NCBI RefSeq assembly: GCF_000003815.2
Contig: NC_049984.1
Location: 16,290,601-16,354,600 of the forward strand
From: Branchiostoma floridae
Taxonomy: Eukaryota > Chordata > Leptocardii > Amphioxiformes > Branchiostomatidae
Direction of reading: 5' to 3'
DNA length: 64,000 nt
Both the position numbers and the translations under genes were made by a program. Shown here piece after piece: positions 1-64,000 of the stretch (position 1 is its first letter; each line of letters begins with the position of its first letter). The notes beneath the pieces are model-generated. The model did no database searches and was not told the origin of the DNA. It saw nothing but the letters and a program-made list of their open reading frames with translations.

Positions 1-1048
1 AGAAGTTGGGACGATAGCTTAGACCTCTGTTCTCGACTAGAATGCGAAAAAGATTGGATTTGTGTGATCCGATGATTTTATAATTGGAATATAATGCAAG
101 GTGTATACTGGCTTAAAAGACAGCGAAACTTTTATCTACAAACTTCGTTAGCCAATGTGCCGTTTTTTGTCTGTCAGTGGTAACACCTATTTATAATTTG
201 GGAGAAGCAAAACGACATTTGAATGTTAGAGAGTAGTTCTGATCTCAGTCTTGAAACATTCAAAACTAGGCTTGCTTACCTTTCATAGATTCTATTGCAA
301 TCTCATGGTTCAATTTAGAATACAAACCTTAATTCCACATATCTCAAATTGCGCATAGTACATAGTACATAGTCACAACCAACAAATCGTTTACAAATAC
401 GTATATAGACAAGTTAATGTAAATACTATAATCTTGTATGTAGATTCGGCTTCTTGTCGCTTCTTTGCAACGATGGAGATATACGGGCTGTTAGGATTTG
501 CGGTTGAAAATCTGACGTTTGAATTTGTTATGAAAGCTTTTATTATGAAAGTTGTATACCTCTTACTATTCCTTATATTCATTCTGTCATTAAAAAAAGA
601 TCTCTAAATGCAAGTCAATGTAAAGGGCGACACAAACAGATACAATCCCACAGGTTCACAAAAGGAACAATAAAGTAATATCTAATGATTATAAGATTTT
701 CAATGAGTTGAAATTTTTGTTTCTAAAGGGAGAAGTAAAGGTTCTTACTTCAATGTCTAGAATGCATACATGACTGAAACGAGTAGAAATGTCTTGGGAG
801 GGCTATTTTTCCAGTGATCGAAATAAAAAGTTACTTGGGACACAAGTTTAGCGTTACTTGAATACACTGTCAAGAATATAGATGTGCATATACATATAAC
901 AGCAGAAATCTAAGGTATTCTTGAAAAATATAAATGTCCGGTTCAAAAGCCTATGTGTCAGGCTATAACTAGTCTTCCTTTACAATATGTGCCTATGTAT
1001 ACCCCAATTAACTACTGAAACTGAAACAAGTGCGAACCAAAATAAATG

Positions 1049-1074
1049 TATATATAAATATATATATATATATA
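1049..1074. repeat. (TA)n microsatellite
   Basis: A run of alternating T and A with one interruption. Confidence 0.85.
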
Positions 1075-1193
1075 GCAGCTGGTATGCTCTTCTTTCGACA
1101 TGACAGGAAACCACCTGTTGTTTCTGTCATGAAAAAAAAACAAAGATGGCCGCTCTATCTCCTAACATCCATCCGAAATCTTTGGGCAGCGTA

Positions 1194-1260
1194 GTGTGTG
1201 TGTGCGTGTGTGTGTGTTTGTATGTATGCATGTGCATGTTTGTGTTTGTGTGTGTGTGTT
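1194..1260. repeat. (TG)n microsatellite
   Basis: Imperfect TG/TTTG repeat, with interruptions of the TATG and CATG type in the middle. Confidence 0.85.
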
Positions 1261-1576
1261 TTTTGTATTTACAGTTTACAGCGCAAGTAAGGCAGATCTA
1301 AACCATATTCCGTCATCTAAGAGAACCTAAACTAAAAGAGTTCACAGTATGAAAATTATTTGACCGATTTATTTTCCAAGAAGTGTATGTTCGTCAAATA
1401 GAAAAATCTCAGCTCCACGTATTGCCGAAAGTTTTGCCCATAGCATGAAATCGTCGGGTTCATTGTCCTCACATGCTGTCCTGTGCTCTCATATCTCTTC
1501 ATCGCTTTGCATCAGAATAGACATAAACACTAGTGACGACACCAAAACACAACAACTTGCTGTTGTCCGATAAAAA

Positions 1577-1784
1577 ATGGCGTCTGATTCAAAATGGCGT
1601 CCGAACTAAAAGTTGAGGAAACATACCCTGCATCTAATTTTCCCTCAAATGAAGTTTAACCATGTTGGATGTTGCGTTAGTTGTCAAGAATGAACCTGAT
1701 TTTAGTTCAACCTGCGGTCGTCCGATGGAAAATGTCGTCTGATTCAAAATGGCGTCCGAACTAAAGGTTGAGGAAACATACCCT
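1577..1784. repeat. 156-bp tandem repeat, left part
   Basis: The motif GATTCAAAATGGCGTCCGAA occurs twice, 156 bp apart (near 1587 and 1743), and the DNA between is a repeat unit containing CTAATTTTCCCTCAAATGA. The same unit reappears at 5479-5740, so the array was split by the element between 1801 and 5478. Confidence 0.75.
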
Positions 1785-2214
1785 AGGTTGAGGAAACAAA
1801 ACTGTAATTCACTTTATGTTCACGGTAGCAAAATTTCGCGGTGTGAGAAAAAATTAAGTGTTAACGGCACTCTATGTTCGCGGTGGCGGCGGTTCACCAA
1901 AAGAAAGTCGGCCTGTTTCGGCCGTGATTTGATGACAGCGCACGGAACGCAACAGGGCCAATGACCCCTGATATGTCGCAATCACATTTGCCGCATAGGC
2001 TGACGGGATACCCACGCCAAACACAAGCGACGCGGGCGCCATTTTGAAATATTTTCGGCGTGAAAGACGGCGCTAAGTTTTAAACTTTCAGCGTAATTTG
2101 TGGACACAAATTGTACACAAATTGTACACAAGGAGGTGAAGAGTTTATCTCTCCGATATTTACAGTAGTTCCAACTCAGAATTATGAAACGAACGTCTTT
2201 TTTTCGGCATGTAA

Positions 2215-2228
2215 GCGGAGTTTTGTTT
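2215..2228. repeat. LINE target-site duplication, left copy
   Basis: GCGGAGTTTTGTTT, identical to 4517-4530. It adjoins the T-tract that is the poly(A) tail of a minus-strand LINE. Confidence 0.8.
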
Positions 2229-4516
2229 TTTTTTTTTTTTTTTTTTTTTTTTATTGCCATGAATAATTATACAAATACAAAAAAATGAACAGAAGACAGC
2301 CTCCCATGAATTTTTTACAGCATAAAGTAACCAAACTAAGCGAAATCATACATTTAAATATCAGAATTAAGCAAACTGCAAATATATATCAACAACAAAA
2401 AAGCGAAATCATAAGCACAAAGTTCCCCACTTACCCCGGTGCTTCTCCAGCTTCCCCCTCCGAGACGCAATAAGACATTCTGTCTTTTGAAATACCGATG
2501 TAAGTGTTTTAAAGGACTGGAAATTTAGAATCTTAAAGCGTCGGGAACGGAATATGAAAATCTTACCCAATAATATAATCAAGTTTTTTAAAGGGGGTGC
2601 ACTTAAAGATAGATCTCCAAACATAACAACAAAGGAATTTAATTCTAAAGTCAAGCTTATTTCTTGTTTTAGCCAAGTTTGTACATTGTTCCAAAAAGAT
2701 ATCACATGAGGGCATTCCCAGAAGATATGAATGTAAGATTCTTCATCACTTTGGCAGAAAGAACAGGTACTAGATTCAATTAAATTCCAAAGTTTTAAAA
2801 CTTTGTTGCATGGTAAGAATTTATAAAGTAAACGGTACTGAAAATACCGAGCATTGGGGTCAATAGTACATTTAGACAAAGCTGTAAATACTTCTCGCCA
2901 TGGTATGGGTCTATCAAAATAGTAAAACCATGATAATCGTACTTTATGGGCAATACTCACTTCATTTGTATGGACAAGAAAGAAATTATACAACAACTTA
3001 TTAATTTTAATATTTCTTAACCACATATGATTATATTGGCGCGGTAAACATACAAGCTCTTTCGAATGGTCAATATTTAATAAGGTTTTCCATGCTTTCG
3101 GGATTGCGGAGATAAGCTGTTGATATTGAAACTGCTCACAACTGTTTGGGTACACTAAACAAAATTCAGCGTACGACATAACATTTCCATCTGTATCTAA
3201 CAAGTCATTTACAAAAATTATATTCCTATTAAACAGAGCAGTTTAAAAAATGGATTTATTATCAACAGTAATGTTGGAGTTATTCCAAAGTATTTGTTGA
3301 CGCACATCAGCTGGCGTCGCGGGTTCAACGTGCTGAAATTTGTACCATGCATCTAAAACTTCAAAGAGAAAACCCTTATAATTAAGGGTTTGCACTGAAG
3401 ATAACTGCATGAAAGGAAATAAACTCAGATTAAGACGAGGATGAGCTTTTATAGCAAAAGAAGTAAACCAATCCGCATGAAAAAATAATTTAGGTACCCA
3501 TGAAGCTTTCATGGTAAGGTTAAAAGCACGTAAATTAATTAACTTCAAACCACCATTTTCCACCAAATTATATAATACTTTTCTGGCTACTCTTTCTGGT
3601 CCATCTTCCCAAATAAAGGAGAAGACTTTCCTCTCATAAATTTTAAAGAACAGATCATTTGGGGAAGGTAAAACCTGAAATAAGTTTGTAAACTGGGGAA
3701 CCACCAGGGAATTAACAACTGTTATTTTTCCATAAAGAGATAAAGTTTTGCCTTTCCATGGTCGTAATAACCTGTCCAGTCGTTCCAAACGAGGTTCAAA
3801 ATTTACATTAACAAGAGTATCCATATCGATGGGAATATGAATTCCCAATACATCCACACCTCCGTCAACCCATTGAAATGGTAGATGGGTGGGTAAACAA
3901 AAATTTGTAAACTTTAAACAGCCTAATCTTAAAATTTTACACTTTTCGGCATGTAATTGAAGACCAGAGATACTGGAGAAACGTTCTAAATCAGACAGCA
4001 ATGCATAAAATGTCTGCAAATTGGGTTCAAACGGAAAATTCGAATCATCCGCATATTGAGAAATCTTAGTACATTTTCCATTGATATTCAAACCACGAAT
4101 TGAATGATTGGACCTTATCTTAATGGCAAGGACTTCAACCGCTATTACAAAAAGGTACGGCGACAAAGGACAACCTTGACGTACGCCACGATTCAATGTA
4201 AAAGGATTAGAAATATATCCATTATTAATAACTGAACTTATTGATTTTTCATACAAAACTTTTACCCACGTTTTCAGTTGTGGGCCAAAGTTAAAATAAT
4301 CCAAACATTTAAACATGAAATCCCACCTTAAAGTGTCAAAAGCTTTCTTATAATCAGCGATAAATATTAATCCAGGCTTCCCTGTATCTTCATAATGTTC
4401 AATCGTGTCTAAAAGTCTTCTTATATTATCTCCTATGTATCTACCCTTAATAAACCCTGTTTGATCAGTCTCGATTATATCTGAAATTACCTGTTTAAAT
4501 CTAAGCGCAATACACT
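2229..4516 (-). mobile_element. 5'-truncated non-LTR retrotransposon (LINE)
   Basis: A minus-strand insertion of about 2.29 kb with all the marks of target-primed reverse transcription: a poly(A) tail (T-tract 2229-2252), a 5' truncation inside the reverse-transcriptase region, and perfect 14-bp direct repeats on both sides. The 3' UTR covers about 2253-2408. The encoded protein has reverse-transcriptase motifs and a C-terminal cysteine/histidine knuckle, as in L1/Tx1-type elements. No endonuclease domain remains. Confidence 0.9.
2409..4516 (-). pseudogene. LINE reverse transcriptase ORF2, 5' truncated
   Basis: One frame with a single internal stop (TAA at 3243-3245) spans the insertion. In order it shows RT motif A (FIADYKKAFDTL), motif B (RGVRQGCPLSPYLF), catalytic motif C (YADDS), the thumb region, and after the stop a zf-RVT knuckle (CSFCQSDEESYIHIFWEC). 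An apparent start ATG at 4535 lies in the flanking target DNA, so the first residues of that open frame are not LINE-encoded. The endonuclease and the N-terminal part of RT are missing because of 5' truncation. The product would have copied LINE RNA into DNA; this copy cannot be active. L1/Tx1-like is my best placement from the motifs; a tree would settle it. Confidence 0.88.
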
Positions 4517-4530
4517 GCGGAGTTTTGTTT
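4517..4530. repeat. LINE target-site duplication, right copy
   Basis: GCGGAGTTTTGTTT, a perfect match to 2215-2228, marking the truncated 5' end of the LINE. Confidence 0.8.
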
Positions 4531-5478
4531 GCCACGTTTCTAGTCGTAAAAATTTCCCCGCTATTATTGTTGTGAATTTTAGTTGCTGTAATTCCATAGC
4601 CATTACTTGTATTTGTAAAGACCGGTACTACTCAGTTTTATTTTTTGTTCTGTTTTTAACTTGTAGAAATCTAGTTAAACTATGATAATGTACTAAGTAG
4701 ATTGTTATCGCAGCCATGTCACGGCGTGTACGTAAGTTTTGTTTAAGTAAACAAAGCCGATATGTTTCTTTTTCCTCCGGTCGCCGGTGGCACATTTCTA
4801 TACAATAATGACTCCCTGTATCGTATATGTGTTGAATCAACTTTTATTTTTACAACATACTGGTATTTCAGTAAATTCGCTGGTTCATTTGTACTCATCA
4901 CCTGAAATTCCGCGACTTTGTTGAAAATTCCTTTGTCTAAGGATTGGCTTGGGTACCGCCATTTTGTAACATTTTTTTTATGTATCGCTAGCTGTAGTTG
5001 TACAAATATACGAGTCATTTTTTGTACTAGTACTAGTACTTTCAGTGATGATCCTGTAGTAATTCCTTGCTTGAATAGCACTGTAGTAGTTTTTTAGTTT
5101 GTAAATGTACACATGCTGCCTGCTAGCGGCGATGTAAACAAAATAGCGGTTTATGTTATCGTAACGTAAACATGAACATAAGTAAAAGAAATGACACAAT
5201 TTTGTGCTTGTAGAATAAATGTTTTATTTCTTGAGGAGAATTTGTGTTTGAGTTGTTATTGTGGCGATCGTTGCGTGTTGAAAGTGTGTTGTGTGAATGG
5301 ATAAGACATTCGTAACGTACTAGTAAGTACTAGTTCTAAGTACTTGGATGGTAGCGGAGAAGTGGGAGGGGGGCGAAAGACGAATGATTTTTTAACGGCA
5401 ATGATAACTTCGCGGCACAGACGTCACCGTGAAAACCGTGAACATAAAGTTACCGTTAATAAAACAGGAATTACAGTA
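4531..5478. other. Right part of the TIR element, no gene
   Basis: Several short overlapping minus-strand frames (70-112 codons) occur at 4628-5199. None has a recognisable domain or splice sites. Short CTAGTA repeats lie near 5025-5040 and 5320-5340. Confidence 0.4.
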
Positions 5479-5740
5479 CCCTCTAATTTTCCCTCAAATG
5501 AGTATTAACTATGTTGAATGTCGCGTTAGATATGTCAAGAATTAACCTCATTTTAGTTACAAACTGCAGTCGTCCGATTGAAAATGTCGTCTTATTCAAA
5601 ATGGTGTCAGAACCGTAGAAGTTGAGAAAACATATCCTGCAAATAATTTTCACTCAAATGAGCATACACTACGTTGAATGTCGCGTGAGTTATCCCAAGA
5701 ACTAACCTAATTTGAGTTACAAACTGCTTGATGTTTTTTT
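5479..5740. repeat. 156-bp tandem repeat, right part
   Basis: About 1.6 units with period about 157 bp (TTTTCCCTCAAATGAG near 5486 and TTTTCACTCAAATGAG near 5645), homologous to 1577-1784. Confidence 0.7.
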
Positions 5741-7537
5741 CCAACATCAAATCTCCAGAAAATGGCAGTTTTAGAACGCAGTATGCATGACCACCTACAG
5801 TAATTGCCCCCTCAATCCGCACACCTTTACCTGTAAAAATTCCTCTACATATTCATTTGACTTTAATGGTCCTTTACTGGGTTGCCTTAAAGTCTACCTG
5901 TAACGTAAATAATCCCCTGTATTTCACTGTGTACCGTTATCGGGACAAGAGATTTACCCCCTTGTTTTTGACATGCCCTTGAGCAATGTTTTTAGTCTTC
6001 GCTTTGGTGCGGTTTGGACGGAGGAAGAGGTGTTTTCATGTCACGCCATTCTCCACGGACATCTCGCCCTCCTGGCTTACTTCAATAACCAGGAGATGGG
6101 ATTATCTCCGTGTTTGTGCACATCGGTAATTGGCCCAGAAGAATCGAGTTTTGAAAGACTTATAAAGGTACCGAGTTGACCCCTCTCCGCCCAGTGTTGG
6201 AGATAATCACTGCATAGCATGCAAGCCCCCGGGGGTACTGTCAGATAGCTATAGAGCCGGCCAGAGACAAACGGCAGCGCCGCAGGGGATAATTATGGGG
6301 CACCCATCTCAAGAGAGGGGCAACAAGTCTACCTGCAATCTTTAAGGATCTCCAAGGAGTTCTGCATTGCTCATTTTGAAGTCTTGAAGAAAATGCATAA
6401 ACCAACGAATCTGTTATGTGTTACACTGACCTCAATGTTGTCACTACTCAAATCCGTACATTACATAACAGTTGGAGGTCATGTTTGTGATGTTTTGAAG
6501 GAGGTGTGAGTGGGGAGGTGGGCGAGTTTTTTTGGGGAGGGGGGCAGGTTGTAAAGACTACATTATTGTGATTACCGTCTCAGCGGGAGCCTGGCGTTTG
6601 TGTACTGCAGGTGCAGAATCACAGCCCGTACCCAGGGACCTGTCATTGCACAGGCACACCCCCTGTGGTCCCTGATTATAGTCCGTGTGCTGTGAAATAT
6701 TCCATCACACACTTACAAACTTGTTTAACGATTCTAAAGTGCTTTTTAAGAGTCCCTAAACATATAAAATACCAGCAATTGCAGGTGTATTCTTAGAATA
6801 GACGCACCTAGTGGTACTTGTAAACTTTCGGTGACTCTCATTGTTGTAAAATTCCGAAGACGTTTGAAAAATGTGACAAGATTAAGAAACATTTGTGTCA
6901 AAGTTATGATAAACGTAATGGAACTTAGACTATACGATTTAAACATGCAAGCTTACGTTGGAAAGAAGTAAAACCTCCTTTATATGTCATTGTTATGGTA
7001 TAAAAGTGTCATAGTGGATGCTGACAGTTTCCCAAACATATCTAGTTGCTTGAGTAACTGCTATATATGGCGTATCTTATTACCTGGATGTCTAACCCTC
7101 ATTGACGCATAGCGTTGATACTTTGACGCCTTTGAAGCTATTAGTGTAAAACACGTTTATTTTCAAAGACTCTAGATCAACATAGCTTTTAACTCTTCGT
7201 TTATTCTCTCTAACAAAAACAACTTAAGGAAAGTCACTGGTCATACAATGTCATCAGAGCATATACTTAGACAATTTTTCTTGCAAATATAATTCCTTCT
7301 TCTTTCTGTTATCTGAACAAAAACAATGTAAAGAACTTTGCTTACCTGTATAATTATTCAAAGTAGGATAATGAAGGGACTATACAAATCCATTGATCAC
7401 ATGGTAATATTTGTGTTTAATGTCTCGGCACAGATCTGCCCTGTGGGATTGTGTAGAGATTGCCGGAGATATACAGTGTGTTCTCTAACCGCACTATTTG
7501 TTCCGTTTTATCAGAAGACTATAGAAGTAGAAAGGGG
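5741..7537. other. Intergenic, no gene seen
   Basis: The longest frames (68 codons at 5973 +, 61 codons at 6611 +) have no recognisable domain. At 7040-7115 there is a fragment of a dispersed repeat (TTGCTTGAGTAACTGC, ACCTGGATGTCTAACC) that recurs at 31865-31925. Confidence 0.45.
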
Positions 7538-7640
7538 TGTCCCTGTAGCTCAACTGGTAGCAGCCTCACAGTTGAGCTGGAATTAAGTTGGTATCTCACG
7601 GCTCTGCAAGGTTCGAAAGATACTTAATGAATTTCAGAGA
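7538..7640 (+). mobile_element. tRNA-derived SINE, head fragment
   Basis: The stretch begins GGGTGTCCCTGTAGCTCAAC and continues TGGTAGCAGC, a good RNA polymerase III A box. A B-box-like GGTTCGAAAG follows near 7609. CTCACAGTTGAG can form an anticodon-like stem. A normal tRNA cloverleaf does not close, so I call a tRNA-derived SINE head. The same head recurs at 8007. Confidence 0.55.
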
Positions 7641-7844
7641 TAAAGAACAAATTTTCTCACGTTTTGTGTATTTTGTTGTCTTCTAAGTCGTACTTCTACA
7701 TATTACGCAATATCTAAATTATAAAAAATCGAAGAAAATAACACAAGGGCGCCGCAGTGAACGAATCCCGCAGTGCCGCACCGGTGCCACAAGTGCAGTG
7801 AGATACCACCTTTAGCTAGTAACTCTCATACTCCGGTTCAAACA

Positions 7845-7975
7845 GTGGGAAGAGCATCTGAGTTGGGGCTGCACTCGCCTTTTGGAATGGGCGTAAAAGT
7901 GGAGACTTATGTTTGAGGAGGTACTTGTACCTCAAGCACAATAATCGAGGCAGTGGTAGCAACTCCTGCTGCAAA
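7845..7975 (+). mobile_element. SINE body fragment
   Basis: AAGAGCATCTGAGTTGGGCT followed by a CCTTTTGGAATGGGCGTAAA segment matches the body of the better-preserved SINE at 8007-8262 (GCTTGGGCTGAACCCATC, TTTCGGAAGTGATGTAAA). Confidence 0.45.
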
Positions 7976-8002
7976 AACATACCTTGCTGCTGAAACAACT
8001 AG

Positions 8003-8270
8003 CTAGGGTTGTCCCTGTGGAGTCAACTGGTATACATGTAGCATCCTCACAGTTGAGCTCCTGGTTGCAGTCGTAAGCTACTATTAGTTCCAATTAGTTG
8101 ATAACTGGAAGACTGGAACTCTGGAAAAGAGCATATCGGCTTGGGCTGAACCCATCTTTCGGAAGTGATGTAAAATGGTGGACTTGTGTTCAAGTTCGAA
8201 GAGGTGCCTCAAACACATTGATGTGGAAGAGCTAGCCCTCTTTGTAAAAATATATATATAGCATGCTTCA
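8003..8270 (+). mobile_element. tRNA-derived SINE
   Basis: It has the head GGTTGTCCCTGTGGAGTCAA with CTGGTATACATGTAGCA, then a body with CTTTCGGAAGTGATGTAAAA and GTGTTCAAGTTCGAAGAGGT, and ends near an A/T-rich tail (TATATATATA, 8251-8260). Head and body together define a family present at least twice within 800 bp. Confidence 0.55.
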
Positions 8271-8489
8271 AAAGGAAACTTGATGACCTATGTGCACTAG
8301 GTACTAGATGTTGAATAAAAAACAACAACAAACTAGAGTTCCACGAACACATACCTTTGCCAAATAAACCAGGTTTGTTATGTAGAATGATGTCTGTAGA
8401 CATAAATGTGTTACTCATTACATTTTATTTTATATGCCCGGAGTTGGTTCATAACGTTTCGCCATTGCTTATAAAAATTAGATCCCTAT

Positions 8490-9350
8490 TTACATAATGA
8501 TAGTAAATTGTATCAAGCATCACTTAAGCTATCAGCATACCAAAAATCATGACGATCCTTTCATCCCTTCTTGACTTATTCTCTTTCAAAGTAGGAAACT
8601 AAACCGGCTCCTGCAGTTCAAGAAAAGACGTTACCGGACCCAAACATACACCTCTTAGTCTCTGCCATCTTTCTCAGTTCCATATGTGTCAAGTTTGAAA
8701 GTCCTATCACGGAATGCAGTGGATTTGTCAACTTTCCACATTATGCAAATTAGCTGTTAATTTATATAATTAGTATCTCATTATGTACGTTTTTACTTAG
8801 GATATCTACATACCAAAAACATGACGATCCGTCAACATGTTCATATTTTGCCATTAATTATGCAAATGAGATCATCATCTGCATAATTAATATGTATAGA
8901 TATTTCTTTCTTTCTCAGCTACAAATGTGACAAGTTTGAAAGTCCTATAAAGGAACGCAGTGGATTAACAAACTTTCCTCATGAATTATGCAAATTAGCT
9001 ACCGATTTGCATAATTAGAATTTCATCATGTAAGTCTTCCCTTTGGCTATCTACATACCAAAATCATGACGATCCGTCAACACGTTTATATTTTCTCATT
9101 AATTATGCAAATGAGGTCGTCATTTGCATGATTGATATGCATTGATATTTCTCTCTTCCTCATCTATATATGTGACAAGTTTGAAAGTCCTATCATGAAA
9201 TGCAGTGGATTTATAAACTTTCCTCATTAATTATGTAAATTAGTTCCTGATTTGCATAATTAGTATTTCATAATGTACATTGTTACTTGGGCTATCTACA
9301 TACCAAAAATCGTGATGATTCATCAACACGTTCTCGAGTTATTCTCGTCC
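8490..9350. repeat. 243-bp tandem repeat with octamer motifs
   Basis: The motif CAAGTTTGAAAGTCCTAT occurs at 8690, 8931 and 9176, giving periods of 241 and 245 bp; flanking partial units extend to both sides. Each unit holds ATGCAAAT (e.g. near 8743, 8860, 8987, 9104) and later ATTTGCAT (near 9005, 9122, 9250), so the octamer recurs in both orientations. Confidence 0.8.
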
Positions 9351-9700
9351 AAAGTTTGAAAGGAAATCGGCGACTGCAGTTCCAAACAAGCCGCTAGGGG
9401 GTTCCAAACTTCTAGTACTTACTCTCTGCCCCAAGGGCTATGTACCACTCAAAAATCATAACCACAGCATGTTCAGAAGACGAGATATCAAAAATTGAGG
9501 TTCTGCTGCAGTACCTTAGCAAGCCGCTAGGGGCCCATTATCGAACTTGACCTTCGTTTTCCCGACCCCTATCCACCTACCAAATATCATCGGGATCCAT
9601 CCAAGGCTTCTCGAGTTATGCTGTTAACACACACACAGACAGACAGACAGACTCACAAGCCTAAAACATAACCTTAGCCATTCTGGCAAAGGTAATAAGT
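9351..9700. repeat. Dispersed-repeat tail
   Basis: Continuation of the preceding repeat family (AAGCCGCTAGGGG occurs twice, at about 9388 and 9520) ending in an (AC)n(AGAC)n tract at 9630-9651. The composition is that of an interspersed element's end. No coding. Confidence 0.5.
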
Positions 9701-9753
9701 AACAAAGTATGTAAATATGATAAGTTTCTTACTGATTTTCTCTTGTTTTACAG

Positions 9754-10838
9754 ATTGGAAGAGAGGAACGTTATCAACCGGCGCGGACCGCCATAAGAAC
9801 ATATCATCTCATGAGCTCAGGTTGTTCAGTGGTGGAATGCCATAATGGACTGCATGTAGAAAATCGTATCAGTGGCCATGTGAAACCTAAAAGCAGAGTA
9901 AAGATTCTTGATGTTTTACGCCTGATGTTTTGCTCTTGTACTCATCTCTTCACTAACGTTGGCACTGTCAGTACGCACGTTTTTATACTACCTGATGTAA
10001 TGTTAATGTTATATGCAAATGTATGTATATTGTCCATGTTGTTTTTGATATGGGCCCTGGGCCTGATACAAAGATAAGATCAATGAAATCAAATCCCTGA
10101 AGAATTCCGTTATGCTACTTTACAGACAACCAGATATTCGCACATTTATATTTCTCTCTTGGATTACCAAAACAAACTTAAAACGACGAATGAACATTTT
10201 CCTTAAGTATCGAACCAGCAATTGTTTTAAAAGTACAAAATTGTCTTGTGATATGTTTAAAACTTAAAACTGCTCTCTTTAAGAAGTTTTCAAGAATACA
10301 AATTAAGGAGCTGCCGTAAATTTTTCACCTTCCAGACGATTGCACCGAAAGAAGCGTCATTTTTTAAATTTTTTCCGCCATTTTCACAACTAATATTTAA
10401 GTTTACGGACTGGTAATTTGTTGCTTCGGACATAAACACACAGAGACAAAACTGTTATTGAAATGTGCCACATTTTGCCCACGGCGAAAGACAGACACAA
10501 TGTGGAATTGTTTACTCCTCAAAACACAGGATCAAATGGGGTTTACCATTTATTCAGAGACGAAAAGACTGAATGAATAAAATGAAAAGATGTTTTCTAC
10601 CTTGTTTGACTAAACATTTATAATTGTCATGTTTGTGGCTATGTTGTGTTAATGAAAAATTGCCAAGATATGTACTAAATTTTTTCGACCTATTCTAAAT
10701 GCATTTAAGGTTGAATACTTTCTGTAACGTTACTTCTCGAATCTGTTGAAAGTATCACAACGTCTGTTTTCTGTCAGAATTCGACGTGTACCAAATGTCA
10801 CTTATTTCAATCAATAAAGATATTCAAATTTCAAAAGA
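9754..10838 (+). other. Possible terminal exon with 3' UTR
   Basis: A long pyrimidine tract ending TTTTACAG (acceptor at 9752-9753) precedes an open frame of about 30 codons (…WKRGTLSTGADRHKN…) ending TAA at 9843-9845. An 88-codon frame from 9811 is the alternative. About 970 bp downstream AATAAA (10813-10818) is followed by a TGTGTT-rich stretch, as in a cleavage site. I found no convincing upstream exons, so this may be the 3' end of a gene whose other exons are tiny or lie outside, or a chance combination. Confidence 0.25.
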
Positions 10839-12427
10839 CAGTGTGTTCAAGTGTCTTGATTACGCCCATTTCTAAGTCTACCTGTAGCACTAGTGTACAA
10901 TTATACGTGGGGTAACCTATATCCGTTGTTTGAAAAACTAAAACGTTGTTTATAAACAAATAATGCAGTTTGAAACAACCATCCTTCAACTCTGTATAGT
11001 ATATGTTCAAATACATTGGATATAGGTTACCTCGCGGATAAAGGTGAATTAGCGTTACGGTGGCATCTTTAGTAAACGGCTTCTTGCATTTTGGTCTAAA
11101 GTTTGCGAAGAAGATTCTAGAAGAATTAGGTGTTAGAAAAATTCTAATGATCATCATAGCTGTCCTCGGTCATTAAAAGGTGTAACTTTTTCGACCCCGA
11201 AAATTAAGTAGGTGTTGGTATTGTAGGACTTAAGACGCTAAAACTGATTTGCCTGAGGGACAAGATAACGCCCCCACAAGGAAGATGCAGCAGCCCTTTT
11301 GTGGCGAAGATAATGTTACATCTATGGCTTCCCCTCCCCCTGCCCCGAGCTAAAGTTTACTACACTGGTGACCACCGGTGTGACCCCCCCCCCCTTTAGT
11401 ACAACTTTGATAGATTTTGCTGACATCTTACAAATACGAAGATTTGTTCCTAAATGTTGCCTAAGATCATGTCTGCTGTGCTTTACTTCTTCTCATTTAT
11501 GTTGTGGCTTGTCCGCTGTTTTGATGTTGACCAAGACAACAAATTGTTTACACACAACAACCTTTTCATACTTGTCAAAAGTGGCGTATAACCTTTGCTA
11601 CCCCGGCTCAAGGACTGTAGTTAGAAATCCCAAACGCAGAATGTGAATAATCCAGCCATTGTCCATTACCATGGCGACGGCCCTGATTGACAGATCCATC
11701 GTTCGACCCTTGATAAATTTTTGACAGGGCGATCCATCAAACCAACCTGTCCTGCAACTCGGGATGGGCGCGAACAATGCCCCGACCCTCCCACTAAACT
11801 ACCTGTGCGCCCATTTTCTCGTGCTTTCATGCATGTCAAAAGTTTTGGGACGACTTTTGGGGCCCCCGCCGGGTCTACAGATGACTAGATAGCATTGTTG
11901 TGGTGGATTTAATTGGCCATTAAAGGGACCGAAGGTGTTCACTTTAAATCTCTGAACCTCGAGCCAAGGCTACCAAGATTGCTCGCATGATGAAGCAGTG
12001 GTCTTCTTCTTCTTCTCGTGGTGATAGAATATGGCACTTTTGTGACTACCTACTTGTTGTTGTTGTTGTTTTGTTGTTGTGTTAGACAGAAGGTCGTAAT
12101 TTACCTCGGATCTGTCGCTTTATAAACTTCGAAAGTATTCAGCCAGAGAAAGAGCGTGGCAAACACTGTCAATGACCTATGCACGTGGGGTCACACGAGG
12201 TTACTGTATACCATGCACATGGTGCCTAACGTGACGGAGATCGCGCTTCGACCTAAATCTATTTTTTGTAACCATTGACTTCATAATTAGACTATGATAC
12301 AAAATGTTAAAGTATGACTAACAAATCACCCAACGAGTGAAATATTCGTTTTTAATCTATGAAATTATTTGAGTGCAATGTCTAACCGCTCGGTCGCAGC
12401 GAGTTCGCTGTCACAAAATTCCTAAGA
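10839..12427. other. Intergenic, no gene seen
   Basis: Frames of 92 (11368 +) and 108 (10831 -) codons have no recognisable domain. Short (CTT)n and (TGT)n tracts lie near 12003-12015 and 12055-12080. Confidence 0.5.
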
Positions 12428-12690
12428 CGGGTTCACACATGCGTATATTTTCCGTATGACGTCCGTGTGAAAGTCGTAGCCTTTACCAGGCTCCACAGGT
12501 CGTTGGAAAATTAATAGAAATTGGACAAATATAGCCAGATAACATGATAGTGGGGTTAGCTGGTCGCAAAACTATACTCCTCGGCATGTTATGTGTCTAT
12601 ATTTCTCAAATTTCTCCTATTTTCACACAACCTATGGAGCCTGAAAGAGGCCTGAATATATACTTGAATATATACGCATGTGTGAACCCG
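12428..12690. mobile_element. MITE, GGGTTCACAC family
   Basis: Terminal inverted repeats CGGGTTCACACATGCGTATA (left) and TATACGCATGTGTGAACCCG (right) enclose 263 bp. The inner arms also pair loosely (GGCTCCACAGGTCG against CCTATGGAGCC). A second member of the family lies at 58926-59235. Confidence 0.8.
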
Positions 12691-15600
12691 GCAATATATA
12701 CATACATACACATGTAAACATATACAAAAGCTACCAAAAACACAACCTTCTGCCGAAGCTTAAAAAAACAGCCTCATCATGACGAAGCGAAGGTTGTTCG
12801 TGATTTACTGTGACATTTGACACTGTGACACTGTGATTCTGTACAAACAAAATAATTGACCTTTTCATGTTGCAGTCTGTTGACGTTGGGTGTAGACGAG
12901 TAATTTGTTAGATTCAAAGATACAGATACACCCCTGAAGAGCGAATCGCCACAGTCCCCCGCCCCTCCATGAAACTTTGCCCACATGTAATATGAAGCGG
13001 ATATCTCACTGAAGCTGTGACACGTTGACGTCGTCGCTTCGTCCGAGCGATTTGCTTGACAGAGTGCCCGACGAATTTCAGGAATAAAAAGCGAATCTCT
13101 TCACGCTTTGTGTGTTTTGTTGTCCTTTTAATGAAACTTGTGAGAGAGGGGGAGGGACAGAGAGAGAGACAGAGAGAGCGAAAGACAGAGGGAGAGATCA
13201 GTTCTGAATGTACCCAGTTTCTTGTAAGCCTGCCCCCTCCCCCCCCCCCCCCCACACACACACACACAAAATGTATACTCGCACAAGACATACCTGTTTG
13301 TTTGAACCTTTTTTTTTTCATCAGAAGATCAAATCGGCGCCAGGCCGCTTTTCATTGAGGCCATCAGGGAGGAAAGGGTCAGATAAAATATAACAGAGAT
13401 ACAAATTACATCCTTGTAAATCTATCAACATATATCATTACATGTAAAAACATATAGTAGAGCGAAAGCTCGGGGTTCATAGTCCATATCCGTTCGTTTT
13501 GGTCATTTCTTTTACTTCAAGAGTTTCTTGAAGATTAAAATCCGTATGTGTGTCTGGTGGTAGCTGGGTCGTTCAAGACATTTTTGTGTCCTAATATTCG
13601 ACTGAAAGCTCATTTTTGTTGGTAGAATCCATAGTTGTACACGATTTGAGCTTTGTACCAACACAAAGGGGAAACATTCCATGGGTTTTGGAGAGTCACA
13701 CATCGGATGAATTTCGGCGAGATCGACTGAAAATTCATGGTGAGCGTTTCTCAGTTTTGTGTTGGAACAAATTGTAGAACTACATACCAAGTTTTTTTTT
13801 TTATGGATTTGAAACCAACAGCACTGGTTCACATATCTGTGTCTTGAAAAGCAACGTTGCAAGTATATATGCCCTGTTTACACCCCCATCTTTGGTCACC
13901 AATAATTGTCTATAAATCATGCCATCTATATGACTGACTAAGCACTTACGAAAATTCTCACCCAACATTACCCTGAGGCGCCTCGAGGCGTCCTCGGATA
14001 TAATTGCAGCGATCATTAAGCCCAACAATGTTTCCTCTGTGTGATGTGACCCTTCAAAGTGGCGGGGCAATTTTCGGACACAATCAAAAGAAACGATAAA
14101 TGACAGAAAATTGAGGGAGAGAGTCTTTGAGACAAAAACAAGTTCCTGAAGCCAGAAAGAAATGACCCCGTTTTTGGCCACAGAACCTGATAACAGAGGT
14201 CATTTACCTCTAGATTCTTCAGTCTATGACACTTTTACTTGAAAAAATACATTAGCTAATAAACGTTTTAAGATGAAAAACTAGTGAACTCTGACCATGG
14301 CAAGGGCTGATTTCAATTCGTAAGGTTTTGTAGAATTTAGAAGAATTTTCAAGACGACGGTAAAAATATCTATTCACATTTCACCCGTTGAAAAAACGCA
14401 GAAGTTAAGCAGGTTTCTTATCTTTTGTCACTGTAATTTCCATACTTGAAAAATTGTCGACCTGGAATAACTTAGGATTCAAGTGGTCCTTCTAGTCCAC
14501 TTCCATAGTAAGGGTCCTAGGAGAGCGTGCAGTAAGAGCGCCGCCTTGTGACTGACGGATACATTTCATATTTCCCTCAGAAATTTTCTAGATCTGTTGC
14601 AAACGGGAAATTTTAAGAGCGTTTCAACAAGCACCTGCACGGTTGGTATTTTAGAAGTTGGTTTACCATTGCACGTCTTTGGTGTAACAGTAGTCCTTCC
14701 TTACTGGCAGCCATAAACTCAGTCAGCCATCTGGCTTATCTGCTGTACTGTACAGTGCAGCTACGTCACCTATCGGAAGAAAGAAGAACAGCAGGTGTCC
14801 CTGCTCCAAGAAGGCTATACTTGTTGACTGTTCTATAGCTAAAGCATATGAGATATTTGATCTTTTGTAATCAGCAAGGATTAATGCAAATGTTTGCGTT
14901 GTTAACCCAGTTTTATAATGAATAAAGACCTTTATTGTATGTATTCGCCATTAATACACACGTACATTTCCACTATCCCTGACCATGAAAAAAACAATGC
15001 TACTACAGTACATGTATTAAAATCAAAGAAACCACATATCATAAAAGTGTGTAAATTCCTCTTCCACCGCGTCAAGCTCAACAAAACTAGTACGAGGTAT
15101 ATTTCTAAATGTGTATAATATTTGACAGTGTCGTAATGCAGCAGCTAGCACTGGGACATTTATTTGCAGTAAAACTTTCTTTTCATGTGTACCAACACGA
15201 CCACAGTTAGGCTCATGATAAATGCATAGGGCGGGACAGTATGTTAGTAGACTACAGGATATGATGATAAACAACTAGAACTGGTCACTACATCCGACAA
15301 CGGACTGATTATGAATACAAAAAGGACGTATATACATAATTGGGTTTGTACCAGAGTCTACCAGGCTCTACTTTTTTAGTAGCGATCCGCGGAGCCTGGT
15401 AGAGGCTAGGCTGGTGCTAGATATCTAGCCGTTGGATTACAATGTAAGTACACAAGTAATTCGTCTTTCATCGCTGTCAGGGGGCGCGTAACACTAGTAG
15501 TAGGACATGTTTAGAGAACTCAGGGCTTTAGACTTGTTATCTTAATCTCTGTGCAAAGTAAACACGTCACTTCGCGGAGCGGACTGAGACCACAATCAAG

Positions 15601-16235
15601 CCGTGATGACGTCACATCACCTAGGAGACGCGCCATGTTTGTTGTCATTACTCAAGTTACCTGGGCGATACCATTTGGAAAACATGGGAAGGGCCAGTGT
15701 TTGTACATGGAGCCATGGGGTATTTCTGAATTCAAATAAGCAAAACAGTACTTCAACTGATAGTGTCATATACAAGAGGATAGGATTTGTGTATAGTCTG
15801 TCTGCTCAACCTAGGGACGTTTTCTTAGCCGTAAAAACTAACGCAGCAAATTTATGTATGTTAGCTATTACTAGTTGCTAATGGACTTGAATAAAGTATC
15901 CAAGTATTCAACTTTACGGGATGTAAAATTCACTTCTGTATATATCCATACAGGTGCAATATTGAATTCACTTTTCTCATTGTTTATGGCATGCATCAAC
16001 ACAAACACATCAACAAGACTTTTAAAATGTAGGCAAGGCGAAATTTTGCGGTCAAATCACGTTATGTTTGTGAATAGAAAAAAAGGTACATACGAAAACA
16101 CACCTTAATAACAGTGGTCTCGTCCTAAGTAGAATTTAATGCCGTCCTAAGTAAGCTAACGCCATGTACTGGCACAAATCGTAAACAGTCGAGACATAGC
16201 GTACGTGGGAAGGGGGTAGATAGAAACTGTAAAAC
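12691..16235. other. Intergenic, no convincing gene
   Basis: The largest frame is 126 codons, minus strand, 13801-14181; no domain is recognised. It contains (GA)n and C/CA tracts (13140-13270) and an inverted repeat around 15352-15405 (TCTACCAGGCTC against GAGCCTGGTAGA) that looks like a small MITE. The last few hundred bases are presumably the promoter side of the TRIM gene, but no TATA box is seen. Confidence 0.4.
13140..13270. repeat. Low-complexity GA, C and CA tracts
   Basis: GA-rich repeat (13141-13196), then a C run (13236-13252) and (CA)n. Three overlapping open frames across it are artefacts of the repeat. Confidence 0.85.
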
Positions 16236-19200
16236 ATGGAGTGTTCTATACTTTCACGTCTAACCGACACCATGCAGTTCTGTCAGGTGTGTTTTGAACG
16301 TTACAGTGAGCCGAGGGTCCTGGACTGTCTGCACGTGTTCTGTAAAAACTGTATCAGTATGGAGTCTGCGACTGGGGCAGAAACTACGGTAGGATATACA
16401 GATACACAGAAGTATACAACGTTTACAACTTATGTCAGCACTAAAGTTTCATGAGTGTAAATAGTTGTGAACAGAAGTGAATACTTACTCAGTTGAAGTA
16501 ACGTCGTTATGAGCAGCACTTCTAGTATTAGGGGAAACGTTAAGGGTGACCAAATGCTAGGCACCTGTTATCCAGTATGTTGAATATGTATTCATGTCGT
16601 GATTTTTAACTTGTATGTTTAGGTAGAACGTACTCTGGCAGAATCGGCGATTCTACCAGTAGAGATCGAGATCAGAGTCTCTGTCTATCTTTGCCAGTAT
16701 ATTCGATGATTTGGCTAGTACACCATGATCGGCGATGCTACTAGCACAATTGGCAATTCTACTAAATTTAGTACAATCAGATACTCTACTGGTCGACAAA
16801 GGGCTCCGATCGGGATCTCACTCTACCCTTCAGAAGGATCGCCTATTCTGCATGCCAGTTCTCAATCTCTACCCGAGTCGTCCTCGACATATGTACAGAC
16901 TTGTATCAAGCAAGTACTGTATATGCACTTCTCTATGGCAAACTAAAATTCAATACGCAAACTTTGAAAACATTTGTGATTCCTAATTTTGTCACGAAGG
17001 TCATGTTTATAAAAAAAACAATATTTTCGTAATAAAAAAGAGATATGTAATGGTGTCGAACCTGACACTGATTATCTATAATTATCCACACAGAAATAAA
17101 TAAAAATATTCGCTGTCTATATTAAACTTATGTTCTTTGTACGAGAAATAAAAAGACAGACAAAGATATATTTGTTACAACGATGTTTTGTTGTTCTACC
17201 AGGTCTGTTGCACCATTTGCAAGACCCTGACAAGGTTGAACTCCGAGGAGAGGGTATCTGGTCTGCCGGACGCGTCCTTCCTTCTGAAGCTGAGCAACGA
17301 AGACTCCGAGCACCTTCAGGAGAGTCTCATCTTCAAGAAGTGCGGGGTCTGTGAAGACGGTTGTGAAGAGGCGACTGCAGAATGTTTAGACTGTGAAGAC
17401 TACTTGTGCAGAGTCTGCGCAGAGTGTCACACCAGGACAAAGTTCACGAAAGGTCACCGAGTAGTGTCTCTGTCTTCTGCGAACGAGAACGACGTGTCAC
17501 CACAACCTGGGAACGACTTTGACGAGAAACGTTTGCTAGACAAAAAGGGCGGTCGCTCCATTTTGGCCATATTGGATGAGGAATATGACAATCAAAATCT
17601 TTTGTGCACAATAGAAGAACAAGAAAAGTTCTGAAGATTTGTCCTCGGACACAAAAGAGACAACAGATCTTGATGCTAGATGTTACTGCACATTGTGCTA
17701 ACATTACTACGGATGATAATGAACATGAACATGAGAACATTATCAGTGACGTTCAAGGACAAAAAGACACTCCATCCTGCAGTTATGTGCCATTAGACAT
17801 AGAGGGCGCTGTTGATCAGCTACACCGCAAGGCAAGAGAACTCACCTCGATAATGCAGAGCTGGCAGACAAACAAAGCAGAGCAATGACGAAAAACCACC
17901 AAATATTACATACAGAAAACGCGATGGTAAATGCTTAGACATTTGGCATGTGCATGATAATTTTTGATAAAATATATAACAGTGAAGTACCACACCAAAT
18001 AAATATAGCTTTAAATGTTTTGTTTTTTTTGAAGTTACAAAATTGACAAGAAAAGTACCTTTAGCAAAGTTCTGCTGAATGCGAATATTTCTAAGTTTGT
18101 CCTTTTCCTCCGACATTAGATTGGAAGTTATCATCGGGAAGCAGCGAAGCTGGCTACAGACCGAGACAGACATCGTGTACAGTCGGGTGTTTTCGGAAGT
18201 CGCCTCGGCTCGGGAGAGGCTGGAGAAGCGACTCTGTGCCGTACATTACGTCACACAATTCGTCACCGCGCTAAAGAAGTACGGTAACGTGGAACAGGCG
18301 GAGTCTCTTAGAGATAGTCTGACTTCCAAGATTGCTGAGCTGCTCTCTTCAGAACAGGAACAAGAAAAAGTGGTAGGTAACGGGAAAATCGGGTTTGAAC
18401 CGGATAAGGATCTACTATCACATGTCACAAAGGGAATAGGTAAACTGAAGCAACAAGGCAACGATCCGGTTTCAAGTCCTGAAGAAAGTCTTCAGGACTT
18501 GGAGGTACACTCAGAGAGCGATACAACAAAATCAGGCAGCCGTAAAGGTAGTTTGGTCAACGCAACTCAAACAGATTGTCAGTTAGAAAACGGACTTGCT
18601 GAGGAAGATGGTACTTCGAATGTAAGCAGAGAACCAGACAAGTTGTTATGGGCGATCGGCCATGGCGAGGATGATGACGTCATCAAGTTCAAGAATCCCT
18701 GTGGGCTGGTGGTCACCAAGACTGGTGACGTCATCGTCGCTGACCAGGGAAACCGAAGGCTGGTGGTCTTCAACAAAAATGGCAAATTCAAAACCAAAGT
18801 AGGGATGGACATATCGCCAAATGATGTCGTTGTGAACAGCGAGGGTCAAGTCGCATCAACGGGGACGAAGGGGGAGGGAAGGAAGAAAGAAGGGGAGGTT
18901 CAAGTTTGGAAACTTCACCGGAAAAGGGAGCACGAACTTGTGGTACAGTTTGGAGCGGGGATTTTGAAGAACCCGCACGGCATCGCTGTGGACAGTCAGG
19001 GGAGATACGTCGTGGCGGACGTCGGCAAACACCGCGTTACGATCCACCGCTCCGACGGTGGCACCCTCATGTCCTTCGGCGAACACGGCGACGCCAACGA
19101 CCAGTTCTACCTGCCGTATTACGTCGCCGTCACCGCGTCTGACGACATCGTCGTCTCGGACGAGTTCCAGAAATGTCTTAAAGTGTTCAACTCAAGGGGA

Positions 19201-19518
19201 AGGTTTCTCCGTAGAATCGGACCGAGGTTGAAACGAGACTTCTACATTCAGTGTCCGGGAGGTGTTTGCGTCATGAATGACGTCATCCTTGTGGTGGACA
19301 TTTTTACCGGCGACGTGATAGCCATATCTGTTGAGGGAAAGTTTCAGAGAGTGTTTTTGTCACAGAAAGACGGTTTGAGCTATCCCCAGACGTTGGCAGT
19401 TGGACGTGAAGGACTTCTTGTCGTCACAGATGGTACCTTCTTCAAAGGAACTCACTGTGTAAAGGCCTATCGTCTGGAGGAGCTCGGTGCGTCACAGACA
19501 AAGAAGGAATTATCATAA
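16236..19518 (+). CDS. TRIM-type RING/B-box/NHL protein
   Basis: Exon 1 (16236-16388) starts at ATG and encodes the first half of a RING finger (CQVCFERYSEPRVLDC, then CLHVFCKNC). Its donor is ACG|GTAGGA. Exon 2 begins after CTACCAG at 17203, in phase, with the second half (VCCTICKTL) and a B-box-like cluster (CGVCEDGCEEATAECLDCED, then CRVCAECH). The last exon, from about 18120 (acceptor ATTAG), encodes a helical region and about six NHL repeats forming a predicted beta-propeller (e.g. NPCGLVVTKTGDVIVADQGN, NPHGIAVDSQGRYVVAD), ending TAA. Family knowledge: such TRIM2/3/71-like proteins are usually E3 ubiquitin ligases whose NHL domain binds RNA or protein. Between 17634 and 18120 the frame is not continuous: the exon 2 frame stops at 17634, a coiled-coil-like piece (AVDQLHRKARELTSIMQSW) lies in another frame to 17888, and no GT donor joins it to the last exon. 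Intermediate exons or decay must explain this. Confidence 0.85.
16620..16900. repeat. Intronic imperfect inverted repeat
   Basis: Within intron 1 of the TRIM gene, CTGGCAGAATCGGCGATTCT (left) partly pairs with GGATCGCCTATTCTGCATGC (right), with further weak pairing inside. Probably an old MITE. Confidence 0.35.
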
Positions 19519-19709
19519 AGTGGGACACTTCGTCTTCCACAGTGACTGTTTACAGAAAGTACGCCAGACCCAAAACCTTTAAGATTGTAGTTCGTAGCAG
19601 CACTAGTTTTTATTAGAATAGTCACTTGCTCCTCGTGTCAACGCTGTCATCTTGCACTGACTATATACTTTTGTATATGTTGCAAAATGCTCTAAAGCAA
19701 GAGCTTGCA

Positions 19710-19715
19710 AATAAA
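19710..19715 (+). terminator. Polyadenylation signal, TRIM gene
   Basis: AATAAA about 190 bp after the TAA stop. An 84-codon frame across it (19626-19880) is most likely 3' UTR. Confidence 0.5.
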
Positions 19716-19719
19716 AGTT

Positions 19720-21700
19720 ATAATGTAGACGTTATTTTCAACGATGGCTTATACCACAGACGATATGGTAGTGGAGAGGCATTACGTGAGAATCATGCAA
19801 AATTTCTTTCCACATATTGCTTCCTCGTTCTATATGATGCAAAAAGAAATATCAAAGGAGTATGGTTTGAGACCAGTTAACTACGCTGGAATGTTATCTT
19901 GCTTATTGAAACACTGAATCAAACTGGGCACTTGGGTGTTTGAAGGTCTACTCAATATTAATGTTATGAACATCTGAAGTGAGTATGCCATGGGGATTAC
20001 TTAGGCTGTATTCAGTAGATCCCTTTAAAATCTCATTTTGTTAATACGGAGCTTTAGGACACCCATTGCATGGCTCGAATTCCTTTTTTCTGCATACCTG
20101 CACTGGTGCAGATAACATTGAAAATTACCTGCACCAGACAAATTTTACCTGCACCACTCTGAATTTAGGAAATATGGATCATACTAAGATTGTTCAGGAA
20201 CCATTGCTATTCTATACTTTATAGGTGGTAACAGTCAATGTAGCTAATAACAATCCATATGCAGCTACATTATATACATTTATGTATAAAACCCAGTACA
20301 TGGACCAGTGCAGGTAGACGCCAGAAATACCTGCACAGCTCCAATTTCACCTGCACTAACCTGTATCATCATCATCATCATCGGCGTCAGCTCGTGACCG
20401 AGCATTAGTATATGCAGGTGGAATTTCGAGCCTTGCATTGGAATATGAATCATGGGAGTTGACGTTAACCTTTTTTTTATTGCCGACTCCCCCCAAGGCA
20501 ACAATGTACTTTCCCTCAGTAGGCGACCTAAATGATGGATCTAACGTTATGCACTGTCTGCCCTCGGGGTGGAATATGCATTAGGTGTGTGGTGTTGTAG
20601 TTTGTATTATTGCGTACTTAGGCATATAGTTAAACAGTCTCCCACATTTAACATAAAAACAGCATAAGAGCTGTCTACCAGACAAACATTGTGACCATAG
20701 TATGTCCAGAACTATGACGAGATGCAAAAGCGGCAAAATCTGGTTCAGTAAAAATTACATACTAGTATACAATGCCACCAAGGCAGCCTAAAATCTAACT
20801 ATTTCTTTAATACGTCAAAACCAAATCTCATGTAAAATCTCATGACAATCCATTCATATCTTCTTGAGTTGACCACATAAACCGTTAAAAATCCACTATT
20901 TAAACACTACTGAAACAGAATCTTTGGTGAAGGTAAAAAAAAGGGCAACTCGTTCGCAACGCTAAGCTTTAAAGCAACGATACATCCAGTACACACACTG
21001 AAGCGCAGCGATAACTTGCATACTTTCCAGGTCTAGCTTTGATATGCTCAAGAAGGTTTCCGTCTGATTGAAACCTCCTTAGTATGTTTTATAGCCTCCA
21101 TGAAACCCCTGATCCGAAAAATTTTATTTACCCACTCGCGCTACGCTTTTTCCAATACGGTCCTGCCATCTACCGTGCATATCATGGCTCATTTGTATGC
21201 TATTTGGAGGTAGTATTCTGTCTGTGGGTTTCTCCGGGGAATACTGAAATTTGCAACGATATTGATACACAGGCTAGGGCCCAGCTTTCCGTCATGTAGA
21301 ATTTTTAAAAAAATTATTTTTTGAGAATTGAAACTTATACTTTATATTTTTTGTCTTTCTATTTATACCAAAAAAATGTTATTGCAGTAGGGAAGAGTAA
21401 CAAATTTTGTAGAAGATCATTTTAGAAAGGTCACATAATTCACCAGTCAACTTAAGGGTTGCTTTATGGGTAACCATTCTTGATTTGTTAACAACGAGTT
21501 TGATCTGGCAAAAAATATATAATCCAATTGCTAGCATAATATTCAACATCTCCGACTTTTCCTTCATTGCTCTTTTGCTATGAAGATTACATTTTAGATC
21601 GTTAAATTTCGCAAATCCATGCTATTAGGACCTACAAACTACAGTTAGCTTCGCAATTAAATTATTCCACTTGCCCAATTGTAAAACTGACAGACACAAC
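19720..21700. other. Intergenic, dispersed repeats only
   Basis: ACCTGCAC and its complement recur several times between 20095 and 20355 (ACCTGCACTGGTGCAG, CCAGTGCAGGTAGACG), suggesting an old inverted-repeat element. A (CAT)n tract lies near 20366-20382. No gene seen. Confidence 0.45.
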
Positions 21701-21712
21701 GTACAGCGCGAG

Positions 21713-21845
21713 CCAAGTATAAAAGTCGCTAGTGAGCATGCGTATTAGCTATTGCTCATTAGAATATTCTTCTTGCTTTTTTTCCCGGGCTTTCCGGGAT
21801 CCGCAGCGCACTACGGAAGGTAGAGCGAACGGCAGTAGGGTGAGT
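21713..21845 (+). promoter_or_regulatory. Possible TATA promoter and leader exon
   Basis: CAAGTATAAAAGTCGC carries a TATA box (about 21718-21724). About 110 bp downstream GTAGG|GTGAGT is a good splice donor. No coding start lies between, so this would be a non-coding first exon. Nothing else supports it. Confidence 0.2.
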
Positions 21846-21849
21846 TATC

Positions 21850-23037
21850 GTATTTTTATCTAGGGTGTCTATCGCAAAATTACTTTAAGCATTTGTCTGT
21901 GGCGTTTTACAAAGGCCTTTCCGATATTCGCAATGAATCGCTCTTTTGATTTCGTTACAGCGTCGTTTCTTTCTCGTATTCCATATGTTTGAACGCACGC
22001 CGTTTTGAAGACATGTTGCTATGAAATACACTCTAAATGGTGCCATGTTCAGTGGTTCACTCTCGGATGTATTTGGGGGTACTGCGGCTAATATATAGAA
22101 AGAGAACATAATAAGAAGGTTATAACTGTACTATATAGGATGGTGTGTGTCGAATTGCATGGCACGGTGCAGAACAAAATCAAGCAACATTTTCGCGAAA
22201 ATGCAGAACATTTTCCCCGTAGCCTTTTGTCAAGCTACTTGAACACAATACCATACCATTAGTCTTGTCCTATAGTATTGTGTGCGGGTAAGAAGAAATA
22301 CATCTACTTGGGTTTTGGACCAGATCATTAAAATAATTATACCATACCACTGGGCTTGTCTCATGTTATTGTGTGCGGGAGAAAAATTACGCATATTTAC
22401 TATAACAACTAACTAATGTCCGTTTTAAGCTTGATTCGCTAATAACAGAAGAAGAAGAAGGAAAAAAAAAGACACACTAGCAAACACAATATGTATTACT
22501 ATCGAGGAAAACATAAATATATGTCAATCTATGCAAGCTACATTTATCAGTTACTGTCAGTTTTGCAAATTAGCAACAAAAACGAAAATGATTGTGCAAC
22601 GCTTTTATCCACATTCCGGGGAAGAAATATAGATGCCTTTGTATGCACATGAACTATTTGCTATATAGACAGTATAACGACAAGGCTTTGGTTTTGAAGA
22701 GGATAAGTTAGCTACAGCCACCGCTACTGCAACCTGAGAACTGAAGATACGCCTGACAGGGACGGTTCATTGTGCGTGTTGTCAGGGTTCTTGTACATGT
22801 AACAAACAGGGACGGTCCATAATGTGTCTTGCCACGGTGTACATATATGTTACAACAAGAGTACTTCTAGCATTCCCTTAGGCTTACGTCACATTTCCAA
22901 ACCAGTACTAGATTATTAAAGAAACGAATACATGTAGATCTATATGAACCATAAACAAATGTCATTTTTGTTTGTTTATTAGTCTTGTCTTAGATAAGCA
23001 GCAGGATTTGCACACACATTTCCCATTCCATGAAACA
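21850..23037. other. Intergenic, short direct repeats
   Basis: Paired motifs only: CATACCATTAGTCTTGTC and CATACCACTGGGCTTGTC, each ending in ATTGTGTGCGGG (near 22252 and 22344); and CAGGGACGGTTCAT / CAGGGACGGTCCAT (22757, 22807). No gene seen. Confidence 0.45.
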
Positions 23038-23045
23038 GTCAACAC

Positions 23046-23478
23046 TAGGGCTGGGTACCGGTACAGAAAATTCAGGTCCAGGTCCGGTTCAGGTCCAAAG
23101 CATCAGGTCCAGGTCCGGACCTGAACCTGGACCTGATTCAGTATGACTCATACCAATGGTCCATTTCATAACAAAGAAATCTGTTTGGTGGAGTATTAGA
23201 CTTACACTGGCGCTTTAAAATCCTACAACGCTAACTGCACCTGTACGATTGGCTGTAAAACTTGGTAGAAATTACTATAAACTCTACTCTACTTCACTCT
23301 TGTTATTTTCTTCCACCTGCAAGCGCCAAAAGGTGTGAATGTCTGATAAAATAATATGTTAATTTTCTAATCGGTCCAACATCCGGTCCACCGAATTTTT
23401 TCAGGTCCGGTTTTTCTGGACCGGTCCAATAAGAAAAACCGATTTTGTACCGGTACGCTGTACCGATACCCAGCCCTA
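23046..23478. mobile_element. hAT-like MITE with 8-bp target duplication
   Basis: Terminal inverted repeats TAGGGCTGGGTACCGGTAC and GTACCGATACCCAGCCCTA enclose 433 bp. Flanks are GTCAACAC (23038-23045) and GTCAACAT (23479-23486), an 8-bp direct repeat with one mismatch, as expected for hAT transposition. The inside is rich in CAGGTCC and its complement. No transposase. Confidence 0.85.
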
Positions 23479-24455
23479 GTCAACATGGTATCTAACATTC
23501 AGTAAAATTTAGCGTCGTCCATTTCGTCTTCCGGGAGGGACGTTAAAACGGGGGTCCCGTGCTCGTGCCTCGACCACGTTAAACAGCCTCATTACCCTCA
23601 CTTTGGGTACCTACTGGCTGCAAAATACACCCGATATTATTATTATTATTTCTTTTGTATTTTACATGTCATTAAACGGTTAGTCCCCTCACACAAGAAT
23701 ACGGACAGGTGCAGACTATAAGACTTAGCACATGTACTGTTATTGGGCGCGACCATTTTCTGTTACTACGGGGGATCTAATATAATGCAAATTGAATGTA
23801 TGATACTCGCTGCGAAACGCATCTGTGTTTGCCAATAAAAACAATAATCTTTGAAACGGATCATTTTGTACAAATTGTCAAATATTTGAAACACGTTCTT
23901 GTAGTAGGAGGCGCTATTACTGATTTTTCTGTTTACAATACATATATATTTTACCTTGATGGCTTCTAAATTCTTACAACACAGAATCCAACCTGGCGTG
24001 ACAGAAACCGGATGAAACCGCCCTGCATGGTAGGCTCAAAGCATTCGTCGGCACTGGCCAATTTTCTTTGCTTTTTGATACCATGTGCTAGCGTTTTTTT
24101 CTCTCCCTGTATCTATCAGTATCTATTTGCGTAGACTTTAGCCTAGAAAAGCTGAAAAAATGATAGCACACACAAGAACGTGCAGCTGCCTAAAATACAA
24201 ACGTTACCACGTTAATCAGGCGCAGAAAAATACCATCGCCAAAGCCTGCTATGGAGGCTTTCTTGCAGGGCCTTGATGTTGTGAGGCGGTTCAGTCCGGT
24301 TCTGTGACATCATCGCCAGGGTTGACTGGATGGAACCGGCGGGGGAAGCCGTTAGGGGGTGACGTAATGCTGAACGATGTACATACAAAAGATAATAATG
24401 CAGGTGCGGTAGATACAAGGGCGTAGTAGGAAACCGGATCCAGCCGGCTCGGTGG

Positions 24456-24826
24456 CTAAGGTATAAATGGTTGGGCCAAACATTTTTCTACAAGATAGCG
24501 ACCATCTCCTAAGACCGGGGCTCTGCAATAGTGTTTGTGTGTGCGACGTTTTTGTGACTGTGTTTTTGTCCTGTGTGTTACTGACTGTGTGTGTGGCTGT
24601 GCACGTGAACAAGGGACCGCGCCGGTGTGATCAGTCTGTGGGTACGTGAACACAGCGTGCTCTTCTCATTACTTCAGCATCGGCTAGATTCTGCTGGGCC
24701 GCAAGGCTGGGCCGGGCTACTAGCACTGACCGTCTTTCGACAAGCACTGAGCGGCGATAGAACTCTCAACATCCGCCCGGTACTGAGCTCGAGGGTGCTA
24801 CCTGCCTTTCGTGTTTTGAAGTAAGG
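24456..24826 (+). promoter_or_regulatory. Possible promoter and leader exon, copy A
   Basis: GGTATAAATGG (about 24459) is a TATA-like box. A leader-like stretch rich in TGTGTG follows, and GTGTTTTGAA|GTAAGG (about 24824) is a strong donor. In the sister block (46430-46700) the leader is conserved, but the TATA portion is replaced and the donor is changed to a run of A. If real, it would be a distant first exon; the body of the gene starts 5 kb away. Confidence 0.25.
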
Positions 24827-25728
24827 TCGGTACTTAAACATCATTTGTTACTACTATAGTACTATCCAAGGAGATGTTGGCTTTGTTCTACGCGTTTTCT
24901 AAAGGCGTTTTATACATCCTTGTATTCGGGTCTGCGTTTTCTACTTCTTCTCAACTTTCATCTGGAATGCGGGCTACTAAAATACGTATAAAGATCCGCT
25001 ATTCATTTTGGCCTATACATCTATTAGGAGGTTGTTATTTTTCACTTCGAAGACTTCCCCAGCGCTCGAGCCCAAACCACACAGCGCTCGAGCCCAAACC
25101 ACACAGCCAACCCCAAGGGGCGCGGCATGTTTTTTTTTTTTCGGGCCGCAAACGGGCGCAATTAGCCGTTTTCATTCCGAGTAATTGGTCGCTCTAAAAC
25201 ACTGTAAAGTGTATTCGGTGGTTGTGGAAGAATCGACGTAGAAATTTGTCGTAATGCAGCTAAGAGCGCCGAGAATTTGCAAGCGCTTTTGTATACATTT
25301 GCTTGAACTGTCTAGGATTTGACGCGACATTTATTATGGCGGTCGCTTTCCAGCTCTCAAAGCAGCTTTGCATTTCAGTCACGTTTCATCACTAGTTACT
25401 CTAAAGGTATTCAATGTCCAAATGCCTCTAGCTTTAAATCATGTAATTTTAATGTACAATGACGCTATCCTTTGTACGACACGCCCAATACCAACGTAAT
25501 GATTGACAGTAGGGAAGGGTCTGTTATCTCTCGCACGACCTTCCTATTGGTCAGCTTGCTCAACTCATTACCACATAACAAAGCAATAGATTTTGATTCG
25601 ATCTGGCGTAAGCGCTGTCGCTACAACTTGATGTACAACACAAAGAGCGTAGGTCATTTACATGATCCGGTGTTTACACAATCTGTTTACATGAGCCCGT
25701 GTTTACACAATCCCTCACTGGCTGGGTT

Positions 25729-26490
25729 CAGGGCTCGAAATTAACATAGTCCCGTAGGTCCGGGGCACCAAAAAGCAGAATAAAAAAATCAGTTTTCGAC
25801 TCTCAAAAGCCCCCCAAATTAGATCCGTGCTCCCCAAGTCTAGTGTATTACAGCGCATTGTGCGTGGAAATCCTGGCACGTGAACCTCAAAAAAAGTGAA
25901 AACAATGCCATTTTACTAGAGAATTTTGGGAAACTTTTAGACGTGTAATATGTCATATAGTGTTTTTATTAAGAAGTTAACTGGGGTTACGGGAGCTTGG
26001 TGGCAGCTTATTTACTGATGATCTGCTCGATTCTCCCAAGGAGGTTAGAAAAAGGATTTTCCCAGTTGCGTGCAAAAGCGTTTACTTACATGGAGTAAAA
26101 TCTTCAGAAGGAAATTCGACATGTAAGTCTTAAAGTTCTACACAAACAGTGTACATTTTTTAATGTCAGAAGATAATAATTCTCCTTCTGATGGCCCAAA
26201 ATCACCAGTTAAAAAGTTTTTCTTCCCAACCTCCACTTGTCATGTTTGGTTTGTCTCAAATTTCTGGACAAGACACGTTTGAATCTGGATTGATACTGAG
26301 TTTATTGTATACATGAAATTGACAATTAGTTATACAGAAATGTTGTACTCTGAGTCTGACTCAACATTATATTTATTGTTGTAATACATACTTCCTATGT
26401 GGGACCATCCATCCTCACTTCGGGACGTTTGGAGTTTATTTTGGGGAACACTTCTGGGACAGTAGGGGAAAAAGTTAATTTCGAGTCATG
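25729..26490. mobile_element. Inverted-repeat DNA element
   Basis: Ends are CAGGGCTCGAAATTAAC and GTTAATTTCGAGTCATG. The element is absent from the matching place in block 2 (near 52395), where CTGGCTGCGTTAATAATA runs straight on. The CAGGGCTCGAAATTAAC type of end is common in hAT-like elements; target duplication not clear. Confidence 0.6.
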
Positions 26491-26704
26491 GGGTTAGGTT
26501 TTCTTTGCAAAATCATGCCAGAAGGGTAATTGCATGTACAGTCTCAAGGACTAAGAGAAGTAAATAGTGTGATACATCACACTAGAGCCTAATCAACTAT
26601 ATGATACAATGCAGAGTGGACTATTGTCGGGTTTGACTTCTAATGACCCCGGTGGCAACTCTAAGGCAGGCCGCTAGGAGCGCGGTTTTAGTCAGGCTAG
26701 TGGA

Positions 26705-26874
26705 TACTATAAATGCAGAAATGTTCGCGGTGGATTAATGTTCGCGGTTTTCGCGGTGACCACTTCACCGCGAACTTAAATCCACCGCGAACATTTTTCT
26801 ATTATGGTATTAGATTGCAGTCTATGGTGTTACCGCGAAATTAAATCCCCGCGAACTTAAATGAATTTACAGTA
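26705..26874. mobile_element. MITE, TACTGTAAAT/GCGGT family
   Basis: Ends TACTATAAATGCAG and ATGAATTTACAGTA, with long inner arms of GTTCGCGGTGGATT against AATCCACCGCGAAC. The same family is embedded in the palindrome arms (48775 and 50460). Confidence 0.75.
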
Positions 26875-26999
26875 CTTAAATTTAAACGGGAATTCCAGTC
26901 ACAAACATCGTGCGACAGGTTGACGACAGAATGACGGCGGTAGGTGTATCGTACGTAGTAAAGCCGCCTTTATATATATATAATCAATTTGCTCCGTTT

Positions 27000-28450
27000 A
27001 CCTATTGTGACTCCCAATTAAGAGGCAATTTGAACTCTCAATAGTGTTGTAGATCGGTTCCTGCTAGCCTGTGTTTACACAAGTACATGGGGTTAATTTA
27101 CCCAGCCCCGCGGCGGCAATTGTAGAGCCGGCCGCTAGGGGCGCGAATTTAGTCAGGCTAGGTTCCTGCTAGCGCTAAGACAATACTGATTTAATTATGT
27201 GTATAGTGTCATCTGGGCACTGCAAAAGTTTAACTAATGTGAGCGTGGGAAGAAATATATTACTAAAAAAGTTGCTTTAATTATGAAATCTATGTGGTCA
27301 GAAAGGTTGCACCTATGACTGAAGGCTCGGGACAAGGTACTAGAATGTCAAACAATACATCCTTTATTTTTGTCGTTCTTTCACTTCGAATTCTTTGTAT
27401 TTGGAAGCTAGTGATCGACATTTTCTGACATTGGCATTTCTCGATATTCATCGCATCTGATAGCCTTTTTTAACATTATGTAGCGCCTTTGTACAATTTA
27501 AAGTATGGTTGAAAACTGTTTTTTGGATACCGACGAAAATTGATGCGTGCGCGGATGTCTTCCGTATATAATTGGGTCGGTGTGGCCTAACGTACTAGTA
27601 GTTCGACCGTTTTTTATGCAACGCTATGATAAGTACCGTGCCAAACACTGCACAAAATTCCAAAGAAATCCGTAACGTGAAAGCAGTGTGTCTAGTTCCT
27701 GAGAAAGTCGTTCATTTTCGTCAATACTTGCTGGTTGGTTGGTTGGTTACTAGTGTAAGGTGAGAGTTTGTTGGTAGTAAGGTTTGAGCTGGGAGGTTTT
27801 AGCTTTACGTCGTTAAAACCTCCTTGGAGTAGGCTTCTAGTTTCCCCACCTGTTCTTGTTCCAGTACCTATTCGAGAATATGTGAGGGCAGCACAGTTTA
27901 CTGACAGTTGTCGGACTTTCAGGAGTTATTATCTCTATCATCATTATATAGTGCAATGTAGCGGCCAACTTACTTTCAAGAAGATTGCAACGTTCTACGA
28001 CCTCAATTCTTACCTTAACACTATATAGATAACATGTTGTATGTCCTTATTAGAATTGTCGGAAATATCGTATAAGCGACACACAAATCACAAATGTTGG
28101 AAATATTCTTTAGCAAGAGCCCATCATAGCATTATCTATATGCAAATCAATCATGAAAGTGGTCAATTCAATGCAAGTTAACAACCTACGATCCTTTGAA
28201 GTAAATGTAGCTCTCTATTCAAGTCCCATGTTTGTCATCGTAAGTTGTCCTTTATCGTCATTTGCCAATAAACAATAATACATGTATCTAGGTAGTGAAT
28301 ATATGGGGACAGGAATGCAGTCCCAAGAGTAAGGATCAGCTGCCACAAATTATATATTGAGACCGGAATACATAACCGCACCCCTCTAGAATAAAGATGG
28401 TAGAATAGAGGACGAATGCCATTTTGTAATAGAATGTAGATTGTATAGCA
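27000..28450. other. Duplicated noncoding DNA, block 1
   Basis: Shared with 52680-53560 and without a plausible gene. It contains a MITE end (GGCCGCTAGGGGCGCG, 27130) and (GGTT)n near 27733-27748. Confidence 0.5.
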
Positions 28451-28559
28451 AAGAGAAAAATGAATTATGTAGGTTTTCCATCTACAATTCCCTTAAACCA
28501 ACGACAAAATCAGAAACCACTGTTAGGTTCGAAATCAAGTTCACAAACACACGATCTAG

Positions 28560-29085
28560 GTACAGTCCATTTTATTCTTCATCTCTCGTCGCACATGGCA
28601 CACAGCCCCTGGACTCCCTCCAGGAGTGTCTCTCCTCTCTCTGGCTCTCCCCTCCAGACTCTGACCTACTCAAACCTGCTCTCTGGCCTCCTTTGGGTCC
28701 TACCATTTCCCATACTTGTGCGGGGGTTTCCACTCAACACACAACAACCACTTTTTATTCATTCAAAACGAGCCTTACAATCTGACCTCTGACCCCTCTG
28801 ATCAATGACCTAGAATTTTGTTTGAAAATTTGCTTCATTTCGTTTAACGTTTATCTATTTACTGTTCTGTTTTATTCATATGATTATTCTTGTGATGAGT
28901 TTTTGTAATTGATGACTTTGAGTTGTTATTGTTGAGTTAATCACAGTCAAGTTATTACATTTATGTTTGATTAGTCACGTTTTGTGTTATACGATTATTG
29001 TTATGTTTATGTTGATTGATTTGGGCTCCCTTTGAAATCAGCTTAAGTAGGGACTACCCTGAAAGATTGATAAATAAATAAATAG
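28560..29085 (+). mobile_element. LINE 3' end with (ATAA)n tail
   Basis: A frame ending near 28785 (…SLWLSPPDSDLLKPALWPPL…) is followed by a T-rich 3' region and GGGCTCCCTTTGAAATCAGC with GGGACTACCCTGAAAG, then (ATAA)n at 29070-29085. That ending is typical of non-LTR retrotransposons. It is missing from the matching place in block 2 (53560-53585), so it is an insertion made after duplication or deleted there. Confidence 0.5.
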
Positions 29086-29496
29086 GCTTGTACAAGACCT
29101 ATTTCCCTATTTCATACACTTGAAATTCATATTCCCAGACAATTTGTTTCATTGTAAAACCGATCTGATGTCTTCCCTATAGCTGAAAAGCGAAGAGAAG
29201 CTAAATTTATCTGATGAAAATTGAATTTGTATCTGGTATATACATCTGTTCAACATGTTTTGTTGCGACTTGTACTTAATAGTCCAGTGTGCCAAGAATG
29301 TAAAGGTCTTCATTCGGTCATTCCTACAAATACCAAGAACAGCTAAATGCCTGTGCGTAACGAAGTCACTCATTTTTTGATACTTCATTATTTTATCCAA
29401 AAAAAAGAATATTCTTCAACCTTTGACACTTTGTAAGGCTTAAACAAGTACCTCCAAAGTCTGGATGTCTTCTCAGTACATCTTGTTCACGGCGTG

Positions 29497-29526
29497 ACCT
29501 AGTGTCGCGAGAGCGCGAGACTAGGT
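29497..29526. promoter_or_regulatory. CTCGCGAG-type hairpin upstream of copy A
   Basis: ACCTAGTGTCG and CGAGACTAGGT form a nearly perfect hairpin around GTCGCGAGAGCG. The copy upstream of gene D (53927-53956) contains the full TCTCGCGAGA palindrome known from vertebrate TATA-less promoters. Function here is inference. Confidence 0.25.
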
Positions 29527-29692
29527 CCGAGACTTGCGTGGACCATCTGCCCCCCCCCCCCCCATACGTGACTGATGAACCTATTCAACAAACGTCACTC
29601 ATGCATGTCATAAAACTCATATAGGTCGCTACTGACGTCATCACATCACCCGTCGTCCCAGCCTACTGCTGCCTGTCAATCACAGTGACGTC

Positions 29693-31597
29693 ATGGCCTA
29701 CGTGATCCACCCCAGGGAGTCCCGCCCCTTCAGCTTCCTGCACCCCGCCATGGGGGAGGCGAAGACACACCCCACGGTCACCGCCTTCCTGCAACTAGAC
29801 ACAGAACAAATCATACTCAGATATTCTTCTTTCTTTTAATTTTCATAAATTTAAGATCATCTACTTTGCTGTTTGCATCGGATAAACTACGATCAATATG
29901 TGTGGTGGGTTCTTTGACGTGCTCGAGGTGTGATTGGATCTCCGCTTCACATGTCAAGTGAGAAAACTTAATTACCAAAGCATGTGTATACCTTGTTTTA
30001 GTCAAATGAGGTATTTAGTGAGGTGCCCTTGTAAGAGCGCACTAGTAGATCAATGTTGTCAAAATAAATACTCAAATTGTATCCAAAGTTTTGACACACT
30101 AAAGAAACACTGACTTTTTCCGGTTTCACTACTACATTTGTACTACAGTCCTCTTCACTGTTCCAGTGACCATTCCCTTAGAACACGTGACATAAGCAAT
30201 TGACCAATGGTGTTGGCTTGCAAAAGTGGCAAGATGGCGACGCTGATCTGTAATGTGCTTTGTTCTTTCAGATACTGCAAAGAACACAAAGACGTCCAAC
30301 CGGGAAGCTCTGTGGGAACTACTGACGTACCGGCCAAAACACTTCCGCTGGGCCGGAGCGGACCTCTTCCCGGGTGTCACCGCGGCGGCGGCGGAGATGG
30401 TGGTCTGGAGGTCAACTCGTGCCCGAGCGGACAGAAGTACATGCCACACGGTACGGGGATGGACAGCGGCTACCACAAGCTCATGAGCGAGACGTTTCGC
30501 GACACAGTTTCCAGCAAGTGCGACCCGTTTCTCCGCAACAAGCCCCTGGCGGTAGTGCTGGACAAGAACCAACTCGAGACTAGCGGCTACGCAGCTGCGC
30601 TGGCCGACATCACAAAGGAGCCTGTGTACGTTGTGGAGGCTTACCTGAACCAGCCCAAAGAACACAACATCCGCTGGACGGACGGCATCATGGAGGTCAG
30701 AGACGTGGAGGACCAATGGCACGCCGTCAGAGCTGCGTTCCGTTACGTCACACAGAAACCGTGGACGCGCATCCCTCTCACCACCAAGACCGTCGTCTTT
30801 AACCCGATCTCATGTTGTCTGGCGGAGGAAGGAACAAGCTTCTTGCCGCCATGGCGTATGAAGACTTCAACAAGCAGCAGGGAGGCACGGGGCTTCGCAT
30901 CCGGACCCCCCGTACGTTCCTGCGCGTGACCAAGGCTCAGATACCGACTGCTGTCCAGGCACTAGGCGGGAAAGCCGTCATCAAGGTCCCTTACAGCAAC
31001 TGCGGACAGGGGGTGTACACCGTGACGTCACAGAAGGAACTGGACAAGCTGATGGCGCTGGACCTTAACTACGAGAAGTTCATCGTCCAGGCCCTCGTCG
31101 GTCACAAGAACTGGTCCAGCTCCCAGTGGCACCACGCCTGCACCCTCCCGGACGAGGAGGGTAGGGAGTACGTCTTCGATACGCGCTTGATGGTCCATGC
31201 GACCCCTGACGGTTTCCGGCCGCTCTGCATCTTCAGTAGACGCGCCCACCTGCCACTACCAGACACCTTGGACGGGACCGAAGATTCCTGGGAGTACCTC
31301 GGCACCAATCTGTCGATCAAGGACACCATCGGCGCCTGGCAGTCGGACACGGAAAGGCTTCTGTCCGTGGACAACGAACCGTTCGAGGCGCTGGGGCTCA
31401 GCGTGGAAAATTTGGTGGACGGCTTCGTTCAAACCGTCATGGCGGCCACCGCCATCGACAAGATGTGCTGCCGCCTCGTACGGCCGGACAACTCGTTCGA
31501 CTTCGAAGAATTCGCGGTGCTGGCAGACGACAGAAAGATCCTGGAAGAGATCTACGATTTGTCGGACACATCTGATGAAACGAGTGTCGTCAATTAG
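29693..31597 (+). pseudogene. Copy A, ATP-grasp-like gene, disabled
   Basis: Same two-exon plan as copies B and D: an ATG exon (29693-29820) and a large exon (30272-31597). Defects: the exon 1 donor reads CAG|AT instead of CAG|GT; the acceptor-like tract upstream of exon 1 seen in D (TTCTTTGCAG) is replaced; an extra G after the DVQP codons shifts the frame until a compensating loss near 30405, so about 34 residues are scrambled, including the RWAGADLFPGV segment; a further 1-bp loss near 30825 is not compensated. A codon is also lost in the YMPHGG motif. From 30830 on the reading frame is intact to TAG and nearly identical to B and D. It pairs with D as the block 1 member of a segmental duplication. 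Confidence 0.85.
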
Positions 31598-31656
31598 TAG
31601 CACCTGGGGAAAGCACAGAGTCAGAGAGCATATTTCTCATGATTATTACGTTATGA

Positions 31657-32044
31657 TAGAACCACATTTACAAACCGGAGCCCGGCCGGGATGTTTGCGG
31701 GTCCAATAACTAAAAGAAATGCATACAAGGATATGCAAAAAAGCAGCTTCTCTAGCAACAGGATATGATTTTGGAAACGGTCAGACGTTTGTGACAGAGT
31801 GATACTGACGAAAACTTGGTGGATTCCAGTTGAAGCGTCTGACCGTTTCCAAAATCATATCCAGTTGCTTGAGTAACTGCTTTTGGCATATCTTATTACC
31901 TGGATGTCTAACCTACATCGACGCATATCAAGATATATAGAGATATACACAAATTATGACAGGGACCAAATTGTGTTTTTTGTATTTTGTATTATACTTA
32001 ACTTCAACAAACTGTCTGGCCGGGTCCCGGTTTGAACATTTGAC
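31657..32044. mobile_element. CCGGGCC-type TIR element 3' of copy A
   Basis: Ends ACCACATTTACAAACCGGAG and GGTCCCGGTTTGAACATTTG, with a nested MITE at 31754. Related elements lie in the same place behind B, C, D and E and, in compact form, at 58203-58400 and 62281-62487. Confidence 0.55.
31754..31868. mobile_element. MITE with 33-bp arms
   Basis: AGCAACAGGATATGATTTTG plus GAAACGGTCAGACG (31754-31787) is the reverse complement of 31836-31868, with one mismatch. The loop is about 48 bp. The part following it (ACCTGGATGTCTAACC) recurs at 7085. Confidence 0.85.
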
Positions 32045-32136
32045 CGTAATATAACTTTTTGGGGCTTCACGGCAGTAGCATGGTTCAACTGGTTGTTATT
32101 GGCAATATTTTATTAATGTTATCAAAAAGACCTAGC

Positions 32137-32259
32137 CTTGCACTCAAGAAAGGGCTGAAAGAAGAAGAAGGACCAAGGGATCGCGACCTGCTGGCCGCCA
32201 TGTTGGACAGAGATGTCTGGGACAGTATTATTCGCAGCAACACGTACATACGAGGATGA
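32137..32259 (+). other. Conserved 40-codon frame behind copy A
   Basis: Reads LALKKGLKEEEGPRDRDLLA then AMLDRDVWDSIIRSNTYIRG and stop. The same frame and stop are kept behind copies B, D and E, where a single-codon difference leaves the frame unchanged. Changes are not concentrated at third positions, so coding is unproven. It could be a former terminal exon or 3' UTR. Confidence 0.3.
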
Positions 32260-32779
32260 ACTGAACTGAATTGAGTCATGTTATTGTCCATAGAATGATG
32301 GCAAACTTCTGTCTGTTTTGAAAATATCGGTAAATATGTCAATAACGGGTAAACTAAGGGCAACCCTAATGTGCTTTTTCCAAACGTGCATACTGAAAAG
32401 TAGCCACAAAGGACAAATGTAAAGCTGCACATAGTACTCTAGTCCAAATGCCACAATGTGCTCTTGCATCTTATGAATGTGTTTGTAAGGCTGCAACGGT
32501 GAAATGATGTAAATTCACTGGTGATTTTGTATCGAATTGTCAAGTTCCAAAGATTACAACGTCCACATGACGTTATATTTGGTCAATTTGTCGATTACTA
32601 AAGCTATGGTGATGTTACAAAGGTTTAAGTACTCGGAGCGTGATTGGTGACACAATTAATGTCCACCGATAATTAAAGTCAAACTGGTTCTTTAATGTAA
32701 CTTCTGATTCACTGGTGATTTTTGTCATGTTTCGAAGACATTAATGTCCACTGAATTCATGAAATGAAGCAAAGGTCTG

Positions 32780-34150
32780 TACAACCCCGTACAGCAGAGT
32801 ATGTTTTACAAAGACTATACTAGATCCGCGCCCTCTAAAAGTGGTCGGTCTGGTTTTAGTGCAGTACCAAGGTGAAGCGTCCTGACAAACACTGCGCAGT
32901 CAGCCTACAGTAAGCATTCACTTAAGGGTCACTTTATACCCCCCCTCACATTAGGCGAAAATTGATCGGACGACGTGTCTGCGAGCTACAAATTACGAGG
33001 AGGCATGGCCCTGACGGGAAGGGGGGAACTCTGCCATTTCTTCGTCGGCATCAGGGTCATACCTCCTCGTAATTTAGAGCTCGCAGACTCGTCGTCCGAT
33101 CGATTTTCGCCTAATGTGAGGGGGTATTAGGACTACTTGAGATTCCGAAACCCCTTCCAGAGCGGTGAATACGGTTTGTCAATTTCCTAAAAAAAAACGT
33201 CGTAATTTTTTGCCCATACTTGCTCGCAGTGGGAACTAGTCCTAAAGTGCCCCTAAAGTGAATCAATACCTCAAAGTCTAAAGCAGGGTGCACAGGGAAG
33301 GTATATAGCAAAATTCAATATGTGTGAATACAATCTGCACAATATTACAAAATGAACTTTCTATTTGTTCGATCTCTTTTCGTTCTTTCGTTCGTGGAAA
33401 TCATGGAACTGTAGTCTTAAAACTGGACCAGCATGGTTTCCAAATTGCTGTTGTGCATATTATGATGATAACAATGTCCTTTTCAAGGACTGTAACGCAC
33501 TACTTTATACCCGAACTACTATTGGTGACGAGGTCAATTGAGGATAAATACTGTGTTATGTGAACTTACATAAGACACAAAGTGTCCGCCTTAAAGAAAA
33601 CATCTCTTGCGGACGACTACCATGTCGTAGTTTGCGTTATCAAAAAGTACCTGGAACCTTTGAGTTATTCAGGAAATGATTTTTCATGCGGCTGAATATG
33701 CAAGACCTGTATTGGTTTCGTTGCCGTCCTTGGGACCGCCATTTTGTTTCCCAACAGAGTGGATGGGGTGTACAATGGGAAGGGATGTCGTCATTCTTAC
33801 AAGTTTGTGATAGCAGAACCTGTATTGGATTAGGTCCCGTCTTTGAGTGCCTCCATTTTGCTTCCAAAGGAATGATGCATGATGGGAAGAGGTGATATAA
33901 CAGCAATATATTGTTACCCGATCAATCCCAAGGCAGTAGAAGTCTTTGGAAATGGCTCCTTATTCAAGTTACATATTTCTCATTTACAATATTAGTACCG
34001 TAGATGGCCATTATCTGTAAATGACGTATTCGTTCATACATGGCATTTTCATGTATTCTCCAGACGGCGAAGAGTCCCCGAAGCGTCAGATCACCAGCAC
34101 ACCACACGTCGTTCTCTCATACCACAATACCTGTCAATCACAGTGACGTC
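32780..34150. promoter_or_regulatory. Type II 5' flank of copy B
   Basis: Homologous, in order, to the flanks of C (40380-41734), E (58430-59394) and F (62680-63690), but not to those of A and D. It contains a conserved GACCGCCATTTTG (33735-33747; GCCCGCCATTTTG in C and F), resembling a YY1-type start-site element. Just before the ATG exon ATTCTCCAG (34060-34068) can serve as an acceptor, implying an upstream non-coding exon that I cannot place. Confidence 0.4.
32936..33127. mobile_element. MITE, ATACCCCCTCAC family
   Basis: Arms begin ATACCCCCCCTCACATTAGG (left) and end CCTAATGTGAGGGGGTAT (right), and pairing continues through GCGAAAATTGATCGGACGAC and GTCTGCGAGCT, about 60 bp in all. TTA or TA is duplicated at the ends. 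Absent from the type II flanks of C and E. Confidence 0.85.
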
Positions 34151-35843
34151 ATGGCCTACGTCATCCACCCCAGGGAGGCTCGCCCCTACAGCTTCCTGCA
34201 CCCTGCCATGGGCGAGGCGAAGACACACCCCACGGTCACCGCCTTCCTGCATCTCGACACAGAACAGATCATACACAGGTATTCTTACACTTCTTTTTCT
34301 TACCATTAAATTTTCAATCTTAGCATCGGAGAGACCACGTACAATCAATGGTTTGGGGTTTTGAATGATCTTCAATGTGGCAAGATTTCCTGAATAGTGG
34401 TTGCCCGTTTACGAAATGGCTATCGATTCAATGAATCTGGCTGCATGGATTCCACCAATAGCGGTACAGATTTGTAATTTTCCTTGTCCTTGCAGGTACC
34501 GCAAAGAACACAAAGAGGTCCAACCGGAAGCTCTATGGAAAATTCTGACGTACCGGCCTAAACACTTCCGCTGGGCCGGAGGGGACCTCTTTGCGGGTGT
34601 CGCCGCGACCGGGCAGCGCGAGATGGTGGTTGTAGAGGTCAATTCGGTCCCGACCGGACCGAAGTACATGCCTCACGGCGGTACGGGTATGGACAGCAGC
34701 TACCACAAGCTAATGGGCGAGACGTTCCTCGATACGGTCTCCAGTAAGTGCGACCCTTCTCTCCGCAACATGCCCCTGGCGGTACTGCACGACAAGCAGA
34801 ACACACATCGCCAGCAAATAGAGCCTATCGCCTACGCCACGGCGCTGGCCGACATCACAAAGGAGCCTGTGTACCTCGTGGAGACTTTCGTGGACCAGCC
34901 CAAAGAACACAGCATCCGCTGGACGGACGGCATCATGGAGGTCAGAGACGTGGAGGACCGATGGCACGCCGTCAGAGCTGCCTTACGTTACGTCACTCAG
35001 AAACCGTGGACGCGCATCCCTCTCACCACCAAGACCGTCGTCTTTAACCACATCGCCAGCGATCTGTCCGGGGGAAGGAACAAGCTTCTTGCCGCCATGG
35101 CGTATGACGACTTCAACAAGCAGCAGGGAGGCACGGGACTTCACATCCGGACGCCCCGTACGTTCCTGCGCGTGACCAAGGCCCAGATACCGACTGCCGT
35201 CCAGGCACTAGGTGGGAAAGCCGTCATCAAGGTTCCTTATAGCAACTGTGGACAGGGTGTATACACCGTGACGTCACAGAAGGAACTGGACAAGCTGATG
35301 GCGCTGGACCTTAACTACGAGAAGTTCATCGTCCAGGCCCTCGTCGGTCACAAGAACTGGTCCAGCTCCCAGTGGCACCACGCCTGCACCCTCCCGGACG
35401 AGGAGGGCAGGGAGTACGTCTTCGATACGCGCTTGATGGTCCATTCGACCCCTGACGGTTTCCGGCCGCTCTGCATCTTCAGTAGACGCGCCCACCTGCC
35501 ACTACCAGACACCTTGGACGGGACCGAGGATTCCTGGGAGTACCTCGGCACCAATCTGTCGATCAAGGACACCATCGGCGCCTGGCAGTCGGACACGGAA
35601 AGGCTTCTGTCCGTGGACAACGAACCGTTCGAGGCGCTGGGGCTCAGTGTGGAAAATTTGGTGGACGGCTTCGTTCAAACCGTCATGGCGACCACCGCCA
35701 TCGACAAGATGTGCTGCCGCCTCGTACGGCCGGACAACTCGTTCGACTTCGAAGAATTCGCGGTACTGGCAGACGACAGGAAGATCCTGGAAGAGATCTA
35801 CGATTTGTCGGACACATCTGATGAAACAAGTGTCGTCAACTAG
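34151..35843 (+). CDS. Copy B, circularly permuted ATP-grasp-like protein
   Basis: Exons 34151-34278 and 34496-35843 (intron of 217 bp, CAG|GTATTC to TTGCAG|G, an Arg codon split by the intron) give 491 residues without defect. Start: GACGTCATGG, the first ATG conserved in all copies. The exon 1 peptide (MAYVIHPREARPYSFLHPAM) is conserved. Exon 2 shows RWAGGDLF, then EVNSVPTGPKYMPHGG (about residues 83-98), a central region, then IRTPRTFLRVTKAQIPTAVQ and the glycine-rich loop VIKVPYSNCGQGVYTV, followed by KFIVQALVGHKNW and YVFDTRLMV. An E-x-N motif with Gly three residues later, placed before the Lys/Gly loop, is the order of circularly permuted ATP-grasp enzymes; by family these join a carboxylate to an amine using ATP. 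Substrate unknown. No signal peptide or membrane segment, so probably cytosolic. It uniquely carries HDKQNTHRQQIEP where the others have LDKNQLE. Fold assignment is inference; the gene itself is secure. Confidence 0.85.
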
Positions 35844-35897
35844 TAGCACCAGGGGAAAGCACGGAGATTATATTTCCCATATTTATTACGTTATGAT

Positions 35898-36184
35898 AGG
35901 ACCACATTTACAAACTGGAGCCCGGCCGGGATGTTTGCGGGAAGACGAAAATTTAAAAAAAAATGCATATCAAGAGATATACAAAAATTATGATAGGATC
36001 ACATTTGGAAAACTGCTCGGCCGGGTGGTTTGTGAGAACAGACATTTTAAACATGTATATCAAGATATAGAGAGGTATGCAAATTATGACAAGGACCAAT
36101 TTCCTTTAGGTTTAGTGTGTTTTGTTGCCTTTTGTATGATACCTTACTTCAACAAACTGCCCGGGTCCCGGTTTGAAAATTGAG
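35898..36184. mobile_element. CCGGGCC-type TIR element 3' of copy B
   Basis: Starts GGACCACATTTACAAACTGG and ends GGTCCCGGTTTGAAAATTGA; contains internal near-repeats around ATTATGATAGGATCACATTT and GACATTTTAAACATGTATAT. Confidence 0.5.
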
Positions 36185-36275
36185 CAGTATCTTTCGGGGG
36201 CTCCACGCCAATGGCATGGTTCAACTGGCTATCAATGGCAATATTTCATTAATATAATCATGAAAGACCTATAGT

Positions 36276-36398
36276 CTGGCACTCAAGAAAGGTCTGAAAG
36301 AAGAAGATGGACTAAAGAATCGCGACCTGCTGGCCGCCATGTTGGACAGAGATGTCTGGGACAGTATTATTCGCGGCAACACGTACATACGACGATGA
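36276..36398 (+). other. Conserved 40-codon frame behind copy B
   Basis: LALKKGLKEEDGLKNRDLLA then AMLDRDVWDSIIRGNTYIRR and stop. Differs from the copy A version by 8 bases, 3 of them at third positions, so selection on protein is not shown. Confidence 0.3.
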
Positions 36399-37571
36399 AC
36401 CGAACTAAACTGAACTAAACTGAACTGAATTGAGTCATGATATTGTCCATCGAATGATGGCAAATTGTTTTTAAAGTTTTTTGAAAGTATCGGTAAATAA
36501 GTCAACAACGGGTAAAATAAGGGCAACCCTAATGTACCTTTCCGAATGTGCATAGCTATAGTGAATAATAGACACAGTCCATAGTACTCTAGTCCAGCTA
36601 CACATAGTACTCCAGTCCAGCTACCATAACCTGCTTTTGCATCTCAAGAATGTGTTTATATGGCTACAATGCTAAAATTGAAGATTCACTGGTGATTTTG
36701 TACCGAATTGTCAACTTCAGAACACTATAATGTCCAAATGACGTAATATTAATTAATGGTGTATATGTCGACTACTAAAGCTATGATAATGTTGTTATAG
36801 ATGCTCGAAGGGTATTCGGCGACAAATCAATATCAACTGGATTTTCATGCAAACTGTTCTTTAATGTAAATTCACAGATGATTTTTGTACCAAATTCACC
36901 CCCATGAAACTCCTTTTCCGCCGTAAGCAAAAAATCTCGCTGTACCTGTTAAAAGATCTCGCCGTACCTTTTCGCCGCACGTAATAGCCGATATACCGCT
37001 CGGTCACAGGGCATATACTCACACGAAAGTCGCATCTAAATACCCTGTACTGCAACGATACACGGTCTCATATAGCCTATGCTCTAGGAAACATTCCTTG
37101 CCACCTCTCTACCCAGTGGCGTTGTACAATTCGCGACCAATCTTGAAAACTGCAAACTGTGGAGAGAAGCGGTCTGCATGCGCAGAGAAGCAGAGATCCC
37201 GCGTAACCAGTGACAATCGTCTGTGGTGATAAACTTGATTTGTACCCGTAGCACGCAGAGAGAATTGCTGTCAACGTTGACGGTTGATGAAACGTCAAGT
37301 CAACTTAAACTTAAACGGTCGTACAAGAACAAACGGCGACAACTGTTGTAAGTTAATTATAATAAGAAATAGCAGGTATTAAACAGCAGTCTGGGCGACT
37401 GTCTCTGTTCAGGATGATATACAGTAGTGTCTGTTCACATGGGTCTTTGTGGGTCTGTCCACAGGGGTATTCTAATGGAGGGTGGTGTGAGATAAAGGGC
37501 TAGTGGACCCAACCATATAGTGGAATTATGTTTTACTGCAATGTGTGGCGATTTGATAAGATTGTACATGT
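36399..37571. other. 3' flank of copy B, no gene
   Basis: Up to about 36860 it matches the downstream DNA of A, D and E (ACTGGTGATTTTGTACCGAA and others). At 37081-37190 the minus strand carries a fragment homologous to 39920-40012 (CCGCTTCTCTCCACAG, TGTACAACGCCACTGGG). Confidence 0.5.
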
Positions 37572-37581
37572 AGCACAAACA

Positions 37582-37767
37582 TACTCTCCAAGCAGAGGTT
37601 ATGCTCCGGCTGTTTTTGGACGTTGTTTTCGGCGTTTTTATCGAGATTTCCATTTTGTGGCCTAACCACACGAGACATCAATAAAATGGTACAAAATAGA
37701 AAGCCCGATAAAAACACCCAAAAAACGTTTAAAAAACAGCCGGCGCCTAACCTCTGCTTAGAGAGTA
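37582..37767. mobile_element. MITE with perfect 9-bp target duplication
   Basis: TACTCTCCAAGCAGAGGTTA and TAACCTCTGCTTAGAGAGTA are the ends of long arms (about 85 bp each) of a 186-bp element. GCACAAACA flanks both ends (37573-37581 and 37768-37776). A 9-bp duplication is typical of Mutator-like elements. No transposase. Confidence 0.9.
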
Positions 37768-37883
37768 GCACAAACATGCAATTTGTACAAATCGTCCATG
37801 CAATTTGAACAAGTAATCGCAGATATTCTATTATCAGTTCTGTCACCCTCATACCTGGGTCACCACCACAAATGAGTGCAGAT

Positions 37884-38602
37884 AGAGATCACCACCAGTA
37901 AATACATATGACTCCCCCGCCACCAGTGAATACATAAGAAGATCCCCCAACGCCAGTGAATACATATGAAGATCCCCCAACACCAGTGAATACATATGAA
38001 GATCCCCTAACACCAGTGAACACAGGTGAAGATCCCCCAACACCAGTGAATACATATGAAGATCCCCCAACACCAGTGAATACAGGTGAAGATCCCCCTC
38101 CACCAGTGAATACAGGTAAAGATCCCCCAATACTAGTGAATACATATTGAAAGATCCCCCCTCCACCAGTGAATACATATGAAGATCCCCCAACACCAGT
38201 GAATACATATAAAATCCCCCAACGCCAGTGAATACATATGGAGTCCCCCTCCACCAGTGAATACATATGAAGATCCCCCAACACCAGTGAATACATATGA
38301 AATCCCCCAACACCAGTGAATACATATGAAGATCCCCTAACACCAGTAGATACAGGTGAAGATCCCCCAAAACCAGTGAACACAGGTGAAGATCCCCCTC
38401 CACCAGTGAACACAGGTGAAGATCCCCCCAACATTAGTGAATACATATGAAGATCCCCAAACACCAGTGAATACAGGTGAAGATCCCCCTCCACCAGCGA
38501 ACACAGGTGAAGATCCCCCAAACATTAGTGAATACATGTGAAGATCCCCCAACACCAGTGAACACAGGTGAAGATCCCCCAACACCAGTGAACACAGGTG
38601 TA
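37884..38602. repeat. 30-bp minisatellite, about 24 units
   Basis: Unit CACCAGTGAATACATATGAA + GATCCCCCAA, with a common variant (CACAGGTGAA) in the middle. Because the unit is a multiple of three, long open frames appear on both strands, for example a plus-strand NTYEDPPTPV decapeptide repeat and minus-strand GDLHMYSLVL. Occasional 1-2-bp indels break each frame, which argues against coding. Confidence 0.92.
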
Positions 38603-38897
38603 AAGGAAACTGGTGCAGCAGTAACAGCTCAACTAAACTCATTCAGCAAGAACCAGAACTGAAACATAAACACAGCAACACACAAAGCATTGCTTTATCT
38701 CAATTTTCCAGCATCATCCTCAAGTCTAAAGGATGCACAATGGCTGAAAACAATGTTTGGTGATAGTGTGAGCTGCGTTGATTGCTGCAACACTACATTA
38801 GATGTAACTGTGCAGATAAAACAATGATTTTGTATCATACTCTGGCAACATATGATGTGTAAAGTCCAGCTGGACAGATAACTTGTTATAAGTCATG
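38603..38897. other. Unassigned stretch
   Basis: Between minisatellite and the candidate minus-strand exon. Two acceptor-like sites on the minus strand (ATGTTTCAG near 38660 and ATCTGCACAG near 38815) might belong to that gene, but following frames close at once. Confidence 0.3.
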
Positions 38898-39105
38898 TTA
38901 CCTCATGCAGATGTCTATATCATCCCACTCATATTTCTCTGACTCTGTGGGGCTAAACTTTGATGGAGGAGCCCTGAGAGTGAAACATAAGCAGCAATAA
39001 GGGTACATTATATAAGATGCCAAGTAAGATACATGCATCTGTAGATAAATCATTTTATATTATCACTGCTTTACTCACCATTTGCTTTTCAAAGGTGAAA
39101 ATGAC
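38898..39105 (-). CDS. Candidate minus-strand gene, last two exons
   Basis: Two putative exons, 39079-39105 and 38898-38973, join in one frame across CAAATG|GTGAGT and CTCTCAG|GG to read SFSPLKSKW followed by APPSKFSPTESEKYEWDDID and ICMR, then TAA. The residue at the join (Trp) is split by the intron. The charged, S/P-rich peptide ending in an acidic C-terminus looks like real protein. A further non-coding exon may lie at about 39423-39470 on the minus strand, ending GACAA|GTAAGT beside a CCGGAAGT box. The acceptor of the 27-bp exon (GGTTAG) has a poor pyrimidine tract, and I see no AATAAA. No family recognised. Confidence 0.33.
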
Positions 39106-39422
39106 CTAACCTCTTACTATGATGAGGACTTGGAAAAATCAACAAAAATGTATATAATAAGTTGCTACATTGTATTAACACGTCGCCTTATACAAAGTCA
39201 TTGTCATGATCACCAACCTCCCCTTCCACACTTAAAATGGGTTATACGTTAAATCCCTGCAATTGGGAATTGAAACATCAAACGTTGCAGGAACCCCCGG
39301 GCTAGCCGGAGAGTGAACTAAGAGGGCAGGAATAAAAGGGACACGCCATATCAGTACCATGCAATGAATGAAATTGTGAAATGCGTAACGTAACTTACTT
39401 GTCTACCGATTTCGTTCCTTTC
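39106..39422. other. Intergenic or intronic, no gene seen
   Basis: A/T-rich DNA without recognisable coding; would be an intron of the candidate minus-strand gene. Confidence 0.3.
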
Positions 39423-39485
39423 GAAGCGTGCTGTCGACGCTGATGCGAAGCTCACTTCCGGGTTTCTCGGGCCCTACAGGGGAGG
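39423..39485. promoter_or_regulatory. Possible bidirectional promoter with ETS box
   Basis: CACTTCCGGGTTTCTCGGGC contains CCGGAAGT on the minus strand, the ETS-factor consensus common at TATA-less start sites. On the minus strand a strong donor (CAA|GTAAGT) follows about 45 bp away; on the plus strand a small candidate gene begins at 39758. Confidence 0.25.
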
Positions 39486-39757
39486 GGCTTACTATTAAAA
39501 CTGTGACCTGCTCTTATATTATTTTTGAATTTTTTTTCTTGAAGCCAGTTGTAGTCATATTTGGCCAGTTTTCTGCCAGTGGGACAAGGGGAGTGTTTAT
39601 TTTTCAAATCTGGACAGAAATCGTGACCTTAGTTGACCTTAGAGGTGTTACATTTCATGTTGTGGGACCTGTCTACAAGGTGGTGAAGCATGCTTCTTCT
39701 GGCTGGGAGTTCAGAGGTCAGTGTTGTTTTGGTTTTAACAGCTGATAGCGGGAGAAA

Positions 39758-40025
39758 ATGCCGGAGTCGAAGCCTGGCTTTTTCCACAAACGGTAAGTTG
39801 ACATGTTTAGCTATCCAGTAGGACGGAAATTTTAGAGATTGAAATACTGGTGAGTTTTGAAGCCCTTTTTCATGTATGTTTTTGTACAGGAAGCCAATGC
39901 AGTCCTTATTAGGACCCTCCCCCCTACAGACCGCTTCTCTCCACAGTATGCAAAAGTGTCTCAAGATTGGGCGCGATTTGTACAACGCCACTGGGCAGAG
40001 AGGTGGCCAGATTTTAAAACCGTAA
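39758..40025 (+). CDS. Candidate two-exon 56-residue protein
   Basis: ATG at 39758 in AGAAAATGCC, exon 1 to 39792 (CAAACG|GTAAGT, strong donor), a 97-bp intron, acceptor TTTTTGTACAG, exon 2 from 39890 to TAA at 40023-40025. The split codon joins to give MPESKPGFFHKRKPMQSLLG and later CLKIGRDLYNATGQRGGQ. A related fragment on the minus strand at 37081-37190 (KIGRELYNATG followed by a stop) shows that part of exon 2 is repeated DNA, so this could be a transposed fragment with chance splice sites. No family recognised. Confidence 0.28.
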
Positions 40026-40379
40026 AATGTCAAATTGTCTGTATATATGTACTTAAATTCTCTTTAAACGTCTTTTACTTTTCAGGCATTTTAAATTGGC
40101 GATAATTGACATCATCAATTCTGCCAAATGCCAACACGGTTCGTTTGATTAATTGATTTATATTGATTGTTTAATTGATTGAAATTCACCTTTAAGCTGT
40201 ACTGTTTATCTGTTCACGCCTCTAAACTCGTGTTGTTGACCCCATGACAGCTCGTGCAAGGGCGATTTAAACTTTTAAGTGTACTAGATCCTGGCCTGAT
40301 TAAATCTCGCTAATAGCAGCCCGCCCAACATCCACCGGCCACCTATACCTAGAGGGGCCAGTTACAACCCCGAACAGCA

Positions 40380-41734
40380 GAGTTTGTGTTACACGTACTA
40401 TACTAGATCCGTGCCTGCTAAAAGTGGTCGGACTAGTTTTGCTGCATTTCCCAGGTAAAGCGTCCTGACAAACACTGCGCAGTCAGTCTACAGTAAGCAT
40501 TCAACTACTCAAGATTCCGAAACACCTTCCGGAGCAGTTAATACGGTTTGTAACTTTTCTAAGAAAGTCGGAATTTTTTCGTCCATACTTGATCAGGGTG
40601 GGAACTAGTTTGGCCTACTTGCAGGTAAGGTGGTACTGGCAGTTAGGTTTGGGACGCCTACTTGGTTTGAGTGGAAATCACGTGATCGTCAAGGTCATAC
40701 TAGTACTGAGTACTGCCTATGGGGATTCAAGTAGTAAAGGACCCCACAGTTAGTCCATGCCTCATAATATATAGCTTGGCGCACAAGGGAGGTACAAACA
40801 TTAAATAGGTGTGAATACAATCTGCATAATATATCAGAGTGAACTTAAATGTGCTCGATCTCTTTTCGTTCGCGGAGGTCATGGAACTGTAGCCGACACA
40901 CACGCAGTGACCCGGTAACAGTATCAAGGCGCACATTCACGCTGCTCGAAGAAACCGTGATTGTAATCGAACAGTGTCAAAACTGAACCATTCAGCACCG
41001 TTGACATATTGCTGTTGTGCACTAGTGGTTTGCACATGATAATGACTACGGCCTTTTCAGGGACGGTAACGCACTACTTTATAATACCTGAACTACTATT
41101 GGTGACGGGGTCAATTTAGGATAAATATTCCGTATACGTAAGACACAAAGTGTCGGCCTTACAAAAAAACTCTTCCATATCGTAGTTTGCGTTATTAAAA
41201 TGTACATGGAACCTTGAGTTCAGGAAATAATTTTTCATGCGACTGAATATGCAAGACCTGTATTGGTTTCGTTCCCGTCCATGGGCCCGCCATTTTGTTT
41301 CCCAATAAAGTGGATGAGGTGTACACGTCGCCATTTTTACAGGTTTGTGATAGCAGAATCTGTATTGGATTAGGTCCCGTCTTGGAGTGCCTCCATTTTG
41401 TTTCCAAAGTAGTGATGCATGATGGGAAGAGGTATTTTAATAGCAATACATTGTTGCTCATGTCCTTTCGATTCATGAACGTGGAGCTCACCAGTAAAAC
41501 TGGTCAATCCCAAGGCAGTAGAAGTCTTTGGAAATTGCGATATATTCAAGTTACATATTTGTGAGAATGTGATTTACAATATTAGTACTGTGGATGACAT
41601 GTATCGGTAAATGACGTTTTCGTTCATGCATGGCATTTTCATGTATTCTCCAGAAGGCGAAGAGTCCCCGAAGCGTCAGATCACCATCACACCACTCCTG
41701 TCGTTACCTCATAACTGTCAATCACAGTAACGTC
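40380..41734. promoter_or_regulatory. Type II 5' flank of copy C
   Basis: Homologous to the flanks of B, E and F. GCCCGCCATTTTG lies at 41285-41297 and ATTCTCCAG (acceptor-like) just before the first exon. Open frames here are not conserved between copies. Confidence 0.4.
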
Positions 41735-42201
41735 ATGGCCTACGTCATCCACCCCAGGGAGTCCCGCCCATTCAGCTTCCTGCACCCCGCCATGGGCGAG
41801 GCGAAGACACACCCCACGCGGTCACCACCTTCCTGCAACTTGACACGGAACAGATCATACTCAGGTATCCTTACGCTTCTTTCTCTTACCGTTAAATTTC
41901 AAATGTTGTTGCTGGCATCGGTAACACGACAATTAATGGTTCTGGATTTTGAATGACCTTGAATGTGGCAAGATTCCCTGGATAGTAGTAGGCTATCGAT
42001 TCAATGAATCTGGTTGCATGGATTCCACCAATAGCGGTACAGATTTGTAATTTTCCTTGTTCTTTCAGGTACTGCAAAGAACACAAAGACGTCCAACCGG
42101 AAGCTCTATGGAAACTACTGACGCACAGGCCTAAACATTTCCGCTGGGCCGGAGCGGACCTCTTCCCGGGTGTCACCGCTGCCGGGCAGCGCGAAATGGT
42201 G

Positions 42202-42525
42202 GTCCTGGAGGTCAACTCGGAATCGGCCGGACTGAAGTACATGCCACACGGCGGTACGGGGATGGACAGCGGCTACCACAAGCTCATGGGTGAGACGTTT
42301 CGCGACACGATTTCCAGCAAGTGTGACCCTTCTCTCAGCAACAAGCCCCTGGCGGTAGTGCTGGACAAGAACCAACTCGAGAATAGAGCCTACGCCACGG
42401 CGCTAGCCGACATCACAAAGGAGCCTGTGTACCTCGTGGAGAGTTTCCTGGATCAGCCCAAAGAACACAACATCCGCTGGACGGGCGGCATCATGGAGGT
42501 CAGAGACGAGGAGGACCAATGGCAC
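42202..42525 (+). repeat. 324-bp direct duplication, left copy
   Basis: Coding DNA from the VLEVNS codons to the DQWH codons of copy C, matching 43840-44163 with no difference that I can find. Confidence 0.85.
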
Positions 42526-42529
42526 ACCC

Positions 42530-43796
42530 ATGTCCAGTATCAGGGTGAAATGCCCGAAGTTGTCCTAAGTTAAGTTAGATGTCAGAAGTTGTCCAAAGTT
42601 GTCCAAAGTTGTCCGTAGTTGTCCGAAGTTATGACGTCACGCTAACCATGACGTCATCCTAACTTTGGACAGTCAGCCGGGGGTGTGCGTAGTTGTCCGA
42701 AGTTGTCCGAAGTTATGACGTCACCATAACCATGACGTCATCTTAACTTTGGACAGTCAGCCGGGGGGTGTACGGAGTTGTCCGAAGTTGTCCGAAGTTA
42801 TGACGTCATTATAATTATTGTGTGCATTGTTCAAACGAACGTTAAGAGGAGAAATAAAAGACAAAAAGACTTGAAATAAATGAATTTTTTTACAATGCAT
42901 GAACATTGATTTTGTGCTGATTAATGTGCATCTATATTTTATTCATATATATGCGTGAGTGGTGTGTATCTTATTTACACATATATAAGTTTTTACTATA
43001 TATTAATTAACTTAGGACAACTTCGCACACTTGTTGACCTACCCTGCCCACTGTCCAAAGTTAGATGACGTCACGTAACTTTGCACAACTTAGAACAACT
43101 TCGCACACTTGTTGACCTACTATGCCCACTGTCCAAAGTTAGATGACGTCACGTAACTTTGCACAACTTAGGACAACTTCGCACACTTGTTGACCTACCC
43201 TGCCCACTGTCCAAAGTTAGATGACGTCACGTAACTTTGCACAACTTAGGACAACTTCGCACACTTGTTGACCTACCCTGCCCACTGTCCAAAGTTAGAT
43301 GACGTCACGTAACTTTGCACAACTTAGGACAACTTCGCACACTTGTTGACCTACCCTGCCCACTGTCCAAAGTTAGATGACGTCACGTAACTTTGCACAA
43401 CTTAGGACAACTTCGCACACTTGTTGACCTACCCTGCCTGCTGTCCAAAATTAGATGACGTCACGTAACTTTGCACAACTTAGGACAACTTCGCACACTT
43501 GTTGACCTACCATGCCCACTGTCCAAAGTTAGATGACGCCACGTAACTTTGCACAACTTAGGACAACTTCGCACACTTGTTGACCTACCCTGCCCACTGT
43601 CCGAAGTTAGATGACGTCACGTAACTTTGCACAACTTAGGACAACTTAGTTAGATTACGTCATCCAATAAATGTTTTGACGTCATCTGTGACTCCCGATA
43701 TAGCCTCAAAGCCAGTGGGAAACGGTTGTAACTTAGTACAACTTCGTACAACTTCGTACACCCTAACTTCGTGCACTTCACCCTGATACTGGACAT
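42530..43796. mobile_element. TIR element carrying CRE-motif minisatellite
   Basis: Left end ATGTCCAGTATCAGGGTGAA + ATGCCCGAAGTT; right end is its reverse complement with two mismatches. Inside: GTTGTCC repeats and two units of TTATGACGTCAC…CATGACGTCATC on the left, an AT-rich centre (42800-43010), then eight 78-bp units. No protein. It sits in exon 2 of copy C between the two 324-bp repeats, with 4 bp of extra sequence on the left and 43 bp on the right (TAGCTCAGTATC…ATGGACGA). Confidence 0.8.
43012..43650. repeat. 78-bp minisatellite, about 8 units
   Basis: Unit includes CTTAGGACAACTTCGCACAC, TTGTTGACCTACCCTGCCCA and CTGTCCAAAGTTAGATGACG + TCACGTAACTTTGCACAA. Unit starts seen at spacing 78 (AGATGACG at 43141, 43219, 43297). 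Seven of eight units keep TGACGTCA. Confidence 0.92.
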
Positions 43797-43839
43797 AGCT
43801 CAGTATCTAACTGATGACGTCAGTTACGGGGATGGACGA

Positions 43840-44163
43840 GTCCTGGAGGTCAACTCGGAATCGGCCGGACTGAAGTACATGCCACACGGCGGTACGGGGA
43901 TGGACAGCGGCTACCACAAGCTCATGGGTGAGACGTTTCGCGACACGATTTCCAGCAAGTGTGACCCTTCTCTCAGCAACAAGCCCCTGGCGGTAGTGCT
44001 GGACAAGAACCAACTCGAGAATAGAGCCTACGCCACGGCGCTAGCCGACATCACAAAGGAGCCTGTGTACCTCGTGGAGAGTTTCCTGGATCAGCCCAAA
44101 GAACACAACATCCGCTGGACGGGCGGCATCATGGAGGTCAGAGACGAGGAGGACCAATGGCAC
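43840..44163 (+). repeat. 324-bp direct duplication, right copy
   Basis: Second copy of 42202-42525; after it exon 2 of copy C resumes with GCCGTCAGAGCTGCC as in the other copies. Confidence 0.85.
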
Positions 44164-45082
44164 GCCGTCAGAGCTGCCTTCCGTTACGTCACTCAGAAAC
44201 CGTGGACGCCCATCCCTCTCACCACCAAGACCGTCGTCTTTAACCCGATCTCCTGCGATCTGGCCGGAGGAATGAACAAACTTCTGGCCGCTGTGGCGTA
44301 TGAAGACTTCAACAAGCAGCAGGGAGGCACGCGGCTTCGCATCCGGACCCCCCGTACGTTCCTGCGCGTGACCAAGGCCCAGATACCGACTGCCGTCCAG
44401 GCATTAGGCGGGAAAGCCGTCATCAAGGTCCCTTATAGCAACTGTGGACAAGGGGTGTACACCGTGACGTCACAGAAGGAACTGGACAAGCTGATGGCGC
44501 TAGACCTTAGGTACGAGAAGTTCATCGTCCAGGCCCTCGTCGGTCACAAGAACTGGTCCAGCTCCCAGTGGCACCACGCCTGCACCCTCCCGGACGAGGA
44601 GGGCAGGGAGTACGTCTTCGATACGCGCCTGATGGCCCATGCGACCCCTGACGGTTTCCGGCCGCTCTGCATCTTCAGTAGACGCGCCCACCTGCCCCTG
44701 CCAGACACCTTGGACGGGACCAAAGATTCCTGGGAGTACCTCGGCACGAATCTGTCCGTGAAGGACGCCGTCGGCAACTGGAGTAATGAATCGGAAAGGC
44801 TTTTATCAGTGGACAACAAACAATTCGAGACGCTGAAGCTTAACGTGGACAATTTGGTGGACGGCTTCGTTCAAACCGTCATGGCGACCACCGCCATCGA
44901 CAAGATGTGCTGCCGCCTCGTACGGCCGGACAACTCGTTCGACTTCGAAGAATTTGCGGTACTGACGGACGACAGGAAGATCCTAGAAGAGATCTACGAT
45001 TTGTCGGACACATCTGATGAAACGACTGTCGTCAATCAGTAGCACCGGGGGAAAGCACGGAGAGCATATTTCCATGATTATT

Positions 45083-45472
45083 ACGTTATGATAGGATCAC
45101 ACTTACAATCCGAGGCACGACCGGGATGTTTTCGGGAACAATAAAAAAAGAAAAGGAATATCAAGAGATATACACAAGTTATGATATTACCACATTTACA
45201 AACCATGGCTCGGCAGGATGTTTACGGAAACAATAGATAAAAAGAATGCATATATCAAGAGATATACTAGTACACAAATTATGATTGGATCACATATACG
45301 AACCGGCCCTGGCCGGGCTGTTGCGAGAACAATAAATTTTCAAAAGTGCATATCAAGAGATATAGATATATAAAAATTATGACAAGGACCAATTTCCTTT
45401 AAGTTTAGTGTGTTTTGTTGTCTTTTGTATGATATACTTTACTTCAACAAACTGTCCGGTCGGGTCCCGGTA
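45083..45472. mobile_element. CCGGGCC-type element 3' of copy C
   Basis: Three imperfect units of about 95 bp beginning TTATGATAGGATCACACTTA, TTATGATATTACCACATTTA, TTATGATTGGATCACATATA, closing with GTCGGGTCCCGG. AATAAA at 45140-45145 could serve as poly(A) signal for copy C. Confidence 0.5.
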
Positions 45473-46149
45473 ATCTCCAAGCAGATTCCTCCGATGACAT
45501 AAAACAGTAACATAAGCTGGAAAAGGAGTTTGAGCCGGTGTCACAGCGGTCTCACCCCCCCCCCAGCGATCTCGCCCCCCCCCCCGGGGGGGGCCGCCGT
45601 CTGCCGAGCTATCCCGTCATGCATTGTTCAGCTACTTGGCTATGTAGGATGCTAGAAAGCAAGACTTATTGTCAAAAAGCAGCATAGTTAAGATAATTAC
45701 TAAACATTTGCCGACAAAAAAACGTTAGTAACTATTTCTTAAACTTATAAACTGGTATTTTATATCAAGTATCTGTTTAGAGCTGTTATTTGATCAGATA
45801 GCAAAAGTCCCACAAAAGGTAAAATGCGACGTATTACAAATAGACCACATTTAGATCCACCACTTTTAGATCCACCACTTTCAAATCGACCACTTTTTGG
45901 AAGTCACCACACTATAAAATCGAGGGTTAATTGAATTTGAATATGGGGAAGTTTTTTTCATTAACTTGCGATTTTAAACTGCATATTGTTTTCAAAAGAC
46001 ATATCCACTTTCAAAACATATGTGTATTTAATTTGACTGCTTTTAAAAAACATATCGCATTTTCAAAACATATTTGAATTTAATTTGACTGCTTTTAAAA
46101 ATATATATCCCATTTCAAAATATATATATACGGTTTTTGTGACAGTGTT
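45473..46149. other. Low-complexity spacer, no gene
   Basis: C/G runs at 45555-45595; ATCCACCACTTTT repeats at 45856-45900; a 58-bp repeat of about 2.5 units at 45990-46130 (TTTAATTTGACTGCTTTTAA). Confidence 0.6.
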
Positions 46150-47227
46150 TCTGCTTCGTACCTTGGCGTGATAGAAACCGGATGAAACCGCCTTGCATGG
46201 TAGGCTCGAAGCAGGCTTCTTCGGCACTGGCCAATTTTCTTTGCCTTGTAATGCCACGTCCTAGCGTTTTTCTCTCCCTGTATCTATCAGTATTTCTTTG
46301 CGTTGACTTTTGAAAAGCTGAAAAATAATGTTTCATATAAAACAGAACGTAACAAGGAGTTTTGATATGTAACCACCCAGGAAATAAGGGGGTCTGTCTC
46401 TCTCTCTCTTTCTTTTCTGTGTAGGACGTTTTTGTGGCTGTGTGTCTGTCCTGTGTGTTACTGACTGTGTGTGTGGCTGTGCACGTGAACAAGGGACCGC
46501 GCGCGTGTGATCAGTCTGTGGGTACGTGAACACAGCGTGCTCGTCTCATCACTTCAGCATCAGCCCTCCTATAATTTTAGATTCTGCTGGGCCGGGCTAC
46601 TAGCACTGACCGTCTTACGACAAGCACTGAGCGGCGATAGAACTCTCAACATCCGCCCGGTACTAAGCTCGAGGGTGCTACCTGCCTTTCGTGTTTTGAA
46701 AAAAAGGTCGGTACTTAAACATCATGTGTTGCTACTATCCAAACAGATGTTTTGTTTGTTTTTTAAGGCCTTTTTGTACATCCTTGTATTCAGATCCGCG
46801 TGTTCTACATCTTCTCAATCTTCACCTAGAATGTAGGCTACTGGAAAAACGTATAAAGATCCGCTATTCATTTTGATCTATACATCTGTTGGGAGGTGGT
46901 TTTTCACTTCGAACCTCCTCGTTTCACCAGCGCTCGAGCCCAAACCAGATTTTCCCCACATTGTTCCTTTGGGAATCCTAAGAGGCGCGGCATGTTTTTT
47001 TTCGGGTCACAAGGCGTAATTAGCCGTTTGAATTTTACGTAATTGGTCGCTCTAACACACCGTTAAGTGTATTTGGTGGCTGTGAAAGACTCGACGTAGG
47101 AATTTGTCGTAATGCAACAAGGAGCGCCCTAGAATTCGAAAGCGCTTTGTACGTTTGCTTGAACTGTCAAGGATTTGACGCGAAATTTATTATGGCAGAC
47201 GTCGCTTACGAAGGACCATTGGGACAA

Positions 47228-47500
47228 AAGCTGTTTTAGCGGAGGAGCTGTGTGCTCACAGTGAAGGGGCTGCATGCTCGGCGAAGGAGCTGTGTGCTCA
47301 CAGCGAAGGTGCTGCGTGCTCGCCGAAGGAGCTGTGTGCTCACAGCGAATGGGCTGCGTGCTCGCCGAAGGAGCTGTGTGCTCACAGCGAATGGGCTGTG
47401 TGCTCAGCGAAGTACCCGTGTGCTCACAGCGAAAGAGCTGTGTGCTCACAGCAAAGGGGCTGCATGCTCGGCGAAGGATCTGTGTGCTCACAGGTGAAAG
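47228..47500. repeat. 42-bp minisatellite, left arm end
   Basis: About six units of GGAGCTGTGTGCTCACAGCG + AAGGTGCTGCGTGCTCGCCGAA. Unit length is a multiple of 3, which explains the open frames on both strands. Mirror copy at 51740-52000. Confidence 0.9.
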
Positions 47501-49251
47501 GTCACCATTACAGACATGCGCAGAATTAGCATTTTGATGCCATCTTGCAAAAGTAAGTGTAAGAAGCCTTTTTGTTGGAAAATGTTGGCATTTTGGAGGT
47601 GGAAATTATAGGTAGGGGTTCTGGCTATTCTATTTTGTGAGAAAAATGGGCTTTCTACCATGTTTGGAGTGTCGTAGACAGTCTAAAGTAAGTATTTGGG
47701 TGTTATCAGGGAGGTCAAAGGTCACCAGAGTTTCATATTCTGTTTGTGGGGGCGCATTGCGCCGAACCAAATGTTTTCCAAATCGCCATATGCACTCTTT
47801 AGAAGTCAGACTTGCCTGCCAATGTGAGATTTTCACCAAGTAAACCTTAGGTAGGTGACTTTAGACAGCTTTTTTCTTACATGTTATGAATGCATTAGGT
47901 GCCTGTCAGCCATTGGAGGTCTGTGCCCTAACAGCAAAGGGCTGTGTGCACCAGGTTGAAATTGGCCGCCGATTGGTAGCCTAAGATCCAGCCGCCGATT
48001 CGTCATTAGACAAAACATAGGATCCCATTCAAACGCCCATTCGAAGAAACTAAAAATTCCTAATTTCCTAGGGAATTGTCTAGGGGATTGGTGCAAAAAT
48101 TGCTCAACTTATGGTTAAAGCATGAAACTTGGCATATGTGTTCAGTACAAAAAAAGGAAACAATGTCTAGGAGTGGAGCCAAAAGAAACAAGCTTTTACA
48201 TGGCAACTGTTGCTAGGCTTTTATGAAAAACCTGTTGTATTTTACAGCATAATGAGTGGAACTGATTTTAGGAAAACAAAACAGACATTATGTACCTTTG
48301 ATGCAGTGTGCACTGGATCTATAATGTGGTACTTCTCTCCACATTTAGTGCAAAAACTTCCCCTATACCAAATCACCCAAATTACTACATGTAATTTGTT
48401 CGTCTGTCACATAATGAAATTAAGAATCAGTTCATACTATTTTAAAATTAAAAAAAAAGGTTAAAGTCAGCATCATAACAAAGTACACCGTGAATGAGGT
48501 TTCAAGAGTCCAAAATTTGAGTTCACATTTCTCATATTCTGCTGCAACACGACATTAGATGTTAGCATGGCTGAAAAGGTTGAGCAGTGAAGTATAATAG
48601 CGATTTTTCTTGTTGGACCTGTCCGGTAAAACCGGACGTAAAACAGTGGACCAGATGTTGGACCGATTCGAAAATGAACAAATAATACTGACAGGCGTCC
48701 ACATGTTTGGGGCTTACATGTCGACGCAAATAACAAGAGCGAAGTAGAGGAGAGTTTATAGTCATTTTTACCGAGTACTGTAAATGCATTTACGTTTGCG
48801 GGGATTTAAATTTAACGGTAGAGGGAAAATGGAGTATTCGCAGTGGTTCTGAGTTCGCGGGTGCGCCATCCATGCATGTGAGTACTGCACTGTAGTAATG
48901 GAAAACACGGCACATTTACCAACCGCCAGTTGGAAGCCACAAATAGTGGTTACTCGGCAAGGGTGCTACAAACGGACAGAACAGTCCACTTTTGACTTTG
49001 ACAGTGCTGGCGTGATCAACTGGTACTGATCTAACCGTATCTACTCTCTGATACATAGTACAGACAGTACAACTTTCCTACCATGGTGTTATACACGGAG
49101 AAATGAATAATTACGAACCCCAAAAAATGTGTCTTTTTAAGTATTCATGTGTATTCACAGCACCTGAGCAGAAAAAAGTATGTATTATAGAATCTTGTCA
49201 TCAAGTCACAATTTTATACAACATAAGTTGACACTACAGTAACACTAAACA

Positions 49252-49518
49252 GTGATGTTCACGGCGTATGAAAACGACTTTGTTTTGCCGTGGGAATGTT
49301 TTAAATATAAACTAGTCCCACAACCACTTGACTTGTCAGCCATATTTTCCAAATGGGAATTGGTCACATATTTTCACGGCTTGCTATTGTATACTGATGG
49401 TGGAAGTGTGGAAAAAAGTAACGCAACAAGTTGCAAATTCAATCTGAATGAATTTTTTTTAAATACAAAATATTTACAGCCATCTGAATTCCGACAATAC
49501 AACTCAGATTACGTTTAA
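49252..49518 (+). other. 88-codon frame in the palindrome spacer
   Basis: The only frame of any length in the unique spacer: MMFTAYENDFVLPWECFKYK at its start and …NSDYV at its end. No domain recognised and no splice sites sought successfully. It may be a remnant of captured or transposon DNA, or chance. Confidence 0.2.
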
Positions 49519-51739
49519 ACACCCCTGTAACTAAATGGGTAACACCTGAATATACAGCTGACATAACTCTAAATGAACACATCACAAGCTTACGGTCTCT
49601 TTTGACCCCTGTATTCAGAGGAAGAAGGCACGACAAGTAAACTCTCAGGTAAGGACTCAGCGATGTGTAGTGTACATTCGACACTGATGCTGTGGTTTCA
49701 ACTAAGATGAATTAACTGTGATTTTGTGTGCATTTTTGGACAAAGTTTTAACAACATGCTCACAAAAATAGTATGCTTAGAAATCCAGTAAGTTCCGAAC
49801 TCAATATTTGATAACTTCCTGGATCGACTATGACATAGTTTTCATTTTATACGCTTGTGGTTTATAGAAAAAAGTTTGATAGAAGCACAAACCGATAGAA
49901 ATGATCAGGTGTTGACCTATGTTGATGGGACACAAGAACATTTAAGACCAGCAAATCATATATGTGTAGAACAGAGCAGGTATGGTACACGTATTTGTAT
50001 TAAAGTCTCGTGACGATCACCAGATGTGGGGGTGTCGTGAGAATATTCAAATTAGATACGCACTGTATTGTCAACACTATATTGTATATTGTTAAAGACA
50101 CATTTTTTGGGGTTCGTAATTATTCATTTCTCCGTGTATAACACCATGGTAGGAAAGTTGTACTGTCTGTACTATGTATCAGAGAGTAGATACGGTTAGA
50201 TCAGTACCAGTTGATCACGCCAGCACTGTCAAAGTCAAAAGTGGACTGTTCTGTCCGTTTGTAGCACCCTTGTCGAGTAACCACTATTTGTGGCTTCCAA
50301 CTGGCGGTTGGTAAATGTGCCGTGTTTTCCATTACTACAGTGCAGTACTCACATGCATGGATGGCGCACCCGCGAACTCAGAACCACTGCGAATACTCCA
50401 TTTTCCCTCTACCGTTAAATTTAAATCCCCGCAAACGTAAATGCATTTACAGTACTCGGTAAAAATGACTATAAACTCTCCTCTACTTCGCTCTTGTTAT
50501 TTGCGTCGACATGTAAGCCCCAAACATGTGGACGCCTGTCACTATTATTTGTTCATTTTCGAATCGGTCCAACATCTGGTCCACTGTTTTACGTCCGGTT
50601 TTACCGGACAGGTCCAACAAGAAAAATCGCTATTATACTTCACTGCTCAACCTTTTCAGCCATGCTAACATCTAATGTCGTGTTGCAGCAGAATATGAGA
50701 AATGTGAACTCAAATTTTGGACTCTTGAAACCTCATTCACGGTGTACTTTGTTATGATGCTGACTTTAACCTTTTTTTTTAATTTTAAAATAGTATGAAC
50801 TGATTCTTAATTTCATTATGTGACAGACGAACAAATTACATGTAGTAATTTGGGTGATTTGGTATAGGGGAAGTTTTTGCACTAAATGTGGAGAGAAGTA
50901 CCACATTATAGATCCAGTGCACACTGCATCAAAGGTACATAATGTCTGTTTTGTTTTCCTAAAATCAGTTCCACTCATTATGCTGTAAAATACAACAGGT
51001 TTTTCATCAAGCCTAGCAACAGTTGCCATGTAAAAGCGTGTTTCTTTTGGCTCCACTCCTAGACATTGTTTCCTTTTTTTGTACTGAACACATATGCCAA
51101 GTTTCATGCTTTAACCATAAGTTGAGCAATTTTTGCACCAATCCCCTAGACAATTCCCTAGGAAATTAGGAATTTTTAGTTTCTTCGAATGGGCGTTTGA
51201 ATGGGATCCTATGTTTTGTCTAATGACGAATCGGCGGCTGGATCTTAGGCTACCAATCGGCGGCCAATTTCAACCTGGTGCACACAGCCCTTTGCTGTTA
51301 GGGCACAGACCTCCAATGGCTGACAGGCACCTAATGCATTCATAACATGTAAGAAAAAGGCTGTCTAAAGTCACCTACCTAAGGTTTACTTGGTGAAAAT
51401 CTCACATTGGCAGGCAAGTCTGACTTCTAAAGAGTGCATATGGCGATTTGGAAAACATTTGGTTCGGCGCAATGCGCCCCCACAAACAGAATATGAAACT
51501 CTGGTGACCTTTGACCTCCCTGATAACACCCAAATACTTACTTTAGACTGTCTACGACACTCCAAACATGGTAGAAAGCCCATTTTTCTCACAAAATAGA
51601 ATAGCCAGAACCCCTACCTATAATTTCCACCTCCAAAATGCCAACATTTTCCAACAAAAAGGCTTCTTACACTTACTTTTGCAAGATGGCATCAAAATGC
51701 TAATTCTGCGCATGTCTGTAATGGTGACCTTTCACCTGT

Positions 51740-52000
51740 GAGCACACAGATCCTTCGCCGAGCATGCAGCCCCTTTGCTGTGAGCACACAGCTCTTTCGC
51801 TGTGAGCACACGGGTACTTCGCTGAGCACACAGCCCATTCGCTGTGAGCACACAGCTCATTCGGCGAGCACGCAGCCCATTCGCTGTGAGCACACAGCTC
51901 CTTCGGCGAGCACGCAGCACCTTAGCTATGAGCACACAGCTCTTTTGCCGAGCATGCAGCCCCTTAACTGTGAGCACACAGCTCCTCCGCTAAAACAGCT
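51740..52000. repeat. 42-bp minisatellite, right arm end
   Basis: Reverse complement of 47228-47500 with a few substitutions. Confidence 0.9.
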
Positions 52001-52029
52001 TTTGTCCCAATGGTCCTTCGTAGTCGCTT

Positions 52030-53926
52030 TCCAGCTCTCAAAGCAGTTTTGCATTTCAGTCACGTTTCACCACTAGTTACTCTAAAGGTATTCAATGTCC
52101 AAATGCCTCTAGCTTTAAATCATGTAATTCTAATGTATAGTCCGACCAATGACGCTATCCATTGTACGACACGCCCAATACCAACGTAGTGATTGACAGT
52201 AGGGAAAGGTCTGTTATCTCTAGCACGGCCCTCCTATTGGTCAGCTTGCTAATCTCATTATTACAAGGACGTTATAGGTTTTGATGGGATTCCATCTGGT
52301 GTAAACGCTGTCTCTACAAATACATAAAACAAAGAGCGTAGGTCGTTTTACATGATCCGGTAGATACATGCGTTTACACAATCTCTCGCTGGCTGCGTTA
52401 ATAATACTTGCCGAAGACTTATTGCATGTACAGTCTCAAGAACTAACAGGAGTAAATATAGTGTGATACATGACAATATAGTCTAATCAACTGTATAATA
52501 CAATACATACTATTGTCGGGTTTGACTTCTTTAGGACCCCAGTGGCAACTGTACGGCTGGCCGCTAGGAGCGCTGTTCTAGTCAGGCTAATTTTCGTCAC
52601 ATACATCGTGCGAAAGGTTGACGACAGAAAGGCGACAGTCGTAGGTGTATCGTACGAGTCCAGCCGCCTTCAATTTGCTCCGTTTACCTATTATGTCATG
52701 ACTCCCAATTTACAGGCAGTCTGAATTCTCAATAGTGTGGTAGACCGGTTCCTGCTAGCGCTAAGATGATATTAATTTAATGATGTGTATGGCGTTACTC
52801 GGCGCTACAAAACTGACGCGAGCGTGGGGAGAAAAATATTACTAAAACATGGCTTAAATTATGAAATCTATGTGGTTAAAAATGTTGCAATGTCAAACAA
52901 TACATTTTTTATTTATTTTTGTTGTTCTTTCACTCTTTTGCATTTGGAAGTGATCGACATTTTATGACATTAACATCTTCCGATAGTCATCGCATCTGAT
53001 AGTCTTTTTTCATTCTGTAGCGCCTTTGTACAATTTAAGGTACGGTTGGAAACTGTTTTTTGGAAATCGACAAAAATTGATGCGTGCGCCGATGTCTTCC
53101 GTATATAATTGGCCGGTGTGGCCTAGCGAAGTTCGACCGGTTTTTCTGCAACACTATAATAAGTATCGTGCCAAACGCTGTATGCATTCAACTGTTGGAA
53201 GTATCCTTTACTAAGAGCCCATCATAGCATTATGTATATGCAAATCAATCATGAAAGTAGTCAATTCAATGCAAGTTAACAACCTACGATCCTTTCAAGT
53301 AAATTTAGCTCTATTAAGTCACATGTTTGTCATCGAAAGTTGGTCCTTACCGTCATTTACCAATGAAGAAAAATACATGTATCTACTAGTAGGTAATGAA
53401 TATATGGGGACAGGAATGCGGTCCCAAGAGTAAAGATCAGATGCCACAAATTATATGTTGAGACCGGAATACATACCCGCACCCCTTTGGATTAGAGACG
53501 ATGGAATAGAGGACGAATGCCATTTTGTAATAGAATGTAGATAGTACAGCAAATTAAAGCTAAAGAGAGAGTCCAATTTTCCATTGTAAAACCGATCTGA
53601 TGTTTGTCTTCCTTATAAGCGGAACAGCGGAAAGAAGCTGGATTTATATAATGAAAGTTTTATTTTGTATCTGTTAGATACATCTGTTCAACATATTTTG
53701 TTGCGACCTGTACTTAGTCCAGTGTGTCAAAAATGTAAAGGTCTTCATTCATTCTTTCCTTTCTACAAATGCTAAGGATAGCCAAATGCCGGTGTATGAC
53801 AAAGTCACCTATTTAATAGAATATGTTTTTTTATTCAACCAGTGGTACATTGTAAGGCGTAAACAAGTACCTCAAATTTTGGATGTCTTCACAGTTAAAG
53901 TCACAGTACATCTTGTCCACGGAGTA
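52030..53926. other. Duplicated noncoding DNA, block 2
   Basis: Matches 25350-29496 except for insertions there. Contains a MITE end near 52555 (GGCCGCTAGGAGCGC). No gene seen. Confidence 0.5.
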
Positions 53927-53956
53927 ACCTAGTCTCGCGAGAGCACGAGACTAGGT
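53927..53956. promoter_or_regulatory. TCTCGCGAGA hairpin upstream of copy D
   Basis: ACCTAGTCTCG and CGAGACTAGGT are perfect inverted repeats around a TCTCGCGAGA palindrome (53933-53942), about 90 bp before an acceptor (TTCTTTGCAG, ends 54046) and 190 bp before the ATG of copy D. It is a plausible core-promoter element of an upstream leader exon; function is inferred. Confidence 0.3.
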
Positions 53957-54142
53957 CACAGACTTGCGTGGACTTTCTGCCCCCCCCCCCCCGACCTTCA
54001 ACGAAAGTCACTCATGCATGTCATTTTCTTGTCTTATTCTTTGCAGAAGCCGTAGAGTGCCTGAAGTGTCAGGTCACCACTGACGTCATCACACCACCCC
54101 TGTCGTCCCGGCCTACCGCTGCCTGTCAATCACAGTGACGTC

Positions 54143-56033
54143 ATGGCCTACGTCATCCTCCCCAGGGAGTCCCGCCCCTTCAGCTTCCTGCACCCCGCCA
54201 TGGGCGAGGCGAAGACACACCCCACAGTCACCGCCTTCCTGCAACTCGACACAGAACAGATCATACACAGGTATTCTTTTTTTTTCTTATTACCTGCTTT
54301 GCCGGGTAACCCGCGAATATGTGTGGTGGGTTATTTAACGTACTCGAAGTATGGCAGGATCTCAGCTTCACGTCTCACTAGAGAAGACGTCCCTTACCGA
54401 AGCATGTGTAAGATATTTGTTTTGAATCAAGTGAGGACATTGGCGTTAGTGCTCTTATAAGGGCACACTAGTCATGATAAATGTTGTCAAAATGAATCCA
54501 AAGCTTTGATACAATAAAGAAACACAGATTTTTTCCGGTTTCACTAATACTACTATAGCCTTCTTCACTATTCCAGTGATCAACCTTTTCGAGCCTGTGA
54601 ACTGACGAACACGTGACATTAGCAATTGACCAATGGTGTTGGCTTGCGAAAGCGGCAAGATGGCGACACTGATCTGTAATTTTCCTTGTTCTTTCAGATA
54701 CTGCAAAGAACACAAAGACGTCCAACAGGAAGCTCTGTGGAAACTACTGACGTACCGGCCAAAACACTTCCGCTGGGCCGGAGCGGACCTCTTCCCGGGT
54801 GTCACCGCGGCCGGGCGACCGGAGATGGTGGTCCTGGAGGTCAACTCGTGCCCGAGCGGGCAGAAGTACATGCCGCACGGCGGCACGGGTATGGACAGCG
54901 GCTACCACAAGCTCATGGGCGAGACCTTTCGCGACACAGTTTCCAGCAAGTGCGACCCGTTTCTCCGCAACAAGCCCCTGGCGGTAGTACTGGACAAGAA
55001 CCAACTCGAGACTAGCGGCTACGCAGCTGCGCTGGCTGACATCACAAAGGAGCCTGTGTACGTTGTGGAGGCTTACCTGAACCAGCCCAAAGAACACAAC
55101 ATCCGCTGGACGGACGGCATCATGGAGGTCAGAGACGAGGAGGACCAATGGCACCCCGTCAGAGCTGCCTTCCGTTATGTCACACAGAAACCGTGGACAC
55201 GCATCCCTCTTACCACCAAGACCGTCGTCTTTAACCCGATCTCATGTTGTCTGGCCGGGGGAAGGAACAAGCTTCTTGCCGCCATGGCGTATGAAGACTT
55301 CAACAAGCAGCAGGGAGGCACGGGGCTTCGCATCCGGATCCCCCGTACGTTCCTGCGCGTGACCAAGGCCCAGATACCGACTGCCGTCCAGGCACTAGGC
55401 GGGAAAGCCGTCATCAAGGTTCCTTATAGCAACTGTGGACAGGGTGTATACACCGTGACGTCACAGAAGGAACTGGACAAGCTGATGGCGCTGGACCTTA
55501 ACTACGAGAAGTTCATCGTCCAGGCCCTCGTCGGTCACAAGAACTGGTCCAGCTCCCAGTGGCACCACGCCTGCACCCTCCCGGACGAGGAGGGCAGGGA
55601 GTACGTCTTCGATACGCGCTTGATGGTCCATGCGACCCCTGACGGTTTCCGGCCGCTCTGCATCTTCAGTAGACGCGCCCACCTGCCACTACCAGACACC
55701 TTGGACGGGACCGAAGATTCCTGGGAGTTCCTCGGCACCAATCTGTCGATCAAGGACACCATCGGCGCCTGGCAGTCGGACACGGAAAGGCTTCTGTCCG
55801 TGGACAACGAACCGTTCGAGGCGCTGGGGCTCAGCGTGGACAATTTGGTGGACGGCTTCGTTCAAACCGTCATGGCGGCCACCGCCATCGACAAGATGTG
55901 CTGCCGCCTCGTACGGCCGGACAACTCGTTCGACTTCGAAGAATTTGCGGTGCTGGCAGACGACAGAAAGATCCTGGAAGAGATCTACGATTTGTCGGAC
56001 ACATCTGATGAAACGACTGTCGTCAATCAGTAG
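54143..56033 (+). CDS. Copy D, circularly permuted ATP-grasp-like protein
   Basis: Exons 54143-54270 and 54698-56033 (intron 427 bp, CACAG|GTATTC to CTTTCAG|A; split Arg codon) encode 487 residues with no defect. Motifs in order: MAYVILPRESRPFSFLHPAM; RWAGADLFPGV; EVNSCPSGQKYMPHGG (about residues 82-97); LAVVLDKNQLE; KPWTRIPLTTKTVVFNP; IRIPRTFLRVTKAQIPTAVQ; VIKVPYSNCGQGVYTV; KFIVQALVGHKNW; YVFDTRLMV; RLVRPDNSFDFEEFAVL. Its PSG after E-V-N-S matches most closely what is seen in circularly permuted ATP-grasp proteins. An ATG at 54633 inside the intron gives a longer open frame, but the conserved exon 1 and good splice sites favour the spliced model. AATAAA at 56135-56140 is about 100 bp after the stop. 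Sister of pseudogene A. Probably cytosolic; substrate unknown. Confidence 0.87.
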
Positions 56034-56083
56034 CACCGGGGGAAAGCACGGAGAGCATGTTTTGCAAGTTATTAGGTTATGAT

Positions 56084-56280
56084 AGGATCACACTTACAAT
56101 CTGAGGCACGACCGGGATGTTTGCGGGAACAGTAAATAAAAAAATGCATATCAAGATACACAAATTATGATATAACCACATTTACAAACCGGGGCTCGGC
56201 AGGATGTTAACGGGAACAATAGATAAAAAGAATGCATATATCAAGAGATATACTAGTACGCAAATTATGATAGGATCACA
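56084..56280. mobile_element. CCGGGCC-type element remnant 3' of copy D
   Basis: Two of the ~95-bp units seen behind copy C, then truncated directly before the conserved 40-codon frame. Confidence 0.45.
56135..56140 (+). terminator. Polyadenylation signal, copy D
   Basis: AATAAA within AGTAAATAAAAAAATG, at the same place behind copy E. Confidence 0.4.
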
Positions 56281-56300
56281 TTTATCATGAAAGACCTGGC

Positions 56301-56420
56301 CTGGCACCCAAGAAAGTGCTGGAGGAAGAAGATAGACTAAAGGACAGCGACCGCCTGGCCGCCATGTTGGACAGAGGTGTCTCGGACAGTATTCGCGAGA
56401 ACTCCTACATACAAGGATGA
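56301..56420 (+). other. Conserved 40-codon frame behind copy D
   Basis: LAPKKVLEEEDRLKDSDRLA then AMLDRGVSDSIRENSYIQG and stop; one codon shorter than behind A and B, with the frame kept. Confidence 0.3.
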
Positions 56421-57359
56421 ACTGAACTGAACTGACCCAAACCGATCTTTAATTGAGTCAAGATATTTCCATCTGATGATGGCAAAAATTCTGTTTGTTT
56501 TGAAAATCTAAACTATCGGTAAATAAGACAAACCCGGGTAAACTAGGGCAACTCTAATGTGCTTTTCCAAACGTGCATAGTAAACAATAGCCACAAAAGT
56601 CAATTGTAAAGCTGCACATAATACTCTAGTCCAGCTGCCATGACGTGCTCTTGTATATCATGAATGTGTTTATATGGCTGCAACGGTGAAATTGTAAATT
56701 CACTGGTGATTTTGTACCGAATTGTCAAGTTCAGAACACTACAACGTCCAAATGACGTAACGTTAATTAATGATCTATTTGTCGATTACTGTAGCTATGA
56801 TGATGTTACAAATGTTAAGTACTCGGAGGGTGTTCGGTGACAAATAAACATCAACTGGCTATAAAGTCAAACTGTTCTTTTATGTAAATTCACTGATGAT
56901 TTTGAGTTTGTACCAAATCGTCAAATTCAGTTCGAAGACCGCAATGTCCAAATGACGCAATGATCTATTTGCCGATTACTTAAGCTATCATGATGTTACA
57001 GATGTGTAAGTATTCGGAGAATGGTCGATAACAAATCAGTATCAACTGCCTTTTAAGTAGAAACATGTTCTTTCTTACTCCTTATCTATGTAATTTTACT
57101 CGTACATTCTAAACAAGCACTTTCGAAAACATTCTGCATGGGAGACAAAACCTGCACTACGCATACTTCTTCCTTACATCAACATCTATCTGACACCAAA
57201 CAAGTACAAAGATGTACTACTTCTGCAAAAGCTTTTCAGTGATTCCAAAATCGTTCGTGTATTGTAAATTCTCTTTAACTCCTTGATTTAGTCTTTTAGG
57301 TTTTATGCATTTTAAATTGGAGATATTTGACATCATCAATTCTGCCAAATGTCAATGCT
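56421..57359. other. 3' flank shared by D and E, no gene
   Basis: About 1.4 kb from the stop of D is almost identical to the matching DNA behind E (60670-62000), showing a very recent tandem duplication or conversion. Confidence 0.7.
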
Positions 57360-57378
57360 GTTCTTTTAATTAATTTAC

Positions 57379-57412
<34 letters not shown>

Positions 57413-57455
57413 ACTGAATGGCTGGTTGATTGATTGATTGATTGATTGATTGAAA
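57360..57455. repeat. (GATT)n microsatellite
   Basis: Interrupted GATT repeats; counterpart behind E at 62003-62095. Confidence 0.9.
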
Positions 57456-57655
57456 TTCAGTCATCTTTAAGCTGTAAAGCTAATCTGTTTACGCCTAAGT
57501 TAAGCACGTGTTGACCCAACGACAGCTCGTGCAAGGGCTACTTAAACTATTATGTGTACTAGATCATAGTCTGATTCAATCTCTCTTAAAGCAGCCCACC
57601 CAACATAGTATCCGCCACCCTCCTAGAGGGGCCAGCTACAGCCCCGGACAGTACG

Positions 57656-58183
57656 CATGTCCTTAGCCAGGGGCGGTTCCCCCACACGCTCAAAGGTCCG
57701 CTTTTTCACGCTCGAAGGTTCACTTTTTCATGTCCAAGATTATTTTTCAAAGGCATGACTGATTCGCATTTTTCATCGATAGACATTTCATTCAATCTTA
57801 TTGAGTCTATCAGCAATATTTGCCCCAGAAAGTGCAGGAAATGGCTTTTGCAAAGGGTTCAGATTTGAAAATTTCCCCGGAATTCCATTGCGACGCCTTG
57901 TGCCTTTGGTGTCGGACATGGTGAAAATATGTCGGGGGAGTCGGCCTCAAAGACTTACGCCGAAAGCCTTGTGTATTTCAATAGAAATTCCATTAAACTT
58001 ATACAGCGAATTTTGACCGTCAAAATGCAGGAAATGGCGTTTAAGAGGGTCAAGATTTTAATTTTTCCGAGGGAGCATGACCCCGGACCCCCCTAGACAG
58101 CCTGTGGCGCTCGATGGCCCCACAAGTACCTAAAAAGAACCCTCCCATCCCCCCGCCCCAACAAAATCCTGGCTACGGACATG
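57656..58183. mobile_element. TIR element, CATGTCC family
   Basis: Ends CATGTCCTTAGCCAGG and CCTGGCTACGGACATG, 528 bp. It interrupts DNA that is continuous at 62265 (GGACAGCAGAGTTTGTG). Internal direct repeats AATGGCTTTTGCAAAGGGTT / AATGGCGTTTAAGAGGGT. No transposase. Confidence 0.7.
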
Positions 58184-58202
58184 AGTTTGTGTTAGGCTTC
58201 TA

Positions 58203-58400
58203 AAGGTCACATTTCCAAACCGGGCCCGGTCAGACAGCTTTTGTGAGCGACAAGAATGATATAAAAGATATATCAACATACACAAAATGTCAAAGTAAGA
58301 TTCATGGGCATAATATGTGTATATTTCCAGGTATCCATTTTAACTTTTCGTTTCGTTTCTTAAAACATCACGACCGGGCCCCGGTTTGAAATGTGACCTA
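58203..58400. mobile_element. Compact CCGGGCC-type MITE
   Basis: AAGGTCACATTTCCAAACCG and CGGTTTGAAATGTGACCTAA, about 198 bp; relative at 62281-62487. Confidence 0.8.
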
Positions 58401-58429
58401 AGGCTAACACGGACTATGCTAGATCTGTG

Positions 58430-59394
58430 GCCGCTTAAAGTGGTGGAACTGGTTTTGCTGCATTTTCAAGGTAAAGCGTCCTGCCAAGCACTCTGCAGTC
58501 GGTCTACACTGTAAGCATTCAACTACTCAAGATTCCGAAACACTTCCGGAGCGGTGAATACGGTTTGTTGATTTTTTAAGAAAGTCGTAATTGTTTGTCC
58601 TTGCTTTGCGCGGGATGGGAACTAGTCTGGCCTACATGCAGGTAAGGTTGTACTTCTGGCAGTCAGGTTTGGGACGCCTACTTGGTTTGAGTGGAAATCA
58701 CGTGATCGTCAAGGTTGACAACAAACAGTATGGGGATTCACGTAGTAAAGGACCCTAAAGTGGCTCGAAATCTCAAAATATATAGCAGGATGCACAGGGA
58801 AGGTACCAAAATTGAATATGTGTGAGTACAATCTGCACAATATGTCAAAATGAACTTGTATTTGCTCGATCTCTTTCCGTTCGCGGAGGTCATGGAACTG
58901 TAGCCGACACACAGGCAGTGACCCGTAAAGCCGGTTCACACGTGCGTACGTATTCAAGCCGTTTAAGGTCCGTATGGAATTCTTAGGCTGTACCAGGATC
59001 CACAGGTCGCTGGCAAATAGTAGAAATTGGAAAAATATGCATACATAACATGCCAGATGAGTTAGCTGTCCGAGGAGTATGGGCGACCAGCTAGCGACTG
59101 GCACGTTATCTGGCTATACTTGTAAAATTTCTATTTTTTCCACCGATCCGTGGAGCCTTTTAGAGAGGCTAAAACCTCCATACGGACCTCATACGGAATT
59201 GGATGTGTATTACGCAAGTGTGAACCCACTTTAACAGTATCAAGGCGCGAATTCATGACGTTCGGTGCGAAGAAACCGTGATAGTAATCGAACTTCTACA
59301 GTCTCAAAACTGAGCACGGTGTCCAAATTGCTATTGTGCACCAGTGGTTGTGCACAGGCATGATAATAACTACGACCTTTTCAAGGACTGTAAC
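58430..59394. promoter_or_regulatory. Type II 5' flank of copy E, deleted
   Basis: Homologous to the flanks of B, C and F up to TTTTCAAGGACTGTAAC, where it jumps directly into exon 2. The part with CCGCCATTTTG and the start-site region is missing, and a MITE (58926-59235) is inserted. Confidence 0.45.
58926..59235. mobile_element. MITE, GGTTCACAC family, second member
   Basis: AAAGCCGGTTCACACGTGCG and GCAAGTGTGAACCCACTTT ends; inner parts pair, as in 12428-12690. Confidence 0.8.
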
Positions 59395-60666
59395 CGCTGG
59401 GCTGGAGCGGACCTCTTCCCGGGTGTCACCGCTACCGGGCAGCGCGAGATGGTAGTCGTGGAGGTCAACTCGGTATCGGCCGGACAGAAGTACATGCCGC
59501 ACGGCGGTACGGGGATGGACAGCGGCTACCACAAGCTCATGGGCGAGACGTTTCGTGACACGATTTCCAGCAAGTGCGACCCGTTTCTCCGCAACAAGCC
59601 CCTGGCGGTAGTGCTGGACAAGAACCAACTCGAGAATAGCGCCTACGCCACGGCGCTGGCCGACATCACAAAGGACACAAAGGAGCCTGTGTACCTCGTG
59701 GAGAGTTTCCTGGACCAGCCCAAAGAACACGACATCCGCTGGACGGACGGCATAATGGAGGTCAGAGACGAGGAGGACCAATGGCACGCCGTCAGAGCTG
59801 CCTTCCGTTACGTCACTCAGAAACCGTGGACGCGCATCCCTCTCACCACCAAGACCGTCGTCTTTAACCACATCGCCAGCGATCTGGCCGGAGGAATGAA
59901 CAAGCTTCTGGCCGCCGTGGCGTATGAAGACTTCAACAAGCAGCAGGGAGGCACGGGGCTTCGCATCCGGACCCCCCGTACGTTCCTGCGCGTGACCAAG
60001 GCCCAGATACCGACTGCCGTCCAGGCACTAGGCGGGAAAGCCGTCATCAAGGTCCCTTACAGCATCAACGGACAGGGAGTGTACACCGTGACGTCACAGA
60101 AGGAACTGGACGCGCTGATGGCGTTTGACCTTAGGTACGAGAAGTTCATCGTCCAGGCCCTCATCGGCCACAAGAACTGGTCTAGCTCCCAGTGGCACCA
60201 CGCCTGCACCCTCCCGGACGAAGAGGACAGGGAGTACGTCTTCGATACACGCCTGATGGTCAATGCGACTCCTGACGGTTTCCGGCCGCTCTGCATCTTC
60301 AGTAGACGTGCCCACCTGCCACTGCCAGACAGCTTGGACGGGACCAAGGATTCATGGGAGTACCTCGGCACGAATCTGTCCGTGAAGGACGCCGTCGGCG
60401 GCTGGAATTCGGACACGGAAAGGCTTTTATCCGTGGACAACAAACCATTCGAGACGCTGAAGCTTAACGTGGACAATTTGGTGGACGGCTTCGTTCAAAC
60501 CGTCATGGCGACCACCGCCATCGACAAGATGTGCTGCCGCCTCGTACGGCCGGACAACTCGTTCGACTTCGAAGAATTCGCGGTACTGACGGACGACAAG
60601 AAGATCCTAGAAGAGATCTACGATTTGTCCGACACAGCTGATGACACGACTGTCGTCAATCAGTAG
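59344..60666 (+). pseudogene. Copy E, ATP-grasp-like gene, 5' deleted
   Basis: Homology starts abruptly at 59395 (CGCTGGGCTGGAGCGGAC), inside exon 2; exon 1, the intron and the first ~31 codons of exon 2 are gone, fused to flank DNA. An open frame of 440 codons starts at an ATG in the flank (MVVHRHDNNYDLFKDCN) and runs to TAG at 60664-60666. It keeps RWAGADLFPGV, EVNSVSAGQKYMPHGG and the loop as VIKVPYSINGQGVYTV (Ile-Asn instead of the Asn-Cys of the other copies), has a 3-codon duplication (KDTKEPVY), and shares its C-terminal type (LSVKDAVGG, FETLKLNVDN) with copy C. The frame is undamaged, so an N-terminally altered product is possible if transcribed; I favour a pseudogene. Confidence 0.7.
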
Positions 60667-60767
60667 CACCAGGGCAAAGCACGGAGAGCATATTTCGATG
60701 GTTATTACGTTATGATAGGATCACACTTACAATCCGAGGCACGACCGGGATGTTTGCGGGAACAGTA

Positions 60768-60773
60768 AATAAA
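60768..60773 (+). terminator. Polyadenylation signal behind copy E
   Basis: AATAAA about 100 bp after the stop, as behind copy D. Confidence 0.35.
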
Positions 60774-60937
60774 AAAAATGCATATCAAGAGATGTACACA
60801 AACTATGATAGGACCACATTTACAAACCGGGGCTCGGCAGGATGTCTGCGGAAACAATAGATAAAAAAGAATGCATATATCAAGAGATATACTAGTACGC
60901 AAATTATGATAGGCACATTTATCATGAAAGACCTGGC

Positions 60938-61057
60938 CTGGCACCCAAGAAAGTGCTGGAAGAAGAAGATAGACTAAAGGACAGTGACCGCCTGGCCGCC
61001 ATTCTGGACAGAGATGTCTGGGACAGTATTCGCGAGAACTCCTACACACAAGGATGA
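60938..61057 (+). other. Conserved 40-codon frame behind copy E
   Basis: LAPKKVLEEEDRLKDSDRLA then AILDRDVWDSIRENSYTQG and stop. Confidence 0.3.
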
Positions 61058-62002
61058 ACCGAACTGAACTGACCCAAACCGATCTTTAATTGAGTCAAGA
61101 TATTTCCATCTGATGATGGCAAAAATTCTGTTTGTTTTTAAAATCTAAACTATCGGTAAATAAGACGAACCCGGGTAAACTAGGGCAACCCTAATGTGCT
61201 TTTCCAAACGTGCATAGTAAACAATAGCCACAAAAGACAATTGTAAAGCTGCACATAATACTCTAGTCCAGCTGCCATGACGTGCTCTTGTATATTATGA
61301 ATGTGTTTATATGGCTGCAACGGTGAAATTGTAAATTCACTGGTGATTTTGTACCGAATTGTCAAGTTCAGAACACTACAACGTCCAAATGACGTAATGT
61401 TAATTAATGATCTATTTGTCGATTACTGTAGCTATGATGATGTTACAAATGTTAAGTACTCGGAGGGTGTTCGGTGACAAATAAACATCAACTGGCTATA
61501 AAGTCAAACTGTTCTTTTATGTAAATTCACTGATGATTTTGAGTTTGTACCAAATCGTCAAATTTTGTAGACCGCAATGTCAAATGACGCAATGATCTAT
61601 TTGCCGATTACTGAAGCTATCAGAATATTACATATGTGTAAGTACTCGGAGAATTTTCGATAACAAATCGGTATCAACTGGCTTTTAAGTAGAAACATGT
61701 TCTTTATACTCCTTATCTATGTTATGTTGCATTCTAAACAAGTACTTTTGAAAACATTCTGCATGGGAGACAAAACCTGCACTACGTATACTTCTTCCTT
61801 ACATCAACATCTATCTGACACCAAACAAGTACAAAGATGTACTACTTCTGTAAAAGCTTTTCAGTGATTTCAAAATCGTTCGTGTATTGTAAATTCTCTT
61901 TAACTCCTTGATTTAGTCTTTTAGGTTTTATGCATTTTAAGTTGGAGATATTTGACATCATCAATTCTGCCAAATGCCAATATTCTTCTTTTAATTAATT
62001 TA
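61058..62002. other. 3' flank of copy E, no gene
   Basis: Near-identical to 56421-57359. Confidence 0.7.
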
Positions 62003-62095
62003 CTGATTGATTGATTGATAGATTAACTGATTGATTGATTGATTGACTGGTTGGTTGGTTGGTTGATTGATTAATTGATTAATTGATTGGTTGAT
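62003..62095. repeat. (GATT)n microsatellite
   Basis: GATT/GGTT/AATT tetramers, interrupted. Confidence 0.9.
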
Positions 62096-62668
62096 CTGTT
62101 TACGCCTAAGTTAAGCACGTGTTGACCCAATGACAGCTCGATCGTGCAAGGACTATTTAAACTATTATGTGTACTAGATCATAGCCTGATTCAATCTCGC
62201 ATAAAGCAGCCCGCCCAACATATTATCCACCATCCTCCTAGAGGGGCCAGCTACAGCCCCGGACAGCAGAGTTTGTGTTAGGCTTAGGTTACGTTTCCAA
62301 ACCGGGGTCCGGCCGGGCAGCTTTCGGGAGCGACAAGAACGATACAAAGAACATCAACATACACAAAATGTCAAGATAAGATTCATGGGCACAATATGTG
62401 TATATTTCTAGGTATCCATTTTAACTTTTCGTTTCGTTTCTTAAAACATCACGACCGGACCCCGGTTTGAAATGTGACCTAAGCCTAACACAGACTCTGC
62501 TGTCCGGGGCTGTAGCTGGCCCCTCTAGGAGGATGGTGGATAATATGTTGTGCGGGCTGCTATAAGCGAGATTAGATCAGGCTAGGATCTAGTACACTCA
62601 AAATTATAGATAACCCTTGCACGTGCTGTTATGGGATCACAACACGTGCTTAAACGCGTGAACAGATC
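62096..62668. mobile_element. Foldback element with nested TIR core
   Basis: Left arm from CTGTTTACGCCTAAGTTAAG through GCCAGCTACAGCCCCGGACA pairs with the right arm (TGTCCGGGGCTGTAGCTGGC … CTTAAACGCGTGAACAG), about 215 bp each. The core is a compact CCGGGCC-type MITE (62281-62487). Half-elements with the left arm alone lie at 40200-40400 and 57485-57655, where the repeat reads straight into the type II flank. Confidence 0.8.
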
Positions 62669-62679
62669 TGCGGGGCCGC

Positions 62680-63690
62680 TTAAAGTGGTCGAACTGGTTT
62701 TGCTGCATTTCCCAGGTAAAGCGTCCTGACAAACACTGCGCAGTCAGTCTACAGTAATCATTCAACTACTCAAGATTCCGAAACACTTCCGGAGCGGTGA
62801 ATACGGTTTGTTGATTCTATAATAATAAGTCGTAATTGTTTGTCCCTGCTAGTGCGAAATGGGAACTAGTTTGGCCTAAATGCAAGTACGGTTGTACTGG
62901 CAGTCAGGATTGGAAAAGCCTTCTTAATTTGAGTGGAAATAACGTGAGTCAGGGTCGACAAATACTTCCTAAGGGGATAGTACGTAGTAAAGGACCCCAA
63001 AGTGAATCGATACCTCAAAATCTAAAGCAGGGTGCACAGAGAAGGTGTCAAAATTGAATATATGTGAATACAATCTGCACAATATGTCCAAATGAACATA
63101 TATTTGCTCGATCTCTTTTCCTTCGCTCGTCCGTAGGAGGTCATGGAACTGTAGCCGACGCACATGCAGTGACCCGGTAACAGTATCAACTAAGGTACAA
63201 ATTCACGCTGTTCGAAGAAACCGTGATTGTAATCGAACTTATACAATCTCAAAACTGAACCATTCAGCACGATTTCGAAATTGCTGTTGTGCACCAGTGG
63301 TTGTGCACACGATAATAACTACGGCCTTTTCAATTACTGTAACACACTATACCCGAACTACTATTAGTGACAGGGTCAATTAAGGATAAATACTGTGTCA
63401 TGTGACCTTACGTAAGACACAAAGTGTCGGGCTTGCAAAAAAGACTCTTGCGGAATGCTCCCATGTCGTAGTGTGTGTTATTAAAAAGTACGTGGAACCT
63501 TGAGTTCAGGAAATAATTTTTCATGCGGCTGAATGGGCAAGAACTGTATTGGTTTCGTTCCCGTCCATGGGCCCGCCATTTTGTTTCCCAACAGAGTGGA
63601 TGGGGTGTACAATGGGAAGGGATGTCGCCATTTTTACAGGTTTGTGATAGCAGAACCAGTATTGGATAAGGTCCAGTCTTTGAGTGCCTC
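62680..63690. promoter_or_regulatory. Type II 5' flank of a sixth copy (F)
   Basis: Matches the flank of copy B and C, including GCCCGCCATTTTG (63571-63583) and the GTGATAGCAGAACC segment. The gene body would lie beyond the window end. Confidence 0.5.
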
Positions 63691-64000
63691 CACTTTGTTT
63701 AAAACCCACCTGAGAAAACACATATTTAGATGCGAAATGCACCAGAAGTTGAGAAAACGCATATGTTGTGTCCTCGAACAAAAGATTGTCACAACAGCAA
63801 TTCTAATGTCCGAATCCGGTATTCGAATCTTCAACCGTGCCATATTCGGTAAGTTCGAAATAGTTCGATTTACTCGAAGGAAGCCTGTGTGATACAACTT
63901 TAGAACTTGTGTGATACGGAAAGTTATCACATGGTCCGGAACACCCGTATCGAACGTTTTCGCGTCACAGGTATGACATAATATTGCTAAATACCATTTC
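63691..64000 (+). other. Insertion in the F flank, possibly LINE-derived
   Basis: Homology to the other flanks stops at CCTCCACTTTGTTT. The following frame (LFKTHLRKHIF…) looks like the C-terminal end of a non-LTR reverse transcriptase ORF, but it is too short to be sure. Confidence 0.25.

Follow-up and report, generated by a model that had tools for sequence, protein, structure and literature searches.

What kind of enzyme is encoded by a cluster of closely related genes in the lancelet Branchiostoma floridae, and how did an animal come to carry them? The stretch of DNA that we analysed (64,000 nucleotides, hereafter the window) contains a tandem array of genes for a protein that is likely to be a circularly permuted ATP-grasp ligase forming amide (peptide-type) bonds and to represent a family without a name, and the only relatives that we found are encoded in Myxococcota. 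None of the open-access titles and passages searched describes this family in either the lancelet or Myxococcota.

A tblastn search of the window retrieved five related copies, A to E, within 31 kb and all on the plus strand, exactly as the preliminary description had counted them, and repeat analysis returned one family of five 300-nt blocks that are 94–97% identical to the reference copy. The array continues beyond the right edge of the window with two further copies (G000:C6:16355223-16356557 and 16359702-16361021), such that seven copies are present in tandem. Of the five copies in the window, only B and D are intact and yield complete spliced proteins, without internal stops and with GT-AG introns, while the other three are broken or truncated (Table 1). 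The earlier statement that all five share the same two-exon plan was thus confirmed only in part. Exon 1 was found in four of the five copies (A, B, C and D). In copy A, the donor reads CAG/AT instead of the CAG/GT present in B, C and D, and the frame changes within exon 2. In copy C, the frame of exon 1 is shifted by 2 nt, minisatellites with 84- and 78-bp units interrupt exon 2, and the piece 42202-42501 recurs with 100% identity at 43840-44139. For copy E, exon 1 was found neither by tblastn in the window nor in the sequence comprising E and 1.5 kb upstream of it.

Table 1. Positions in the window of the array copies and of conserved residues in copy D
Feature	Positions	Strand	Remarks
Copy A exon 1	29693..29820	+	Donor GT replaced by AT; tblastn and junction
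Copy A exon 2	30272..31597	+	Frame changes in 5' half; pseudogene-like
Copy B exon 1	34151..34278	+	GT donor next
Copy B exon 2	34496..35843	+	AG acceptor before; spliced protein 491 aa, intact
Copy C exon 1	41735..41864	+	2-nt frameshift
Copy C exon 2, 5' piece	42069..42529	+	tblastn, repeat analysis
84-bp and 78-bp minisatellite arrays between copy C pieces	42607..43647	.	Arrays at 42607-42808 and 43009-43647
Copy C exon 2, 3' piece	43843..45042	+	First ~300 nt repeat 42202-42501
Copy D exon 1	54143..54270	+	tblastn
Copy D exon 2	54698..56033	+	Spliced protein 487 aa, intact
Copy D Asp (exon-2 residue 30)	54786..54788	+	24/24 rows; predicted metal ligand
Copy D E-V-N (residues 47-49)	54837..54845	+	E, N in 24/24 rows; predicted Mg2+ ligands
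Copy D first Lys (residue 191) of GGRNK	55269..55271	+	24/24 rows; predicted role
Copy D K-V-P-Y-S-N-C-G-Q-G (residues 240-249), second Lys and glycine loop	55416..55445	+	K, G, G in 24/24 rows; predicted role
Copy D D-T-R (residues 305-307)	55611..55619	+	D, R in 24/24 rows; predicted role
Copy E	59394..60666	+	Exon 2 truncated at 5' end; exon 1 not found

The assignment to the ATP-grasp superfamily, which is defined by two lysines, a glycine-rich lid loop and a D...E-x-N metal site, starts from the motifs. In the open frames, RWAG-DLF is followed by E-V-N-S and then by VIKVPYSNCGQGV (in copy E, the latter stretch reads VIKVPYSINGQGV), and the noted order was thus confirmed. We aligned 24 proteins, 21 of them bacterial and the others encoded by copies D and B and by the outlying copy L006. 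All superfamily hallmarks are present in every one of them; D...E-x-N, N-K, K...G-x-G, Q and D-x-R are invariant, and 19 columns chosen from the invariant list are identical in all 24 rows. Throughout, the D...E-x-N segment lies N-terminal to the lysines and the glycine loop. In ordinary ATP-grasp proteins, the D...E-x-N strands come last.

Sequence libraries gave no direct answer, as searches of Pfam, NCBIfam and PDB sequences yielded no significant match to the array proteins. The best Pfam match to the window pieces was PF02222 (E 0.024; 14.7 bits vs a cut-off of 27), which also appeared below its cut-off in 3 of 24 family members (best E 0.03). Scans of six pieces from the window with E up to 10, a setting at which the tool dropped most matches above about 0.1, listed none of PF04174, PF14403, PF03917 and PF03199, nor did scans of the 24 members at E 1. 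No weight was given to weak matches with PF03347 (E 0.11), PF01902, PF04184, NF038268 and TIGR00768 or to PDB chains with E values of 1.2 and 1.4.

Profiles were compared as well. The local profile score of the D/E-x-N segment against CP_ATPgrasp_2 exceeded those of all 60 column shuffles, and the same was true for the K/G-loop segment against GshB-like ligases. Other settings of the comparison were weak, with values for CP_ATPgrasp_2 of P 0.5 (A6), P 0.027 for the window copies alone and P 0.017 for 40 family members (P 0.64 in global mode); P 0.0023 was obtained for GshB-like proteins. A doubled GshB-like alignment produced no alignment spanning the junction, and the score for CP_ATPgrasp_2 did not change upon rotation, as one segment by itself carries it. 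Scores of this kind do not on their own prove a permutation.

Structure prediction pointed in the same direction, albeit by way of weak models. Copy D exon 2 alone gave a mean pLDDT of 37.1 and a pTM of 0.27, and a bacterial relative combined with five window rows gave a low-confidence model (mean pLDDT 44.8, pTM 0.43). When the latter was submitted to Foldseek, eukaryotic glutathione synthetase ranked first and other ATP-grasp enzymes followed; TM-scores were low (0.24 for the best row). Of 717 rows, the top 25 all represented ATP-grasp enzymes as far as titles and general knowledge show, and the only two rows with E < 0.001 were both human glutathione synthetase chains. The best Z in VIA-align was 8.6, only slightly higher than the values of 7 to 8 described by the tool as typical for models without a clear match; a few of its rows represented other folds, such as isocitrate-dehydrogenase types, and the absence of a permuted family from the VIA-align rows is uninformative. 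Taken together, the 24 aligned rows, the two profile segments and the Foldseek ranking make a permuted ATP-grasp protein the likeliest reading, and the fold originally proposed probably stands.

In such a protein, the metal-ligand strands of the ATP-grasp core with D...E-x-N would form the N-terminus; behind them would come a Rossmann-like part, then the N-K helix, a lid carrying the lysine and the G-x-G loop and, finally, the D-x-R strands. By analogy with known ATP-grasp ligases, ATP and Mg2+ would serve to convert a carboxylate into an acyl phosphate, and attack by an amine would then release the amide together with ADP and phosphate.

Relatives were sought by protein search, as well as by a two-pattern scan of genome contigs that yielded a bacterial protein with 45% identity over residues 1-429 (E 1e-130). 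They occur in 57 of 377 Myxococcota genomes, the only phylum with relatives in the genomes searched, and in 52 of the 57 the match covers at least 460 of 501 residues. Identity between the array and the Myxococcota proteins amounts to 41–50% (21 compared), and exon 1 aligns with the bacterial N-terminus. Plasmid and phage records contained no tblastn match to copy D, plasmids none to the bacterial protein, and no relative was present in the viral contigs scanned. An AstE/AspA-type deacylase gene adjoins the bacterial gene in 18 of 21 Myxococcota loci, and a gene for a GshB-like ligase is located within 3 kb of it in 12 of them. Given these neighbors, the ligase of Myxococcota probably contributes one amide bond to a small peptide or pseudopeptide that contains two or more. 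In the animal, the ligase alone was found, duplicated in tandem to seven copies.

From this relationship, one may suspect that the gene passed at some time between bacteria and an animal and multiplied thereafter. We see an even chance that it was transferred from a bacterium, either a myxococcote or a donor close to this group, into the animal lineage, where an intron was gained and tandem duplication took place. The 57 of 377 Myxococcota genomes that carry the gene, usually within the conserved gene set, favor this course of events, as does the finding that a PF24827 match lies only on another contig of the animal genome; a protein search of that genome with the bacterial deacylase and GshB-like protein returned nothing, an empty result that weighs little. 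On the other hand, the animal copies form a clade on a long branch in a tree with midpoint root only, and are not nested within the 21 sampled bacterial rows. Transfer may therefore have run in either direction, and the suggested bacterial link is supported in part, by the relatives found. Furthermore, the family searches covered Myxococcota and the lancelet, with the two-pattern scan extending beyond. An old eukaryotic gene that was inherited vertically, lost many times and shared with Myxococcota through an ancient transfer in either direction is a serious contender, even if we would not quite stake as much on it. It would agree with the long branch and with exons 1 and 2 parting at the same residue in B and D (in L006, too, as judged by match ends), whereas no other eukaryotic relative is known here, the lancelet being the eukaryote covered.

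Decay of the whole array, leaving no copy active now, appears unlikely. Copies A, C and E would fit such a graveyard, but B and D are open over their full length and retain all 19 checked residues, and dN/dS is 0.25-0.36 in 15 of 15 pairs among six copies, a value that does not tell when selection acted. We regard it as highly improbable that the array proteins have no connection to bacteria and are diverged paralogs of the ordinary glutathione synthetase of eukaryotes. The motif order is the same and Foldseek ranks human glutathione synthetase first, but PF03917 and PF03199 are missing from the matches of window pieces and family members alike, PF03917 exons lie at four other places in this genome and none in the array, and the identity to bacterial proteins argues against it. 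Bacterial contamination or an assembly error, for which the resemblance to bacterial proteins and the GC content of exon 2 (0.585-0.590 vs 0.428 for the window) could be cited, is taken as refuted, its chance being negligible: the contig that holds the array measures 28 Mb in a genome of 513 Mb, B and D have GT-AG introns, the array includes minisatellites as well as decayed copies, and its copies form a separate clade whose identity to the 21 bacterial rows stays below 50%.

Returning to the permuted ligase, its family lacks a library model, and its occurrence both in a gene array of an animal and in a conserved set of bacterial genes points to a pathway that forms amides. A bolder reading, which we hold to be less likely than not, is that a lancelet lineage acquired a bacterial permuted ATP-grasp ligase, which in Myxococcota is part of a ligase-deacylase-ligase pathway not yet described, and that this lineage, having expanded the gene to seven tandem copies, employs the enzyme to produce a small peptide or amide of its own that other animals are not known to have. 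As a test case, the array would also bear on how an enzyme of bacterial type comes to multiply in an animal genome. Permuted ATP-grasp ligases make glutathione-type peptides; judging from the fold likeness of the fungal ligase Cp1B to homoglutathione synthetase, they may also make precursors of protease inhibitors.

Among known systems, MysC of mycosporine synthesis was considered and set aside, and so was the TTL-like ATP-grasp domain of C7orf58, which is described as nearest to tubulin-tyrosine ligases (PMC2824669). Eukaryotic glutathione synthetase (PF03917/PF03199; human GSS, soybean homoglutathione synthetase) resembles the array protein in length, and its glycine loop is different. According to published residue numbers, its metal-site Asp and Glu precede the two lysines, just as in the array proteins (PMC2845819). 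As this enzyme has the permuted order, the impression of the preliminary description, which recognized no animal family with such a make-up, is not borne out. Cp1B of E-64 biosynthesis (9cjn, 486 residues) was the eighth Foldseek row (E 4.5e-3); it is reported to have no detectable sequence identity to characterized ATP-grasp enzymes and to have homoglutathione synthetase among its nearest folds (PMC12568646), and it differs in not being among the PDB chains matched by sequence to the array proteins. GshB/RimK-type ATP-grasp proteins (PF02955, PF08443) align in the lid segment with the lysine and the glycine loop but are unpermuted: in the neighboring GshB-like protein, E-x-N (at 294) comes after K131 and K168. 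CP_ATPgrasp_2 and CP_ATPgrasp_1 (PF14403, PF04174; solved relative 3n6x) differ from the array family in the absence of a Pfam match in any scanned member and in the weakness of the profile comparison, yet they have the motif order in common with it, CP_ATPgrasp_2 aligns in the D/E-x-N segment, and the spacing in copy D (D-17-E, K-49-K and K-9-G) is close to the 13, 47 and 9 residues in a CP_ATPgrasp_2 protein.

Five copies of the putative ligase gene, A to E, were found on the forward strand of the window by tblastn with exon 1 and an exon 2 of copy B as queries, the latter marking copy places by DNA likeness only, and an identical set was recovered by repeat analysis. In copy A, the donor is CAG followed by AT, as opposed to CAG followed by GT in copies B, C, and D, and exon 2 contains frame changes. 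In copy C, exon 1 carries a frameshift of 2 nt, whereas minisatellites of 84 and 78 bp interrupt exon 2, and one 300-nt piece occurs on either side of them. A search for exon 1 of copy E found none; this copy starts at RWAGADLF. Exon 1 is thus present in four of the five copies, and two of the five are intact.

Positions of the intact gene copies and of other features of the window
Feature	Positions	Strand	Observation
Copy B	exons 34151-34278, 34496-35843	+	GT/AG borders; spliced open protein of 491 aa
Copy D	exons 54143-54270, 54698-56033	+	GT/AG borders; spliced open protein of 487 aa
Inverted repeat	47207-49147 and 50083-52022		Near-perfect, 99% complementary, ~1.94 kb in all; two abutting arm pairs, inner arms separated by 935 nt; short tandem repeats in outer arms
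Minisatellite	37893-38596		30-bp unit, 23.5 copies; overlapped by long - strand open frames
Reverse transcriptase remains	2412-4631	-	Non-LTR type; two adjacent frames with matches to RVT_1 and zf-RVT
NHL-repeat protein	18079-19515 (within 17152-19515)	+	
B-box-like frame	17152-17631	+	B-box-like by eye; no Pfam match at E 0.001

The window occupies positions 16290601-16354600 of contig C6. When the whole genome (513,431,437 bases in 431 contigs) was searched, exon 2 of copy D matched at least 10 places, all of which fall in a single cluster spanning about 40 kb (C6 positions 16320873-16361021). Two of the copies in it lie beyond the right end of the window: L004 (84% identical, with one TAG) and L006 (68%), in both of which exon 1 matches are recognisable. 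A bacterial relative as query led to at least nine places, none of them outside this cluster. NG86 dN/dS values of 0.25-0.36 in all 15 pairs among six copies indicate that selection has acted on the protein during some of the period after the duplications and say nothing on which copy is active now.

One bacterial relative came from a scan of genome_contigs (84,980 species) with two peptide patterns only, which has no bearing on absence elsewhere: 60 stretches matched and one, locus L009 from a Myxococcales metagenome-assembled genome, encodes a protein (A6) with 45% identity across residues 1-429 (E 1e-130). With A6 as query, 377 genomes from that phylum were searched; matches were obtained in 57, L009's own genome counted, and spanned at least 460 of the 501 residues in 52 of the 57. 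The bacterial N-terminus aligns with exon 1 of copies B and D, so the relation between lancelet and bacterial proteins spans nearly the whole length. The proteins from L009 and 20 further Myxococcota loci (L040-L059) share 40.7-49.5% identity with three lancelet copies and 53-87% among themselves. In a 24-row tree with a midpoint root only, the three lancelet copies group together in a clade of their own (100/100) that contains none of the 21 bacterial proteins; this topology is compatible with a history with or without transfer from Myxococcota.

Libraries of known families supplied no name. For six window pieces, Pfam returned sub-threshold matches only, with PF02222 (ATP-grasp) in five of them (E 0.024-0.15), and for 24 members scanned singly the best match was again PF02222 (E 0.03, in three of the 24). 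Four window pieces had no NCBIfam match above cut-off. In the PDB, one copy and the bacterial protein each retrieved a single chain by sequence (E 1.2 and 1.4, respectively), and a profile of 24 relatives retrieved no chain at E 10. Literature searches of open papers yielded no description of the ligase family in lancelet or Myxococcota, and we know of none.

Profile comparison by hhalign of 40 members (34 bacterial, 6 lancelet) gave P 0.0023 against 11 GshB-like proteins; for three CP_ATPgrasp_2 proteins P was 0.017, or 0.64 when the comparison was global. Against CP_ATPgrasp_2, A6 gave P 0.5 and the window copies P 0.027. The locally matching parts are a lid segment (score 32.5) and a D/E-x-N segment (26.9), each exceeding 60 of 60 column-shuffled controls (top control 22.4 and 24.4, respectively) and the reversed alignments (15.0 and 20.6). 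Rotating the CP_ATPgrasp_2 alignment left the score at 26.9, which thus reflects one local segment and not segment order; the order rests on the motifs. Residues D73, E90, N92, N219, K231, K280, G287, G289, Q315, D349, and R351 (A6 numbering) are the same in 24 of 24 rows (21 from bacteria plus the lancelet copies D, B, and L006), in columns picked from an invariant list, and metal-site, lysine, and loop roles are putatively assigned to them. The preliminary description had read the motifs well, the order being borne out, and its permuted ATP-grasp fold is probably right. An unnamed family of circularly permuted ATP-grasp ligases is, we consider, a quite likely and the best explanation.

ATP-grasp ligases, according to PMC12568646, use ATP to phosphorylate a carboxylate, and an amine then attacks the product. 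The new family retains the predicted metal site, the lysines, and the lid loop, so it would most likely catalyse ligation of this type. Gene neighbourhoods were sampled in 20 of the 57 genomes, picked with regard to flank length, plus L009, by tblastn with L009's neighbour proteins. In 18 of the 21 loci, the ligase has a relative of L009's AstE/AspA-type deacylase no more than about 1 kb away, assigned by PF24827 in L009 and L041 only and elsewhere as tblastn relatives; it is absent near the ligase in L045, L050, and L055, the L050 contig stopping 54 bases past the ligase. A GshB-like ATP-grasp protein (PF02955 applied to the L009 protein only) occurs within 3 kb in 12 of the 21, the L042 match covering just 72 residues; in L052 it lies about 6 kb off, outside this count. 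L040 and L041 are not independent of L009, being close relatives (85 and 82%). Permuted ligase, deacylase, and GshB-like ligase recur as a set (L009 7348-11105 and L040-L059); PP2C and Ser/Thr kinase genes also follow it in L009 and L041. Retention of neighbours while gene orientation varies suggests a functional link. Judging from this neighbourhood, two ligases may build a small peptide or pseudopeptide in the bacteria, and the hydrolase might strip a group or recycle the product. Protein searches of the lancelet genome with the bacterial deacylase and GshB-like protein gave no match, weak evidence of absence; PF24827 has two matches on contig C12, the array lying on C6.

The preliminary description recognised no animal family with such a motif order and thereby overlooked glutathione synthetase: PF03917 exons lie at four other places in this genome (contigs C1, C6 (two), and C7), so this enzyme is perhaps itself a small family here. 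The title of Polekhina et al. (1999) speaks of a gene permutation in glutathione synthetase. That work is cited in the reference lists of PMC2845819 and PMC2213659. The unusual point left is an unnamed family common to this animal and Myxococcota, present in the animal as a seven-copy array. In copy D, the successive motif residues D, E-x-N, N, K, K, G, Q, and D-x-R have spacings of 17, 132, 12, 49, 9, 26, and 32, and the CP_ATPgrasp_2 protein L061 has the same order with 13, 150, 10, 47, 9, 29, and 24, whereas in the unpermuted GshB-like neighbour lysines 131 and 168 come first and E-x-N 294 after. In yeast glutathione synthetase, as given in a paper on the T. brucei enzyme (PMC2845819), metal-site residues Asp130 and Glu146 stand ahead of lysines 324 and 382, which is the order of the new family.
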